NCBI RefSeq assembly: GCF_900155985.1 | Contig: NZ_FTMA01000004.1 | Coordinates: 186,001 to 250,000 of the forward strand | Reading direction: 5' to 3' | Source of the DNA: Maribacter ulvicola | GTDB lineage: Bacteria; Bacteroidota; Bacteroidia; Flavobacteriales; Flavobacteriaceae | Length of the DNA: 64,000 nucleotides | Notes under the pieces: generated by a model | The model's database searches: none | Seen by the model: only the letters and a program-made list of their open reading frames with translations | What the model was told of the DNA's origin: nothing | Made by a program: the position numbers and the translations under genes | Part shown: piece after piece, positions 1-64,000 of the stretch | Layout of the letters: every line of letters starts with the position of its first letter | Position numbering within the stretch: position 1 is the stretch's first letter

Positions 1-156
1 CTATGATAATAATGAGATGTTCAACGGTATACAGAAATGGGATAGTAAATAATGAGGTAACCGTTGTGGTAGGTAAATAGGGTTAAGTAATGTCAAAGTG
101 ATTTCTTGAAAATAAAAAAAAACCATTTACCTAATTAAAGTATTAACTAAAATTAA
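1..156. other. Window edge and leader of the catabolic cluster
   Basis: This stretch precedes the glycerate kinase gene. Two short open frames run in from the left edge and stop at 52 and 80. Either could be the last codons of a gene lying outside the window, but neither is long enough to recognise. An A-rich leader follows up to the first ATG. I see no convincing promoter box. Confidence 0.3.
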
Positions 157-1326
157 ATGAATATAGTAGTTGCACCAGATTCTTTTAAGGAATGTCTTTC
201 ATCGAAAAAGGTTGCCAATGCAATCTCTAAAGGGGTATTAAAAGTAATGCCGAACGCAGAGGTGTTTGAAATTCCAATTTCCGATGGTGGTGAAGGGCTT
301 CTTGAAACAATATTATCAAATACAGAGGGGAGCTTGGTTGCTGTAGAAGTCATGAACCCTTTGTCTATCTCTATAAAAGCAACGTATGGTATTCTAAGAG
401 ATAACCAAACCGCAATCATTGAGATGGCAACAGCCTCTGGTCTTGAATTGCTTACCGAAGAAGAAAAAAATCCAATGGTAACAAGTACATATGGTACTGG
501 TCAATTAATAAAAGATGCTTTAGATAAAGGATGCACGAAAATTATAATTGGACTAGGGGGAAGCGCAACGAACGACGGCGGAACCGGACTTGTAAAAGCC
601 CTAGGTGGTAGATTTTTAAATAGTAGAGATGAAGAATTGACGGAAGGCGGGGGTGGTCTTAATCAATTATTTCGAATTGATGTTTCAAATCTTGATAAGA
701 GAATTTTAGATTGTGAAATTCTTGTTGCTTGTGATGTCTCTAACCCTTTAACAGGCTTTAATGGAGCTTCTTGGGTGTACGGAAAACAAAAGGGCGGTTC
801 AGATAGAGATATAGAACTTTTAGATAAAAATCTAAGTCATTATGCAGCCATTATAAAAAGAGATTTAGGCTTGGATATTTTAAATGAACCAGGTTCAGGC
901 GCTGCCGGCGGAACCGGTGCTGCATTGATGGCTTTTTTAAAAGCAGATTTAGTAAATGGAATTGAGTTGATTCTCAAAACTATTGAAATAGAAAAATATA
1001 TAGAAAAAGCAGATTTAGTACTAACAGGAGAAGGTAAAATTGATGAACAGACCTTAAGCGGGAAAACTATTATGGGCATTGCTACTATGGCAAAGCAGCA
1101 TAATGTGCCAGTAATTGTATTGACAGGTAAAGTTGGAGAAAATATTGAAGAGATATACAAAATGGGAGTTTGCGGTATATACTCAATTGTAAACCAGCCC
1201 ATGAAGTTGACCGATGCCATTAGTGGAGCCGCTAACCTTATTGAAGAATGTACTATGAATATAATTGCTACACTACAAACTTTTAGGACCATCCTAAGGA
1301 AAAGAAACAAGGTTCTCAACCCTTAA
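157..1326 (+). CDS. glxK: Glycerate kinase (GlxK/GarK family)
   Basis: This 389-residue protein is of usual length for the bacterial glycerate kinase family, which phosphorylates D-glycerate to 2-phosphoglycerate in the cytoplasm and feeds it into lower glycolysis. The N-terminus MNIVVAPDSFKECLSSKKVA with a following SDGGEG stretch is the family signature. The glycine-rich GLGGSATNDGGTG segment near residue 130 and the GAAGGTGAAL and TGEGKIDEQTLSGKT segments further on are also typical. It begins the plus-strand cluster and is followed after 9 bp by the UPF0261 gene, so the two are probably co-transcribed. The context suggests that the cluster breaks down a compound to a three-carbon acid. 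Family assignment is firm; the symbol rests on family membership, and the upstream substrate is unknown. Confidence 0.9.
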   Translation: MNIVVAPDSFKECLSSKKVANAISKGVLKVMPNAEVFEIPISDGGEGLLETILSNTEGSLVAVEVMNPLSISIKATYGILRDNQTAIIEMATASGLELLTEEEKNPMVTSTYGTGQLIKDALDKGCTKIIIGLGGSATNDGGTGLVKALGGRFLNSRDEELTEGGGGLNQLFRIDVSNLDKRILDCEILVACDVSNPLTGFNGASWVYGKQKGGSDRDIELLDKNLSHYAAIIKRDLGLDILNEPGSGAAGGTGAALMAFLKADLVNGIELILKTIEIEKYIEKADLVLTGEGKIDEQTLSGKTIMGIATMAKQHNVPVIVLTGKVGENIEEIYKMGVCGIYSIVNQPMKLTDAISGAANLIEECTMNIIATLQTFRTILRKRNKVLNP

Positions 1327-1335
1327 TGAATTAAA

Positions 1336-2577
1336 ATGGCAATAGAATCGAATAAAAAAATACGGAATGGCCACATAATGGTTATGATAGGTTGTTTTGA
1401 CACCAAAGAGGTAGACTTTGAATATCTATACGCTTGCTTGGTGCAAAAGGGTGTTGAGGTTATTAGTATAAATACAGGAGTTTTTGGAGAAACAGATTTG
1501 TTCCCTGTGAATTACAGCGCAGAAAAAGTTGCTTTAAATGGGGGTACGAAACTTTCTGAAATACGTAAAAACAAAGATCGTGGGTCGGCTATTGATATCA
1601 TGGGAAAGGGGGCGGAAAAAATAGTCACGGATTTAGTGATTAAAGGAAAGGTTAGTGGAATTATTGGTATGGGCGGGGGCGGAGGTACGTTTATAGCACT
1701 AAAGGCAATGACGGCGGTCCCTTTCGGTATTCCTAAAATATGTTTAAGCACTTTGGCAACAAAAGACCTTTCCCAAAAAGTGGGAGTTAAAGACATTGTC
1801 TTAATCCCCACTATTGTTGATGTTACAGGACTTAATAAAATAAGTACCGTTTTAATTAGTCAGGCGGCAGGAGCTTTATGTGGTATGATGTCAACAACAA
1901 TTCAACGAAGTCAAGAGGTTAAAGGTAGTATTGCCATCAGCGTTTTTGGTAATACGACTATCGCTGCTGATGCATGTACACGAGTGTTAAAGTCTAAAGG
2001 TTACGATGTTCTTGCTTTCCATTCCGTTGGTAGTGGAGGTGCAGCTATGGAAACACTAACCGTTGATGGTGTTTTTGATGCAATACTTGATTTAACAACC
2101 ACTGAACTGGCAGATGAGCTCTGTGGCGGAATTTGTAGTTCGGGTACGGATCGCTTGACTGCTGCCGGAAAAATAGGTATTCCCCAAGTGGTGGTGCCAG
2201 GGTGTATTGATATGGTCAATTTTGGACCGCTAAAGACAGTGCCAGAAGAATATAAAGATCGACAACTATTTAGTTGGGCTCCAGATGTTACGTTAATGCG
2301 AACCAATGCAGAAGAAAATAAAGTGTTGGGAAAAATAATTGCAGAAAAATTAAATTCATCAAAGGGTCCGGTAACTATTTTATTACCACTAGGGGGAGTA
2401 TCAAAAATAGGGGGTATCGGAGAAATATTCTATGCTCCTCATATAGATACGGTCCTATTCGATTCAATTCGTGAAAATTGCAAGGAATCAGTGAAAATAG
2501 TAGAGGTAAATGCTAACGTGAATACAGTACTATTTGCTGAACGTGCAGTCCAGCAGCTTCTGGAATTATTAGCTTAA
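1336..2577 (+). CDS. Tm-1-like ATP-binding (UPF0261) protein
   Basis: This 413-residue protein belongs to the UPF0261/Tm-1-like family. Its N-terminus MVMIGCFDTKEVDFEYL, the glycine-rich GIIGMGGGGGTFIALKAM segment near residue 110 and the later GGICSSGTDRLTAAG segment match the family, in which plant Tm-1 (a tobamovirus RNA-replication inhibitor) is the best studied member. In bacteria and fungi the Tm-1 domain is often encoded next to, or fused with, the PEP-hydrolase-like TIM barrel, and that partner lies 1.6 kb downstream here (4172-5032). The exact reaction is not established. The start at 1336 follows the glxK stop by 9 bp, and no better start exists. Its place between a kinase and a transporter fits a catabolic role. 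Confidence 0.85.
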   Translation: MAIESNKKIRNGHIMVMIGCFDTKEVDFEYLYACLVQKGVEVISINTGVFGETDLFPVNYSAEKVALNGGTKLSEIRKNKDRGSAIDIMGKGAEKIVTDLVIKGKVSGIIGMGGGGGTFIALKAMTAVPFGIPKICLSTLATKDLSQKVGVKDIVLIPTIVDVTGLNKISTVLISQAAGALCGMMSTTIQRSQEVKGSIAISVFGNTTIAADACTRVLKSKGYDVLAFHSVGSGGAAMETLTVDGVFDAILDLTTTELADELCGGICSSGTDRLTAAGKIGIPQVVVPGCIDMVNFGPLKTVPEEYKDRQLFSWAPDVTLMRTNAEENKVLGKIIAEKLNSSKGPVTILLPLGGVSKIGGIGEIFYAPHIDTVLFDSIRENCKESVKIVEVNANVNTVLFAERAVQQLLELLA

Positions 2578-2629
2578 ATTTTACTTAGGACAAACAAAAT
2601 ATTGGAAAGTAATTAATTAGAGATATACG

Positions 2630-4141
2630 GTGATGGAAAAAAGTACAATAAATAAAAGTCGTTTACTATTTGCAAGTTTTTTTACAATTGTTGCCGGTGG
2701 TGTAGGCTTTGCCGTAAGGGGTTCAATTTTGGTAGACTGGGGAAATCAGTTTGGGTTTACCATGACAGAATTGGGTTCAATAACCGGTGGTGGTTTTGCT
2801 GGGTTTGGGATCATTATCATTCTATTTAGTTTAATTGTTGACCGTGTTGGCTATAAACCACTTTTGATTTTGGCCTTTTTTGTTCATTTTCTCTCATTGG
2901 TAGTAACGGTAGGTACAGTTTACATATTTAATTCAATGGGGCGTGAAGCCGCTTATTGGTGCCTGTTTTCTGGTACGTTTTTGTTTGCCGTTGGTAATGG
3001 TATATGCGAATCGGTAGTTAATCCTCTTGTGGCAACATTATACCCAAAAGCAAAAACGCATTACCTTAATATACTACATGCAGGTTGGCCTGGCGGTATG
3101 ATTTTAGGAGGTTTACTTTCTATCGCTTTTCATAACATTTTAAGCTGGGAAGCTTTAATGAGTTTCTTTTTAATTCCTGTAATCATCTACGGGGGTATTA
3201 TTTTTAAAGAAAAACTGCCCTTGTCAGAAGCAAAAGAAGCAGGTATATCTTATAAGGAAATGTTCCGTCAATTTGGTAGACCCTTGTTATTGGTGTTAAT
3301 GTTACTAATGGTATTGATAGGATATGTGGAATTGGGTACGGATAGTTGGATTCAGAATATAACGGGAAACATTCTTCATAACCCAACAAAAGGAGTACTT
3401 CTATTTATTTATACGTCTGCTTTAATGTTCATACTCCGTTTTTTTGCAGGCCCTATAGTACACAAGATATCTCCATTAGGACTCTTATTTGTTTGTTCAA
3501 TATTAGGAGCAATAGGTTTATACATATTGGGTAACGCTACATCTGGCTTGATTATGGTTTTTGCGGTTACTATTTACGGTATAGCAAAAACTTTCTTTTG
3601 GCCTACCATGCTTGGCGTTGTTGGTGAACGCTTCCCTAGAGGCGGAGCCGTTACCATGGGTTTTGTTGGCGGCGTAGGAATGCTTTCGGCTGGTCTTTTA
3701 GGAGGTCCCGGTATTGGCTATAAACAAGATTATTTTGCTTCAACTAAAATGAAGCTAGAAGCACCGGAAGCATATGATAGGTATAAGGCAGATGATAAAA
3801 ACAGTTTTTTATTCTTAACACCAATTAAAGGTTTAAACGGCAGTAAGGTTGCTATTATTAAAGATAATGGAGAACAGTTACAAGGAGATATTGAGCGATG
3901 GGAAAGTACTGGGAAAGCCATTGAAGAAAATAACAATCTTAGTGAATTACAGACTTGGTGGGTCAACGCAAAGCCATATGCTTTAAAAGATAAAGAACCT
4001 GTAGAGCAAGCGGGCTTTTATGGAGCCGGTAAAGCATTAGAGCTTACTGCCTTCATACCGATAATTATGGCAATAGGCTATTTTTTACTCATCTTATATT
4101 TTAAAAAACAAGGCGGGTACAAGCAAATAGAGATTAAGTAA
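2630..4141 (+). CDS. Major facilitator superfamily transporter
   Basis: This 503-residue integral inner-membrane protein has about twelve hydrophobic segments, including LLFASFFTIVAGGVGFAV near the N-terminus and IPIIMAIGYFLLILYF near the C-terminus. A conserved-looking cytoplasmic loop VDRVGYKPLL follows the second helix. An unusually long hydrophilic insertion of about 100 residues sits before the final helix (DNGEQLQGDIERWES region, roughly residues 365-470), which is longer than in typical MFS proteins. Similar transporters with this insertion occur beside PVC-type dehydrogenases in Bacteroidota and Planctomycetota. The substrate is presumably the compound handled by the neighbouring enzymes, perhaps a modified sugar or sugar acid, but the sequence does not say which. 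Confidence 0.85.
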   Translation: MMEKSTINKSRLLFASFFTIVAGGVGFAVRGSILVDWGNQFGFTMTELGSITGGGFAGFGIIIILFSLIVDRVGYKPLLILAFFVHFLSLVVTVGTVYIFNSMGREAAYWCLFSGTFLFAVGNGICESVVNPLVATLYPKAKTHYLNILHAGWPGGMILGGLLSIAFHNILSWEALMSFFLIPVIIYGGIIFKEKLPLSEAKEAGISYKEMFRQFGRPLLLVLMLLMVLIGYVELGTDSWIQNITGNILHNPTKGVLLFIYTSALMFILRFFAGPIVHKISPLGLLFVCSILGAIGLYILGNATSGLIMVFAVTIYGIAKTFFWPTMLGVVGERFPRGGAVTMGFVGGVGMLSAGLLGGPGIGYKQDYFASTKMKLEAPEAYDRYKADDKNSFLFLTPIKGLNGSKVAIIKDNGEQLQGDIERWESTGKAIEENNNLSELQTWWVNAKPYALKDKEPVEQAGFYGAGKALELTAFIPIIMAIGYFLLILYFKKQGGYKQIEIK

Positions 4142-4171
4142 TAAACATTTATAAATTTAATATAGAATAGT

Positions 4172-5032
4172 ATGCCAAATCCATGGACGGGTAAAGGAAA
4201 CCCTTACACAAAACAAGAAGTTAGAGATAGGTTGCAAAAGGTAGTCGATAAAAAACAAGCGATAATAGCTGCTGGCGCAGGTACGGGAATTAGTGCAAAA
4301 TTTATAGAAATAGGAGGAGCGGATCTTATCATAGTTTATAATTCTGGAAGATTTAGAATGGCAGGTCATGGATCTACCGCTGGTATGATGGCCTATGGCG
4401 ATGCAAATGCTGTTGCTATGGAAATTGGCGAATTCGAAGTACTGCCCGTAGTAGAAGAAATTCCGGTAATTTGTGGAGTTCACGGCAGTGATCCACGCAG
4501 AAGAATGTGGCATTTTCTAGGAAAAGTCAAGGATATGGGTTTTTCTGGGGTGAATAACTTTCCTACACATTCTATCATTGACGGCCATTTTAGAAATGTT
4601 TTGGAAGAAACAGGTATGAGTTTTCAAAAGGAAGTTGAAATGGTGAAGTTGGCAACAAAAATGGACTTGTTTTCCATTGTATACGTAGCTAAACCAGAAG
4701 AAGCTGTACAAATGGCAGACGCAGGAGCCGATGCTATAATAGCACATGTTGGTACTACTGTTGGCGGTTCTATAGGTGTTACAGGAGCAACCGTAGGTAT
4801 AGATGCTGCATTAGAAAGAACACAAGCCATTGTCGATGCGGTAAAACAAGCAAATCACGACACATTTTTCTTAGCACATGGAGGTCCAATAAATACTCCG
4901 GCCGATGTTCGCTATACCCTTGATCATACAACAGGTCTTCATGGTTTTGTGGGTGCTTCTTCGTTAGAAAGAATGGGCGTAGAGGCTTCATTGACCAATT
5001 TAACAAAAGAATTTAAAGCGTTAAAACTGTAG
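4172..5032 (+). CDS. Phosphoenolpyruvate hydrolase-like TIM-barrel protein
   Basis: This 286-residue cytoplasmic protein is of the PEP-hydrolase-like TIM-barrel family (PF09370 type), which is often paired with UPF0261 proteins. Visible signatures are AIIAAGAGTGISAKFIE, IIVYNSGRFRMAGHGS, the central PVICGVHGSDP, GVNNFPTHSIIDG, and the late ADAIIAHVGTTVGGSIG and HGGPINTPADV segments, all typical of barrel strand ends. The family is related to isocitrate/PEP-mutase-like barrels. The actual substrate in these clusters is unproven, so PEP hydrolysis should be read as a family label only. It sits 30 bp after the transporter and 28 bp before the cupin gene, consistent with one operon. Confidence 0.85.
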   Translation: MPNPWTGKGNPYTKQEVRDRLQKVVDKKQAIIAAGAGTGISAKFIEIGGADLIIVYNSGRFRMAGHGSTAGMMAYGDANAVAMEIGEFEVLPVVEEIPVICGVHGSDPRRRMWHFLGKVKDMGFSGVNNFPTHSIIDGHFRNVLEETGMSFQKEVEMVKLATKMDLFSIVYVAKPEEAVQMADAGADAIIAHVGTTVGGSIGVTGATVGIDAALERTQAIVDAVKQANHDTFFLAHGGPINTPADVRYTLDHTTGLHGFVGASSLERMGVEASLTNLTKEFKALKL

Positions 5033-5060
5033 TATAACCACCCAGAAATCTAAATAAAAT

Positions 5061-5468
5061 ATGTCCAATACCTGGAAGTTTATAAATAAAGAAGATATAA
5101 TGTTCGAAAAAGCTTTCGGGCGCAATCATTATTGGCACTACCATCCTAATATGATAAAGAGTGCTGGGTCTTATATGGTGAAAGTAGAGGTTTTAGAAGG
5201 TGACGGACATGACTTTCATAGACATCCGGAAATGCATGAAATCCTATATATCCTAAAAGGACAAGCTGAGCAATGGGTAGAGGATGAAATGCAGATTCTT
5301 GATGTTGGTGATTCTGTCTATATAGATGCAAATGTTGTACATGCCACTTTTAATGCCGGTAAAGGTAAACTGGAGTTTCTGGCAGTACTGTCCCCGCCCC
5401 AAGGGTGGGAGGCAGGCACGATAGATGTAAGTCAAGAAGAACCTTATATAAACTACAGGGCTAAGTAA
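5061..5468 (+). CDS. Cupin-domain protein
   Basis: This 135-residue single-domain cupin has the metal-binding motif HDFHRHPEMHEILYILKG (residues about 52-69) and the second motif GDSVYIDANVVHATFN. The histidines and the glutamate form the usual metal site. Small cupins of this kind act as isomerases, epimerases, dioxygenases or binding proteins; nothing here discriminates. It continues the catabolic operon, with 28 bp from the TIM-barrel gene and 63 bp to the lipoprotein gene. An isomerase of a sugar or sugar acid would fit the context but is inference. Confidence 0.8.
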   Translation: MSNTWKFINKEDIMFEKAFGRNHYWHYHPNMIKSAGSYMVKVEVLEGDGHDFHRHPEMHEILYILKGQAEQWVEDEMQILDVGDSVYIDANVVHATFNAGKGKLEFLAVLSPPQGWEAGTIDVSQEEPYINYRAK

Positions 5469-5531
5469 ACGATAGCGATATAAGAACAACGAATCTGATC
5501 GAGGGAATAACTAAAAAAAATAAAGTCTAAA

Positions 5532-8222
5532 ATGAAAAAAACGAAATCTCCTTTACTGCTAATGTTTTTTGCGGTTCTATTTTTTTTCGCATGCTCCGGC
5601 GAAAAAATGCCACCACCACCTTTAACATATACAGGGAATAATCCTAAAGTACAAGTCCCATTAAGCCCAGAAGATTCACAGAAGCATATACAATTGCCCG
5701 ATGGTTTTACGGCAGAACTTTTTGCGGCAGAGCCAAATATCATAAACCCTATAGCTTTCACTTGGGATGAGCGAGGTAGGTTATGGGTAATTCAATCTAA
5801 GGATTATCCACATGAATTGGCAAATGACGTAGGTGGAGACCGCATTACTATTTGTGAAGATACAAATAGCGATGGTAAAGCAGATAAATTTACTGATTTT
5901 GCAACTGAACAAAGTTTGTCTACAGGTATTGTTTTGGTCAAAGGTGGGGCTATTGTTGCTCAAGCTCCAGACATGGTTTTTCTAGAGGATACCAATGGTG
6001 ATGATAAAATGGACAAAAGAACAGTGCTTTTTAATGGTTTTGGGACCTACGATACGCACGCAGGTCCATCAAGTCTACGCTACGGAATAGATAATGCCAT
6101 TTGGGGAGCGGTAGGCTATTCTGGTTTTGAAAATAAGTTTAAGGAGAAGTCTGTTAAGTTTACAAGAGGTGTATATCGCTTTGGAAAAGACGGTTCTTTT
6201 TTAGAGCCCATCGGTCAATTTGATAACAATACCTGGGGTATGGGTTACAACGAGAATTTTGAGATTTTCGGTTCAACGGCCAATAATAATCATGCGTGTT
6301 ATGTGGGTATTCCTTTAAAATATTATGAGTATTTGGATAAACTGCCTTCATGGGCCATTAATGCAGATTTTATTCAAGGGCATTATGAAATTAATCCTGT
6401 AGATACCATTCCGTTACAACAGGTTGATGTAAGAGGCGGATTTACGGCAGCATCTGGCGCTAATTTTTACACCGCAAGAAATTATCCTGAGAAATACCAA
6501 AATCAAATGTACGTTGCAGAACCTACAGGTCATCTTGTACACACGGCCAATATAGTAAAAGATGGAGCAGGTTATAAAGAAGTAGATGGAGGTCATATTT
6601 TTGCCAGCACCGATGCTTGGACTGCACCTGTTTTTGCTGAAACCGGACCAGATGGAAACCTTTGGGTAGCGGATTGGTATAACCCGGTAATACAGCACAA
6701 TCCTGATAAAAGAGGAATGGACAATCAAATTTGGAATGCGGATAAAGGAGAAGGAAACGCACATATTAACCAATTAAGAGATTATGGGCATGGTAGAATT
6801 TATATTATAAAGTATCATGATATTGAAAGTTCAGAGATTACCGAATTAGATGCTACAGATGACAATGCTTTATTGAATGCATTACAAAGCGATAATTTAT
6901 TTTGGCGTACAACATCACAACGCTTAATTATAGAAGGGAATAAAACAGGACTAATTCCTGATTTAATAGCATTGGCAAAAGATGAGTCTAACACCGATAA
7001 AAATGGATTGAATGCCCCTGCCTTACATGCACTTTGGACGCTGAATGGTCTTGGTGCTATTAACACGAATAATCCTGATGCTGATATGGCGGTAGTTAAT
7101 GCCTTAACCAGCCGTAGTTATGCGGTTAAAAGAGCTGCTATGACCCTTTTACCGGAGACGGCAGAAGGTGCAGAGTTATTAGCAAATTCTGGAATTTTAA
7201 CTGATGCGGATACACAATTACGACTTGCGGCAATTTTGAGAGCAGGTGAATTACCAGAATCGGCATCATTATATACAGAAATGGAAAAGGTTTCTAAAGA
7301 TGCCGATAATTCTTCTGATAAATGGTTGAATGCAGCGATCAAGGTATATTTTAGGGAATTAGATCATGAAGAGGTAGCGGTTACTTCAGTAGAAATGTTA
7401 GAGGGGCTAGGTAAAGAAAAAAACACTTGGAACTATACAGAAAAAGAACCGGAAATCAATTGGATGGCTGTTGACTTTAAAGACTCTACATGGAAGAAAG
7501 GACAAGGAATGTTTGGGGGTAATGATGAAGAGCGAATAAAAACGAAGTGGACTACTAAAGAGATTTGGTTGCGTAAGGAAATAACAATTGATCATGAGAT
7601 TGATGAGCCAGTAATAAAAATAGCTAATGATGACGATTATGAGCTTTATGTGAATGGAGAACTCTTAATGGCCGAAACAGGTTCTAATGCCAGCTATAGG
7701 TACCTAAAAGTTGATAAGGACAAAAGCGGTTTTTTCAAAAAAGGGAAAAATATAATTGCTGTTCATTGTAAGAATACTGGCGGTAATCAACATATTGATG
7801 TTGAAATTGGCAAAATTGGCAAGGCAAAAGTAGATGTCACTTTTGATCTTAAAACGGTGAGCCAAGAAATGGCTTTTGATAAAACAGAATTAAAGGCTGT
7901 TGCAGGACAAACCGTAGAAATTAAATTGGAGAACGTAGATCAAATGCCACATAATTTGGTAGTCATAACTGCTGGAAGTTTGGATGTTTTTGGACCTACG
8001 GTAGATAAATTCGTTACTACACCCAATGCAGAAAAAATGGGTTACGTACCAAATTCTAGATACGTCTTAGGAGCCACCAAAATGTTGAATCCTAATGAGA
8101 GCGGTTCTGTAATTTTTACATTGCCCAATACCCCAGGTACGTACCCTTTCGTATGTACTTTTCCTGGTCATTGGAGATTCATGAAAGGTGTTATTATAGT
8201 AACTGCACCAAAATCTGAATAA
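5532..8222 (+). CDS. PVC-type membrane-bound dehydrogenase lipoprotein with C-terminal blue-copper domain
   Basis: This 896-residue protein starts with a lipoprotein signal (LMFFAVLFFFACSGEK, lipobox Cys about residue 21), so it is probably anchored in the periplasm or outer membrane. The N-terminal half (LPDGFTAELFAAEPNIINPIAF, then GRLWVIQSKDYPHE) is the PVC-type putative dehydrogenase beta-propeller. A helical, HEAT-like stretch follows at about residues 440-620. Next is a beta-sandwich region (about 640-770) with KIANDDDYELYVNGEL. The C-terminus (about 775-893) is a plastocyanin/azurin-type domain with likely copper ligands His in MPHNLVV and Cys, His and Met in CTFPGHWRFM. The domain order suggests oxidation of a sugar-like substrate with electron transfer to the fused cupredoxin. 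The substrate is unknown. Confidence 0.85.
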   Translation: MKKTKSPLLLMFFAVLFFFACSGEKMPPPPLTYTGNNPKVQVPLSPEDSQKHIQLPDGFTAELFAAEPNIINPIAFTWDERGRLWVIQSKDYPHELANDVGGDRITICEDTNSDGKADKFTDFATEQSLSTGIVLVKGGAIVAQAPDMVFLEDTNGDDKMDKRTVLFNGFGTYDTHAGPSSLRYGIDNAIWGAVGYSGFENKFKEKSVKFTRGVYRFGKDGSFLEPIGQFDNNTWGMGYNENFEIFGSTANNNHACYVGIPLKYYEYLDKLPSWAINADFIQGHYEINPVDTIPLQQVDVRGGFTAASGANFYTARNYPEKYQNQMYVAEPTGHLVHTANIVKDGAGYKEVDGGHIFASTDAWTAPVFAETGPDGNLWVADWYNPVIQHNPDKRGMDNQIWNADKGEGNAHINQLRDYGHGRIYIIKYHDIESSEITELDATDDNALLNALQSDNLFWRTTSQRLIIEGNKTGLIPDLIALAKDESNTDKNGLNAPALHALWTLNGLGAINTNNPDADMAVVNALTSRSYAVKRAAMTLLPETAEGAELLANSGILTDADTQLRLAAILRAGELPESASLYTEMEKVSKDADNSSDKWLNAAIKVYFRELDHEEVAVTSVEMLEGLGKEKNTWNYTEKEPEINWMAVDFKDSTWKKGQGMFGGNDEERIKTKWTTKEIWLRKEITIDHEIDEPVIKIANDDDYELYVNGELLMAETGSNASYRYLKVDKDKSGFFKKGKNIIAVHCKNTGGNQHIDVEIGKIGKAKVDVTFDLKTVSQEMAFDKTELKAVAGQTVEIKLENVDQMPHNLVVITAGSLDVFGPTVDKFVTTPNAEKMGYVPNSRYVLGATKMLNPNESGSVIFTLPNTPGTYPFVCTFPGHWRFMKGVIIVTAPKSE

Positions 8223-8292
8223 GGTATAGATTGTCAATCAAAAAAGTAAAATCCTAAATTAGAAAGAAGGAAGAATTGTAAAATTTATTAAA

Positions 8293-9045
8293 ATGAAAAA
8301 AGTAGCAATTTTATTAGTACTAGTAGGTATGGCTTTTGGGTGTAAAGTTCAAGAATTACCAAAAGAGTATAAAAACGATGCATCGGTCGGTTACTATATA
8401 TCCGGTAAAAAAAGAGCCACCAAAATTGCTGTTACAGGCGGCAGTGGCTCACATGATTTTTTAAAATATTTTGGAGAGGCAGATGGGAAAATTTTAAGTC
8501 AAAATGGAAAAAATACTGTGATTTTTACTCAAGATCCAAATGAAATGGATGCTTTAATACCAGTTATGGACATATTGATGCTTACAAATAACCAACCCTT
8601 GCAAAAGGTTTCTAAAGAAGCTATTTTTTCTAGGGTGAATGTCGGTAAGCTAAACTTGTTAATTTACCACCCTAGTACGTGGTATAATTGGAGTGATTGG
8701 CCAGAATACAACAAACAGCTTGTTGGTGGGGGGTCTCGTTCACATGAAAAATTACAAGAATTTGAAGTAACGGTTGTAAAACCTAACCATCCGATAATGA
8801 AAGGTGTACCGTCTAAATTTAAAATTGTGGATGAACTATATCGCTGGGAGAAAGATGCTGATGCAGAGATAGAAGTACTTGCCGTAAGTAAAGGATTGGA
8901 GTCAGGTGAAGAATACCCTTCTATATGGATAGTTAAACATCCAAATGCAAAAATAGTAGGTAATACTTTGGGGCATGATGCCGCCGCTCATGAAAATGAA
9001 GCCTATAAAACAATATTGGAGAACAGTATAGAGTGGGTCAAGTAG
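8293..9045 (+). CDS. ThuA-domain lipoprotein
   Basis: This 250-residue exported protein has a lipobox (LLVLVGMAFGCKV, Cys 17) and a ThuA-like glutamine-amidotransferase-fold domain. The segment IAVTGGSGSHDFLKYFGEADG, the HPSTWYNWSDWPEYNKQLVGGG stretch and the late ILGHDA-like GNTLGHDAAAHENEAY segment are typical. ThuA proteins are linked to disaccharide or trehalose utilisation and commonly neighbour PVC-type dehydrogenases, as here. It ends the catabolic cluster and follows the previous gene by 70 bp. The biochemical activity of the family is poorly defined. Confidence 0.85.
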   Translation: MKKVAILLVLVGMAFGCKVQELPKEYKNDASVGYYISGKKRATKIAVTGGSGSHDFLKYFGEADGKILSQNGKNTVIFTQDPNEMDALIPVMDILMLTNNQPLQKVSKEAIFSRVNVGKLNLLIYHPSTWYNWSDWPEYNKQLVGGGSRSHEKLQEFEVTVVKPNHPIMKGVPSKFKIVDELYRWEKDADAEIEVLAVSKGLESGEEYPSIWIVKHPNAKIVGNTLGHDAAAHENEAYKTILENSIEWVK

Positions 9046-9288
9046 CATATAAATAATCATGTGTTTTACAATCTATGAATAGATACCACGTAAAACATAT
9101 GATTATATCAATTTCAACTATTTGTTTAAATAGGTTAGAATTTTACGTCAACTTGCGTTGAACAAGGGATTTGAAGTTTTCACCAAAGCGTAAGCTATTT
9201 CATTTGAAGCAGTTTTTGGCGTTGAGCCCTTTTATGACCTCCTCCCATATGTAGTATACGTATTAAAAAATGTGTGGAAATATAGGAC

Positions 9289-9324
9289 ATAAAAAAACGG
9301 TTTAGTGAAAACCAAACCGTTTTT
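9289..9324. terminator. Bidirectional rho-independent terminator
   Basis: An 11-bp perfect inverted repeat (AAAAACGGTTT at 9293-9303 and AAACCGTTTTT at 9314-9324) with a 10-nt loop is flanked by A and T runs, so it can terminate transcription in either direction. It lies 6 bp beyond the truncated tRNA copy at 9330. It was therefore probably the original terminator of the tRNA-fMet gene before the element inserted. Confidence 0.75.
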
Positions 9325-9329
9325 AAACT

Positions 9330-9374
9330 TAGTAGCGGGGACTGGACTCGAACCAGCGACCTTCGGGTTATGAG
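9330..9374 (-). repeat. Left attachment site (attL), truncated copy of tRNA-fMet
   Basis: These 45 bp are identical to 59814-59858, which is the 3' half of the intact tRNA-fMet gene from the anticodon loop to just past the discriminator base. Upstream of the CTCATAA loop (reading on the minus strand) the similarity ends abruptly, so this copy is a non-functional tRNA remnant. It marks the left end of the integrated element. Strand exchange took place inside the repeated segment. Confidence 0.92.
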
Positions 9375-9408
9375 TTCAAGAAAATTCCTACGCTAAAAAA
9401 TTAACTAA

Positions 9409-9419
9409 TTGATTATCAG
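9409..9419 (+). promoter_or_regulatory. 11-mer TTGATTATCAG, left end copy
   Basis: This exact 11-mer recurs in inverted orientation at the right end (59794-59804) and as CTGATTATCAG upstream of the excisionase-like gene (55338-55348). The similarity with the latter site extends about 13 bp further (GTAAwTTATATTTT). It could be the binding site of the HTH protein encoded at 54915-55238. This is inferred only from position and repetition. Confidence 0.4.
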
Positions 9420-9459
9420 TAATTTATATTTTTGGTTTTACCGAAAATTGCTTCTCACC

Positions 9460-9480
9460 GTATGCGGTAGCGTATTCGGT
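9460..9480 (+). promoter_or_regulatory. Paired GTATKCGGT iterons, putative left arm-type integrase sites
   Basis: GTATGCGGT (9460-9468) and GTATTCGGT (9472-9480) are direct repeats spaced 12 bp start to start. The same pair with the same spacing and orientation occurs at 59727-59747 near the other end. Arm-type sites of tyrosine recombinases often have this layout. The right-hand pair falls inside integrase coding sequence, while the left-hand pair is in non-coding DNA. Confidence 0.5.
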
Positions 9481-9540
9481 CTTATTTAAGGTGAAGATAA
9501 TAAATACTTAAGGAGAAAGAAAAATTGTTGAATTAATCTT

Positions 9541-11196
9541 CTAATTTGAACTATTCGTAGTTAATGATTCAGCTAAAACTAAAGCGTTATAAACATTTAC
9601 TACGCTTCCTGTTTTGGAAAGTTCATTGAAGGGTATTTTAATGTTGTTATCCGATGAGTCTTTCATAGAAACTTCTATGTTGTATTGGACTCCAGTTTTA
9701 AGAAGTATGTCCTTTATTTGATGGGCTTTTAATTTAGGGTAATAGCATTTTATAATGGCAGCTGATTTCGATACAACTGCCGCAGCCTCAGATGTGCCGC
9801 TTCCATAAGCGTAATCTTCATTTTTGATGGAAGTAGCAGTGTATATTTCTTCTCCGGGAGCAAAAATATCTACCTCGGTTTTACCATAGTTTGTAGCAGG
9901 ATGAACAAAGGTGCTGTCTAGAGTGTAATTTGAAGTTCCAATTCTCATAAAGTTATTAGAGATTTCTGTATGACCGGTAGGGGAGTTGTCATTAGGATAT
10001 CTATACTTTGGTTCAGCATCTAGATCAATACCTACATTGCCAGAAGAAACAACAATCAGAACATCTTTAGATTCAGCATACTTAATGGCATCATGTACCC
10101 AATCTTCATGAAGAGAAAAGTATTTTCCAGAACTGATGTTAATGATATCGGCACCATTGTCAGCTGCATATCTAATTGCTAGCGCCATATCCTTGTCGTT
10201 CTCTCCACCCAAACCGGAAATAGGCAATGGCATTATTTTTATGTGTTTCATAATATCTTGAAGTGATTCTTCTCCAAAAGAAGAAACAATTACACCTGCC
10301 ATTTTTGTACCGTGGGTGAGTATTTCGGTATTATGACTAACGTTGCCATTACCATAATTTGTGTCAATTAGGTTGTTTAGATCATCACCTATGATTGCTC
10401 TATCGTCGTAGTCGAAATTTAATTGGATAGCGATTCTTTTTTCAGCTTTTAGCATCATGTTATCTACGTAAGAATCATCAACATTCTCATCTTGGTACAT
10501 CTTATGCAATTCAATGACCTCTGCCATCTTAGGGTTCGATGATAAAAGACTATCTAATTTGGTTTCATTAATTTTTTTATCCGGGAAGAAATTACTCAAG
10601 GTTGTTTTTGTATTGTAATACAAACTATCCATTTTTTTAACTCCTAATAAATTTTCTTCAGCATATTCCATCCTTTCATTATATACTTTTTGCGCTCTTG
10701 GGAGTTGACTAGCCAACTCAGGTCTTAATGGTATTCCCATCTTTTCTGCAATTAAAAATCTGGTAAACTCATAGTGCATGAATATGATATTTTCATTTTT
10801 AGAATTGCCTATAAAATTCCAGCCATGTATGTCATCAATGTAGCCATTTTGATTATCGTCAATATGATTTCCTGCAATCTCATTAGTGTTCTTCCATATA
10901 TTATTTTTTAATGCTTTATGGTCAATTTTGATCGGCATATCTATTACGGCTACAATAACATCAGTTCCTTTTTTATTAGTAAGAAGTTCCTCCGTTGCCC
11001 TTAATAGACTAATGCCAGGTATCGTATCTTTTTCAATATCTCTAATTGCCCAACTTTTTAGTTGGTTTTTCATTCCCTCTTTAGACTTTTTTGAACTTAA
11101 AGCAATGGTATGTGAACTATTTATAATCTTAGTATTATTTCTTGTACATGAGAGCGTGAGTAAAGTAAATAAAATAATAGCTGTTATAGTTTTCAT
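9541..11196 (-). CDS. S8-family subtilisin-like serine protease, lipoprotein
   Basis: This 551-residue protein starts with a lipoprotein signal (MKTITAIILFTLLTLSCTRN, lipobox Cys 17), so it acts outside the cytoplasm. The catalytic triad of the S8 family is visible: Asp in VIVAVIDMPIKIDH (about residue 86), His in ILTHGTKMAGVI (about 293) and Ser in GSGTSEAAAVVSKSAA (about 468). The oxyanion Asn lies in VVSSGNVG. About 150 residues of charged, helical sequence are inserted between Asp and His, longer than in minimal subtilases and typical of Bacteroidota lipoprotein proteases. It is the first gene inside the left end of the element and is transcribed outward toward attL. Its substrate and its link to the rest of the cargo are unknown. 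Confidence 0.88.
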   Translation of the reverse strand: MKTITAIILFTLLTLSCTRNNTKIINSSHTIALSSKKSKEGMKNQLKSWAIRDIEKDTIPGISLLRATEELLTNKKGTDVIVAVIDMPIKIDHKALKNNIWKNTNEIAGNHIDDNQNGYIDDIHGWNFIGNSKNENIIFMHYEFTRFLIAEKMGIPLRPELASQLPRAQKVYNERMEYAEENLLGVKKMDSLYYNTKTTLSNFFPDKKINETKLDSLLSSNPKMAEVIELHKMYQDENVDDSYVDNMMLKAEKRIAIQLNFDYDDRAIIGDDLNNLIDTNYGNGNVSHNTEILTHGTKMAGVIVSSFGEESLQDIMKHIKIMPLPISGLGGENDKDMALAIRYAADNGADIINISSGKYFSLHEDWVHDAIKYAESKDVLIVVSSGNVGIDLDAEPKYRYPNDNSPTGHTEISNNFMRIGTSNYTLDSTFVHPATNYGKTEVDIFAPGEEIYTATSIKNEDYAYGSGTSEAAAVVSKSAAIIKCYYPKLKAHQIKDILLKTGVQYNIEVSMKDSSDNNIKIPFNELSKTGSVVNVYNALVLAESLTTNSSN

Positions 11197-11358
11197 AGGC
11201 GTAAGTTAAAAATAACATGAGTAGATTATAGATTCTTTTTAACAAATGATGTCACTTTCTATCTGATTTTTTGATTAATTTCAAGTTCAATAGTTTTCTT
11301 TCACTTCCTATTTAAAAAAAAGCTAAATCGAGATAACAAACATTAAGAGGAAATAGTT

Positions 11359-11574
11359 ATGAGTTACATGAATAAATTTGGTGCTGAAGATTTAGATTAT
11401 CTTTTACATCATGATGAGGGATTAAAATGTTGGCAAACAGATTATAGATTGTTAAGAGAACGCGATGAGGAATATGATACGCTAATGTGGTTGGGTGGTA
11501 TGATTGATTTTAAGAATTTATGTGAATTAGATAAGCCTAAACAATTACCGAGACAGCGCCCATTGTTTACTTAA
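11359..11574 (+). CDS. Small hypothetical protein
   Basis: This 71-residue acidic, soluble protein has no recognisable domain. A purine-rich AAGAGGAAA lies about 6 bp before the ATG, an unusually good ribosome-binding site for this window, which supports the start. It stands alone between the divergent protease gene and a convergent broken gene. No function can be assigned. Confidence 0.55.
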   Translation: MSYMNKFGAEDLDYLLHHDEGLKCWQTDYRLLRERDEEYDTLMWLGGMIDFKNLCELDKPKQLPRQRPLFT

Positions 11575-11651
11575 AATAGTTTGCAAGAGCATTATTACCT
11601 TAGGTCTTTGTTATGTAAAAGCGAAATGTTTTCAGAGATATTTTCACTTCT

Positions 11652-12646
11652 TTAAATTAACGGGTCCAATTCATTTATTTTGGAAGTAACCCATTCCATC
11701 CATTCTTCAGTTTCCTCATTAATATTCCCTTTAGAGATTGCATCTTCTTTTTTGGCTTCCATAAATTTCCTTAGAAGTTCTGCCCTTTGCCAATTTTCTG
11801 CATCTGTATAAAGTTGTAGCTTTCTTTCTTCTTCTATTTTTTGTAAACGTTCCAATTCTTGTTGTTTTTGCTCTTCTAAAGCACGCTTGTTTCTAATGAT
11901 TTCATTTTTTATATGGCACTTATGCCACATGGTGCAATCATTTTCTATATAATCAAGAATTTTTGGAATTTGTTCTTCAATTTTAATGTTATCGGTATCT
12001 AGCCAACTCTTTTTGTTGGTATACCCTGTTTGAAATTCTAGTTTATCACTTTTTACAAAATCATGAGTACTCCATCCTCCCTCTGTAATTCTCTTTTCAC
12101 GATGGTATTTCTGTCTAAGATTTATTTGAATGGTTTGATTGTAAAGTTCGACATAACATGTGCCAAGATTAAACTTAATATTTATACCTCGTAATTCTGC
12201 ATTCGCTATAAAAATGTTCATGAAGTTTAGAGCTCTTTTTTGTAGCTTTTTATCAGTATGTATGGGAAGTATATCTTTTTGTCTTTTATATTGGGTTCTA
12301 ACAACTGAATCTCTATAAGATTTTGTAATTGTTAATTGCTGCTTGGTTTTTACTACTAATGGATGTTTTTTCTTAGGAATTATAATCTGTGGTTTTATTT
12401 CACGATTCCTCTGGTTTTTTTCAATTCACTTAAGTCAATCTGTTTACTTTCATCAACCTCTTCGGATAGAGCAATATTAGTAACATGCTTGCCAAACCTT
12501 AGCTTAGTCCAATAACCCAACTCAGGTAATGGTATGTTATTTTCAGTACACAATTTTCTGAAAGCTAGATAGTCTATGTCATGTTCTTTACATATTTGTT
12601 TTATTGGTGTAGTCCATACCAATTCATATAAGTTTTTAACATTCAT
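11652..12646 (-). pseudogene. Frameshifted HTH (YELVW-type) protein with coiled-coil C-terminus
   Basis: Two open frames together make one gene of about 331 codons. The first (12646-12395) encodes LYELVWTTPIKQICKEHDI and LPELGYWTKLRFGKH, the N-terminal HTH-like signature of a widespread uncharacterised family. The second frame is open from 12425 down to 11652 and encodes the matching remainder, including a charged coiled coil and WQRAELLRKFMEA. The frame changes by -1 at a run of seven A on the coding strand (12415-12421); one extra A would restore a single frame. This is either a recent one-base loss or a site of slippage. The family often sits in accessory regions; its role is unknown. Confidence 0.7.
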
Positions 12647-12810
12647 GATTATACTTTTATATTGTACGGTTAATTGAGTGCTATTATTTATTCGAATACG
12701 ATTTTCGACTTTAGCATATATGTGTGAATTTTCCCTTATTTTTAAATAAGTAATTAAAGTATTTACCTCTGAAATAAATCGATTTTAAAACAATTTTAAA
12801 CTATAGAAAT

Positions 12811-12927
12811 ATGAGTGCTTCAAATTCAATCAAGAATATAGAAAGTAAATTAGACTTTGTAATAATAGGAGTTCTATTCTTTGGTGTAATAGCATCTGTG
12901 TTATTGACCATAAACCTAATTAATTAG
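12811..12927 (+). CDS. Possible 38-residue single-pass membrane peptide
   Basis: An ATG at 12811 opens a 38-codon frame ending at 12927. The N-terminal 15 residues are polar (MSASNSIKNIESKLD) and are followed by one hydrophobic helix (FVIIGVLFFGVIASVLLTI), the layout of small membrane peptides. It lies between the frameshifted gene and a convergent hypothetical gene that ends 2 bp away. No close pairing antisense RNA is evident. It may be a true small gene or a chance frame. Confidence 0.4.
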   Translation: MSASNSIKNIESKLDFVIIGVLFFGVIASVLLTINLIN

Positions 12928-12928
12928 G

Positions 12929-13888
12929 TTAAAAATCTCGATTCTCTGGATTGTCTAAAAACCTGTTTAAAATATCCCTAATATGTTTAGGTTCTTTGTG
13001 TATGGGTTTGTTATTGGCAACAATAATGTCAGAGGTTGGAGTTAAGGTAAACCAGGCATCATCGTGAGATCTGTCCCATACTCCGTAAAGACATTTAGTA
13101 TGTTTTTTTATTATAATGTCTTCTTTGAAACTTATGGTTCCGCTGAAACGTGGTGTGTTACTGTTTCGATAAGACCTATTGTTTTCCAGTAAAAAACTTA
13201 ATCTTGACCAAGAGCTTGTATCTTGAGTGATATTCTCTAAAGTTTCTTTGTTTAACCAGTTCATAAGAAGATCCTCAAGTTTATGAGAATAGCTGACAAT
13301 TAAATATTTCTCAACTATGTTTTCTTGAAGATGAATAAGACCTAGCAAATTAAATTTATAGAAGACCTCATAGTTTTCGCCATGATTTAAGAAAGATATT
13401 TTTTTGATTCCTTCTCTAATGAAATGAAGCATGAATCGAGCTTCCTCTTTATTAAATTGTGTTTCTTCAAAATGTTCAACAGCGGCATTTAATTTACTGT
13501 AAAGTTCATTTTTCTTCTTCTCTTCTTGCTCTTTTTGTTCCCGTAATTTATTTATCTCTTCTTCTATTTTTAGTTCTTCCCTAATCTCACAAAGCTCGCA
13601 GATTGGTTCATCCTTAAGAATCTGTAAAAAGTTGGACTGAGAATACACTTCTTGTTCCAGAATCATATCACATGTTCTACACTTGTATTGTAGTTCTACA
13701 TATGAATATTCTTTTACCACTACATAGATGTCATGAATTCTCAGTTTATTCTCGGTAGATAGCTGTTTTGGTTTATTGGGGAAAATGCCATTTTCAAAAA
13801 CCCAATAAGTATTTAGTAATTGTAAAGTTGGCTTGTCGGGATTATTCTTGATAATAATCGAATAGTTAATTTCTTGAGAGTTGTCCAT
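12929..13888 (-). CDS. Hypothetical protein with CxxC pairs
   Basis: This 319-residue soluble protein has two cysteine pairs (CRTC at about residue 70 and CELC at about 97) that could form a zinc ribbon. A Lys/Glu-rich coiled coil follows at about 102-135, and then a mixed region to the C-terminus. I do not recognise the family. It is transcribed alone on the minus strand. The upstream region (13918-14027) contains a long imperfect inverted repeat. Confidence 0.6.
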   Translation of the reverse strand: MDNSQEINYSIIIKNNPDKPTLQLLNTYWVFENGIFPNKPKQLSTENKLRIHDIYVVVKEYSYVELQYKCRTCDMILEQEVYSQSNFLQILKDEPICELCEIREELKIEEEINKLREQKEQEEKKKNELYSKLNAAVEHFEETQFNKEEARFMLHFIREGIKKISFLNHGENYEVFYKFNLLGLIHLQENIVEKYLIVSYSHKLEDLLMNWLNKETLENITQDTSSWSRLSFLLENNRSYRNSNTPRFSGTISFKEDIIIKKHTKCLYGVWDRSHDDAWFTLTPTSDIIVANNKPIHKEPKHIRDILNRFLDNPENRDF

Positions 13889-13917
13889 AAAAAAAGCGTG
13901 GAACTGAACTTGCTGAC

Positions 13918-14027
13918 GTCAGAGGTATCGCCAGACACCCAACAACCAAACAAGGACAGCCCACGCAGTGGCGTGGGCGTCAAAACTTTGATTGAGGTTG
14001 TGAGATGAAAACTGGCGATTTTCTGAC
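13918..14027. repeat. 110-bp imperfect inverted repeat with central hairpin (MITE-like or structured RNA)
   Basis: The outer arms GTCAGAGGTATCGCCAG (13918-13934) and CTGGCGATTTTCTGAC (14012-14027) are complementary apart from a small bulge and mismatches. The interior has a perfect 8-bp stem GCCCACGC/GCGTGGGC (13959-13978), and the stretches between them also pair partly. The left edge overlaps the palindrome CTGACGTCAG (13914-13923). It is much richer in GC than its surroundings. The remainder of the 309-bp gap between 13889 and 14197 shows nothing else. Confidence 0.5.
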
Positions 14028-14197
14028 ATCCAATCAAAAGCGAAACGCTTTCGTATATATTTTAAAAGTTCTTTATATTCCTATTTTAGATTAATTATTG
14101 TTATTAGAATCCAAATTTACTGAATATAAATGATTGGTAATTTAAAGGTGTTTATTGATTTGTTTCTTTAAATACTTAGAACAGTTTATATTTAACC

Positions 14198-14617
14198 GTG
14201 GTTAAGAAAGTAGTGTATATAGATATGGATGATGTTCTTTGCAATTATAGCAAAGCACATGAAAAGGCATTGATAGAAAAACCGGAAGTTCTATTCCCGC
14301 AAAGTCAGCCTGGTTTCTTTGAGAATTTAGAGCCAATGAAAAATGCAATCGAATCTTTTCACTTCTTTTTGAAAAGCGATTATTTTCAGCCATTTATACT
14401 TACCACACCTTCTATATTGAATCCTTTATGCTATACAGAGAAAAGACTTTGGGTAGAAAAGCATCTAGGTTTAGAAATGGTAGATAGATTAATTATTTCT
14501 AATCATAAAGGTTTATTAGTGGGTGATTATTTAATTGATGACCATAGTGATGGTCGTGGTCAAGAACACTTTAACGGAACACTTATACAATTCGGTCAAT
14601 CTGATTTTGAAGATTAG
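14198..14617 (+). CDS. HAD-fold 5'(3')-deoxyribonucleotidase-like protein
   Basis: This 139-residue protein starts with a GTG codon. The N-terminal YIDMDDVLCNY matches the HAD motif I DxDxD/V of the 5'-nucleotidase (NT5C-type) family. The later LIISNHKGLLVGDYLIDDHSDGRG segment corresponds to motifs III and IV, with the Asp pair that binds magnesium. The family dephosphorylates deoxyribonucleoside monophosphates in the cytoplasm. It stands alone just before the WYL regulator and defence block. Nucleotide-depleting enzymes are known in phage defence, but a link here is only positional. Confidence 0.75.
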   Translation: MVKKVVYIDMDDVLCNYSKAHEKALIEKPEVLFPQSQPGFFENLEPMKNAIESFHFFLKSDYFQPFILTTPSILNPLCYTEKRLWVEKHLGLEMVDRLIISNHKGLLVGDYLIDDHSDGRGQEHFNGTLIQFGQSDFED

Positions 14618-14783
14618 GAAGCTGTGATATGTTTTTTTCTGAAGAATTGAAAAATATTTGAGAAGTAAGAATCGGTAATTAATTTTTAATTTAGGTCATT
14701 TACAAAACTTTAACTTTTATAGGTAACAATATCATTAACTTTTTATGTGTTAGTATAGGATATTTACTCATAAATAATTTTCT

Positions 14784-15788
14784 ATGGCTAATAGTAAACA
14801 CGCACACTTGCGGTATAATATTTTAGATGAGTATTTTAGGAAAAGAGCTTATTCATTTGAAGATTTATTAATAGCTCTCAATGCAGCTCTTGAAATTCAT
14901 TACCCAAATGAGAGTATCTCTGTTAGAACACTTAGGGAAGATTTAAAGGTATTTCGAGATAATATTAATGGCTTTGCTGCTCCACTTCCAGAAAAAGCCA
15001 GAATATTAAAGTATTCAGATTCATCTTTTACTATTGCAGATAAACCCTTACTGGATTATGAACAATATTTAATTGATGCTGCTCAACAATTACTTCAACG
15101 ATTTGAGAACCATCCTAAATATGATAGGCTATCAGAAGCATTATTAAAGTTTCAAGAAGAAGAGCAAAAGCAAAAAAATGATAATATCAATATTTTGTTT
15201 TATGATCATAACGATGAATACAAGGGAATACAGTTGTTGAAACCAATCTATCACGCAATTAATAATAAAACGGTCTTAACTATAACTTATAAAGGATTTA
15301 AGGATAAAGAAGTAACTACATACACGTTCCATCCACATGTTTTGAAAGAGTATAATAATAGATGGTTTGTATTTGGATTTAATGATACCAAAAATATTCA
15401 AAATTGGAGTATTCCCTTAGATGAGCGTTTAATTGATTTCACGAAAAACAACGATGTAATTTACGTAGAATCAAATACCGATTGGCATTTGTTTTTTAAT
15501 TCTATGGTGGGTATTGTTAAGCCCTTAAACGCTATAAAAGAAAGGGTTGTTTTACGTTTTTATAATGGTCGAGAAGAATATTTTAAAACCAAACCTTTTC
15601 ATTCAGGGTATGATTTGTTTTTTGAAAAAGATAAAAAGAATCAGGTTTGGTTTGATACAATAATTAATAGGGAGCTTGTCCAACAAATATTATCCTACGG
15701 TCAAGACGTCCAAGTCTTAGAGCCAGAAATTTTACTTATTCAAGTAGCACAGCAAATTAAATCCATGAATAACCTCTACAATTCTTAA
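14784..15788 (+). CDS. WYL-domain transcriptional regulator (upstream of Druantia)
   Basis: This 334-residue protein has an N-terminal winged-helix region (SVRTLREDLKVFRD, about residues 47-60). The WYL domain that follows shows TITYKGFKDKEVTTYTFHPHVLKEYNNRWFVFGF (described here by its key residues Y, H, Y, RWF at about 172-205). A C-terminal WCX-like extension is present. Such proteins (CapW/BrxR type) are dimeric repressors of defence operons that respond to phage or nucleotide signals. It is encoded 141 bp before druH on the same strand. The gap carries both palindromes discussed in this window. The protein resembles the second WYL protein (51649-52650) in length and layout. Confidence 0.85.
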   Translation: MANSKHAHLRYNILDEYFRKRAYSFEDLLIALNAALEIHYPNESISVRTLREDLKVFRDNINGFAAPLPEKARILKYSDSSFTIADKPLLDYEQYLIDAAQQLLQRFENHPKYDRLSEALLKFQEEEQKQKNDNINILFYDHNDEYKGIQLLKPIYHAINNKTVLTITYKGFKDKEVTTYTFHPHVLKEYNNRWFVFGFNDTKNIQNWSIPLDERLIDFTKNNDVIYVESNTDWHLFFNSMVGIVKPLNAIKERVVLRFYNGREEYFKTKPFHSGYDLFFEKDKKNQVWFDTIINRELVQQILSYGQDVQVLEPEILLIQVAQQIKSMNNLYNS

Positions 15789-15790
15789 TT

Positions 15791-15807
15791 GTGCAATTAC
15801 ACCGCAT
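15791..15807. promoter_or_regulatory. 17-bp operator-like palindrome GTGCR-N7-YGCAY (druHE copy)
   Basis: The sequence reads GTGCAATTACACCGCAT, just after the WYL stop codon and 123 bp before druH. It is one of six matches to GTGCR-N7-YGCAY, all upstream of transcription units in the defence block. This copy has CGCAT instead of TGCAC in the right half and lies farther from its gene than the others, so it is one of the weaker instances. Confidence 0.5.
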
Positions 15808-15855
15808 AGTTATTTTAGTTCTTTACATCAGATTTTTAAAATGAAACAGACTGCT

Positions 15856-15871
15856 TTACGGTAAACCGTAA
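15856..15871. promoter_or_regulatory. 16-bp palindrome TTACGG-N4-CCGTAA (druHE copy)
   Basis: TTACGGTAAACCGTAA is a near-perfect palindrome 58 bp before druH. The same half-sites with the same 4-bp centre occur at 52807-52822 between the second WYL gene and the divergent ATPase gene. Two copies, each in the control region next to a WYL gene, suggest a WYL operator. Confidence 0.6.
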
Positions 15872-15929
15872 TCAAATTATATTTTTCTAGGCTACTTTAA
15901 CTAATTATTAAACTTAACCAAAATAATCT

Positions 15930-18900
15930 ATGTCATTTTTTCAAACCCTAACGATATCAAAAAACAGTGATCAAGATAAAAAACAAGCTTTATGGAAATA
16001 TGAGATAAGTGATGAAGATTTAGATAGACTTATTTCTACTTTAAAATATGGGAAAATTTATAATATAGACCCTAAAGACGTTTGTTTATACTATGCTGTA
16101 TGGTGGAAAAGAAAGTATAATGGTGGTATACCTAGTAAGCAAGAAATATTTGAATCTATTGGGGGTAATCTTAAATATAACCTGACGAAGGAAGAGTTTT
16201 TTAAACTTGCTAAAATAGGTGCACGACAGCTAGGGGTTAAATGGATTAAAAAACAAAATACACTTTATTTTAAAACATTATTGTTGCAAGGCGGGTTGCC
16301 ATTAAAGCATATTGCTGAAAATAAAGGTGTTTATAAGGTTTTTTTGGAGGCAGTTTTAGAAGAGCAACCAGAGTCTATAGAAGATTTTATATTTAAAAAC
16401 CATATCATAGATTTATTACCTAAATCTAGTCAGAATGATACTATTTATGAAAATTGTTTTGAAATAGTAAGATCTATTCTGAATGATGATGGTGCATATG
16501 ATTCGTTATTTGAAAGTGAGGAGTCGTTGAAAGAGATTTCAACTGCTTTAAAAATTAAACGGAAATCTTTAGTCAAGAAGAAGAGACAATCTAAGCCTAA
16601 GAATTATTGGTTATTGAGTTTTAAAAATGATACGCCAAAAATTACACTAAGACTGGGTTTCGCAGATTCTTATTCAAAGGAAGCTTTAAGTGATATTTTA
16701 AGATTTGAACCTACCGATAGAAATTATCAATTCTTTATGGATGATAATTTAATATGTGTTTTTCGGAAAATGGCTAATGGTAAATATAAAACGGATTGGT
16801 ACAGCAATCAAAATGAAGAGAGAGATGTTTTAGAAGGTATCCCTTATACTTATGTCGTTGGAAATGAATTGAAAACTGAACTTCCTGAATTTATACAAAC
16901 TATACCCAATTTAGATGAACCCAGTTTATGGTCGAGGTTTAATGACAACGAATGGCGATTGGTAAAAGGGTATACTGTATCGAATAAAGATGCAGCTATA
17001 CTTTACCCAAATACTTGGAAATGCTTTTTACCTGCAACCAACATTTCTATTTACGATAAAATTCTTTCTTGGGTTTCATTTGAAGGTGAAGTTGAAATTC
17101 AGAGTGAGAATGAAGAAAACACCTATATAAGTGGTGTGGATTCATTTGATTGGATTATTGAAAGTAAGCGCCCAAGTTGGATGTTAAAATCAAATTTAAC
17201 CGTTACCCAGGGTCTTCCTAAAATTCTCTTATATGATGATTCTGGTTATGATATAAATAATTCTCGTTTTACAACTTTTATTAAAAGGCATAATAGTAAA
17301 GAACAATGGGAAAGTCTTAGTAGAATAAAAAACATTTCAAAAGGTTGTTATGATTTAAAAATAGAGAAAGATGGGGTAATTGCTCATGACACTTTCTTCA
17401 ATATTGGAAATTTAAAGGCTAGATTTTTGGAGCAAACTATTGATACTGCTGTAGTCGATTTCACTAATAATGATTTTTATGAAATGAAATTAAGTGAGAC
17501 AGATTTGGTCGAAATAGAGCAAACTGAAAATCGATATTCACTGAAAGTAAATAAAGAAAAGTTAAAAATACCTTCAATAATAAAAGGTTCTTTTGGACTT
17601 TCTAATAAAAAGAAATTGTTTTTCGATATGCGTTCTCCATTTCAAGGAATGGCTATCACTGATAGTGATGGCGGAATTATTGATGAGAACCAGCCTTTGT
17701 CTCTTGCTAATCTTTATGGACTTAGAATACTAAGTACTCCAAAAAGAGAAACCTTGTTAAAGCTTAAGAATAGCTTAAAACCAGATGTGAAGATTACAAA
17801 GGAAATCAAAGATTCAACACAGCCATTAATAGCTTATAAAGATGAAATTGTTAGGCTTTTATATTTAGCTGACGTCATGAATCATGAAAATACGGTTACT
17901 TTAGAATTGTCAGAAGGTAGCTATAGAAGGACTTATCGAATTTCGGGTTTTAGCCACACACTAGATGTTAGCAATCAATTAGAATACCGTGTAGATGTAT
18001 TTAACTCAAGTGATAAATTAGAATTATATGCTGTAGCTCTAAATTGTAATTCTGAAAAAATTACACCAATTTCTTTAACTAAAATAGAAAGTGGTTATGA
18101 AATCCCAACATCTATTGAGTCTAACGAATTAATAGTGTTCTCTTCTAAAATAGATGGTAAGCAATTGATGCCAAGATTTGTTAGAACTACTGAATTTTAC
18201 TCGGGTATTGATAAGGCAGAAAGAATTGAAAAATATCATACCAATCTCTCTTCAGCGGGCTTTAGCGATGAAATTTGGAAAGAAGTATTGTCTTATTTCA
18301 AAATCTGTATAGATTTTGATATCCCATTCTCAACCTTTGACCAATTAAGAGCAATTTCTAGAAGTTCAAATGTGGCGTCAAGGGCTTTTCTTTATTTGGG
18401 AATTAATCATCATGACCCCAATGAATATATCCAAAATGTTATTCCAGAGATGGAGAAAGATTTAGGTTTTTGCTTTCATTGGATTTCAAAAATAGATTGG
18501 GGTAATGCTATAGAAGAAGTTAATGAGCTTACTGGTAATAACTACTACAATCATATTCTAGAACTTCTTTCATCCTATTTAAGTTTAAATGGTCAGACGA
18601 AACTTTTTAAATTTATTAGCGGAGCCAAAATCGAGACTAACAGTATTTCCCAAAGAGATATATTAGATCTTCGTCAGCAATTAGGTGAAAGAGTTTTAAA
18701 AGAGCTTCCATATCACAGTCCTAAAATTAATAGTACTTATAGTGTTCAAATTGAACAGCATAAAGCAGTAAAAGTATTATTGAGATCACCAATTGCAGTT
18801 GCAGAATCAATTAACAATATTGAAAATGAGAACCCTATATGGGGAGGTGATGACTTTAGGGATGTAATTAGGAGAAACATCCAGTATAGCCAATATTTGA

Positions 18901-18950
18901 AACCAGATTTTTATAATAGTATCATTTTACATGTCCTTAACAGAAACTAA
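15930..18950 (+). CDS. druH: Druantia type III protein DruH (by context)
   Basis: This 1006-residue soluble protein has no domain that I can recognise by eye. It is called DruH because Druantia type III consists of two genes, a large protein of unknown fold followed directly by the DruE helicase, and both sizes and order match here. The last 20 bp overlap the annotated start of druE, which argues for translational coupling. Residues about 195-220 are rich in Lys and Arg ([18 protein letters not shown]), possibly a nucleic-acid contact. It is the first gene after the WYL regulator and the two palindromes. The mechanism of Druantia is not well understood. Confidence 0.7.
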
Positions 18951-21900
18951 ACCTATGAATTTCAAAGACTTTTATTCTAAAACTGAAAATAGATTAACCG
19001 ATGCAATTCTCTCGCTTTGGGCTACAGGAGATAAAGAAATGCAAGACTATTTTAGATTTTTACTTTCGCAAGAACCAATTATGGCAGACGCGGTTTTTCA
19101 AAATACTTTTCCGTGGGAACAAGGTAAAATTGAGTTTGGAGAATCTGCAGGAATATTTAATCAAGAGTTTGTAAATGCTTTAGACGCTATTAAAGACAAA
19201 GATTTTAGATTCCCAAAGGACAGAAAACCATACAAACATCAATTAGAAAGTTGGAAGATTCTTCTGGATAAAAAGAAATCGATTGCGGTTACTACCGGAA
19301 CAGGTTCTGGTAAAACGGAATGTTTTATGCTACCCGTTATACATGATATTCATGAGAACTGTAAAAATCAAGATGGAGTAAATGCTATTTTCTTGTATCC
19401 TTTAAATGCGTTGATAGCTAGTCAAAGAAAACGTATGCACGCTTGGTGCTCTGCTCTAGATGGAGTTAAGTATGCGCTGCTAACAGGTGATACACCAAAT
19501 AAAGAAAGTAGTAAGGATAAAAAACAAAAAGCGTTACCAGAATTAATTTCTAGAGAACAAATTAGAGCAACACCTCCTCAAGTTTTGTTCACAAACCCAA
19601 CAATGTTAGAGTATATGTTGGTTCGTAATGCAGATGTGCCAATAATAGAAAAATCTAAAGGAGCGTTAAGGTGGATATTATTAGATGAGGCCCATACTTT
19701 AACTGGTTCTAAAGCCGCTGAAATTGCCCTGCTAATAAGACGTGTTGTATCTGCATTTGAAGTGAATATAGAGGATGTAAGATTTGCAATTACCTCAGCT
19801 ACCGTAGGTAGTGGAAATACAGATTCTCTTAAAAAATTCATGTCAGATTTATGCGGAATTTCTAAAGATCAAATTGAGGTTATTACAGGTGAACGTGTAA
19901 ACAATCAAATTGTAGATCAAGATATACCTAGTTTGTCTCCTGTGTTATCTAAAAACAACATAAAACTTCTGAGACAAAAATTTTTAAATAGTAAAGCGAT
20001 TTCTCAAAGTGAAATAGGTAAAGATTTTAATGTTTCCAATAAGTTAGAACAGCTTGCAATAATTGATACTCTTTCAGAGCATAAGGTAAATAATGAAAAT
20101 TTACTTCCAGTTAGAGGGCATTTTTTTACGAGAGGAATAGGTGGTGTCTATGTTTGTACGAACAAAAAATGTGATAAACATAAGGGAGAAAAACCTAATA
20201 AAGCTATGGGTACCATGTATACTATCGCAGGTAAAAAATGTTCTTGTGGCCATCCTTTATTAGAACTTATTGCATGTAGAAGTTGTGGTAATATGATGAT
20301 GGAGGGAGAAAGAGTTAAAGGAGCAACTCCAAAATTAGATAGAATAAGACAAAAAGCATCTTTAGGTTATGAAGCATTTAGTGTAGAAAATGAGACTGAT
20401 AATGAAGACGAAGAAAAAAGAAATGATGAAATAAGAGATAATGGGTTAATTAGACTAATTAATAGAGATCAAATTAATCAAGATATTGATTTAACTCCCT
20501 GTGGTATTAACAATGATGATACTATTGATTATGGTAGTGAAGATTTTTTCATGACAGATGATACTCATTGTCCTCATTGTGGAAATCAAAATGAGTATCC
20601 AATTCATTTTAGAATTTCATCTGCATTTACCAATAGAATTCTTTCAGATATAGTATTGGATCAAACTGAAGTTGCAGAAAAGCAAACGACAAAAACTCTT
20701 TATAAAGGAAGAAAGTATATTTCATTTACTGACAGTAGACAAGGGACGGCAAAGATTTCAGCCTTAATTAATATTGATAGTGAAAGCGATTGGATTCGTT
20801 ATCAAGTATATCATTACCTCTTAAAAAAAGCCCATGCTAATAAGATTGATTCAAGTAGAAGTGAATTACTTTTAGAGAGAGCTAAATTGGTAATAGATCT
20901 TGAAAATACACTTCCATTTAGAAAGATAAGATTACAAGAAGATATTGATGCAATTGATGCCGCGTTGAAACAAAGCGGTAACTCATCAAATTTATTAGCT
21001 AGTAGATCTTCATGGAGAGAAATTGTTGATTTTATTAAAGAGAAAGAGGATTTTAAAACATTATTTAAAAAAGGAGCAAGAGGTAATAATTTAGCAATTG
21101 AGAATGAAGCATATGCTAAATCACTATTATATGACCAATTTGCAAGAAGAATACCAAGAGAGCGATCTTTAGAAAATCTTGGTTTAATAAATATCGTTTA
21201 TCCAAGTCTTGATAATCTTCAGGCACCTGATATAGCTGTAAAAATGGGGATTGATAATACGGAGTGGGTGGATCTTTTAAAGATTGCTATAGATTATATA
21301 ATTAGATATAATTTTAACATTTTCTTCGATGATGCGATGCGGGTATTTACCTCTAAGTTTTACCGTTCAGATTCAATCTATCCTTCAAATAATGAAATTG
21401 TTAATGCTACCAAGTGGAGATTATATAACCCTCAGTCCATTGCTCAATCTCGTTTGGTTTTATTGATTTGTGCAGGATTAGAATGGCATGATAGAGCTGA
21501 AATTAGTGAGGAAAGAGAAGACTTGCTAAATGAATTACTTGAAAAAATATGGAGAACACTACAGCAAAAGGTTTTAAAGGAAGACGGGACTGGTTTTAAG
21601 CTTGATTTTTTTGAGAGCACCAATTTTGAGATAGCAGGTAAAGAGTTTTTATGTCCGGTAACGAATAGATTAATAGATAAAGTATTTAGAGGTTATTCCC
21701 CGTTGATTAAAGGTAATTTAGAGTCAAATAATATTGATAACTATAAAATAGATGAGTCTAAGAATTATGAGTTTCCAGTTTATTCTAATCCGTTTCATAG
21801 AAATGAAGAAAACGATACAATTACATATGAAGAAGTAAGTCTATGGTTAGAAAATAATAGTCAAGGGGCTAGAGAGAAAGGACTTTGGAATAACCTGCAC

Positions 21901-24870
21901 GAACGAATTTTTGATTATTCTAAATTATATTTAGCAGGTGAGCACTCAGCTCAGCAAGACAAGAGAAGGCTTAAAGAATTAGAAGAGCAATTTGAGAATG
22001 GAGAAATAAATGTTCTAAGTTGTTCTACTACCATGGAGATGGGTGTAGATATCGGCGGTATCTCAGCTGTTGTAATGAGTAATGTTCCGCCTATGCCAGC
22101 AAATTATCTTCAAAGAACTGGTAGAGCAGGGCGTCGTTCCGAGAATAAATCTCTGGCTTTAACATTTTGCGCTCCAAACCCTATTGGTCTGCGTACTATG
22201 AATAATCCAAAGTGGGCGCTAGAGCATAAAATAGCTTCACCAATTCTTGCTTTTGATAGTAAAAACATAGTTGAGAGACATGTAAATTCATTATTGTTCG
22301 GCTTTTTTGTTAGGTCTCAGCAAAATACCAATAGAGGTTTAAACGTAAAAGAGAATATTGAGAAGTTTTATTATGAAGATACACCAAGCATAGCTGAAAG
22401 TTTTCTCAATTGGTTAGATGGAGATGAAGTTTTACAGTATAAAAAGGAGCTTAGTTATATTGTTAAAGACACGCAATTATCAGAAGCAAGTTCAGAAGAA
22501 TTAATTTCAACTGTTAAGGATAATTTTAACCGAACTATAATTAAAATTAGAAGTCAAAAAGAAGGCTTCGAAAAGAAACTTTCAGAATTAAAAAAGGAGT
22601 TTGGAGATTCTAGTCCTGCTTATAAAGCGATAGGGTACAGAAAAGGTCAATTCTTACAGAAATTCGTACTTAATTATCTAGCAGAAGAGAACTTTTTACC
22701 AAATGCAGGTTTGCCAACAGGCATAGTTGATTTCGAAAAAATCACCTTATCAGATTTGCAGAAGAGTAAAAGCAAATTTAAATCCAATCCAAGTTATACC
22801 ATTTCTAGAGCTCTTACAGAGTTTGCTCCGGGTAATAATATTCTTATTGATGGGCTTAATTATAAGTCTTCAGGAATTGTGATGAAAAACAATTGGGGGC
22901 AAGCTACAGAAAGAAATGTTATACAAGGTTGCCGAAGCTGTGGATACCAACGCACAGTTGATTTAGAAGAGAAAGTAGGGGATAACTGTCCAGAATGTAA
23001 CGCGGTTAATTCTTTTAATGGTTTAGATTTAGGGGAAGACAGAAAGTCATATACTGAGTTAGTTGAACCTGCAGGATTTTCTATTGATTTATTCAGTACT
23101 CCAACAAGAGTTATTTCTGAAAAAAGTAAACCTCAATATTTAGAACCTCTATTGTTGAATATTAAGCCTTGGGCTAAAGATCAGAATCAATTCATTGATT
23201 TTAGAACTAGTTCAAGTGAAACGGAAACCCAAGTACTATTTTATAATACAGGAGAAGGCGAGGGGTATAGCTTGTGTCTAGATTGTGGAAGGGTCGAGAT
23301 GTCTACGGAACGTTTAGAAGATCATAAACGTTTGAGAGGAGGAAAAGATAACAATGGTGAAAGCTTATGCTCTGCACAAAATATACGAGAGCATATAATT
23401 TTAGGAAGTAGATTTAATACTGATTTTACTGAAATACGCCTAAAAAATAAAAATCAATCATTCGTTAATGATAAAATGCTAGCATATTCATTAGGGGTGA
23501 TTTTTAGTAAGTCTCTTGCTGAGTATTTGGCTGTAGAAGAATCTGAATTAGGTTTTGGTATTAAACAATACAAAGGTTATCAAACCATATTTATATATGA
23601 TACAGCAAAAGGTGGTGCCGGCTACGCATCGCAATTCAGGTTGTATGCAGAAAAAATATTGAATCTTGCATTGCAAGTTTTAGATAATTGTGATTGCCAA
23701 AATGCATGTACTAAATGCATGATAGATAGAAGTACACAATGGCATATTGAAGATTTGGATCGTCATTTGGCTATTGATTGGTTGCGTGCTGCACTAGAAA
23801 ATCAACTTCCTAAAGATTTAGATACACCTAATAATGATGTTAGTTTGGTCTTTGGTTCTATGCATGATGAACTTAAAAGACTTAATTATCATTACGGTAT
23901 TAAATCAATTAATATTCATGTTAACAATACAATTTCCGAATGGGACATTGAAAGTTTAAAATGGTTAGAGGAATTAAAGAGAGAAAGAATAGTTGTCAAC
24001 TTAATAGTTGAAGGTAAAATTAGATACTCAAACAATCAAGAGAAAATCTCAGTACACTTATTATCTTATAATTTTAATCTAAAGCAAGGTATAGGTAATA
24101 AGCTTAAAAACTACGCGATTCATGCATCTGTAATTTTGCAAAATAACAAGTGTGTTGGTTATATTTCTAATGAAGGCTATGATAGCTTAAGTCCAGAATG
24201 GTCTGTAGATCTTAAAGAAAAGATTTATAAAGTTGAAAATTTCATATCGTTGGATCATGCTGGTTATGTAGTGCCAAACTTTTCAACCAGTAATTTATAT
24301 GAATCTAGAATTAAGGGAAATCTACCTAGAAACAGCCAAAGTAATGATGTAGCGTTGTTAATGTCTGAAAATCTTTCAAATTTTAAAGAAATGTTGTCAA
24401 AGGTAAGTGGTAAGAAATACCAGGTTTCTTATTTCGATAAGTATAATCAGTCCGAGTTTTCGTTACGCCTAATTTTACAGTTTATAAATCAAATCAGAGA
24501 AATCTGGTCAATAGAGGTTTCTCAGTTCAATGTGCATTTATCTAAAGCAGATTTTAAAAGCTTCAACTATCCAGAGTATATAATCCACAATTATAAAGAA
24601 CTTGATGATTACGTATATGATCTTAAGGAGCTTTCTGCAAATTTTGATTTTGCTATCGATTTTAAAGAAGAGCGACGATTACCTCACTATCGTTATTTTG
24701 AGTTTAAATCAGAAGAAACATCATTTAGTATTAGAATAGATGCTGGTATCGCTCACGGTTTAAAACCAATAGATAGGTTGACATCAAATGATATGAAAAT
24801 GGATAATCAGGTGTTTGAGATAAGAAAAGATGTAAGTCATGATATCATTTATAACATTAGTATAGATTAA
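18931..24870 (+). CDS. druE: Druantia DruE: large SF2 helicase with DUF1998 C-terminus
   Basis: This 1979-residue protein has the length and layout of DruE. The helicase core shows Walker [13 protein letters not shown] (about residue 125), the DEAH box ILLDEAHTL (about 252), SATVGSG, then [14 protein letters not shown] (about 1031) and [11 protein letters not shown] (about 1064) in the C-terminal RecA lobe. Zinc-binding cysteine clusters occur at about 405-455 and 1332-1355. The DUF1998/MrfA-like end has [15 protein letters not shown] (about 1555) and [11 protein letters not shown] (about 1590). A more conservative start is the ATG at 18955 (MNFKDFY), 4 bp after the druH stop. In Druantia the helicase is essential for anti-phage activity. 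Confidence 0.85.
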
Positions 24871-24886
24871 TGCAGCTGGTTATAGA

Positions 24887-24903
24887 GTGCGGTTATTTTG
24901 CAC
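24887..24903. promoter_or_regulatory. 17-bp operator-like palindrome GTGCR-N7-YGCAY (accessory gene copy)
   Basis: GTGCGGTTATTTTGCAC lies 46 bp before the ATG at 24950 and directly upstream of a good -7 box. The position relative to the start is almost the same as for the copies at 52894 (45 bp) and 51633 (50 bp). This supports a role in controlling this promoter. Confidence 0.6.
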
Positions 24904-24913
24904 ACTTTATTAA

Positions 24914-24921
24914 TAAATTTG
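24914..24921 (+). promoter_or_regulatory. Bacteroidota -7 box TAAATTTG
   Basis: TAAATTTG is a perfect match to the Bacteroidota -7 consensus TAnnTTTG and lies 28 bp before the start codon at 24950. The operator-like palindrome at 24887-24903 would overlap the -33 region, a position suited to repression. Confidence 0.55.
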
Positions 24922-24949
24922 ATCAAGTTAAAAAGTAATAGTTTTTATC

Positions 24950-25987
24950 ATGAATTACCCATTAAATATTCTTCATCCTCAAGAATTAGAAGTTCTTTAT
25001 AAAATGTTTAATCTTCAGAAGAAAGAGGATAAGAAACAACGTTTAGAACTAAAATTATCAAAACTTCTTTTACCAGCTAAAGGACTTTTTCAAAAGGGTA
25101 TGGATTATCCTGAGTTTTTAAATAAAATAGCCGAGAAGAATAAGATTAAGTTCTTAAAGACTGATTCTATTTACGAAAAAGAGTCCACTCTATTTGTAAA
25201 GTTGTTTTCTAATAATTTCAACAATTTATCTGAAACTGAAAAAAAGCATTTTCTTAACGAACTTCAAGCTAAGGGGCTAACTAAAGATCAGGTTGCTTCT
25301 ATAACAGCATTATCTACTATCGGTGCTGCTCAATTATCAGGTTTTGGTGTGTATTTGTTAGCATCTTCAACTGTAGGTGCTCTAAGTTCAGCGCTTGGGG
25401 TGGCACTGCCTTTTGCTTTTTATACGGGTATGTCAAAAGTAATTAGTATTGCTATAGGTCCGGTTGGTTTGCTACTAGCGGCTTACCCAATTTATAGGTC
25501 CTATAAGGGAGTTAATTCTTGGGATGATTTTAAAAATCGTTCTAATGATCATTATTCACTTCTTCTTAAAGAGGGTGGTTCTCTAGTACATGGTAATTAT
25601 GAACATGCTGAAACTGTTTTTAATTACTGGGCTGGACTTAGAATAATGAAAATTCATGAAAAAGAAATAGAGATATCCAAGAATGAAAAGAGTATTGAGG
25701 AATTAACTAACAAGAAGGCAAAGGTATCTCTAGAAAAAATAGACATAGATTTAAAGATTGGCACATTTGATGAAAAAATCACATCAGAAGAGCATGAAGT
25801 TTTATTCTTGAAAAGAAAAATTAGTGAACATGAGAATAAAATTGAGGCTTTAAAAAAAGAAAAATCTGGAGTAAGAGGTAAGCAAATGACACTGGATAAT
25901 TATATAGCTAAGATGAAAGATGAAATACGTGAAAAAGAGTCAGAGATTCCATTACTAATATTAAAGATTGATGAATTAAAGAAATAA
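24950..25987 (+). CDS. Membrane-associated coiled-coil protein, YaaW-like
   Basis: This 345-residue protein has a charged N-terminal third, then a Gly/Ala-rich hydrophobic region (about residues 118-185, for example ALPFAFYTGMSKVISIAIGP) that could insert in a membrane. A long coiled coil fills the C-terminus (about 230-345, rich in Glu and Lys). The order of an N-terminal helical part followed by the Gly/Ala-rich segment recalls YaaW/DUF3944-type proteins, a weak resemblance judged by eye. It has its own promoter and palindrome and is followed after 5 bp by a small gene. As a membrane protein beside Druantia it could be an accessory effector; that is inference. Confidence 0.6.
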   Translation: MNYPLNILHPQELEVLYKMFNLQKKEDKKQRLELKLSKLLLPAKGLFQKGMDYPEFLNKIAEKNKIKFLKTDSIYEKESTLFVKLFSNNFNNLSETEKKHFLNELQAKGLTKDQVASITALSTIGAAQLSGFGVYLLASSTVGALSSALGVALPFAFYTGMSKVISIAIGPVGLLLAAYPIYRSYKGVNSWDDFKNRSNDHYSLLLKEGGSLVHGNYEHAETVFNYWAGLRIMKIHEKEIEISKNEKSIEELTNKKAKVSLEKIDIDLKIGTFDEKITSEEHEVLFLKRKISEHENKIEALKKEKSGVRGKQMTLDNYIAKMKDEIREKESEIPLLILKIDELKK

Positions 25988-25992
25988 AGCAT

Positions 25993-26448
25993 ATGAAAGA
26001 TTTTAAGCAACCTATTAAAAGTATCAGTGACTGTTTTACCCCAGAATTGACAAAACAATTCCAGATTGAAATGGATGCTGCGATAAAGAAAATAGATATG
26101 ATTCCAGTGCTGGCTATTCTTGAAAAATATCAAATAGCTCATTTTCAAGATTCAATAGACTTTGTTGAAGCGCTTAGACCTTATATAACTGGGTGGCAGA
26201 AAGAAAATGAAGGTTCTAAATTGTATAGCGATGTAACCACCTCTGAAAGTAGATGTATTGCTTGTGAATATGGAAAGGGAATGGTTATCTATGAATTTGA
26301 GTTCATACATTCGTTAGCCCCAGAACCAATGAATAGAGTGGTATATGGAAGAGACTTCGGAATACTATTCGATATTAGAAATGAAATTCTATTTGAAGTA
26401 CGAGTATGCAATGCTTTTTTAGATAAAAAGGAAATGAAATTATTGTAA
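25993..26448 (+). CDS. Hypothetical protein next to the YaaW-like gene
   Basis: This 151-residue soluble protein has no recognisable domain. A CIACEYGKG segment (about residues 83-91) and a predicted mixed alpha/beta C-terminus are all that stand out. The start ATG follows the stop of the membrane-protein gene by 5 bp, so the pair is surely one transcript. They may work together. A strong stem-loop lies 77 bp downstream. Confidence 0.6.
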   Translation: MKDFKQPIKSISDCFTPELTKQFQIEMDAAIKKIDMIPVLAILEKYQIAHFQDSIDFVEALRPYITGWQKENEGSKLYSDVTTSESRCIACEYGKGMVIYEFEFIHSLAPEPMNRVVYGRDFGILFDIRNEILFEVRVCNAFLDKKEMKLL

Positions 26449-26524
26449 TAGCACTATTGATGTTTTAAAAATAACATCCTCAATTAGGTAAAAGGGGGCT
26501 GATTAATAGAGAAATTATCTTGTA

Positions 26525-26565
26525 ATTTATTAGTTATTGATTTAGATAATCAATAACTAATAAAT
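26525..26565. terminator. 18-bp perfect stem-loop between convergent units
   Basis: The arms 26525-26542 and 26548-26565 are perfectly complementary over 18 bp with a 5-nt loop. The stem is AT-rich and lacks a long T run. The position, between the converging accessory genes and the RT operon, suggests a bidirectional terminator or transcript-end stabiliser. Confidence 0.5.
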
Positions 26566-26623
26566 AGGAAAGGATGGTAATTTTGATATAGTCTAAGAAA
26601 AAAATAGAAAGATTATCCTTCTC

Positions 26624-28141
26624 TTAATTAATTTTAATCAACTTCCATCCCCAGGCATCTTTTTTCTTATTAAAAGATAATAATGCAAGACCATCAATTA
26701 AATCATTGTTATTTAATTTATGATTATTAATAAGATCAGGGGAAACAAAAACATCATCTATAAAACCAAATCTTTGACCTTCATTGCGCCTTAAAACGTT
26801 ATTAATTGGTTTAACTATATCTAAATCGCCTAAATCCTTTTCTGTACATTTTTCAATAGATAAAGCCTTGTAAAAGCCCTCTTTTCCTATCGGTTGAAGC
26901 CTTACAACTAATATGTCACCTATAACCGGCTTTTTTAATAAATCTTCATAATTGAAGAAACCATGATAGGTTTTACTCTTGATAAAATTGATAATCTTCT
27001 TATCGCGATTAACAAACTCTACTACAACCTTTTCAGTAGGCACATCTTGGAATAATATTTCTTCAGCCTTTTTGAGATGTTTGTTGTAAAGAATATTGTT
27101 ATCCTTAAATGTGTCATTATTTGTATACCAATCAGTAGTTATCCATTGTGATAATTGATTATTTATTTTCCACCCATGCTTTTTACGTGTTTTTATAATT
27201 TTACTAATTTCAGTCTTCGCCTCTTCATAGAGTTCTTTTGAAACAAGTAATTCTGCAAAATTTTGTCTCGTTTTAACAATAAAATCTTCTCTGGTTTTTA
27301 AACTCAACGCTTTACAATAACAAGCAAATTGCATCTCAGTATCTGTTTCGAAAATTTCTGCCATTAACTCCCAAACCCAAAAGTCATTGCGTTTTTGCTT
27401 TGCAAAAGGCAAGAATGCTTTTAAAACATTGTCATCTTCTCCGAGAGCTAATAGTAGTTTAGCCTTAAAATAAGGTGGATATTGGTACGTTGGATATTCT
27501 TCAATTATCTTGTCTAATTTAGGTAAATAGGAATTTATTTTATCAATATCAATTCTTTTTTGTTTTCCATAAGCATCTAATGGTTCACCTTCAATTAAAC
27601 ATTTCGAATATGCAATATATGCCTGTTCTGCAAGTGCCATTATTTGCCTGCCATTATATTGTTCTGTAGAATAATCCTCAGGACGAAAGTTCTCAAATCC
27701 CCACCAATCTGAAAACTCTAGATAACGAGACCAATTTTGGTAACCTTTGTGAAATGATTTATATAGCAAACTATAACTATCTGAAGGTTTTGTAAAATGA
27801 AATTCTTTTACAATGTCAAACATTGTATTTATCTTAAAATAGTCAACGGGTTCGATTTTTTGAATTTTAAAAATAATACTTGCTATTTGCCACGCTGCAT
27901 TATCAAAAATCATAACCTCGTTCTCTAGAAGGTTAAGACCTTTTAATTTGTTTAATATCCCAATAAAATCATCACAATTAAATTCAGTAGCGTATTTTTT
28001 TAGATATTCATAATAGACCCAGCTAATATTTCTTTTGCCCCAAATATTATCTGGTTGAGCTTCTAACTCAGATTTTGCCATAGTAAGAGCCTCTTCTAAC
28101 TTACCAGCTTGTCTTAATTCTTTGATTTCTTTAGATGGCAT
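26624..28141 (-). CDS. TPR-like helical protein with OB/cold-shock-like C-terminus
   Basis: This 505-residue soluble protein is the last gene of the RT operon. The N-terminus (EIKELRQAGKLEEALTMAKS and DNIWGKRNISWVYYEYLKKY) reads as TPR-type helical pairs, with more pairs to about residue 330. From about 370 the segment KIINFIKSKTYHGFFNYED and DILVVRL recalls S1/cold-shock OB folds of the sort found in TOTE-type conflict systems. This is a visual similarity only. Its start overlaps the end of the helicase gene by 11 bp, which implies coupled translation and joint function with that helicase. Confidence 0.6.
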   Translation of the reverse strand: MPSKEIKELRQAGKLEEALTMAKSELEAQPDNIWGKRNISWVYYEYLKKYATEFNCDDFIGILNKLKGLNLLENEVMIFDNAAWQIASIIFKIQKIEPVDYFKINTMFDIVKEFHFTKPSDSYSLLYKSFHKGYQNWSRYLEFSDWWGFENFRPEDYSTEQYNGRQIMALAEQAYIAYSKCLIEGEPLDAYGKQKRIDIDKINSYLPKLDKIIEEYPTYQYPPYFKAKLLLALGEDDNVLKAFLPFAKQKRNDFWVWELMAEIFETDTEMQFACYCKALSLKTREDFIVKTRQNFAELLVSKELYEEAKTEISKIIKTRKKHGWKINNQLSQWITTDWYTNNDTFKDNNILYNKHLKKAEEILFQDVPTEKVVVEFVNRDKKIINFIKSKTYHGFFNYEDLLKKPVIGDILVVRLQPIGKEGFYKALSIEKCTEKDLGDLDIVKPINNVLRRNEGQRFGFIDDVFVSPDLINNHKLNNNDLIDGLALLSFNKKKDAWGWKLIKIN

Positions 28142-30260
28142 AATTAGTAAGTTTTTTGATGAGTGAATTTAATTTTAAATCATTTTCAGACTGAAAGGTT
28201 TTAGGCATAGCTGTAGAGAAATTACCATTGCCTTTAAAATAAAACTGTATGTATGAAAATATACTATCAGTTCGTAAATAATATGTCACATAGTATTTAT
28301 CAAGTTGTTCTTCAATATTTGTAATTGAAATATCTAGTTCAGCACATGATTCTCGCATTACCGAATGTAGAATTTCTAGATGATTTAGACTTGGTTTATA
28401 ATTAACATAGTAAGTACTATTTTTTTTAGTATTGAAAACCTTTTCCAATTCTTCTTCTAAAGGAGTATTTGATGAATTTTGAATTTTGAAAGTATCTATA
28501 AAATGTCCAGATTCTTTATGACTGGCCTGAATGAAATACTTTATGTTTTGTGAATCAATCACAGTGTATCGTTCTAAATAACCAGAAGTCTCTACATTTG
28601 TAATTTCAAACGACTCTTCCTCTAAAGCCTCCTTAATTTCCCAAAACTTCAAGCTCTTACCCTTATGATGTTCTGAATTATGAAAAGGAGATGTGTTAAC
28701 ATGAGTGAGAGATAAGGCATTTTTAGGAATATTATTAACTGAAACGACTTCTGAAAATTTTAGTTTACTAAAGTTTGTAAATTGAGGTGGATTTATTGCG
28801 TATAAAGTGTTTACAGCTCTTGTGGTAGCTGTATAACACCATCTCAAGGCATCGTTATATAAACCAATGCGCCCAGAATAGTCAACAAATACTTTATCCC
28901 ATTCGCCACCTTGAGCTTTATGGCAAGTAATTGCATATCCATATTTCACTCTTAATGCGTTATAATATGGGTCAGATTTAAGTGCTTGTTTAAATTCTTC
29001 AGAACCTACTTTGTGTATTTGAAGACCCGATTCTTTACGTCTATCCTGTTCCTCATTAAAACGCATTACGAAATTGATGTACAATGCTTTGGTCATTTCG
29101 ATTGTTAAATCTCTATCTATCGAGTTTAGCAAGGTTTCTATGATATAGCATTTGATTTCCCCGTCGTAATTTGGGATCCGAATAGTAATCTGCCTAAAAT
29201 TCAACGAAATGGTGACTCTAACTTTTTTTCCGTTCTTTACCGCCCAAACTGGAGCTGAAAGTGTTTCTGTATTTTTATCTACATCTATTACTTTAGCGAT
29301 ATCACCATTATATAATTCAGTTGAATAGGTATGGTAGTTGTTGTTATTGATTAAAACCAAATCTCCAGAAAGAATATCCCTTTCGTTAGGGTAAAGTGCT
29401 TCACGAATAGCATAATTGTAATGGTAGCATTGCGCATTCGAGAATGATATGATGACCCCATCACCAAGTTCAGGCTGAGGATATGCATTTATGAATTTAT
29501 CAATAATATCAATATTGGTTAATTCTATATAAGATTTGTCATCAAACTCCAGTTTTAATTCATTTCTATGCTCAGCATTCAAAACATCTCTTATTTGAGT
29601 AGCATTTTTTAATATTAGATTATTTTCTTGACGTTTAATTTCTGTTAATACTTCCATCTGAACGGAGTATCCTAAGTTTTTAAAATACTCCAAATCCAAA
29701 GCATATGAATTATTGTCGCCTACTGGTGCTAGCTGCGCAGGGTCACCTACAAAAATGATTTTATTGTTTTTATTGGAAGAGAAGGCATAGTTAAGTAAAT
29801 CATCAAGTAGAACGTTAGTGCCAAAATCAAAAAGCTCATTTTTAGACTCTCTACTTGAAATCATTGAAGCTTCGTCAATGATTAAGACTTGCTCGTTTTT
29901 ATTGTTTAAATCAATGGGAAAGGAGTATTTGATACTATGATCTGCAACTTCATCAGAACCAGCATTTAAGGTCTCTAGCTTTTTTAAATTATAAATGACA
30001 CTATGTATGGTTTTACCATCGTCTGTTTTATCCCTTAGTATTTTTGCAGCTCTACCGGTAGGTGCCATTAATTGAAGATTCTTCTTAGTACTTTTCAAAT
30101 ATTCAACTACTCCCTTTAATAGTGTTGTTTTACCACTACCAGCATAACCTTGAAGAATAAAAATACTATCATCACTTTCAAAAAACCTAGATAATTTTTC
30201 TAAAGCATTTTTCTGATCTTGAGTTAGGTTCAGATTTTTGAAATGGGTTAGTAGTTTCAT
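28131..30260 (-). CDS. SF1B RecD/Pif1-like DNA helicase
   Basis: This 709-residue ATPase has Walker A LQGYAGSGKTTLL (about residue 41), Walker B VLIIDEASMIS (about 126), a GDPAQLAPVGDNNS motif III (about 168), ITCHKAQGGEWDKVFVD (about 445) and CYTATTRAV (about 470). These are the SF1 motifs in the order seen in RecD2/Pif1 helicases, which unwind DNA 5' to 3'. About 200 residues after the core have no evident match. It is the fifth gene of the RT operon. A helicase in a retron-type operon could act on msDNA or on invading DNA; this is inference. Confidence 0.85.
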   Translation of the reverse strand: MKLLTHFKNLNLTQDQKNALEKLSRFFESDDSIFILQGYAGSGKTTLLKGVVEYLKSTKKNLQLMAPTGRAAKILRDKTDDGKTIHSVIYNLKKLETLNAGSDEVADHSIKYSFPIDLNNKNEQVLIIDEASMISSRESKNELFDFGTNVLLDDLLNYAFSSNKNNKIIFVGDPAQLAPVGDNNSYALDLEYFKNLGYSVQMEVLTEIKRQENNLILKNATQIRDVLNAEHRNELKLEFDDKSYIELTNIDIIDKFINAYPQPELGDGVIISFSNAQCYHYNYAIREALYPNERDILSGDLVLINNNNYHTYSTELYNGDIAKVIDVDKNTETLSAPVWAVKNGKKVRVTISLNFRQITIRIPNYDGEIKCYIIETLLNSIDRDLTIEMTKALYINFVMRFNEEQDRRKESGLQIHKVGSEEFKQALKSDPYYNALRVKYGYAITCHKAQGGEWDKVFVDYSGRIGLYNDALRWCYTATTRAVNTLYAINPPQFTNFSKLKFSEVVSVNNIPKNALSLTHVNTSPFHNSEHHKGKSLKFWEIKEALEEESFEITNVETSGYLERYTVIDSQNIKYFIQASHKESGHFIDTFKIQNSSNTPLEEELEKVFNTKKNSTYYVNYKPSLNHLEILHSVMRESCAELDISITNIEEQLDKYYVTYYLRTDSIFSYIQFYFKGNGNFSTAMPKTFQSENDLKLNSLIKKLTNYAI

Positions 30261-30280
30261 GCTTGTCTCTTAATAAATTA

Positions 30281-30308
30281 TTCCCTTATTCCCTTATTCC
30301 CTTATTCC
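30281..30308. repeat. Tandem 8-bp repeat (TTCCCTTA, 3.5 copies)
   Basis: TTCCCTTA repeats three times plus four bases. It begins in the last codons of the HEPN-like gene and runs into the gap before the helicase gene. Because the stop codon falls in the first unit read, copy-number change would leave the upstream protein intact but alter the spacing to the helicase start. Confidence 0.7.
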
Positions 30309-32033
30309 ATTAGTAGCTTTCAAACATAAATTGAAAATCAACATTAATTCTACTTTTTTAAAATAACTTTTGTCATTATGGATGTAATCATTTCTCCAAT
30401 TTTTTACACTATTTAAATTCTTAATATCTACACTATTTAAATTAGCTATTTCGAAATAATCGATAAAAATACCGGCTAGACTATTAAACCAACTCGGTTT
30501 GTCTTCTCTTTTATCTTTAATGAATTTGCCTTCATTTATTGCTCTGCCTTTTGAAAAATAGTACTTGTTCATCTCTATTTCATCAAGACCTAAAACAATA
30601 TTGAGATTCTTATTTTTTACATAATAATTTTTAAATTTTTCTAAATAATTATAACAATTTAAAAAAACAACATCTAAGGTCATGGAATCTAAATGGCTTA
30701 TATTGAGCGAAGAAAGCTTGATTAAATCAATCTGTATTTTGCTATCTTTTATAAAATCCATATAGGGATCTTTATCATCAATAAATTCATTTACTAATCG
30801 TCCTTTTATGGCAGAACAGATACTTGATATTTCTTTTAAAAACTTTCTATCTAATGCGGTATTTATTGATTCGATAAACTTTGTAATAGTTTCATAGGAA
30901 AAATTATCATCAGCACTATTCTCAATACCTTCTTTGATTATAAAATCATCTGCTCCTTCTTTTAAAAGAGCTTGAAGGTTCCAAATTTTATTTGTTGCCG
31001 AAAAAATAATTACTTGAATTCCTGGATTTATTTTCTTGATTTCTTTCAAGATTTTAAATCCAGTCATTTCATTAATGGATTCAGCAGTGAAATCTGAAGG
31101 ATGAATACGCAAATCCAAAATCACAACGTCAGGCAGATCTTTTATTTTTAAGACTTCCTCTTTACATAACTTAATGATTTCTTCTTGTGATTTATGACGC
31201 AGTAAATTATCATCTATGTAATGAAAATCTATCATCTTAGGGTTATTATCACATAAAAGCGTACAGAATATTTCGTACCATCCTTTATTTGCTTCATCAT
31301 CAATTAATAAAACCTTTCCTTTATTTTTAAGTCCTAACTCCAAAGAAGTTCCAATATCTGATTGCTCTATTTTATTAACTGCTATTAGATATTTAAAATA
31401 TAAATCTGTCGAAACCGTATTGTCAATTAATCCCAATTCTTCATTCTCATCGCCTAAATTACCTAAAGCTTTTGACCATTTATACATAGCCCATTCATTT
31501 GTTAGGCTATGATTCGATTGGTGACTATCAGGTGGTTTTATTTTTATTCTTGAAAGGAATTTATTGTATTCAGAGAAGCTCAATGAAGGTTTGTTATCAG
31601 TTCTCCAATTATTTATTATCCATTCGTACTGTTGCTCTAATTGTCTATATTCGAATTTTGTTGTGCTAAATGTTCCTGAAGAAAAAAGAAAACTTCCATA
31701 ATCAGATAGTTTAGCTATTTGCTCTTTTGTTTCGTGAGCTATAAAGACTATTGGAATAGTTTTGTGATTAAACTCATCGGTTAATCTTATGTGTAGGGCT
31801 ATCCTTAAACCAGAAAGTTCAAGATAATTATTCGTCGATAAGCTGTAGGGAATAAATATTACATTAAATTTTTCACCTTTAAAAGCTTTGTATAATTGAT
31901 TGTGTGCTTCCTTATCAAATGAAAAGTCATATTCCAGTATTTTTGCTTGTCCAATATCAAACTTCAATTGATTTTTGAAGTTATTGATTAAAATTGTTGG
32001 TAGATTATCATTGTGAATGAGTAGTGCGTTCAT
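30294..32033 (-). CDS. Receiver-domain protein with C-terminal HEPN-like motif
   Basis: This 579-residue protein has three parts. Residues 1-180 form an alpha/beta region with no clear match. Residues about 238-380 form a response-regulator receiver domain with KVLLIDDE, VVILDLRIHP (phospho-acceptor Asp about 307), VIIFSAT and DDFIIKEG (Lys about 362). The C-terminal helical part ends in NWRNDYIHND, and RNDYIH (547-552) fits the RNxxxH catalytic motif of HEPN ribonucleases. A receiver fused to a HEPN-type RNase would be a signal-controlled toxin. The start ATG overlaps the previous gene by 4 bp. No partner kinase with an intact ATPase is seen in this operon. Receiver call strong, HEPN call moderate. 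Confidence 0.72.
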   Translation of the reverse strand: MNALLIHNDNLPTILINNFKNQLKFDIGQAKILEYDFSFDKEAHNQLYKAFKGEKFNVIFIPYSLSTNNYLELSGLRIALHIRLTDEFNHKTIPIVFIAHETKEQIAKLSDYGSFLFSSGTFSTTKFEYRQLEQQYEWIINNWRTDNKPSLSFSEYNKFLSRIKIKPPDSHQSNHSLTNEWAMYKWSKALGNLGDENEELGLIDNTVSTDLYFKYLIAVNKIEQSDIGTSLELGLKNKGKVLLIDDEANKGWYEIFCTLLCDNNPKMIDFHYIDDNLLRHKSQEEIIKLCKEEVLKIKDLPDVVILDLRIHPSDFTAESINEMTGFKILKEIKKINPGIQVIIFSATNKIWNLQALLKEGADDFIIKEGIENSADDNFSYETITKFIESINTALDRKFLKEISSICSAIKGRLVNEFIDDKDPYMDFIKDSKIQIDLIKLSSLNISHLDSMTLDVVFLNCYNYLEKFKNYYVKNKNLNIVLGLDEIEMNKYYFSKGRAINEGKFIKDKREDKPSWFNSLAGIFIDYFEIANLNSVDIKNLNSVKNWRNDYIHNDKSYFKKVELMLIFNLCLKATNGIRE

Positions 32034-32629
32034 ATTGAAATAAATATTTTATCAATTGAATTGTCAATATTTTTAATTTCGTCTTTTATGGTTTGCCCGA
32101 GGGTAGAAATCTGATCTTCTAACTCAAATTTCACCTCATTATTCGGCTCTGCATCATATCTCGTTTTAAGCTGTCTATATCTAAGTAATACTTCTAATTT
32201 CCATTGATCACCATAAACTAATTCTAATAGACTTACAATTAAGCCGTTAGAGTAATTTTCTAAAAATTCTTTCAGTCTATCGGTATATAAATTAGAAGAA
32301 TTAATTGATAAAGATTTAAATTCCATTGTTTGATATAGAACTTGACTTAGACCACCACTAAATAGTATCAAGTCGATTTGATTTTTTTTACATAATTCAC
32401 GTAAATTCGATAAGCCAATTGGCTTGAGAGAAGACTTATGTACTATTACTAAATTATAGGTGTTAAAACCATTTTGCTCTTTAGAATTTAAGACATTAAG
32501 CCACTCCCTACATTTATCTTCACTTGGCATGTTTAAATAATTCAAACTATTTAAATAAGTAATTTCATCATTATTGAAAAATTGTGCTTGTCTGCCTGGC
32601 CTATCTTCTATCAGTAATATTTTTTTCAT
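32030..32629 (-). CDS. Degenerate receiver-like protein
   Basis: This 199-residue protein begins KKILLIEDRPGRQ, like the acidic pocket of receiver domains. The phospho-acceptor position reads YNLVIVHKSS, with His in place of Asp, and the later strand LILFSGG keeps the small hydroxyl residue. It may be a pseudo-receiver that binds rather than receives phosphate. The C-terminal 70 residues are helical. It overlaps both neighbours by 4 bp (start within the end of the 695-residue gene, end within the receiver-HEPN gene), so the three proteins are probably made in fixed ratio. Confidence 0.6.
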   Translation of the reverse strand: MKKILLIEDRPGRQAQFFNNDEITYLNSLNYLNMPSEDKCREWLNVLNSKEQNGFNTYNLVIVHKSSLKPIGLSNLRELCKKNQIDLILFSGGLSQVLYQTMEFKSLSINSSNLYTDRLKEFLENYSNGLIVSLLELVYGDQWKLEVLLRYRQLKTRYDAEPNNEVKFELEDQISTLGQTIKDEIKNIDNSIDKIFISI

Positions 32630-34713
32630 CCAACTAAAAATTTTAAAATAAACTTAAATCCACCTGAATCTTTAATGTTCTTTTGAACATATGGCTTCCA
32701 TTCGTTTGATTCTACTTCATCATATAAATAATCGATACGTGCATATAGAAGATTTCCATCGTCATCCTTAAATCTTGATTCTATAGAAAAGTCACATAAA
32801 CTTAATAGTGTTGTCCTTAAAATTGAAATGTCACCAGTTTTTTCAGCTATCAGTTTTGGGTGATGAATATGCATATCTGAATATGAATTTAAATGAAGTA
32901 TTTCTAATACATAGAGATTTTTATCACAATCTAGAGTACAAGAAATATTTATAGATTGACTTTCTGACCGTGATTTTATCATTTTAAATATTCTAGAAAT
33001 TGCTTTTAGTATGTTTTCAGTATTGGTGTAGAAAGAACATCCTTTTAAACTATCTAGTTGAGTTTTATTTACATTATGATTGGGTAGATTTTTTTGCAAT
33101 TCTGTTTTTACTCCTACCCAAAAACTATTTTGTCGAAATTCTATTTCATTTTTAAATATATTCACTACATCCTCAAAGGTTTTTAAAGTTTTTCCAGGGA
33201 TATTTGGAACTCTGTCTTTTGGAAGTTCCATTGTTAGGGGAGTAGATGCCATTATTCCTTTGCCATCAAAATTATTCTTACAAAATGATTTAACATCATT
33301 AGGATATTGCCATCCTAGACCAATCTTATATCGCCCCCACCCAAATAGTTTTTCACCTGAAAGCTCAATTTTCGTAGGTTTATTCTGAAACAGAAAAGGA
33401 TATATTTTGTTCCAATATAAATCTGTACTATACTTTTGTAAGCTATAAAAGTCATATTTTTTATGTTCATCCATTAGACCGCTAATATAATCCTGATAGG
33501 AGTTATATAAGTCGTCATCCCAGGGATGTGTGCTAAATTTAATAGCCGTATTGTCTATAGTGAAATATTGCAGCCATTCATTTACTTTTTTTGGATTATG
33601 AAATTTTTCCTTCGTGTTTAAATATTTATTTGATACTCTATCCAGGTTAGTATTTGAATAATCCTTATTGTGATTAGAGAATCTGACATTACTCTTTTTC
33701 GCTCTCTCTTCATCAATTAATGTTTCTCCATCGTTTTTAGCTCCTTTAATATTTTTAACATGAGCTCCCTGCATTGTTATCATATTTTTATCAAAGAAAT
33801 CAATAATATCCTGAGTTATATCTTCTGGTATAATGTAAGTATCTCGAGATATTTCAATTTTTTCATAAATACCTTCATTGACGTTTTTTTGTGCTATTAA
33901 AAAAAACATCTTATTTACAATTTTTTCTATGTCCAAATTACTTCGGTTTGCATGATTGTTGTAAATATTTTCTAATAAAGAAGTTTCAAGGTTTTTAGGA
34001 ATATAGATATTTGAAAGTTTTTCCTTTTTATCTTCTAATCTTGTAATTCGAGGGTCAATCTCTCCGTTTTCTTTTTTTTTGCAAGTATACTCTAAGGTGT
34101 TTGAATATTCCTTTATAAATAGTTTGCTTTCAAACTCTTTATTCTCGCCATTTATCGCGGTATGTTTTTCTATTCCTTCAGTTAATATTTTAAAACCTTC
34201 ATCACCAATTGTTTTTTTAGGGATACTAGTTGCTGCGTCAATTAATATTTTAAAGCCTTCATCACTGATTATTTTTTTAGGTTTACTAGTTGCTGCGTCA
34301 GTTAATATTTTAAAACCTTTATTATTACTTACCTGTTTAGGCTTGTTATTTTCTATACCCAGAAGTGTCATAAATTCCTCATCTGAGTATTTTTTATCAG
34401 TATTATCAATTTTTGTAGAGGTAATACCTTTAGATGGTGTTTGTGCTTTTTTTCTAGAACTAACCTCTCCATTTACACCGACAACTATGTCGAAAATATC
34501 CATTACTTCCTCATCATCAGTTAATTGTTTTGGTTGAATTTCATCAGCTAATCCAATTTTCTCTTTTATTAATTGAATCTCATTCAGTATATGTTGCTCA
34601 TTACCTTCTACTCTTGTCAATTCTTTTGTTACAAGTTTTAGTACACGCTCTTTCTGCGAAGCTGTGAACTTTTCTTTTTGTAGTAGTTGGTTTATAAAAC
34701 TGAATTTATTCAC
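32626..34713 (-). CDS. Large protein of unknown function in RT operon
   Basis: This 695-residue soluble protein starts with GTG, 11 bp after the RT stop. The N-terminal 200 residues are helical and low in complexity, with a 20-residue unit GFKILTDAATSKPKKIISDE repeated 2.3 times. The rest has mixed structure. The last 110 residues (LRTTLLSLCDFSIESRF, then GGFKFILKFLVG) could be a heavily degenerate histidine-kinase-type ATPase end. I note this because receiver-like proteins follow, but key ATP-binding boxes are absent. It is the first gene after the RT, where retron effectors are often encoded. Function unknown. Confidence 0.6.
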   Translation of the reverse strand: MNKFSFINQLLQKEKFTASQKERVLKLVTKELTRVEGNEQHILNEIQLIKEKIGLADEIQPKQLTDDEEVMDIFDIVVGVNGEVSSRKKAQTPSKGITSTKIDNTDKKYSDEEFMTLLGIENNKPKQVSNNKGFKILTDAATSKPKKIISDEGFKILIDAATSIPKKTIGDEGFKILTEGIEKHTAINGENKEFESKLFIKEYSNTLEYTCKKKENGEIDPRITRLEDKKEKLSNIYIPKNLETSLLENIYNNHANRSNLDIEKIVNKMFFLIAQKNVNEGIYEKIEISRDTYIIPEDITQDIIDFFDKNMITMQGAHVKNIKGAKNDGETLIDEERAKKSNVRFSNHNKDYSNTNLDRVSNKYLNTKEKFHNPKKVNEWLQYFTIDNTAIKFSTHPWDDDLYNSYQDYISGLMDEHKKYDFYSLQKYSTDLYWNKIYPFLFQNKPTKIELSGEKLFGWGRYKIGLGWQYPNDVKSFCKNNFDGKGIMASTPLTMELPKDRVPNIPGKTLKTFEDVVNIFKNEIEFRQNSFWVGVKTELQKNLPNHNVNKTQLDSLKGCSFYTNTENILKAISRIFKMIKSRSESQSINISCTLDCDKNLYVLEILHLNSYSDMHIHHPKLIAEKTGDISILRTTLLSLCDFSIESRFKDDDGNLLYARIDYLYDEVESNEWKPYVQKNIKDSGGFKFILKFLVG
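34181..34319. repeat. 60-bp in-frame tandem repeat within the 695-residue gene
   Basis: Units starting at 34181, 34241 and 34301 (third one partial) share most of 60 bp. They encode the 20-residue unit GFKIL..AATS.PKK. The period is a multiple of three, so copy-number change would keep the frame. Confidence 0.75.
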
Positions 34714-34724
34714 AAGTCCTTATT

Positions 34725-35882
34725 TTATTTATTATACAATTCCATTGCTTTTTCAATACCTTGGTTTTCCCAAACTTTTAGTATTTGTTCTAACATACTT
34801 TCATTTTGTAATAATAACTCAAATCGAGAATTTAGCTTAATGAAAGTAGAATCAAACGGACCTTTAACCATTTTTAAGTACTCTAGTTTACCAGTAATTA
34901 CATTAATGAAATTAGGCTCACTTTTTTTGATATGACCTCTATCTAAAATGTAATTTTTTTTGAAAATTATCTCCGCTCTTTTAAAACCATATTTCTCCCA
35001 ATAATAAAGCCACATTCTCAGGTTTTTGATATATCGTCTACTTACGTTTACCTTTTCATTAACAATTAGCCCAGTGACTTCCTGTCTATATCCAGACTGT
35101 TGTAAACGAGTTTTCTTTTCATTAAGTACCAAACCTTGATCTTCGGTTATAATTCTGAGTAACTCTTTTTGAAAGTCTTTTCTTTTGAAAACACTTACTT
35201 GTGATGAAAAGGTAATATCATCAGCATATCTAGAGTAATTGATCTTAAATTTTTTAGCTAACCCGTTTAACCTGCGGTCTAAAGTGGAACATAGAATATT
35301 AGATATAGTAGGGGATGTAGGAGCACCTTGTGGTAAAACTATTTTTAAGTTATCATCTACTTTAAATGGGTGAGTGCATAGGCAAGATAAAAGAAAGGCA
35401 ATAGGCTCTCTATCCTTATTAAGATTAAATGGCTTTTGCATAAAGCCAAGTTTCACTCTGTTTCTGTCAAAAGAATGAAAAAAGTCTTTTAAATCTATAT
35501 TGTAAACATAATGGTTGCCAACATGGAATTTTGCATTTGTAACTACAGATTTGTTAATTACAAATCCGGTTGCTTTATGATGTGGTTCCGATATACATTG
35601 TAGCACAAAATTTAAAGTTTTTAAAATAGACTTTAATCCTTTTACCGGAGCATTTATGGTCCTTGTACCTCCGCTTTTTTTGTTAATTTCAAATGAAGTG
35701 TATCTTTCAGTACAAAAAGCAGGATTAGCATAATAAGCTAAAGTTGATTCTTTTAAAGTAAATGCGTCTTCCCCATATAATAATACGTTTGCTACATTAA
35801 GTAGATTTACCAAATCTTCTTTAGTAGAAAGAGAATTAAATTTTTCTCGTATTAACGCTATATCTTCTTTTGTTGTTTTCAT
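34725..35882 (-). CDS. Retron-type reverse transcriptase
   Basis: This 385-residue reverse transcriptase uses the ATG at 35882; the longer frame begins with a TTG inside the ncRNA stem. Motifs are NAKFH (116-120, the retron NAxxH motif), YNIDLKDFFHSF (127-138, first catalytic Asp), LPQGAPTSP (183-191), YSRYADDITFSS (216-227, catalytic YADD) and EVTGLIVNE (268-276, the retron VTG motif). Retron RTs copy the adjoining ncRNA into msDNA, which stays branched to the RNA. The start is 12 nt after the a2 arm of the candidate msr-msd. It leads a six-gene operon. The absence of group II intron domains supports the retron call over an intron. Confidence 0.88.
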   Translation of the reverse strand: MKTTKEDIALIREKFNSLSTKEDLVNLLNVANVLLYGEDAFTLKESTLAYYANPAFCTERYTSFEINKKSGGTRTINAPVKGLKSILKTLNFVLQCISEPHHKATGFVINKSVVTNAKFHVGNHYVYNIDLKDFFHSFDRNRVKLGFMQKPFNLNKDREPIAFLLSCLCTHPFKVDDNLKIVLPQGAPTSPTISNILCSTLDRRLNGLAKKFKINYSRYADDITFSSQVSVFKRKDFQKELLRIITEDQGLVLNEKKTRLQQSGYRQEVTGLIVNEKVNVSRRYIKNLRMWLYYWEKYGFKRAEIIFKKNYILDRGHIKKSEPNFINVITGKLEYLKMVKGPFDSTFIKLNSRFELLLQNESMLEQILKVWENQGIEKAMELYNK

Positions 35883-35894
35883 TATTAAATTAAT

Positions 35895-36179
35895 AAAGCT
35901 CTTGAAACCCAAACCTTTTATTCATTTTGTATGACGATTGAAAACCTTAGTAGCATTCAAGCCTTTAAAAAAAAATAAATTATATGAACTGTAAATGAAA
36001 TAATGACAATGTTATCAAAAACATAAAAGTCTTTTCTTTATTTGCCATGTCTATTTACAATTAACAAATAACATTCATCCTATATTTCTATAGGATTATA
36101 TGCCGATTATTGCCTTTGAATTAATCATCAGGCCAGCATATGCTTTCAATAATTTCAGTTTGGGTTTTCAAAGAACTTT
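35895..36179 (-). ncRNA. Candidate retron msr-msd RNA
   Basis: On the minus strand the 5' arm a1 (36179-36157) and 3' arm a2 (35916-35895) pair over about 20 bp with two one-base bulges, the defining a1/a2 feature of retron ncRNAs. Between them lie a perfect 8-bp hairpin with a GAAA loop (36096-36077, msr-like) and a long imperfect hairpin whose 10-bp base is 36062-36053 with 35996-35987 (msd-like). A possible branch G lies in AAGC at 36143. The 383-bp gap before the RT has no open frame. About 70 nt between the msd-like hairpin and a2 are unexplained. A -7-like box (TAATATTTG, 36181-36189) would start transcription at about a1. Confidence 0.68.
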
Positions 36180-36198
36180 GCAAATATTACTATTATGT

Positions 36199-36215
36199 GT
36201 GCAATATATATGCAC
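36199..36215. promoter_or_regulatory. 17-bp operator-like palindrome GTGCR-N7-YGCAY (retron copy)
   Basis: GTGCAATATATATGCAC has perfect half-sites and lies 20 bp upstream of the a1 arm, overlapping where the -33 element of the ncRNA/RT promoter should be. It is the most symmetrical of the six copies. Confidence 0.62.
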
Positions 36216-36265
36216 TTATTTTTTAAAATGGTTTTGTTTGTTTTTTTTGTATTAAATCAACTGGA

Positions 36266-39200
36266 TCAAGCTGCAAAACCTCTACCTCTTTCTGCTAACT
36301 CATAAAAATGCTGAAAAATAACATCCGTCTTTTCTGCGAATATGTTTCTATCATAAGACTGTGGTAAATCTTTATTCAAGATTTTCTTAATTTCCTGTCT
36401 TACCATTTCTTGAGTGGCTTTTTCCTTATGCCATTCTTGGATTAAAATTTTGTTATCGGCATCAAATAAAATTACTAGTAACTCAGCAGCTGCAAGTTTT
36501 ACATTTTTTTCTTCTTCTTTAGTTAATTTTTCTTTCTTTAATAAATCAAAAAGTTCTTGCTGCTCCTCGGTCATCCCACTTTTTGCAGCTCGTTCTTGTT
36601 CTTCAGACATGCTTTCAGCGTGCTTCATCAAATCTTCGTAGGCCTCTTCAATAGATAAGCTGCCAGAATTATAATCTTCTATAATTTTTTCAAAACGTTC
36701 TAAAAATGACCCTCTAGTTTTATTCTGAGCTAACATTTGTTTTAGCTTAACTTCCATTAGTTCTCGTAAATCAGCGAACTGAATATTCTTATGCTTCTTT
36801 TCGGGAAACTCTGCTCTTAACTTACCAAAATCTAACTTACTTAAATCTATTTTAGTAGAGTTGTCAATTATATAATCATGCGTTTGATCTTGTAAATCTC
36901 CTTTCCCAACTACACTGGAGTCTAATAAAGTATCTAAATTTTTCTTAGCCCTTTCTATTGCTTCATCTTGATCAACATGTCTGTCAACTACATTACGTAA
37001 ATATTCAAATACATCCCTTGCTTTCTTTACTTGAGGATACCCATATATTTCTGGTTTTGCTGAATCGTACAAGCTTACAATAGTGTTTACAAATAAACCT
37101 AACTGCTTCTTATATTCATCTTTTTCAAGAATTATATTTGCGTATTCTTGAAACAATTCAACTTCCTTAAAACCTCTTTCTCCTAAATTTAAAATGGCAT
37201 CAATATCCGCACCTAATCCTTTGCAGTATATTTTTGTTTCTAAAATTGCCTGATCTAAAAGCGCCAATAAATCCTCAAATTCTTTTACAGGAAACTCATC
37301 TTCATCATCTGTTTGACTCTTTCCTTGAGTTCCTTCTGCATAATCTGCTAAGGCTTTTTTAAGGTTTCTAAATACTCCAAAATAATCTACAACTAAACCA
37401 TTCTTTTTGCCTTCAAAAACTCGATTTGCTCTGGCAATAGTTTGCATTAAGGTATGATTCTGCAATGGTTTATCTAAATATAACGTAGATACTGCAGGAG
37501 CATCGAAACCGGTTAGCCACATTGCGGTCACAAAGACTATACGGTATTGACTGTTTGGGTCTTTAAAGTAATCTTCAATATTACGACCATCTTCATCAGG
37601 ATGATCCATTAGCTTTCTGTGCGGTGTAATATTAAGTCCTTCTTTCTCAAAAATCTCTTTTTCCTCTTTGTCTGAACCTTCCTGACTAACCACTGCAGAC
37701 ATTTTACTTTCTTCCATAAAAGTAATTGCTCTTTTGTAGCGTTCTTTTATTTCAGAATCCTGTTCTCTAGCAATCTTCTTTCTTAAATCTTTAATTTCTT
37801 CCTTTTGAGCCAATTGCACAAACTCATACATTCTAACTGCCGTAAACTTATCTATACAGACCACCATTGCTTTCATGGGTTTACGATCTTTTTCATCATT
37901 AAGAACATCCAGTCTATATGGATAATGTTGTACTATGTGTTTTGCAATTTCCTGTAAACGGTCTTCTCGACGCACTACTTGAAGTAAAGTTGAATATTCT
38001 CTATCAAGTTTCTTCTTTTGCTCCTCCGTTAGATTTTCATTTTCTAAAATTTCAGCAGCTTCGCCTACTAAGTCCTCATTAATTTGATCAACCCTAGGTA
38101 CAGATTTTTTATAGTATAAAGGTACGGTAGCCCCATCTTCTATACTTTGAGCAAAATTGTATTCTGAGACATAAGGTCCAAACCAATCTTTTGTTAATGC
38201 GCTTCGTAATAAAGGAGTCCCTGTAAAAGCAATATACTGTGCATTTGGCAAGGCAATACGCATATTTTCACCATATCCTTTATACTGTGTTCTGTGTGCT
38301 TCATCAACTATTACAATCCAATTGTTACGATCTGTAAGTTTTGGATAGGTTTTCCCTTTTTCAATACCGAATTTATGTATTAAACTAAATACATACGATC
38401 TATTAGACTCTAAGTATTCTCTTAACTTGTTTCTACTACTCGGTCTATAATAGTTCTCTTTTTGTTCTTTGGTTTCTAATACAACTTCTGTCTCTTGAAA
38501 GTTCCGATAAATCTGGCTATCTAAATCTGTTCTATCCGTTACAATTAGAAACGACCAATTACCAGGTACTTTACGCTCTATTTTTTGAGAAAAGAAAATC
38601 ATGGAGTAGGATTTTCCAGAGCCTTGTGTGTGCCAAAAGACTCCTAATTTTCCTTTTTTATCTTCTTTGTTTAACAAAGATTCAATGGCATTATTAACAC
38701 CTAAATATTGATGGTTTTTAGCTATAATCTTTACTTTGTTTTTATGATACAAAACAAAATTTTCAAAGTAATCTAAAAGATTAGCTTTTGTACATAAACC
38801 TTCTCCAAACAATTTTAAGCTTAAACGTTTATTAGATGATTTGCTTTCTGCCTCTACTTCTAAACGTGTTAGCTGACTGTTTGATATAGCTGTATCCTCC
38901 AACTTTACCCAAGAGAAAAAATGCTCCCATGGTGCATTAAATGAACCCACACGAGTTTGAATTCCGTTTGAAATACATACAAACATATTGTACCAAAATA
39001 ACTGTGGAATATCTCTTTTATAACGCCTAAGGTTAGTATCATAACCTCCTTTTACTTTTTCGGTGGCATTTTTAAGCTCTATCATTACCAAAGGCAAACC
39101 ATTGACGTATAATAATAAATCTGGTCTTCTAGTAATATTACTTGTTTGAAGATATTCTATGCTTAATTGTGATACAACTAAAAAATCGTTGTTTTCTTCA

Positions 39201-39553
39201 TCCTCAAAATCTAAAACCTGTACATAGCCATTTACTTCTCTACCTTCCTTATTCTGATAAGAAACCGGAACACCCTTTTTAATTAAACTATAGACTTCTT
39301 TATTAGCAATTACAGGCGTTAAGCTAGCTCTACTTTTAGATAACTCATCAATAGCAAATTCAATACTTTGCTTTGGCAAGTCTGGATTTAACCTTTGTAA
39401 GGCTGTTCTTAAATCGTGCTTTAAAACAACATCTTTTAAACTGTCTCTACCAATAAGCTGTTTCTCCCAAGCATTTATGTGGGCATACCCTAGCATTAAT
39501 TCAAAAAATTGAATATCAGCTTCTTCTATGTGTGATTCGTTTAAAAATGCCAT
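36266..39553 (-). CDS. hsdR: Type I restriction endonuclease subunit R
   Basis: This 1095-residue HsdR protein has the usual layout. The N-terminal PD-(D/E)xK nuclease shows RPDLLLYVNGLPLVMIELKNA (about residues 140-162). The SF2 motor follows with Walker A WHTQGSGKSYSM (about 312), IVIVDEAHRTQYKGYG (about 418), AFTGTPLL (about 438), then VTAMWLTGFDAP and MQTIARANR in the second lobe. The C-terminal 200 residues are helical and would contact HsdM. It translocates and cuts unmodified DNA together with HsdM and HsdS. It is the last gene of the six-gene operon and begins at the base after the sacsin-like gene, an unusual intruder between S and R. Confidence 0.93.
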   Translation of the reverse strand: MAFLNESHIEEADIQFFELMLGYAHINAWEKQLIGRDSLKDVVLKHDLRTALQRLNPDLPKQSIEFAIDELSKSRASLTPVIANKEVYSLIKKGVPVSYQNKEGREVNGYVQVLDFEDEENNDFLVVSQLSIEYLQTSNITRRPDLLLYVNGLPLVMIELKNATEKVKGGYDTNLRRYKRDIPQLFWYNMFVCISNGIQTRVGSFNAPWEHFFSWVKLEDTAISNSQLTRLEVEAESKSSNKRLSLKLFGEGLCTKANLLDYFENFVLYHKNKVKIIAKNHQYLGVNNAIESLLNKEDKKGKLGVFWHTQGSGKSYSMIFFSQKIERKVPGNWSFLIVTDRTDLDSQIYRNFQETEVVLETKEQKENYYRPSSRNKLREYLESNRSYVFSLIHKFGIEKGKTYPKLTDRNNWIVIVDEAHRTQYKGYGENMRIALPNAQYIAFTGTPLLRSALTKDWFGPYVSEYNFAQSIEDGATVPLYYKKSVPRVDQINEDLVGEAAEILENENLTEEQKKKLDREYSTLLQVVRREDRLQEIAKHIVQHYPYRLDVLNDEKDRKPMKAMVVCIDKFTAVRMYEFVQLAQKEEIKDLRKKIAREQDSEIKERYKRAITFMEESKMSAVVSQEGSDKEEKEIFEKEGLNITPHRKLMDHPDEDGRNIEDYFKDPNSQYRIVFVTAMWLTGFDAPAVSTLYLDKPLQNHTLMQTIARANRVFEGKKNGLVVDYFGVFRNLKKALADYAEGTQGKSQTDDEDEFPVKEFEDLLALLDQAILETKIYCKGLGADIDAILNLGERGFKEVELFQEYANIILEKDEYKKQLGLFVNTIVSLYDSAKPEIYGYPQVKKARDVFEYLRNVVDRHVDQDEAIERAKKNLDTLLDSSVVGKGDLQDQTHDYIIDNSTKIDLSKLDFGKLRAEFPEKKHKNIQFADLRELMEVKLKQMLAQNKTRGSFLERFEKIIEDYNSGSLSIEEAYEDLMKHAESMSEEQERAAKSGMTEEQQELFDLLKKEKLTKEEEKNVKLAAAELLVILFDADNKILIQEWHKEKATQEMVRQEIKKILNKDLPQSYDRNIFAEKTDVIFQHFYELAERGRGFAA

Positions 39554-42500
39554 TTATTTAAATTTAATTTTATAACCATCAGCTTCTACTAAAAAACTAT
39601 TATTATCAAAAAAAGTATCGTTTTCAGAGTACTTAAAAATACTTTTCAAGTATTTAAATTCCTTATTAGCATCCAATAAATTAGTAATTAGTAAAATATC
39701 ATAATTATCTTTGTTTAAATGCCCAGTTAAAACTTCATTGTTACTAATGTAAAATCCTTTTTGTGAAGTAGTTGTGCTTTTTACTTCTACGTATCTTGAA
39801 ACACCATTCTTTACACATTCAAAATCGTAACCATAACCATCTTTTCCACCTGAAAAACCAGCTCTAATTGCGTTTTCAGACTTCCAATAGACTTTATCAT
39901 ATTCTTTTTTTAATAACTCAAAAGCATACTTCTCTCCAATAAAGCCTATATCAGAATTTGGTATTGCAGAGCGACCATTATTATTGTTTGATTGCCTTGG
40001 TTTCTTGTTATTTTTCCGCTTACTACTTTTTTCAGTTTTTTCAGGGTTATAAAAATCAATTTCTAAATCTAATTCTTCTATATTTTTTTCAATTTCTTCA
40101 ATTAGAGTTTGATCATCTGCTATATCAATTTCAATGCTTTCTTCTGATAATTTTACCGTTCTTCTTTCTTTTTCTTCATCTAGATACGATGATTTATAAT
40201 CACTAAAAGCGTCATCCAACATTCCAAAATATACCTTATTCTTAAACTGATTATCATATTGCTTAGAAAGGAAAAAATCTGCGTTGTAGATATTTTCTTT
40301 TTTTAAAGCATTTTTAAGTTTAACCAAATTGTCTCTATAAATTTTCTCTACATCTAACGAGGTTTCTGTTGAAATATCAAATCCACTTAAATCAAACACC
40401 TCTATTATAAATTTAGAGTAGAGCTCATTTAAATCGACAAATAAAGATTCATCGATTTCAATAAGTGATAAATCAACAGAATTAAATTCCTCTATATCTC
40501 CAGAATAAGATTTATGAAAACCTTTAGAGTACAATTTAGCTTGATACTTCTTGCATCCTATTATATGTAGGTTGTAAATTTTATTTAAATAAAACTCATA
40601 GAAATCTAATTTAAATTTAGAATATCTATTAAAGTTTATTAAGTCTATCCCAAGACTAGAAAACAACTGTTTAATTGGTTCATAATTTTCATATCCTTCA
40701 ATTTGGTTGTAATTAATTTTACGATAAATATCAAAAAACACATCCCATTTTATCCTATCACCAATTAATTTATAAATCTCCTTTTCGTCTTGAAGTTCAA
40801 TATTTTTAAACTCTAACCTACAAGCTTTTAAAACACCTCTCCAAAATTGTTCTTTAACGGAAAGTGCACCTTTAAAGTTTTTTAATACTTCGTTTTCTAA
40901 TTCATGAAAGTTTGAAAATTCTCTAGTTAAGATTTCTTTCCATTTAGAATGACGTTGACCAATAATTAACATGAAATCTTTTCTGTTTTCTGTAACTGCT
41001 ATTGCACCACAAACGATATCTGCTAAGGTTTCTGTAAATCTGTAATCATGCTTCAAGTCTTGGTAAGACCTAATGGTTGAGGATACATGTATGTAGTATG
41101 TTTTAGACTTTTTCTCATATACATATTCATTCTGCTTTAAGTTTAAAGATTGTTTTTTACCATTTAACTCAAAATGAACAGTAGAACTTTTACATAATTT
41201 TACTTTTAAACTTTTTAAATCTCCAAGTTCACGATCTTTTTGCTTCTTTTTTAGATTTTTTTGGTATCTGTAAATAAAAAACAATGGTTTCAGTTCTTCT
41301 AATTCTTGACTAAACTGCTCATTTAATTCTTTATTAAATTCAGGTTTAACAACTTCAAATTCAATATAGTCAATTGGTTCTATCCCAAATAAATCTTTAA
41401 TCCTTGTATTACCAACTCTTTGTCTTACTTTTGACACTTTTAGTTTTGAAAGCAAATCTTGACTATGATTGGGATTTAAAACATAAGTTGCTTCTTTAAC
41501 CCTTACATATTCGTTTTTACCATCAACTTCGCAAAGCACATAGCCATTTTCAAGGTAATAGTCCCTTTTTTCTATATCCCAATTAAAGTTCTTAGGTAAA
41601 TTTTGGGTTGCATCTATAATTGAATTATACAATACCGATGCAGAGCTAGACTTCTTATCAAAATATCTATGATGTTCATTTAAAAAACCATACATAACAT
41701 CAATAGATAGGTCTTTAAAACTCTCTTTTACACCTAATCTATTTAAGATTAACTCTATTTGATCGGTCTGAATATTATAGTAATCAAATACTTCTGCTTC
41801 GTAATTTATTTGTGGTGAATGCACTAATGGTGATAAGTTTCCACTATTATCAACACATTCTATTGGTTTTACTTTTAAACCGTCATCTACTGGTATGAAT
41901 TTTTGAGACTTTAAGTAAAATAAAATATAAGATTTTATGTCACTATCTTCAATGTATCGGTGCTTTCGCACTTGGTCGAATAAAAACCAAAATTCAGCTT
42001 TATCAAAATCTAAATCACGAACAATACTTTGGTATAAATCTTTATCAACTAAAAACCAAGCAAGCAAATATTCTATATCTGTATTTTTAACGATACTATC
42101 AAAATTATCATACCAAAGAACTTTTAAATCGTGTCCGTAAGTTGTTTTAATTACTTGATTGGTTTCAAATACTTTATGATCATCTGGTAATGAATAGGGG
42201 TATTTTAAACTATCAAAAACATGATGGACAAATTCAAATTTATTAGGAATATTATTGTTTTCTAAAACAACTTTTCTAGGTTGATCTGCAACACCTATCC
42301 ATTTGAGATATTTTTCGATTTTTGAATGAGAATGTTCTTCTACAAAGGTCTCAAGACTATTTATAACAAGTGAACCAACAAATAAATCCTTACTGTTTTT
42401 TACACTTTTTAGAAGTTTATGACATAAATAACCAGCATCGTATTCTTTACCAAAATACAGTGAATTTGCCGAAACTAATTTACCATTTCTTGTAAACAAC

Positions 42501-44404
42501 AATGGTGAAGGTAAACCTTGAAAGAAACTAGTTTTATTAAAATCATCTTTAAGACCATCATAAATATGGAATAGTACTTTGTGCATGCTACCTATAATAG
42601 CCTTCTTATCACTCGACTCATTTTTCGCAAGCTTGTGTGATGCAGAGATCACCTTTCTTGCAACAACGGTCATTGAATACTCATCTACACCAAAGACACG
42701 TAGTCGTGTCGATAAATCACGAATATCTCCACTAATTTGAGTTTTTAGTAACTCCGTAAAATCTTTATCTAAAAATTGAAGCTCTAGTTCTTTAGGTAAA
42801 TCATAAATTTCACCCTTGGGAGGTAAAATCATTTCTTCTTTACCTGTTTTTATAACCTCTCCTTTTGTATTTATTAGTAAGTTAGGAAGTACAGAATCTT
42901 CTTTAAAATAAAAGTGCTTGGTATGTTCACTTAAAATTGAAACCCATTCTACTTTTTGGTCTATAGTAAAGCCATCTTCATCTACAATTTTATTTATACG
43001 AGCAGTGAATTCTTCTTGGTAATAGTTTAATTCCCCTTGTTCTTGCCATAGATAATTTACTATAGCTTTATCTGAAGTTGATTTTAAAAATCCCTTAAAA
43101 TCCGAATAGTAAGTTTCTGGAATTAAATGGTCAATTTTTATTGCATAAAATATAGGTTCATCATCAAGGGTGATATATGTATTGTTAATGGTAGGAAAAA
43201 TAGCAGCCTTATTAATTGAATCTTTAATCAAATCATTAAAGTCCCAAGGGGATTCAAATAATGACGAATGTTTATACTCTTTAGGGATTAATAATCTTAA
43301 AGCATCATAATTACTTTCTTCACTTTCAGTTAGTTTTAAAGCACAATCGACTAATAATTTGGCTAATTTTTTAATTAATTGAATATTGAAATCATTTTTA
43401 TCTCTTGCCAAATGATTTCTATCAGACTTTAATTCAAAAGAGCCATGTGCAATTACAGGATAGGGAAAATCTACTTCTGTTCTAAAATATGAGAATAGCT
43501 TATTAAACCTTACATCTTCATTAGGGTTATACGCTATTTTAAGCTCATAGTTTTTAGTTTCTTCTGTGCCTTCAATTGTTCCCTTATCTTCTAAAATATT
43601 CCAAACCCATTCGTTACTTTCTTCTTCTAAAAGGTCTGTTCGTAATAGCCTAATTTTATTGTTAGATAATACTACTTTAGAAATTATAAAATGTTCTGTT
43701 GGTGTTTGTACTTCTAATTCTTCTAACTTATTTAAAAACAATAAGATTTCAGGAACTATATCAACTTCTATTTGTTCTAAAATATCGTCATAAACATCCT
43801 CTTTTAAGGTAAGCTCTATTACGGTATCAAACTCTTTTTCTTTCTTTTTAGAAGTATCATTTTCAAAGTAGGGACAACGCAAAACCGAAATTGGAATTTT
43901 CGTTTTGGTTTTGCGTTCAAGCGTTTTTTTTATTTCTGGATTTTCAGTAAGCAAATCATGTAAAAAAGCTTTTGCATGCTGCTGTGAAAACTTTAAATGT
44001 AAATCATAACTAGCGATGTAAATTTCTTTAGACCAGTTGAGAATAGAACGAAAACCAAGCCCTTTTTTACCCACTTTGTTTTCCTCCATAGTTTTTGGAC
44101 TCAAATCGCTATACATTAGCGATTCTACTCCGCCTAAAGAAAACGGGTTACCATTATTGGCTATGATTAAACTATTTTCATCTACCTTAATGAATACTTT
44201 CTTAGCCTTTCTCGTATCGCTCTCGTCATTGGCATTCTGTATCATTTCTAGCAGTTGTCTGCCATTGTACTCCTCTATATTTTTATTTTCGTTATTGTAA
44301 TCCTCAACAATACGTAAAGGCGCTTGTAAATATTCTTTACGCCTTAATTTAATAAGGTCTTTTATTGCTGAATTGTCTATAGGTGTAATGAGCAGGTCTT
44401 GCAT
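39554..44404 (-). CDS. Sacsin-type HSP90-like ATPase with C-terminal DUF3883-like domain
   Basis: This 1616-residue protein has an N-terminal GHKL/HSP90-like ATPase: NGRQLLEMIQNANDES (N box, about residues 46-61), LIIANNGNPFSLGGV (about 83-97) and KVGKKGLGFRSILNWS (about 111-126). A very long middle region has no recognisable domain. The C-terminus (about 1490-1590) has GFIGEKYAFELL, GYGYDFECVKNG and SRYVEVKSTTTS, a PD-(D/E)xK-like DUF3883 arrangement with Asp and ExK. Sacsin-like ATPases with such ends occur in many defence islands. The gene is tightly packed between hsdS (4-bp gap) and hsdR (no gap), so it is part of the restriction operon. It may sense foreign DNA or gate restriction; this is inference. 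Confidence 0.8.
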   Translation of the reverse strand: MQDLLITPIDNSAIKDLIKLRRKEYLQAPLRIVEDYNNENKNIEEYNGRQLLEMIQNANDESDTRKAKKVFIKVDENSLIIANNGNPFSLGGVESLMYSDLSPKTMEENKVGKKGLGFRSILNWSKEIYIASYDLHLKFSQQHAKAFLHDLLTENPEIKKTLERKTKTKIPISVLRCPYFENDTSKKKEKEFDTVIELTLKEDVYDDILEQIEVDIVPEILLFLNKLEELEVQTPTEHFIISKVVLSNNKIRLLRTDLLEEESNEWVWNILEDKGTIEGTEETKNYELKIAYNPNEDVRFNKLFSYFRTEVDFPYPVIAHGSFELKSDRNHLARDKNDFNIQLIKKLAKLLVDCALKLTESEESNYDALRLLIPKEYKHSSLFESPWDFNDLIKDSINKAAIFPTINNTYITLDDEPIFYAIKIDHLIPETYYSDFKGFLKSTSDKAIVNYLWQEQGELNYYQEEFTARINKIVDEDGFTIDQKVEWVSILSEHTKHFYFKEDSVLPNLLINTKGEVIKTGKEEMILPPKGEIYDLPKELELQFLDKDFTELLKTQISGDIRDLSTRLRVFGVDEYSMTVVARKVISASHKLAKNESSDKKAIIGSMHKVLFHIYDGLKDDFNKTSFFQGLPSPLLFTRNGKLVSANSLYFGKEYDAGYLCHKLLKSVKNSKDLFVGSLVINSLETFVEEHSHSKIEKYLKWIGVADQPRKVVLENNNIPNKFEFVHHVFDSLKYPYSLPDDHKVFETNQVIKTTYGHDLKVLWYDNFDSIVKNTDIEYLLAWFLVDKDLYQSIVRDLDFDKAEFWFLFDQVRKHRYIEDSDIKSYILFYLKSQKFIPVDDGLKVKPIECVDNSGNLSPLVHSPQINYEAEVFDYYNIQTDQIELILNRLGVKESFKDLSIDVMYGFLNEHHRYFDKKSSSASVLYNSIIDATQNLPKNFNWDIEKRDYYLENGYVLCEVDGKNEYVRVKEATYVLNPNHSQDLLSKLKVSKVRQRVGNTRIKDLFGIEPIDYIEFEVVKPEFNKELNEQFSQELEELKPLFFIYRYQKNLKKKQKDRELGDLKSLKVKLCKSSTVHFELNGKKQSLNLKQNEYVYEKKSKTYYIHVSSTIRSYQDLKHDYRFTETLADIVCGAIAVTENRKDFMLIIGQRHSKWKEILTREFSNFHELENEVLKNFKGALSVKEQFWRGVLKACRLEFKNIELQDEKEIYKLIGDRIKWDVFFDIYRKINYNQIEGYENYEPIKQLFSSLGIDLINFNRYSKFKLDFYEFYLNKIYNLHIIGCKKYQAKLYSKGFHKSYSGDIEEFNSVDLSLIEIDESLFVDLNELYSKFIIEVFDLSGFDISTETSLDVEKIYRDNLVKLKNALKKENIYNADFFLSKQYDNQFKNKVYFGMLDDAFSDYKSSYLDEEKERRTVKLSEESIEIDIADDQTLIEEIEKNIEELDLEIDFYNPEKTEKSSKRKNNKKPRQSNNNNGRSAIPNSDIGFIGEKYAFELLKKEYDKVYWKSENAIRAGFSGGKDGYGYDFECVKNGVSRYVEVKSTTTSQKGFYISNNEVLTGHLNKDNYDILLITNLLDANKEFKYLKSIFKYSENDTFFDNNSFLVEADGYKIKFK

Positions 44405-44408
44405 TTGC

Positions 44409-45728
44409 TTACAATATTTTATGAGGCTCCGCAGCCATATTCATTTCTTCTACTTCCAAACCCTCTACAGACAACTTACCACTTATTAATCGTGGTAATA
44501 ATAAATCTCTGGTTTCTTGAAGGATTTGATTTTTCTTTAAAAGAAGAATTATTTCATCAAAAAATGATTTAGTTATATCTGAAAACTTTTCTAGTAATTC
44601 ATCTGGTGGAGTGATAAATTTTAATTCTGAAGTATCAACTGGACTTAAGTTTTGTTGTGCAGCTCCGTTAGAGTAATTTTCTAATGTCTTTCTTAAGAAA
44701 TCACTTCTAAAGAATAAATACACATACTCAAACAAGTCTTCAGTTTTAGGTTTCAATTTTGCAACACGCTGATTTAATAAATAATTATCTCCGTAAACCA
44801 AACAAATTCTACCAATGTTCCCAGTAAGTGAAAGCAAAATATCTTTGTCCTTTAAAAAAATATCATCCTTTATATTTTTAGGTAACTCTTTAATATAATC
44901 TGTAGTTTTAGTCACAAAAAAACCGTTCTGAACATTTTTAATCGTCACTAAGCCATAATCTCCATCTTCTTCAAAAGATTCAGTTTTAAAAGCATAACCT
45001 GAAATAATATCTACAATATCTTTAATTGGTTTCTTCTCCCACCCCTCAGGAATAGCACCTTTCGTACCGTGAGCAACTTTCTTACCTTCTTTATCTAAAA
45101 AGGTAGCGTCTTTATAGCCAGGAAAACGAAAACGTACAAACCACTCTTTGTAGATTTCTTCAGCCATTTCTTCTAGTAGCTTGATGCGTTGGTTGTTGTT
45201 TTCTATTAAATCATCATAAGCAGAAAGGATAGAGGCTATTTTTTTTTGGGTTGGTAATTCAGGTACAGGTATTTTAATGTTTTTTAAAATATCTTGATTC
45301 AAATTATTAATATTTGCTCCGTTACCAAATTGAGAAAGTAAAGCTCTAAATAATGGACTTTTAAAAACATATAAATAAAAAAACGAGTCAATTTTTATAT
45401 CTTCTTTAAATCGCAACCTTATACAAAAAGCGGAATAAGTCACTTTTACATCATTTGGTAAGTTCTTTATATAAATAGACCTCCCAATAAGATTTTTATT
45501 ACCATTTGAACGTACAAATACTATATCACCTTTTTTTAAAAATGATTCTTCGTGCCATTTTGAGGCAGCATCAAGCTCTCCTAAAAGTGAGTAGTCAGGA
45601 TACATTCTATCTTTAAAATCAGAAACATTGATAACTTTTATTCCTTCTCCAAAAGAAGAGTTGTCAAAATTTACTCCATTTCTAAATTCTGCAATATTAC
45701 CTAATGGAATTGTTTTCCAATTAACCAT
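44409..45728 (-). CDS. hsdS: Type I restriction specificity subunit S
   Basis: This 439-residue HsdS protein has two target-recognition domains. The first begins WKTIPLGNIAEFRNGVNF and ends in the central conserved helix region IKIPVPELPTQKKIASILSAYDDLIENN (key residues P, Q, I, L, Y, D, N; about 150-175). The second begins GWEKKPIKDIVDIISGYAF. It sets the bipartite DNA sequence that the enzyme methylates and restricts. It overlaps hsdM by 8 bp. The target sequence cannot be read from the protein by eye. Confidence 0.92.
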   Translation of the reverse strand: MVNWKTIPLGNIAEFRNGVNFDNSSFGEGIKVINVSDFKDRMYPDYSLLGELDAASKWHEESFLKKGDIVFVRSNGNKNLIGRSIYIKNLPNDVKVTYSAFCIRLRFKEDIKIDSFFYLYVFKSPLFRALLSQFGNGANINNLNQDILKNIKIPVPELPTQKKIASILSAYDDLIENNNQRIKLLEEMAEEIYKEWFVRFRFPGYKDATFLDKEGKKVAHGTKGAIPEGWEKKPIKDIVDIISGYAFKTESFEEDGDYGLVTIKNVQNGFFVTKTTDYIKELPKNIKDDIFLKDKDILLSLTGNIGRICLVYGDNYLLNQRVAKLKPKTEDLFEYVYLFFRSDFLRKTLENYSNGAAQQNLSPVDTSELKFITPPDELLEKFSDITKSFFDEIILLLKKNQILQETRDLLLPRLISGKLSVEGLEVEEMNMAAEPHKIL

Positions 45729-47844
45729 TGATTATATGATTTAAAGAATTAGCAATACTTGTAAACCTTTCTTCTTGAGACTTAGATAAGCTTTCCAAAA
45801 GTCTTTTATTATTGGTCAACTTCTTAATGAATTCTTCTTTTGTAATATTATCATCTTCAATCTCAACTCCAACATAACGACCTGCATTTAAAGAATAATC
45901 TTGTTCTTCAACATATTCGGTTCTATCAGCCATTTTACATAAACCAACAATGTCTTCATATTTTGCATCAGGAAAACGTGATTGTAACCAATTAATGTTA
46001 GTCACCCAATACGCAGCTTTCTCCGTAGCTTCTATATATAATTGTAATGCTTCTTCTAGGTTTTTATCGGCTTTTACTAAATCGTAATTACTCCAAACCT
46101 TATCTGTTTTAAGTTTCAGGTTTTTATCGGCTATTTTATACAGTTCTAAAAGTGCATTAACATCTTGTTTTAAGGCATCAGTATCTAATTTATGCTGCGT
46201 AACATGCCATTGTAAATGTGCTGCTACTTCCAATTGCGCTTCGTTATCCAATGGCGTGTTCTCTATTGGGTGTGCTAAGTTGTTTAAAACAGTTTCGTTT
46301 GTTATAGGTTTTGTTATTTTGAAACCCTGTACTAGATTTAAGAAATCAGTTTCTTTTAGCGCTTTTATTTTTGCTGGTGTGCGTTTGCTGTCTTTTGTTT
46401 CTTCAATGTGCTTTTTCAAACTATTTACCACCTTCTCAAGTTGTAAGACTAACGTTTCTTTTGCTGGTGCTATTTTATTTTCAGCTTGGTCTGCTGCTTT
46501 TATATAAGTTTCAATTAACTGTAAATAGCGGTTAGTTTCACCACGATATAAACGGACAATAGCAGCTAAATTTTGTTGATTTTCTGGTGTCCATTCTCTA
46601 TGTGCTCTGTCTATTTGGTTATATACATTACGCGCATCTAAAAACAATATTTTGTCTTTGCGCTCTGTATGCACTTTTTGCTTATCAAAAAACCATAAAG
46701 TAGCAGGTAAAGTCACCGTTAAAAACATATTGGTTGGCATACTTACCATACAATCTACAATACCAGAATCTACGATGTTTTTACGAATGTCGTATTCAGA
46801 ATGTCTAGCATCACTTGCAGAGTTAGGCATAACAAAACCTGCACGTCCGTTTTTATTTAAAGAGGTAGCAAAGAGTGAAATCCATAAATAATTGGCATCG
46901 GATATTTTATCGCTTTTCCCTTTACTTTTAGGTAAGCCAAACTCATAAAAACGTTTATCATTTTTTACAGTACTCTCTTTTACAGACTTCACATTAAATG
47001 GAGGGTTAGCCATGACAAAGTCGAACTTTTCATAGCCGTCATAAGGGTCGCTATCGTAAGAGTTAGCTTCAGTAATTTCGCCACGTAAATTGTGAACTAA
47101 TAAGTTCATTTTCGCCAAACGCACGGTTTCGCCCATATATTCTTGTCCGTAAACGTAAATATCGTTTAGGTCGTGACCTTCGTGTGCTATGAAATCGGCA
47201 GATTGTACAAACATCCCACCAGAACCACAAGCGGGATCGTAAATTTTACCTTTGTAAGGTTCTATAACTTCAACAATAAAACGTACTACAGACGTTGGTG
47301 TAAAGAACTCGCCTCCTTTTTGTCCTTCGCTCATGGCAAACTTGCCTAAGAAGTATTCATATATCTTACCAAATATATCGCCAGAAGCATTTTTAGGAAT
47401 GTCTGAGAATGATTTTAGTAGTTCCGGTAGAATATCATCCTTCTTCTTTTCGATATCAAAATAAGCCTCTGTAGGCAATACATCTTGAAATTTAGCATCT
47501 TGGTAATTTTCAATGCCTTTCATAGCATCTCGCAAAGCTTCTGCTCTTTTGTTTCCTTTTAGATTTAAAAGATAATCATACCTAGCATCATCTGGCAAGT
47601 AGAAACCACACTTGGCTAATGCAATTTCTTGCATAGTACGTTCCATTCTAGTGCCTTTATCCTTTTGATATTCTTTTAGAATTTCAGGTTCGTGCTGGCT
47701 GTATTTATTCTCGGCAAACTTTAAGAAGATTAACCCTAATACTGGTACAGCATAATCAGATGCTTTTAATCCGCCATGTGCACGCATTGCATTTGCAGAG
47801 TCCCAGAGTTTGTTTTCTAAATCTTTTAATTGATCGTTGGTCAT
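45721..47844 (-). CDS. hsdM: Type I DNA methyltransferase subunit M
   Basis: This 707-residue HsdM protein has an N-terminal helical domain (LENKLWDSANAMRAHGGLKASDY), a SAM-binding motif YDPACGSGGMFVQ (about residue 200) and the intact catalytic motif FVMANPPFN (about 275). It transfers methyl to adenine N6 as part of M2S. The C-terminal 250 residues are longer than in the E. coli enzyme and partly coiled coil. Its intact NPPF contrasts with HPPF in the related protein two genes upstream, so this is the modification enzyme proper. It begins 3 bp after the receiver-protein gene. Confidence 0.93.
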   Translation of the reverse strand: MTNDQLKDLENKLWDSANAMRAHGGLKASDYAVPVLGLIFLKFAENKYSQHEPEILKEYQKDKGTRMERTMQEIALAKCGFYLPDDARYDYLLNLKGNKRAEALRDAMKGIENYQDAKFQDVLPTEAYFDIEKKKDDILPELLKSFSDIPKNASGDIFGKIYEYFLGKFAMSEGQKGGEFFTPTSVVRFIVEVIEPYKGKIYDPACGSGGMFVQSADFIAHEGHDLNDIYVYGQEYMGETVRLAKMNLLVHNLRGEITEANSYDSDPYDGYEKFDFVMANPPFNVKSVKESTVKNDKRFYEFGLPKSKGKSDKISDANYLWISLFATSLNKNGRAGFVMPNSASDARHSEYDIRKNIVDSGIVDCMVSMPTNMFLTVTLPATLWFFDKQKVHTERKDKILFLDARNVYNQIDRAHREWTPENQQNLAAIVRLYRGETNRYLQLIETYIKAADQAENKIAPAKETLVLQLEKVVNSLKKHIEETKDSKRTPAKIKALKETDFLNLVQGFKITKPITNETVLNNLAHPIENTPLDNEAQLEVAAHLQWHVTQHKLDTDALKQDVNALLELYKIADKNLKLKTDKVWSNYDLVKADKNLEEALQLYIEATEKAAYWVTNINWLQSRFPDAKYEDIVGLCKMADRTEYVEEQDYSLNAGRYVGVEIEDDNITKEEFIKKLTNNKRLLESLSKSQEERFTSIANSLNHIING

Positions 47845-47847
47845 ATG

Positions 47848-49014
47848 CTATTCTATGAGTTTTTTAACTCGTTTTCTTAGTTCTTGTGTTCTATTGTCTG
47901 TGTATTCTTCTATTTCTGCAGTAATTATAGCTGTTTCTTTTAAACTATGATTGGTTACTAAATGAGGTGGAATGAACACATTTTCGGTTCCATCTTCTGG
48001 TTCTAGAAAAGCAAATCCCTTAAAAGCATGAAAATTAATTACTTCTCCTTTTTTGATATTACTTATTGTTTCCTCTTTCGTATAATTAATTTTAAACCAA
48101 TTCTCTTTTTTTGGATTACTATCAACATGTAATTTAAACCAAACTATAACATCTAACAATTGGTATAGTATACTTTGAAAAAGATAAGGGGTATTTAATG
48201 ATTTAGTATGTAAATCTATTTTAGACCTATGAGATCCATCTTGTGTGGCGGATAAAATATTCCATAACATAGTAGAGATTTGTACAGGTATATGCGTTTC
48301 TTCATTATGTTGATATCCTCTTTCGGTAAATAATTCTCCCTTATGATTTTTGCCAGATAAAAACTTACTGGTTTCATTTATTGCAATTGAAGGTGTTATA
48401 AATTCATTTGGTAATAATTGAAACTTGTTAAATGCAATAAAAATATCTTCAACTATTTTTCTTATTGTATTGAATTGATTTTCAGTATTAAAATGACTTA
48501 TGTTTAAAAACAAGCTCAATAAGTCTATGCTTGCATTTTCTCCAATATACTTTTCAGTACATACTTCAAAAACCCGTTGATATTTATGTCGAATTTGAGT
48601 ATCGGGTTGTTTACTTGCTTCTTCCTTAATTGCTAAAAATAATGCTGCATTATCCTTACTCTTCATAAAGATGGTTTCATCTGCCAACATTTCTCTTGCG
48701 CTAGCATGCTCATCCTGGTCTATATACCCTGAAAAAATAAAATAGGGTATTTTTTTTCTGTCAGATAAACTATTAATTCTTTTTATAGAATTAAATAACC
48801 CAGTTAATGCTGCATTTTCATCTTCTGATTCATTAAATACCATTGCATCTAAAATAACTGCATCATAGTGTTCAATTTTGTCAACCAACTCTTCCATGCC
48901 TTTCTTGGACGTTTTGTAATAATTTACATCTAATCCTTCTAGATAGGCAGAATCTAGAAAACCATCTTGCTTTTCGGCATCATCATCAATCCATAGTACT
49001 TGATATCTATTCAT
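47848..49014 (-). CDS. Response-regulator-like protein with cold-shock-like C-terminal domain
   Basis: This 388-residue protein has an intact receiver domain: YQVLWIDDDAEKQ (acidic pair near residue 10), YDAVILDAMVFNE (phospho-acceptor Asp about 56), YFIFSGYID (Ser about 98) and IFMKSKD (Lys about 122). A helical middle (about 140-310) has no clear match. The C-terminus has NFHAFKGFAFLEPEDGTENVFI (described by F, KGFAF, EPEDG, VFI; about 325-346), very like the RNP1-bearing strands of cold-shock domains, which bind single-stranded nucleic acid. It is 3 bp from both neighbours, directly after the kinase-bearing methyltransferase-like protein, which is the obvious phosphodonor. A two-component pair inside a type I restriction operon is unusual. 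Confidence 0.78.
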   Translation of the reverse strand: MNRYQVLWIDDDAEKQDGFLDSAYLEGLDVNYYKTSKKGMEELVDKIEHYDAVILDAMVFNESEDENAALTGLFNSIKRINSLSDRKKIPYFIFSGYIDQDEHASAREMLADETIFMKSKDNAALFLAIKEEASKQPDTQIRHKYQRVFEVCTEKYIGENASIDLLSLFLNISHFNTENQFNTIRKIVEDIFIAFNKFQLLPNEFITPSIAINETSKFLSGKNHKGELFTERGYQHNEETHIPVQISTMLWNILSATQDGSHRSKIDLHTKSLNTPYLFQSILYQLLDVIVWFKLHVDSNPKKENWFKINYTKEETISNIKKGEVINFHAFKGFAFLEPEDGTENVFIPPHLVTNHSLKETAIITAEIEEYTDNRTQELRKRVKKLIE

Positions 49015-49017
49015 AAC

Positions 49018-51582
49018 TTAAAGCGTTTCCAGATTAAATTTAAAATTATAACCAACAGGGAAATCTGCTGTGGGTTCATCGAATACGGACATTATGGCTC
49101 CAAAGTGTTTTGCAATTTCTGATACTTTCCAAAGCCCTATACCTGTACCTGCTGTGATACCCGCTTTTTCTCCTTTAACATCAAATTTCTGGGCAATTCC
49201 TTTAGGAAATGGCTTTCCGTTATTCTCGAAGTTAATTTCTAAAAAATCATCAATGAAGGCAATGGTGATTCTTAAAATGTATTTCTTATTATCATCAACG
49301 AAACCATGATTAATAGAGTTCTCTAAAATATTATTATAAATTTCTTCGAAATCATTTTTAGAAATACTTATGAGTGGTTCTCTGCCCTCAAAAGAGGTTT
49401 TTTCAATAATAACCTCTACTGTAAATGATTCATTCTGAATACCACGTTCTTTACATTCTTTAATAAATTTTGCAGGGTTTATTATTTCAGCCACGTCATA
49501 CTTTAACTCATTGGTAATATTATCTACATAATAAATTACCTTACTTAAACTTTCTTGCAAACGGTGAAAACGTTTTTCTACCGTAACCCCCCTTCTAGGG
49601 TCTATAATCTCATCAGACTTTAAAATGCCATTGTTAAGCTTCATCATTTTAGTTAAAACATCTGCGGATGCTTTTACATTATTTAGATGTTGCATGATGT
49701 TATGTTTTTTAGAGCCCAAATCTTTCATTTGAGCTAGCTTAAGTTTCGCTATCTCTTTTTCAAAACCTAAATCTTTTGCTGCCGATTGAAAACGTACTTC
49801 ACGTTCTTTTTCAATAATTTCTTTTTGTTCTTTAAGAGATGGTGGAATTGAAATAAGAATTTTCAAAAGATCTTTGCGACTAATAGTTCGCATTACAGAA
49901 CCCATACTATATCTTTCTAATTCGGCCTTAATATAGTCCTTGTGTAGTTCAGCAACTAAATAGTCCATATCCACTCTGTTTTCATCTACTTTAAAAGAAT
50001 ATATAGCATTTACGGAATAGGCAACTTTCTCAGTATTTGAAGAATAGAATGTTGGCTTAAGGTTCGTGCTTAATTTAGAAAGTAAAAGCACATCATTCTG
50101 TAATATACTATAATTAGGACTTTTACCTACTTCAGATAGGTTATCAGTTTTAAGTATATATGAATCAGGATTAGAGGACAGATCTTTTATACTAACCTTC
50201 TTAATATTATCCTTTAACTTGGATTTTGTTGGGGAAACATATGTTAATATTTCACCAAGTGAAACAATATTTCCTGGTTCGTGATCTAGTTTTACTGTAG
50301 ATAGATAATCAAGATTTAAGTATCGTTGAGGTGTTAGAATATAGTCGTTTTCAGCGATTCTCTTTATATCGACAGAATTGGAAAACCCTATACTACTTAT
50401 TTGAGTTTCACCTACTTTCCATTTCGTATAGTGGGTAACGATTTTTTGAATACTATCTTCATTTAATTCACGCTGTCCTTTATTAATCATTTTACCTAGA
50501 TCAGAGGCATCAATTAATATTACCTTTTTATTGAGAGGTTTTTTTTTACTAAAAATCCAAATACTTGAGGGGATACTGGTATTTGCCAAAAGCCGAGAAG
50601 GAAGAGTAATGATTGCCTCTACTAAATCAGCTTCAATTAAATTCTTTCTTATTTCGCCATCTTTGCCCCCTCTAAATAATGTACCCACATTGAGTAGTAA
50701 GGTCGCTTTACCCTCATTGTTTAAGTGGGATAAAGCATGTTGAATCCATGCAAAATCTGCATTTGATTTTGGTGGTAGACCAAATTCAAATCTTGGGTCA
50801 GAGGAATTTAATTCGTTTCCCCTTAGTCGTACATTAAATGGAGGATGCATTATAACAAAATCAGCTTTTAAATTAGGGAAGCTGTCATTAATTAAAGTGT
50901 TGGCTGAATCTCCAAATTGAAATATATTTTTTTCGTTAAAGGCAAAACGCAGTTTAGCAATAGCTAATGTTGATGAGTTATACTCTTGTCCATAAAACTG
51001 AAACTGATTTTCGGAATAGTTTTCTTCTATACTAGAGAAATAACCTCCTATGCCGCAAGTAGAATCTAATACAGTTCCTCCTTTAGGTTCTAACAATTTT
51101 GTCATTAGTTTAGAAACAGAATGCGGTGTTGTAAAATCGCCTCCCTTTTTGCCTTCGTAATTTGCGAAATTAGCGAGCAACTTTTCAAGAATATCTGAAA
51201 AGCTTAATTCAATCTTTTGAAAATCAATTTTTGAAAAAGTAATAAATAAATGATAGAGAAATTCCAGTTGCTGTAAGTGATTTCGATTAGAATTAAAATT
51301 AAAGTTACATACAGTGTTACGGATTTGGGAGTTGGCATTTTCTAATAAAAAAAAAGCCTTATTTAATTCATCTTGTAAATAGGGGGAGCCTACCGTTGAA
51401 TATAAATAGGCCCATCTTGCATTCTCTGGTATCTCTATGACATTATATTCTTTAGGTTTATAGTTGTCATTTGCATACTTTAAAAATAGCAGAGAAATGA
51501 ACATTTCTTTCATGCCTTCAATATCTCTATATCCTTTAACGCTATTTAAAATATCTTTAAGCCTATTATCCAATTCACTCAT
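49018..51582 (-). CDS. HsdM-like protein fused to specificity-like region and histidine-kinase ATPase
   Basis: This 854-residue protein has three regions. Residues 1-400 are HsdM-like, with VLDSTCGIGGYFSS (SAM motif, about 174) but FVIMHPPFNVR (about 245), where the catalytic Asn of NPPF is His, so methylation is doubtful. Residues about 420-590 look like one specificity-type target-recognition domain (ILTPQRYLNLDYLS, then RTISRKDLLKILISIPP and KEQKEII). The C-terminus is kinase-like: a possible dimerisation helix KKHNIMQHLNNVKAS (about 625-640), N box NILENSINHGF (about 754), and GITAGTGIGLWKVSEIAKHFG (key GTGIGLW, about 815). It could recognise DNA or its methylation state and signal to the receiver protein encoded next. 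Domain calls are firm; the signalling role is inference. Confidence 0.8.
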   Translation of the reverse strand: MSELDNRLKDILNSVKGYRDIEGMKEMFISLLFLKYANDNYKPKEYNVIEIPENARWAYLYSTVGSPYLQDELNKAFFLLENANSQIRNTVCNFNFNSNRNHLQQLEFLYHLFITFSKIDFQKIELSFSDILEKLLANFANYEGKKGGDFTTPHSVSKLMTKLLEPKGGTVLDSTCGIGGYFSSIEENYSENQFQFYGQEYNSSTLAIAKLRFAFNEKNIFQFGDSANTLINDSFPNLKADFVIMHPPFNVRLRGNELNSSDPRFEFGLPPKSNADFAWIQHALSHLNNEGKATLLLNVGTLFRGGKDGEIRKNLIEADLVEAIITLPSRLLANTSIPSSIWIFSKKKPLNKKVILIDASDLGKMINKGQRELNEDSIQKIVTHYTKWKVGETQISSIGFSNSVDIKRIAENDYILTPQRYLNLDYLSTVKLDHEPGNIVSLGEILTYVSPTKSKLKDNIKKVSIKDLSSNPDSYILKTDNLSEVGKSPNYSILQNDVLLLSKLSTNLKPTFYSSNTEKVAYSVNAIYSFKVDENRVDMDYLVAELHKDYIKAELERYSMGSVMRTISRKDLLKILISIPPSLKEQKEIIEKEREVRFQSAAKDLGFEKEIAKLKLAQMKDLGSKKHNIMQHLNNVKASADVLTKMMKLNNGILKSDEIIDPRRGVTVEKRFHRLQESLSKVIYYVDNITNELKYDVAEIINPAKFIKECKERGIQNESFTVEVIIEKTSFEGREPLISISKNDFEEIYNNILENSINHGFVDDNKKYILRITIAFIDDFLEINFENNGKPFPKGIAQKFDVKGEKAGITAGTGIGLWKVSEIAKHFGAIMSVFDEPTADFPVGYNFKFNLETL

Positions 51583-51632
51583 ATACTAAAACTTCAATTA
51601 TTCAATTAATTATACAAATATCAATAGAGTGT

Positions 51633-51649
51633 GTGCAGTCTTTCTGCAT
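51633..51649. promoter_or_regulatory. 17-bp operator-like palindrome GTGCR-N7-YGCAY (restriction operon copy)
   Basis: GTGCAGTCTTTCTGCAT lies in the 66-bp gap between the WYL gene and the kinase-bearing HsdM-like gene, 50 bp before the latter's start codon, and touches the WYL stop codon. A -7-like box (GATATTTG on the minus strand) lies between it and the gene. The restriction operon could thus be controlled apart from the WYL gene. Confidence 0.58.
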
Positions 51650-52650
51650 TAATTATAAAAGGATATGTTTTTAAGTAATCGTTGTTTAATCGATTCTTGG
51701 AAATGATTGGGGGAGATAACTATCATTTCTTCCCCAAAAGAAAGAATAAGTTTTTCCAATTCAAAGTTGGGAACTACTTCAATTGAAATATAAACATAAT
51801 GATTGTCTGAAAGCTTTTTCTTTTGCGAACCGTGCAAGGGTTTAGTTTCTATATAAGGCCATAATTTTTTTGTAATTTTTAATTCAATAATTTCTGGGTT
51901 ACCATCATTTAAGGTAACGCCTACAACATCTTCAAAATACTCTTCAAAATCAATCTCAGTTTCTACATAAGACATATCAACTTCATGAATTTCGTTAATT
52001 CTATCTAATGGATAATTAGTTAGTGTCTTATAATCTGGGTTACGACCAAAAAGGAACCATCGAGAATTAAACTGTTTAAGGTGGTATGGAAAAATAATAG
52101 AGCTAAACTCATCTTTACCAAAAGGTTGATAGGTGATTTCTAAGCTTTTTTTATGATTTATGGCATTAAAAATGGGGTCTAAAAATTCTAAGCCTTTAAG
52201 AAATGGGTTGTTTTCAAAAGACATGATATGATTTTCTTTATCTTTTAAAAGAAAGGTCTGGTCTAGTTTTGGAAGTAATTCGTTTACCCACTCAAATTGA
52301 GGCATACCCTTAAACCGTGTCAAAACCATCATTGCAGACTTTAACTGTTCAGCCTCTAATTCATTAATAGGGTTCTTAGTGATAGAGAAAGAGGTGTCTA
52401 TATACTTATAAAAAGTTCTTCTACCTTCTTTGGTCTTTTCTAATTCTATTGAATATCCTTGGTTAGACTCCATGAATCTAATATCTTCATAAAGCTGCCT
52501 TTTTTTTATACCGGTAGCATCGGTATTATATTCGAAAAGAGCATCATTACAAATTTCCAATAATGCATTAATATCATAACGACGACCAGGGTTGGCAAAG
52601 CACTTGTCAAGTGCTTGGTATCTAATAAGGGCATTTTTATTTATAGGCAC
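51649..52650 (-). CDS. WYL-domain transcriptional regulator (upstream of restriction operon)
   Basis: This 333-residue protein starts with GTG. It has an N-terminal winged-helix region (GIKKRQLYEDIRFME, about 46-60) and a WYL domain with LEITYQPFGKDEFSSIIFPYHLKQFNSRWFLFGRN (key residues Y, PYHL, F, RWFLFG; about 170-205), followed by a C-terminal extension. It resembles the WYL protein before druH. It is transcribed toward the restriction operon and divergently from the SF2 ATPase gene. A palindrome at 52682 lies 31 bp upstream of its start, as expected for autoregulation. It is my first candidate for the factor that binds the six GTGCR-N7-YGCAY sites. Confidence 0.85.
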   Translation of the reverse strand: MPINKNALIRYQALDKCFANPGRRYDINALLEICNDALFEYNTDATGIKKRQLYEDIRFMESNQGYSIELEKTKEGRRTFYKYIDTSFSITKNPINELEAEQLKSAMMVLTRFKGMPQFEWVNELLPKLDQTFLLKDKENHIMSFENNPFLKGLEFLDPIFNAINHKKSLEITYQPFGKDEFSSIIFPYHLKQFNSRWFLFGRNPDYKTLTNYPLDRINEIHEVDMSYVETEIDFEEYFEDVVGVTLNDGNPEIIELKITKKLWPYIETKPLHGSQKKKLSDNHYVYISIEVVPNFELEKLILSFGEEMIVISPNHFQESIKQRLLKNISFYN

Positions 52651-52681
52651 ATTAGCTATTTTAAACTAAATTAAAAATTAT

Positions 52682-52698
52682 GTGCAGAATACCCGCAC
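52682..52698. promoter_or_regulatory. 17-bp operator-like palindrome GTGCR-N7-YGCAY (WYL copy)
   Basis: GTGCAGAATACCCGCAC lies 31 bp upstream of the WYL GTG start on the minus-strand side of the divergent control region. It shares the extra bases TGTGCAGA with the copy at 52894 on the other side. Confidence 0.6.
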
Positions 52699-52806
52699 AT
52701 ATAAGTTTATGTTTTAAAAATAAATTTTTAGAGTGATATCATTTTATGAATCAAATGCTTTAGGATAACGAGTTTATGCAATTTAGATGGTTTTAATTGA
52801 TTCACT

Positions 52807-52822
52807 TTACGGTTTTCCGTAA
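52807..52822. promoter_or_regulatory. 16-bp palindrome TTACGG-N4-CCGTAA (divergent region copy)
   Basis: TTACGGTTTTCCGTAA is centred in the 305-bp gap between the divergent WYL and ATPase genes. It is nearly symmetric over a further 3 bp on each side (CAC and GTG). The same palindrome occurs before druH at 15856. Beyond this and the two 17-bp motifs, the gap shows nothing else. Confidence 0.6.
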
Positions 52823-52893
52823 GTGCTCTTTAATATTATTTGTCAGGGAGAACTCAAATGAATTTATTGGTTTTTTAAATTGAGAGATTATTT

Positions 52894-52910
52894 GTGCAGA
52901 TTGGGTGCAC
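52894..52910. promoter_or_regulatory. 17-bp operator-like palindrome GTGCR-N7-YGCAY (ATPase gene copy)
   Basis: GTGCAGATTGGGTGCAC has perfect half-sites and lies 45 bp before the ATPase start codon. A -7-like box TAGTTTTA follows at about 52921. Confidence 0.62.
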
Positions 52911-52955
52911 GTATTACCCATAGTTTTACAGTGTTAATCTTTTAAACCTGTACAT

Positions 52956-54722
52956 ATGACTGCTTATCAAAATCACTGGGATGCTGAAATTGAAATTTTA
53001 TTAAATCAACTGGATGCACCAAATTCTTTAACTGAAAACATCGCTGATACTATTCATAATTCTAAGCGGACGGGGATATTTCCTAATCAAATAATTAATG
53101 CATTACGTATTGGGTTATCCCTAAAGGAAGGAAATCAAAATATGGCTTTTGTAGCTTCTATGCAAAGTGGTAAGTCCGGGACTGTTTACTTCTTGTGTAA
53201 TTATGTTTTGCCGGCTATTGGATTGGTTAATAAATATGAGTCTATTTTATTTGTAACAAGTATGCGTGATACGGATTTGTATGATCAGAACTGTAGAGTT
53301 TTGCACAAGGAATATTATGATGCCTCAACAGGAGAGATTAACCCGTCGAATATTAAGGTGATGAAAATGAGTGATTTCTTCAATCATCCAAATCCTCATA
53401 AGGTAGTTAATGAGTTTGACGTACAGTTGATCGTTAGAGATGAAGATCAGTATGGTTGTGGAGAAGAATCTAGTTTTCAAATGGCGTTTTTTAGCGAATT
53501 AAGAAGAAGAATGCCAGATATAAAACTTTTGGCTGTTAGTGCTACTCCGTATGATATTTTGGATGCGCAATATACAGGTACTGCAGATGTTGATGTTATC
53601 GTTGGTGTTAGACCACCGGAATATTATGGCATTTCAGAAATGTTGGAAGATGGTTTAATTGAAGATTTGCCAGAATCTTTTAAACCGCTACAGTCTCAAG
53701 AATTAGATGGTGACAAGGTGTATAATGCACATCCAAAGGTATTGTCTTTAATGAACCATCTTTGTGGGTTTGATAGTGGATTGGGCATCATTAGAGAGTC
53801 GAGTACGACCAGAGCATTGGAGCTTAGAAATCTTTTGAAAAAAGATTTTAAAAGGCAATGTGAGGTAATTGCCATTGGATCAAATTCTTCATGTGATTTT
53901 GGCATAAATGAAGGCATTAAAGAAATATCCAGCTTAATAATGAAGCGTGGAAAACGAGTTGTTTTAATAATTGTTCAGGCATTAACTGCCGGTAAAGATT
54001 TAGGTCTCCTAAAAGAAAAGATTCGTTTTGGTATAGAGCCGAGAGATCGTCAATTGGCAAATGGAGCCCAAGGAATTACCGGTCGTTTTTGTGGGTATCA
54101 CAAAAACCGTGATTTCAAATTACTTGCCAGTTTACCATTGTTAAGGCATTATGCACAGTTTGAACAAGATTGGGAAATATTTGCAGATGAGGTATGGAGA
54201 AATGAGTTGTATAATAACAACGTGAAAGGGTTGAGTACCCATACCAAATTTGTTAAAACACTGTCTGAAGGAATGTTTACTCCAATTGTAAGTATTGAAG
54301 AATTGTCCTATTCTCAATTAATAGCAGATGGAGGAAGAGAGAAGCTTAGTTTTATTGACGATGATGCTTACGATAGACTTCTCGCTTATTTTGAGACTAC
54401 CTTCTATGAGGTTTCTACAAAAGGTACTCGCTTTAAGCAAAAAGGAATAACCGTTCGTATAGCGTCAAGCTATAACCAGAGTAGTAATAGAGTTTATAGA
54501 AACTGGGATTGTAATTTAAATAATGATTTCGGTAGTGTGTTCTTTAAAAAGAATCCGTACGAGTATGGTATTTTAATTAGTAATTATCCAGAAAGTGATG
54601 AGCGTAATGCATCTGGATTTACCGGCATAAAAATCTTGCGTTCCGGCATAGGAGAATGGAGAAGTCAAGAGACTAACGTTCAGAATAATTCCATGTATGG
54701 TGGAGATAGTGATGCAGCTTGA
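52956..54722 (+). CDS. SF2-type DEAD-like ATPase of unknown family
   Basis: This 588-residue protein has helicase-like motifs: FVASMQSGKSGTVYF (Walker A type, about residue 70), LIVRDEDQYGCGEE (DEDQ in place of DExD/H, about 167), LLAVSATPYDIL (motif III, about 195) and GAQGITGRFCGYHKN (motif VI-like, about 372). The second lobe seems compact, and about 150 C-terminal residues (TRFKQKGITVRIASSYNQ onward) have no match. The MQSGKSGT loop recalls Z1-domain ATPases, but I cannot confirm that family. It is a single-gene unit, divergent from the WYL regulator, with its own 17-bp palindrome, so it looks co-regulated with the defence block. Confidence 0.7.
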   Translation: MTAYQNHWDAEIEILLNQLDAPNSLTENIADTIHNSKRTGIFPNQIINALRIGLSLKEGNQNMAFVASMQSGKSGTVYFLCNYVLPAIGLVNKYESILFVTSMRDTDLYDQNCRVLHKEYYDASTGEINPSNIKVMKMSDFFNHPNPHKVVNEFDVQLIVRDEDQYGCGEESSFQMAFFSELRRRMPDIKLLAVSATPYDILDAQYTGTADVDVIVGVRPPEYYGISEMLEDGLIEDLPESFKPLQSQELDGDKVYNAHPKVLSLMNHLCGFDSGLGIIRESSTTRALELRNLLKKDFKRQCEVIAIGSNSSCDFGINEGIKEISSLIMKRGKRVVLIIVQALTAGKDLGLLKEKIRFGIEPRDRQLANGAQGITGRFCGYHKNRDFKLLASLPLLRHYAQFEQDWEIFADEVWRNELYNNNVKGLSTHTKFVKTLSEGMFTPIVSIEELSYSQLIADGGREKLSFIDDDAYDRLLAYFETTFYEVSTKGTRFKQKGITVRIASSYNQSSNRVYRNWDCNLNNDFGSVFFKKNPYEYGILISNYPESDERNASGFTGIKILRSGIGEWRSQETNVQNNSMYGGDSDAA

Positions 54723-54914
54723 TAGTTACTCCAAGAAAATTTTGAATTAGGTTTAATTATTTTTTTCAAAATTCCTTTTATGTGATTTTTTAATGAGTCT
54801 GGTCCTCGCCCAGACAATGGAAAAAGCTTGGAGGCAATAATAGAGTATTTGGCTAATAAGATAGTAACTGTGTATACTGGTAATTCAATTTTATTTACTG
54901 AAGAATGATGAAAC

Positions 54915-55238
54915 TTAAAGAGGTTTTTTTAATAAATACTCATCTGCTTTTTCTTCAAGCTCTTCTCTTGTTAACTGCCTACTATACTCTAACCATTCAT
55001 CTACCACCCTTTTTTGAAAATATAATCGCTTTCCTTTTTTAATGAATGGTATGGACCGTTTGTGTACTAAACCATAGATTGTATAAACAGACAAGTTTAG
55101 ATATTCACCAAGTTCTTTAGCAGTCATTGGTTTATTGTCATTATACTTAGATTCATTTATATTTTGTGAGATTAGTTTATCCAATAATTGCTCAATTCGT
55201 TCCAGGCGCTGATTTATTATTTCGAAAGGGTTTTCCAT
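54915..55238 (-). CDS. Excisionase-like helix-turn-helix protein
   Basis: This 107-residue protein has a short N-terminal coiled coil (NQRLERIEQLLDKLI) followed by an HTH_17/MerR-like winged helix PMTAKELGEYLNLSVYTIYG and FIKKGKRLYFQKRVVDEWLE. This layout is common for DNA-binding excision or control factors in Bacteroidota mobile elements. A CTGATTATCAG palindrome lies 100 bp upstream, and the nearly same 11-mer occurs at both element ends, so it may act in excision and control itself. The 192 bp between it and the ATPase gene contain only a 6-bp hairpin (54797-54815). Confidence 0.8.
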   Translation of the reverse strand: MENPFEIINQRLERIEQLLDKLISQNINESKYNDNKPMTAKELGEYLNLSVYTIYGLVHKRSIPFIKKGKRLYFQKRVVDEWLEYSRQLTREELEEKADEYLLKKPL

Positions 55239-55337
55239 AGTTTAATAGATTTTGAGTTTTATAAATCAATAAAATTTTCAATATGAAATATAACTTAAAC
55301 TTATATTTCGGGATGTCATAATGGTTTTTGTTATATT

Positions 55338-55348
55338 CTGATTATCAG
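55338..55348. promoter_or_regulatory. CTGATTATCAG palindrome upstream of excisionase-like gene
   Basis: This perfect 11-bp palindrome lies in the 167-bp gap between the excisionase-like gene and the divergent gene at 55406. Ten of its 11 bases equal the TTGATTATCAG copies at both element ends. Confidence 0.45.
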
Positions 55349-55405
55349 TAAATTATATTTTGTTTTAAGAAAAATAATTTTAAGTTTACGACAGATTAAC
55401 TAGAA

Positions 55406-56188
55406 ATGGATTACAAGAGATTAAATTACAATAAGCCTATTGATCCCACTCCTTTTGTAAAAATGCTCACTAAAGAACAGAGAGCCTCATTTGATAACGG
55501 GAAAATTCAATTACAGCCAAAGCAGCTTAAGGCTTGGATAGCTGAGCTTTATGCTTACGGATTGGTTGATACTAAAAAACCGGGGGTTGATGATTACCCT
55601 TTGTACATTTCCATAGCATCTAATAAAAATAAATTATTGAAATATGTCAAACAATTTTCTCATCATTTATTAAATAATCTTGATGATGATAGAACTGAAG
55701 ATTTAGCGTCTTTAGCTAAACTTAAATATAACATTCTAAGACCCTTTTCAAATCATGGACTTTTGAATTTTGTTGATGAACAGCTTTTAGATGTAACATT
55801 TTCTTATCGAAAATGGGAATTCGGTCAGTTCATTCTACAAGAATTAGAAAGAAATGAAATTGATAAAAGTGTATTAGATTTTGTTGATGAGGGGTTTAAA
55901 AGTTCCGAATTAAATTTTCAAGATCAATTATTTAAAATAATGGACCATTTTAATCGAAGCCTCAGATTGTCTGAATCAGAAAAGGTTTTGTCGACTATGA
56001 TCGTAAAGAGTAAGGTTGGTCCAGAAAGGATGACAATGGCTGATTTTTTATTGATGGGGGATATTTTTCAATCATATTTAATTGCGTATTCCAAACGAAT
56101 TAAAATTATTAATAGTGAGATGCAATATTTGAAAAATAGGAAATTGTTCATTAAGGATAATGGAAAAAGAAGGGGACCTAGATTATGA
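55406..56188 (+). CDS. Hypothetical protein of the mobilization region
   Basis: This 260-residue soluble, largely helical protein ends in a basic stretch (KDNGKRRGPRL). I do not recognise the family. It overlaps the next gene by 4 bp (ATGA), so the two are co-translated. Position between the excisionase-like gene and the mob genes suggests a role in element maintenance or replication, with no direct evidence. Confidence 0.6.
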   Translation: MDYKRLNYNKPIDPTPFVKMLTKEQRASFDNGKIQLQPKQLKAWIAELYAYGLVDTKKPGVDDYPLYISIASNKNKLLKYVKQFSHHLLNNLDDDRTEDLASLAKLKYNILRPFSNHGLLNFVDEQLLDVTFSYRKWEFGQFILQELERNEIDKSVLDFVDEGFKSSELNFQDQLFKIMDHFNRSLRLSESEKVLSTMIVKSKVGPERMTMADFLLMGDIFQSYLIAYSKRIKIINSEMQYLKNRKLFIKDNGKRRGPRL

Positions 56189-56661
56189 ATAATTTTATTG
56201 AGAAATTAAAAGAAATGCAAAAAATGCAAGATGATACTTTTCATTTAGATGGGGAATATTATTCAAAAAAGGATATACAAAAAGCTATAAAAATAAATCG
56301 GTTTTTTGGAGGACATAGCAACGGAAAAATACCTTTATCTCAAAAGCGTGCTTACATGGTTATCATACACGAACTTTATTTTGATTGTGATAAATATCCG
56401 GATGATATAGAGAGTCAAAGAATTTATGCAAGAGCATCTCAGCGGTTTAAATTCTCTCATCGTGAAAAGAAAACGGTTATTGATGTAGAGCGTTACCATC
56501 CTAAAGATCCGTGTCTATATTTTGAAGATAACGGTTTTTCAAAGAGGCATTACCGTGATTCTGTAAAATTTCTTTTGGACGATCCCAGAAATATTTTTGA
56601 AGTTACCAGTGCCATTCCTTCCCTTGAAGCTATTTATGAGGACGTTGTTCTTTGCTCTTAA
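56185..56661 (+). CDS. Hypothetical protein of the mobilization region
   Basis: This 158-residue soluble protein has no recognised domain. Visible features are an Arg/Lys-rich middle (ARASQRFKFSHREKKTV) and a C-terminus with SIPSLEAIYED-like acidic residues. It is coupled by a 4-bp overlap to the 260-residue gene and followed 3 bp later by a strong 12-bp hairpin, which closes this two-gene unit. Confidence 0.6.
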   Translation: MNNFIEKLKEMQKMQDDTFHLDGEYYSKKDIQKAIKINRFFGGHSNGKIPLSQKRAYMVIIHELYFDCDKYPDDIESQRIYARASQRFKFSHREKKTVIDVERYHPKDPCLYFEDNGFSKRHYRDSVKFLLDDPRNIFEVTSAIPSLEAIYEDVVLCS

Positions 56662-56664
56662 AAT

Positions 56665-56692
56665 TTACCGTACACATTTCTGTGTACGGTAA
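56665..56692. terminator. 12-bp perfect hairpin after the two hypothetical genes
   Basis: TTACCGTACACA (56665-56676) and TGTGTACGGTAA (56681-56692) pair perfectly around a TTTC loop. It begins 3 bp after the stop codon at 56661. No T run follows, so it may be a terminator helped by Rho or an RNA-stabilising end. Confidence 0.65.
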
Positions 56693-56752
56693 CCACCATT
56701 TCCGTTTTTAGTAAGTCATAAGTTTGTTTCAAGTAAAACAGAGGTCACGTAG

Positions 56753-56818
56753 CAAGCCATGTTTTTGGAAGCAAAAACTGCTCACTGTGTTCGCAGGCTT
56801 GTTGGGTATCCTCCCCAA
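56753..56818. other. Candidate origin of transfer (oriT)
   Basis: The region just before mobC has nested inverted repeats: CAAGCC/GGCTTG (56753-56758, 56796-56801), GTTTTT/AAAAAC (56761-56766, 56773-56778) and TTGGG/CCCAA (56802-56806, 56814-56818). Bacteroidota mobilizable elements usually carry oriT directly upstream of mobC/mobA, as here. No nick site can be named with certainty. Confidence 0.45.
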
Positions 56819-56829
56819 ACCCCTAGAGT

Positions 56830-57171
56830 ATGGCACGCCCAGAAAAAGATATTAATGACTTAAAAGCGATCAAGATCAATCTACGAATGACGGTCCAGGA
56901 TTATTTGACCGTCTGTGAAAATGCGAGTACCGTAGGTATAAGTATTCCCGATTTTATTCGTAAACGATCAGTTGGCAAACCGTTGCCCAGAACCAGAATT
57001 TCTTCAGAGAACAGAAAGCTGTTTATTGAACTTTGTCGGATCGGTAACAACTTAAACCAGCTTACCAAGAAAGCCCATTTGGGTGGTTTCAATCCCGATG
57101 ATCTTAATTCACAATTGAATTTACTGAAGTCCACTTTGGCGGAAATCAAACAAGTAACCTTGAGGTCATGA
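56830..57171 (+). CDS. mobC: MobC-like relaxosome accessory protein
   Basis: This 113-residue protein has the form of plasmid mobilization MobC proteins: INLRMTVQDYLTVCENASTVGISIPDFIRKR (a ribbon-helix-helix-like start) and the conserved NRKLFIELCRIGNNLNQLTKKAH segment (key residues GNNLNQ). It would bind oriT and help the relaxase open the strands. It overlaps the relaxase gene by 4 bp. Codon use is more GC-rich than in the defence cargo, suggesting that the mobility module has its own history. Confidence 0.85.
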   Translation: MARPEKDINDLKAIKINLRMTVQDYLTVCENASTVGISIPDFIRKRSVGKPLPRTRISSENRKLFIELCRIGNNLNQLTKKAHLGGFNPDDLNSQLNLLKSTLAEIKQVTLRS

Positions 57172-58307
57172 TAGCCAAACAGATCAAAGGAAAAGACTTT
57201 TATGGCTTGATCGTTTATCATGATAAAAAGGTGAAAACAGGCAAAGCATATGTATTGGATTCCAATATTGAAATTGGCAAACCTGTGGATATGACCAAAG
57301 AGTTTAATGTGGTACGACAGTTAAGGCCCAATCTTGGTAAAGCCGTCTATCATGTATCCTTAAATCTTCCTCCAGGAGATCAGTTAAGCGATAAGGATTT
57401 TTCATCCTTGGCAGATGATTATTTAAAAGGAATGGGTTTTGAGGACAATCAATATTTGATATACATGCATATAGATCAAGAACATCAACACTTACATATC
57501 ATAGCGAATAGGGTGATGTTTTCAGGTGATGTGGTTTCCGATAGTGGAGACTACAAAAGAAGCCAAAAACTGGTCAGGGAATTGGAACGGAAATATAGAT
57601 TGACCATCCTGTCCGATAATTCGTTTAGGGAAAAGGCGGCACTCACCCAGAATGAAATTGCAAAGGCGTTGCGCACCGGCGATATTCCTGTTAAAAATTT
57701 GCTTCAGGAAAAGGTGAAGGTAGCCTTGAAATCGGCAAGCAATGTAAAAGAGTTTGTCGTTAAATTAAATGAGGTAGGTGTTTCGCCCCAATTCAATACC
57801 AGTAAAAGCACCGATAGGGTAATGGGTGTTTCCTTTAAGTACAAAGACATTATTTACAAGGGAAGTACCCTTGGTAGAAAATTTTCATGGAATAACATTT
57901 TAAAACAAATAGATTATGAACAAAGCAGAGACCGTACAATTATTTTCAAAACTAATTCAGCAGAACGAGGAAATAAAGAAGATTTTAAAAGAATTACATG
58001 GGAGGCAGGGGTTGCTCAATTCAGCCAATGGAATAACCCATCAATATCTGCAAATTATTATAGCCGGACTAAAGAATTTGAGTATGGGTCAGAAAGCCCT
58101 CAAAAAGTAAAATTGAGGACTAATCCTAAAAGTACTTTCGAATCAGATTCTAATATTACGAAGTCTGAAAAGGTATCAAAAAGCCCTTTTAAAAAGAGTT
58201 TTAATAAAATAATTCCTCCTTCAAATTATCCAGATTCTATTCAGGTAAATGAACAGTTAGCGGATATTGACCGCAAAAAAAGAAAAAAGAGAGGAAGAAG
58301 ATTATAA
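57168..58307 (+). CDS. mobA: MobA-type relaxase
   Basis: This 379-residue relaxase has the N-terminal strand and catalytic segment of MOBP-like enzymes: GKAVYHVSLNLPPGD (first His motif, about residue 66) and YMHIDQEHQHLHIIANRV (metal-binding HxH region, about 102-119). The catalytic Tyr is probably in the N-terminal FYGLIVYH. It nicks oriT and leads transfer, relying on a helper element, as no type IV secretion genes are present. The C-terminal 130 residues overlap another good-looking frame (57916-58110), and their sequence (SQWNNPSISANYYSRTKE) is atypical for the family. The true end of the relaxase might therefore differ. Confidence 0.85.
   Translation: MIAKQIKGKDFYGLIVYHDKKVKTGKAYVLDSNIEIGKPVDMTKEFNVVRQLRPNLGKAVYHVSLNLPPGDQLSDKDFSSLADDYLKGMGFEDNQYLIYMHIDQEHQHLHIIANRVMFSGDVVSDSGDYKRSQKLVRELERKYRLTILSDNSFREKAALTQNEIAKALRTGDIPVKNLLQEKVKVALKSASNVKEFVVKLNEVGVSPQFNTSKSTDRVMGVSFKYKDIIYKGSTLGRKFSWNNILKQIDYEQSRDRTIIFKTNSAERGNKEDFKRITWEAGVAQFSQWNNPSISANYYSRTKEFEYGSESPQKVKLRTNPKSTFESDSNITKSEKVSKSPFKKSFNKIIPPSNYPDSIQVNEQLADIDRKKRKKRGRRL
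57916..58110 (+). CDS. Overlapping small ORF inside the relaxase gene
   Basis: This 64-codon frame lies wholly within mobA in another frame. The product (MNKAETVQLFSKLIQQNEE start, then KKILKELHG) has an amphipathic helix and ordinary composition for this genome, and the codons look normal. It could be a real overlapping mobilization protein, or show that mobA was once shorter. No independent start signal is clear. Confidence 0.3.
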   Translation: MNKAETVQLFSKLIQQNEEIKKILKELHGRQGLLNSANGITHQYLQIIIAGLKNLSMGQKALKK

Positions 58308-58310
58308 AAC

Positions 58311-58505
58311 ATGGGTTTGGCGAGCGACAAAATATTGAACGTCCTTTTGGACAGCCTTTCCGTTGAAGAGCTAGAGGCGGCCTTGGCCCAAAAAAAAAGG
58401 GTCAAGTCCGCCATGCCCAAACCTATGACCGATGATGAGGCATTAGGTGAGTATTATCGCCGCCTGATCATCTCGCGAGGAATTCTCTTTCCGAAAAGCT
58501 CGTGA
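58311..58505 (+). CDS. Small hypothetical protein after the relaxase
   Basis: This 64-residue helical protein starts 3 bp after the relaxase stop codon. Its composition (Ala, Leu, Glu, Lys-rich) and codon use match mobC. It ends 3 bp from the convergent integrase. It probably belongs to the mob operon; function unknown. Confidence 0.55.
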   Translation: MGLASDKILNVLLDSLSVEELEAALAQKKRVKSAMPKPMTDDEALGEYYRRLIISRGILFPKSS

Positions 58506-58508
58506 AAT

Positions 58509-59774
58509 TTATTTTAAATAAGTACTGTAATCCTCCGGCAGCTCTGCGTCGATATCCCTTAGATATGATACCAGTGCCTGTAAGCTCGAGTGTCCCGTGA
58601 TCAACATGAGACGGTCATGGGTTTCCGTGCGGGAGCATTCGATGCGCATTTCCCTGTACAGTTTTGTGATGAAGGTATGCCTGAAAGAATAAACGGTATG
58701 GTCCTTCCCTAATCGGTAGGTTTCTCCCGTTTTTTCTAAATGTACGTTGTAGGCATCCTTTATCTTTTTAAATCTCTTGGAAAAATAATCTCTCTTATTG
58801 ACCTCACTGGTAGTCCAAGGTCCTACACCTTCAGGGGTTATTAGGTAGTCCTGTGCATTGCTGAGGTCCAATTTCTCCAATTCTTCCAGAATGATATTGG
58901 GGATGATCTTTGTCTTTACCACCTTGTTCTTCGCCTTAACGTATAATAGATTTTGTTCCAGGTTCAGGTCGCCAACTTTAATTCTGCAGACTTCTATAGG
59001 TCTTAAAAAGTTATAGGAGACCAATTTTATGAAGAGTAACAATTGAGGATCTTTCTCTGATAGGAACTCATAAAGTTCATCGACCATTTTTAAGGTATAG
59101 GTCTTGTTCCTTTTAGGATTGGTCTTAAGCGGTTTTATACTCTGAATGAAATTCTTCGGTATGATATCGTTTTCCTCCAAAACGGTAAAATGAGCACTAA
59201 GCACCGTACGGGTATTGTTTCGGTTTCGGGCGCTTGAAGTTTTTAATATGGAATTCAGATACGCATTGACGACTTTCTTGTCGATACTTAAAATACTTCG
59301 TTTGAGCAGTTTCCGTGAATCCAGATATTTCTTAAAACGTTTGAACCTACTTTCATAATCCATTATGGAAGTAGGGTTCAGCGTTTTTATCTTTAGGCTA
59401 TGGGCAAAGTCGAGAGCACTTTCGGCAGTATACTCCTCTGTTTTCATGTTCATTTCACCTTCATAAGGTGAATGTCCGTCCTTTAGCATTTCGGAAAGAA
59501 TATCCTTGAGAATGTTCAATTGAGCGAGCCTTTCCCTTTTCGTGTGAAATCTTTGGTTGATCTTTGCGTAGACGGGTGTTTGGCGTGTCATCTTTGGTTC
59601 TCCGTTCACATCTTTTTCGGTAGGGTGCTCGTATGAAAAGTAGACGTACCACCTTTTGGAGAGGTCAAAATTCTCTCCACCGTGATAAATTTTAGGATCT
59701 GTATATTTCTTCTTCAAACCTTCGCTGTATGCGGTATCGTATGCGGTTTGTAAGGTATCAAAAAAATAACCCAT
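58509..59774 (-). CDS. int: Tyrosine-recombinase integrase
   Basis: This integrase of 421 residues uses the ATG at 59774 (MGYFFDTLQ); a longer frame would begin at a TTG (59804) inside a hairpin. It has a Bacteroidota-type N-terminal domain, a SAM-like core-binding domain (about 115-205) and a catalytic domain with Arg in FLRPIEVCRIKVGDL (about 265), YSFRHTFITKLY (RHT, about 370) and the nucleophile Tyr in ALVSYLRDID (about 407). It is read away from the tRNA-fMet gene that it uses as target, with only 42 bp between. It should excise and integrate the 50.5-kb element. Confidence 0.92.
   Translation of the reverse strand: MGYFFDTLQTAYDTAYSEGLKKKYTDPKIYHGGENFDLSKRWYVYFSYEHPTEKDVNGEPKMTRQTPVYAKINQRFHTKRERLAQLNILKDILSEMLKDGHSPYEGEMNMKTEEYTAESALDFAHSLKIKTLNPTSIMDYESRFKRFKKYLDSRKLLKRSILSIDKKVVNAYLNSILKTSSARNRNNTRTVLSAHFTVLEENDIIPKNFIQSIKPLKTNPKRNKTYTLKMVDELYEFLSEKDPQLLLFIKLVSYNFLRPIEVCRIKVGDLNLEQNLLYVKAKNKVVKTKIIPNIILEELEKLDLSNAQDYLITPEGVGPWTTSEVNKRDYFSKRFKKIKDAYNVHLEKTGETYRLGKDHTVYSFRHTFITKLYREMRIECSRTETHDRLMLITGHSSLQALVSYLRDIDAELPEDYSTYLK
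59727..59747 (+). promoter_or_regulatory. Paired GTATGCGGT iterons, putative right arm-type integrase sites
   Basis: Two perfect GTATGCGGT copies (59727-59735 and 59739-59747) are spaced 12 bp start to start and lie in the first codons of the integrase. The left-end pair at 9460-9480 has the same spacing and orientation. Confidence 0.5.
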
Positions 59775-59812
59775 TGACAAAAGATTTAGAAATCTGATAA
59801 TCAATGGGTTAT
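59766..59812 (-). promoter_or_regulatory. 12-bp inverted repeat covering the integrase start codon
   Basis: ATAACCCATTGA (59766-59777) and TCAATGGGTTAT (59801-59812) are perfectly complementary with a 23-nt loop. On the minus strand the integrase ATG lies in the second arm. A transcript reading through from the tRNA promoter would fold and hide this start, while one starting within the loop would not. Confidence 0.6.
59794..59804 (-). promoter_or_regulatory. 11-mer TTGATTATCAG, right end copy
   Basis: This is an exact copy of the left-end 11-mer (9409-9419) in the opposite orientation, 9 bp from the right direct repeat. It may be bound by the excisionase-like protein. Confidence 0.4.
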
Positions 59813-59813
59813 G

Positions 59814-59889
<76 letters not shown>

Positions 59890-59973
59890 ATATGGGTTTT
59901 TATCTTACTTGTTTTTCAACTTCAGGTCATTACGCTGACAAGATAAAGGTGTGCTACTATTGGTAGCGGGGTG

Positions 59974-60006
59974 CAAATATACAACACATTTTCTCTATAT
60001 TCAAAA
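59974..60006 (-). promoter_or_regulatory. Promoter of tRNA-fMet
   Basis: On the minus strand TTTTG (60006-60002) and TATATTTG (59981-59974) are separated by 20 bp, a good match to the Bacteroidota consensus TTTG-N19-TAnnTTTG. Transcription would begin about 80 nt before the tRNA. The same transcript would reach the integrase gene 42 bp past the tRNA. Confidence 0.65.
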
Positions 60007-60082
60007 CTTATTTAAAGAATATTTTTTAAAATCAATTTCTTTTAAAAAACATATAATCCATAACTTCGGTTTTTTTAATTTT

Positions 60083-61447
60083 ATGGATACAATTAATGAC
60101 TTTATAGCCAGTGCGCTACCGTTTACAGAATGGCCCATGTTTCTTTTATTGATAGGTGGCGGACTCTTTCTGGTTTTCTATTCCAAATTAATGCCCTACC
60201 GTTTTTTTGGGCACGCTATTGCAATTACAGCCGGTAAATATGATAACAAAGAATCAAAAGGTGATGTAAGCTCTTTTCAAGCGTTGTCTGCCGCCGTTGC
60301 GGCAACTGTTGGTTTAGGGAACATATCTGGTGTTGCTATTGCAATACATGATGGAGGACCAGGAGTTGTTTTTTGGATCTGGATGACCGCATTAATAGGT
60401 ATGTGTATCAAGTTTTATTCCTGTAGTTTAGCCATTATGTACCGTGGGACGGATTCTGACGGTAGGTTGCAGGGTGGTCCCATGTATTATATCACAAAGG
60501 GATTAGGAGAAAAGGCAAGACCATTGGCTATATTTTTTGCTGTTTGTGGTCTATTTGGTTTTTTAGGTGTTTTTACGGCTAATCAGTTTACAGAAACTTT
60601 TATGAGTGTGGTTGATCCTGGGGCAACAATTATAGAAATGAGTGATGAGAATTGGAAATGGTCTATTGGTCTGGTATTAGCGGTAGTAACCTCGTTTGTA
60701 ATTTTCGGCGGACTAACAAAAATTGCGAAAGTGGCTTCTGCAATAGTACCCTTTATGGTAGCAGTCTATTTAATTGCCGTAATAGCAGTCATGGCAATGA
60801 ATTCTGGTCAAATACTACCCGCCTTAAAAATGATATTTACAGAGGCTTGGAACTTTAAATCTTTAGCTACAGGTGGGTTTTGGGGATTGGTTATAATTGG
60901 TGTTCGTAGAGCTATGTTCTCAAATGAGGCAGGTCTAGGTAGTGCGCCAATGTACCATGGGCAATCTAAGAATGATGAACCTATTCGTGAAGGGTTGGTG
61001 GCCATGTTAGGTCCGTTTATAGATACCATTCTAGTTTGTACATTTACAGCAATTGTGATCATATTAAGTGGCGCGTATTTAGAGGATTCTAGTGGAATTG
61101 TAATGACCTTGTCGGCATTTGAAAGAACCTTATTTGGTTGGGGAGATATCTTGCTAATGGTCATTGTTACGGCCTTCGCGTTCTCAACCTTATTTACTTA
61201 TTCCTATTATGGTGTAAAGTCGTTGTCATTTTTGACCAATGCCAAAATTGGGAAGTTATATAATTGGTATTTCGTTATTATGATTGTCTTTGCCGCGGTA
61301 GCATCATTGGAGTTGGTGAAGAATTTAATTGATTTGTCTTATGCACTAATGGTGATTCCGAATATGATTGCCGTACTTTTGTTGGCTCCAAAGGTAAATG
61401 TAGAATTGAAGAAATATATATTAAAGTTTAAAGATGGTAGATCATAA
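60083..61447 (+). CDS. Alanine or glycine:cation symporter (AGCS family)
   Basis: This 454-residue inner-membrane symporter uses the ATG at 60083 (MDTINDFIAS); a longer frame from 59951 reads through the tRNA promoter and is unlikely. Signature stretches are ATVGLGNISGVAIAI, GGPGVVFWIWMTALIGM, LQGGPMYYITKGLG and GVRRAMFSNEAGLGSAPM, characteristic of sodium:alanine symporters, with about ten transmembrane helices. It overlaps era by 14 bp, so the pair is one unit. It belongs to the core chromosome. Confidence 0.92.
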   Translation: MDTINDFIASALPFTEWPMFLLLIGGGLFLVFYSKLMPYRFFGHAIAITAGKYDNKESKGDVSSFQALSAAVAATVGLGNISGVAIAIHDGGPGVVFWIWMTALIGMCIKFYSCSLAIMYRGTDSDGRLQGGPMYYITKGLGEKARPLAIFFAVCGLFGFLGVFTANQFTETFMSVVDPGATIIEMSDENWKWSIGLVLAVVTSFVIFGGLTKIAKVASAIVPFMVAVYLIAVIAVMAMNSGQILPALKMIFTEAWNFKSLATGGFWGLVIIGVRRAMFSNEAGLGSAPMYHGQSKNDEPIREGLVAMLGPFIDTILVCTFTAIVIILSGAYLEDSSGIVMTLSAFERTLFGWGDILLMVIVTAFAFSTLFTYSYYGVKSLSFLTNAKIGKLYNWYFVIMIVFAAVASLELVKNLIDLSYALMVIPNMIAVLLLAPKVNVELKKYILKFKDGRS

Positions 61448-62318
61448 AGCAGGCTTCGTAAATATTATAGGTAATCCTAATGTTGGTAAATCAACGTTGA
61501 TGAATGCTTTTGTGGGTGAGAAATTATCTATAATAACATCAAAGGCGCAAACTACTAGACACCGTATTCTGGGAATTGTAAATGGAGATGACTTTCAAAT
61601 GATTTTGTCAGATACTCCTGGTATTATTAAACCGGCATATGAGCTTCAGAGCAGTATGATGGATTTTGTAAAATCTGCTTTTGAAGATGCCGATGTACTT
61701 TTGTATATGGTAGAGATAGGGGAGAAGGCATTAAAAGATGAGGCTTTCTTTGAGAAAATCAAGAATAGTAAAATTCCGGTTTTGTTACTTTTGAATAAAG
61801 TGGATACGGCTACTCAAGAATTATTGGAAGAACAAGTGCAATATTGGCAAGAGATGCTGCCAAGTGTAGAACTGCATCCTATTTCTGCATTATCTAATTT
61901 CAATGTTAAAGGTGTATTTGAGCGTATTATTGAATTGTTGCCTAAATCACCGGCATATTATCCAAAAGACCAATTAACGGATAAGCCAGAGCGTTTCTTT
62001 GTAAATGAAACTATCCGAGAGAAAATCTTATTAAACTACAAGAAAGAGATTCCGTATGCGGTAGAAATTGAAACGGAAGAATTTTTTGAAGATGAAGATA
62101 TTATACGTATGCGCGCAGTAATAATGGTGGAACGCGATTCTCAAAAAGGTATAATTATAGGTCATAAAGGTTCGGCTTTAAAACGAGTAGGTGTAGAGGC
62201 AAGAAAAGACTTGGAGAAATTCTTCGGTAAACAAGTGCATATAGAATTATATGTTAAGGTGAATAAAAATTGGCGTAGTAATGCCCGTCAATTAAAACGC
62301 TTTGGGTATAATAAATAA
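61434..62318 (+). CDS. era: GTPase Era
   Basis: This 294-residue essential GTPase has G1 GNPNVGKSTLM, G3 DTPGII, G4 LLNKVDTA and a C-terminal KH domain (IIIGHKGSALKRVGVEARKDL) that binds the 3' end of 16S rRNA during small-subunit maturation. Length is normal. The start overlaps the symporter gene by 14 bp, suggesting translational coupling. The 226-bp gap downstream has no gene. Confidence 0.97.
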   Translation: MVDHKAGFVNIIGNPNVGKSTLMNAFVGEKLSIITSKAQTTRHRILGIVNGDDFQMILSDTPGIIKPAYELQSSMMDFVKSAFEDADVLLYMVEIGEKALKDEAFFEKIKNSKIPVLLLLNKVDTATQELLEEQVQYWQEMLPSVELHPISALSNFNVKGVFERIIELLPKSPAYYPKDQLTDKPERFFVNETIREKILLNYKKEIPYAVEIETEEFFEDEDIIRMRAVIMVERDSQKGIIIGHKGSALKRVGVEARKDLEKFFGKQVHIELYVKVNKNWRSNARQLKRFGYNK

Positions 62319-62544
62319 GTGAAATTAGGTGTCGTTCAGTAAATAGAACAATTTTGTTCGTTTTTAGTGTATCGTATAAATTCAGTCATTTTTTTGAACG
62401 CTAGTTGAAATCAATTAATTCTGATTTCCTTTATTTTTTGTCTTTTCAATAGTATTATTATCTCATATTGATTTTTAACTCTTACTATTCAAAAGAATAT
62501 CCTATTTTTGTTTTATCGACAAACAGCCTCAATACTTCGATGAA

Positions 62545-63276
62545 ATGCAAAATGTAATTATTTTTGGAGCCTCTGGGCACGGTAGTGTGGTCTTGGACTG
62601 TTTGGAGAAAGAGGGTAGATACAATGTTATTGGTTTTGTAGACTCTTTTAAGAAAAAGGGAAGTAGAATTAATGGATATCAAGTTTTAGGGAGCGAGGTT
62701 GATTTACCTTATTTAATAAATAGATATCATATTGATGGGGGTATTGTAGCAATTGGTGATAATTGGACAAGAAAATTAATTGTAGATCGCATTTTAAAAA
62801 TAGCACCGAATTTTAGTTTTATAAATACCGTGCACCCAAATGCTGTCCTTGGGAAAGATATACTAATTGGCTGTGGAAATGTTTTCATGCCGGGAGCTAT
62901 AGTAAATGCGAATTCCATCATTCATGACTTCTGTATAATAAATACCAATGCCTCTCTTGGTCATGATGGTATTATGGACTCATATTCAAGTTTGGCCCCA
63001 TCAGTTTGTGCAGGTGGCGGATTAAGATTAGGAAGGTATTCCGCTATTAGTTTAGGGGTTAATGTAATTAATGGTATTGAAATTGGTCAACATTCGGTTA
63101 TTGGAGCTGGCTCTCTGGTGGTAGATCATTTTGGGGATAATATTATGGCCTATGGTTTACCCGCCAAGATTGTTCGCGTAAGAGCCGTTGGTGAACCATA
63201 TTTATCAACTCATAAGAAGTGGCAATCTTGTAAATTGGAAGATTTGGATGAAATCCAATCAAATCTCTCTATTTAA
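62545..63276 (+). CDS. NeuD/PglD-like sugar O-acyltransferase
   Basis: This 243-residue protein has the PglD-type N-terminal nucleotide-sugar-binding fold (NVIIFGASGHGSVVLDCLE) and a C-terminal left-handed beta-helix of hexapeptide repeats (VLGKDILIGCGNVFMPGAIV onward). The catalytic His is in SLGHDGIM. Such enzymes acetylate amino sugars of surface polysaccharides with acetyl-CoA. It stands alone between two GTPase genes, not in a visible polysaccharide locus, so the exact acceptor is unknown. Confidence 0.85.
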   Translation: MQNVIIFGASGHGSVVLDCLEKEGRYNVIGFVDSFKKKGSRINGYQVLGSEVDLPYLINRYHIDGGIVAIGDNWTRKLIVDRILKIAPNFSFINTVHPNAVLGKDILIGCGNVFMPGAIVNANSIIHDFCIINTNASLGHDGIMDSYSSLAPSVCAGGGLRLGRYSAISLGVNVINGIEIGQHSVIGAGSLVVDHFGDNIMAYGLPAKIVRVRAVGEPYLSTHKKWQSCKLEDLDEIQSNLSI

Positions 63277-63306
63277 GATATATAGTGTAGTTGCCACTTT
63301 AAATAT

Positions 63307-63314
63307 TACCTTTG
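63307..63314 (+). promoter_or_regulatory. -7 box of der (TACCTTTG)
   Basis: TACCTTTG fits the Bacteroidota -7 consensus TAnnTTTG and lies 15 bp before the der start codon. A transcript would have a leader of only a few bases. Confidence 0.5.
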
Positions 63315-63329
63315 CACCAAATTTAAGCT

Positions 63330-64000
63330 ATGGGTGCTATTGTTGCCATTGTAGGGAGACCTAATGTAGGAAAATCAACTTTTTTTAATAGATTAATACA
63401 AAGACGCGAGGCTATTGTTGATGCCGTTAGCGGTGTTACACGTGATCGTCATTATGGAAAAAGTGATTGGAACGGTAAAGAATTTTCAATTATTGATACC
63501 GGCGGATATGTTGTAGGTAGTGATGATGTTTTTGAAAAAGAGATAGATAGGCAGGTAGAACTTGCTATAGAAGAAGCAGATGCCATTATATTTATGGTTG
63601 ATGTAGAGACCGGTGTCACTGGTATGGATGAAGATGTGGCCAAATTATTAAGACGCGTTAAAAAGCCTGTTTTTTTAGCGGTTAATAAAGTAGATAATGC
63701 CAAAAGAGCAGAAGATGCTGTTGAGTTCTATTCATTAGGGCTGGGAGAGTTCTATACATTGTCTAGTATTAATGGTGGTGGAACAGGGGAATTGTTAGAT
63801 GCTTTGGTGGATAAATTGCCAGATGTAGAGGAGGTGGAAAGTGAACTTCCAAGATTTGCCGTAGTTGGTAGGCCTAATGCAGGAAAATCATCTTTTATAA
63901 ATGCTCTTATTGGAGAGGACAGATATATTGTAACTGATATTGCCGGTACCACAAGAGATAGTATTGATACAAAGTATAATAGATTTGGGTTTGAATTTAA
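63330..64000 (+). CDS. der: GTPase Der (EngA), N-terminal part, cut by window end
   Basis: This open frame of 223 codons runs off the window. The first G domain has [19 protein letters not shown] and NKVDN; the second begins with [14 protein letters not shown] and [11 protein letters not shown]. Two tandem GTPase domains are unique to Der, which acts in maturation of the large ribosomal subunit. The missing part would be the rest of G domain 2 and the KH-like domain. Confidence 0.96.

Follow-up and report, generated by a model that had tools for sequence, protein, structure and literature searches.

The regulation of defence islands is, to our knowledge, poorly understood. Among WYL-domain proteins, the defence regulators BrxR and CapW are described from Proteobacteria, and each serves one or two promoters of its island (PMC9122601, PMC9122588). 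BrxR, described from Escherichia fergusonii pEFER and from Acinetobacter, is a wHTH-WYL-WCX protein encoded beside defence genes that binds inverted repeats of 11 bp separated by a 5-bp spacer, with two boxes in one island; of the 347 members of the family as published, 338 belong to Proteobacteria and none to Bacteroidota. The box tested in E. fergusonii is located just downstream of the promoter, and BrxR acts as a repressor; a second putative box is reported upstream of the brxA promoter (PMC9122601), and BrxR of Acinetobacter is reported to bind upstream of its start site (PMC9122589). Judged by these last two sites, a repressor of this fold does not always act at the −10 region. CapW, a WYL homodimer, represses one CBASS operon and capW from a palindrome that overlaps the −10 element (PMC9122588).

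Two further WYL regulators are activators of DNA-damage genes. DriD of Caulobacter serves several promoters from a pseudo-palindrome centred on the −35 element, sitting on both sides of this element at one distance from the −10 box (PMC12340889), and its target promoters have poor −10 boxes. The mycobacterial PafBC is a heterodimer, recognizes a −26 motif and inserts between promoter DNA and domain 4 of the sigma factor (PMC11804915). The nearest case found in which a regulator and its site are both conserved alongside type I restriction systems is RptR from an island of enteropathogenic E. coli, a small single-domain protein that represses one promoter through 6-bp palindromes over the −10 element (PMC12255303); neither this protein nor its site resembles those described below. 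In the open-licence literature, no report was found of the operator described below, of a WYL defence regulon in Bacteroidota or of a WYL protein serving Druantia.

Palindromes of the defence block

In the window, that is, the whole analysed stretch of 64,000 nt, the pattern RTGCR-N7-YGCAY gives 10 strand-matches at six places, with 0.19 strand-matches expected, and none of 100 shuffles of the window reached this number. When only the intergenic DNA of positions 14000-55000 was shuffled, 20,000 rounds yielded 0.003 palindromes on average and never more than 1, versus five observed; the copy at 51633 was left out of this count owing to its one-base overlap with the stop codon of the gene of the regulator WYL2. 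The 4.51-Mb genome contains 15 places matching the palindrome, and the intergenic copies are confined to the defence block: all six copies of the block are intergenic versus none of the nine elsewhere, which all fall within called open reading frames (Fisher p = 0.0002). The enrichment in the block asked about in the initial annotation is therefore present. None of the nine outside copies has a −7 box (5/6 bases) at a distance of 10 bp. Chance or compositional bias as the source of the palindromes is ruled out by the shuffles, the Fisher test and the control patterns given below.

The initial annotation, which wrote the palindrome as GTGCR-N7-YGCAY with a 7-bp spacer, placed all six copies correctly (Table 1), and the four sites said to lie 31-50 bp before a start codon do so. 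Its description of the copies as intergenic holds for their position between genes, with the exception that the copy at 51633 overlaps the final base of the WYL2 stop codon; its statement that a copy precedes every transcription unit was slightly too strong, since the gene of the second regulator, WYL1, has no copy upstream.

Table 1. Palindromes (RTGCR-N7-YGCAY), genes and operons of the defence block, with −7 boxes given where present
Feature	Position	Strand	Remarks
WYL1	14784..15788	+	Diverged member of the WYL2 clade; branch length 2.92
Palindrome	15791..15807	+	Between WYL1 and druH; 122 bp to druH start codon; atypical
Druantia type III, druH and druE	15930..24870	+	DruH3, E = 7.7e-45; DruE3, E = 0
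Palindrome	24887..24903	+	Before JukA-like gene pair; 46 bp to start codon; perfect −7 box TAAATTTG at 24914-24921
JukA-like gene (24950) and partner without PADLOC match	24950..26448	+	PADLOC JukA, E = 1.1e-17
Reverse-transcriptase operon	26624..35912	-	Retron-type RT, HisKin-conflict, iREC/receiver, PDC-M16A and PDC-M16B proteins
Palindrome	36199..36215	-	Before reverse-transcriptase operon; −7-like box at 36188-36181
Type I restriction operon	36266..51582	-	N6-MTase/HATPase fusion, 388-aa partner gene, HsdM, HsdS (assigned by position), TmtA-like, HsdR
Palindrome	51633..51649	-	Before type I restriction operon; 50 bp to start codon; −7-like box at 51622-51615
WYL2	51649..52650	-	PF13280 (WYL), E = 9.6e-12; PF25583 (WCX), E = 4.2e-5
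Palindrome	52682..52698	-	Before WYL2; 31 bp to start codon; −7-like box 8 bp downstream, not 10
Palindrome	52894..52910	+	Before 588-aa gene; 45 bp to start codon; −7-like box TAGTTTTA at 52921-52928
588-aa gene	52956..54722	+	No match in Pfam or PADLOC
Relaxase gene, integrase gene, tRNA-Met	57168-59889		

The genes behind the sites belong to several systems. The first gene of the type I restriction operon encodes a fusion of an N6-methyltransferase with a histidine-kinase-type ATPase domain. The gene at 24950, labelled 'YaaW-like', matches the PADLOC family JukA; the label 'SF2 ATPase' of the 588-aa gene found no backing in either database searched. A retron-type transcript could plausibly start near 36176, since the −7-like box of the corresponding site ends at 36181; the Rfam search of the window returned tRNA and no other RNA match. 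A mobile element is likely, as relaxase and integrase genes and a tRNA-Met gene follow the defence block. A second palindrome, TTACGG-N4-CCGTAA, is found in the same intergenic stretches and behaves like a genus-wide host site.

Promoter geometry and distribution of the palindrome

In all, 51 loci (731 kb) with 98 sites were analysed, the window among them; they were chosen for a WYL gene of the WYL2 clade, nearly all because a site had already been seen, so that the presence of a site in 50 of the 51 is not a rate. The −7 box TAnnTTTG was scored at 4-17 bp after the palindrome in both directions in 91 intergenic sites, with 'intergenic' defined leniently to accept sites near the ends of called open reading frames and within short ones; the seven sites classed as coding were excluded from the count, and a perfect box at 10 bp is seen in two of them. 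This offset was initially spotted by eye at the sites of the window and then counted across all 91. A box with at least 5/6 bases lies exactly 10 bp downstream in 77 of the 91 sites (73/85 without the window), among them 24887, 36199, 51633 and 52894, and it is perfect in 30; any other single offset between 4 and 17 bp is represented by 1-6 sites. The 14 sites without a good box at this offset include 15791 and 52682 of the window.

Since the flavobacterial −7 box is reported to span −12 to −5 (PMC9723704), the palindrome occupies −39 to −23, with its centre at −31, and straddles the −33 region of the promoter. Oriented by the box, the core of the site is directional, with the consensus GTGCAGATAGACTGCAC; among 70 unique sites, 61 have A at position 11 (p = 1e-12 versus the mirror position). 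For Bacteroides fragilis, a −33 element TTTG has been reported that was not detected in F. johnsoniae (PMC7366714); in the oriented sites this element shows no preferred position, occurring in at most 3/70 at any one. Among oriented sites with a called downstream gene, 53 of 62 point at the gene and nine point away, eight of the latter being located before WYL genes; boxes that point away from the called gene may serve the gene on the other side.

Homologues of WYL2 were searched in 198 related genomes, of which 53 had a match and 30 loci were taken, and were supplemented by the 51 loci of a contig search; for WYL1, 92 of 296 genomes of the phylum had a match and 30 loci were taken. The tree comprises 101 distinct proteins from these loci, after removal of the duplicates L051 and L052, the window's own copies and proteins shorter than 280 aa; the near-duplicates L068 and L098 are each counted. 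It contains a clade of 63 proteins with support 100/100, holding both WYL1 and WYL2, and a sister clade of 38. An exact palindrome was found beside the WYL gene, within 200 bp upstream of its start or downstream of its stop and with a few tens of bp into the gene accepted, in 45/63 members of the WYL2 clade versus 0/38 of the sister clade. Eight control patterns, half of them differing in their letters and half in having a spacer of 5, 6, 8 or 9 bp, match 0-1 of the 101 WYL genes.

The box at 10 bp accompanies the exact site in 41 of the 45 members, and eight of the 18 members lacking an exact site have a one-mismatch site with a box, which brings the count to 53/63 versus 0/38; the remaining ten have neither. 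A two-mismatch criterion is useless, as it matches 11 of 38 sister-clade genes. The clades also differ in the recognition helix: residue 52 is Q in 58/63 members versus T in 37/38 of the sister clade, and residue 54 is Y or F in 53/63 versus Q in 37/38. Away from WYL genes the palindromes are mostly background, since a count over the genomes of 22 clade members gives 344 strand-matches of the bare pattern versus 185 of its control among the matches listed, an excess of about twofold. The strict composite of palindrome, 10 bp and perfect TAnnTTTG gave 16 matches in 15 of 395 genomes of the phylum versus 6 control matches and is weakly informative; of these 16, six belong to WYL loci or the window, including one about 15 kb away from its WYL gene.

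Genes downstream of the sites were grouped by BLAST links, and only representatives were named by profile searches. Of the 50 loci that have a site, 15, counting the window, have one before at least two different non-WYL genes, judged by position. The downstream genes include a group of 26 type I methyltransferase-like entries and one of 9 AAA_15 ATPase entries (one gene being entered twice for its two sites), three reverse transcriptases, three PDC-M16A helicases and single cases such as BrxA, viperin and HsdR. In L134 and L138, Druantia lies directly behind a WYL gene of the clade, and the sites there have one mismatch and perfect −7 boxes; on the Chryseobacterium plasmid L242 it lies behind a WYL gene of 42% identity, with an exact site. 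Seven of ten profile-searched downstream genes have no defence link, six of them being without a Pfam match and that of L091 encoding Ig-like domains.

After the motif and the distance had been fixed, seven plasmid loci, out of 24 matching records, and four viral contigs were fetched. In 8 of these 11, an exact site is followed by the box at 10 bp; L240 has one-mismatch sites only, and no site was found in L245 and L241. The expectation that relatives carry the motif beside their WYL genes was thus borne out both here and in the clade comparison. The box in L247 and L248 faces divergent operons with E1-E2/JAB proteins, as in CBASS or related systems.

Relatives of the reverse transcriptase were found in 72 of 385 genomes, and 29 loci besides the window's own (L209-L237, about 1.5 kb on each side) were inspected. 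The exact motif occurs only in L210 and L211, both beside clade WYL genes, and the operator was rejected as a general trait of this reverse-transcriptase family; L214 and L233 have a one-mismatch site with a box. The JukA-like gene was found in 1/295 and the HisKin-conflict protein in 2/295 genomes of the class, the window's own included, which is too few to judge portability.

Candidate regulator and direction of control

These results indicate that the palindrome is probably the operator of WYL2-type regulators and the units behind it probably one regulon. A WYL2 dimer would bind two GTGCA half-sites that are 12 bp apart, approximately one helical turn, and would sit at about −39 to −23 of sigma-A promoters, exactly 10 bp ahead of their −7 box TAnnTTTG. 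This operator-promoter cassette would drive the type I restriction, JukA-like, reverse-transcriptase and 588-aa units and, in a less regular form, WYL2 itself and druHE; because the same cassette would drive them, the units would form one regulon. The WYL domain is predicted to sense an infection signal, upon which the units would shift their expression together; its ligand may be single-stranded DNA or nucleotides, the former by analogy with DriD and PafBC.

WYL2 is the best candidate binder of the palindrome, judging from its sequence. It falls in the palindrome-bearing clade, and the proposal of a single regulon with WYL2 as its candidate binder, made in the initial annotation with no direction of control given, gains support at the level of sequence only. 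The nearest named relatives are proteins of Maribacter arcticus (81% identity) and M. huludaoensis (78%). The AlphaFold model (pLDDT 77.6, pTM 0.40) supports the domain order only and places helices at 5-18, 27-41 and 50-61, followed by strands at 70-75 and 78-83, as in an N-terminal HTH with a wing, at moderate model confidence. In Foldseek searches, PafBC and DriD rank first, and BrxR and CapW after them, with TM-scores of at most 0.44 and about 0.37 for full-length chains; as the model is weak overall, this ranking says little. The profile match to BrxR (7qfz) has E = 0.0038 and covers profile positions 154-245 only, and PafBC and DriD score better.

Similar to DriD, the site is centred on the −35/−33 region at a fixed distance from the −10/−7 box, and we slightly favour activation of the units by WYL2, as by DriD, at close to even chances. 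Somewhat below even chances stands the opposite sign of control, in which WYL2 would repress through the same operator, blocking RNA polymerase at the −33 region until a ligand releases it during infection. BrxR and CapW, WYL regulators of defence operons, are repressors (PMC9122601, PMC9122588), and the −7 boxes of the present sites, near consensus and perfect in 30 of the 91, would suit promoters that work without help, unlike those of DriD. Furthermore, among the 26 sites upstream of WYL genes, 11 have a palindrome whose end is 5-18 bp from the WYL start codon, and a protein bound there would block WYL transcription; however, nine of these 11 have a 10-bp box facing away from the WYL gene and may therefore serve the divergent gene. 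So fixed a spacing also seems more than repression would call for, and the placement is unlike that of CapW, over −10, and of the tested BrxR box, below it: in the 77 sites with the regular offset, 10 bp separate the palindrome from the −7 box that follows it. This upstream placement does not exclude kinship to BrxR, other published boxes of which lie elsewhere, and because these boxes are not all at or below −10, the estimate for activation was lowered slightly and that for repression raised slightly. In the number of units behind it, six, the palindrome also differs from the BrxR and CapW sites.

As to which protein binds where, a division in which WYL1 controls druHE and WYL2 the rest is a rather doubtful possibility. 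The site at 15791, directly behind WYL1, is atypical, and the recognition helix of WYL1 reads RTLR (residues 52 and 54 being T and R) instead of the RQ of most clade members; yet L103 and L067 combine the RTLR helix with standard sites, so that the half-site of WYL1 may be the same. Control of druHE may be exerted by WYL1, by both WYL proteins or by the second palindrome. Reading of RTGCR-N7-YGCAY by a host-wide regulator, with the WYL genes as bystanders, is very improbable and was rejected: the second palindrome of these intergenic stretches does look like a genus-wide host site of this kind, whereas the nine other genomic copies of the first all lie within genes, and its presence follows the WYL clade, also on plasmids and viral contigs. 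Type I restriction targets are bipartite, as the palindrome is, but its fixed distance from promoter boxes and its position before genes of many systems make a restriction target or a recombination site the least credible of these explanations, with hardly any probability left to it.

Significance for defence in Bacteroidota

The preferred reading, an operator of WYL2-type regulators, leads to a broader and tentative proposal, to which we assign somewhat less than even chances: an immunity operator code of Bacteroidota, in which one WYL clade and one cassette (RTGCR-N7-YGCAY, 10 bp, TAnnTTTG) would be combined with Druantia, type I restriction, reverse-transcriptase, AAA ATPase, BREX, viperin and CBASS-like genes, with activation during infection through a DriD-like sigma contact. 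If this is true, a defence system landing near a clade member with the operator would at once join a common infection-activated immune regulon. An operator of fixed geometry across Bacteroidota would allow co-regulated defence genes to be predicted from sequence, would flag unknown genes behind it, such as the 588-aa gene and those of DUF2130 proteins, as defence candidates, and would make the joint deployment of unrelated defence systems directly testable.

Genes under proposed operator sites and the probable mobile element

Relatives of the N6-methyltransferase/HATPase_c fusion, 803–939 aa in length, are located behind many WYL regulator genes of the clade that includes WYL2, the candidate operator binder. 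The product of the 588-aa gene had no match in Pfam or PADLOC, and this gene is a candidate for a hitherto unknown defence gene. The location of relaxase and integrase genes next to tRNA-Met suggests that a mobilisable element is integrated at this site.

Features of the window
Feature	Position	Remark
TTACGG-N4-CCGTAA, copy 1	15856-15871	beside an operator site
Tandem repeats, 3 x 60 bp	34178-34357	within the 695-aa HisKin-conflict gene
N6-methyltransferase fused to HATPase_c domain	49018-51582	opening gene of the type I operon
TTACGG-N4-CCGTAA, copy 2	52807-52822	beside an operator site
588-aa gene	52956-54722	own operator upstream
Relaxase and integrase genes adjoining tRNA-Met	57168-59889	

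Proposed operator palindromes in relatives

The bare operator pattern, RTGCR-N7-YGCAY, is unusually frequent in the whole genomes of three clade members, namely, G365, G179 and G454 (41, 27 and 20 strand-matches versus 7, 6 and 3 of the control pattern, respectively). Arrays of the palindrome were found in two related loci: three copies spaced by approximately 260 bp in L147 (4903-5439), which are followed by no long called gene, and four copies spaced by approximately 110 bp in L060 (2689-3040), within a called 281-aa ORF.

The palindrome TTACGG-N4-CCGTAA

The whole genome contains nine sites of TTACGG-N4-CCGTAA, eight of which are intergenic, while the ninth is located inside a 63-aa ORF, which may be a spurious call. 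One site precedes the gene of a 1414-aa HNH protein, which looks like Cas9 and has HNH_4 as its sole Pfam match; another is located upstream of a gene whose product has a weak PLD-like match. Among the genomes searched, the palindrome was detected in 31 of 36 from the genus and in 4 of 24 from outside it. It is also present upstream of WYL2 in two related loci, L150 and L151. This distribution within the genus, together with the copies before WYL2, suggests that the palindrome would be read by a genus-wide host regulator that also reaches defence genes.
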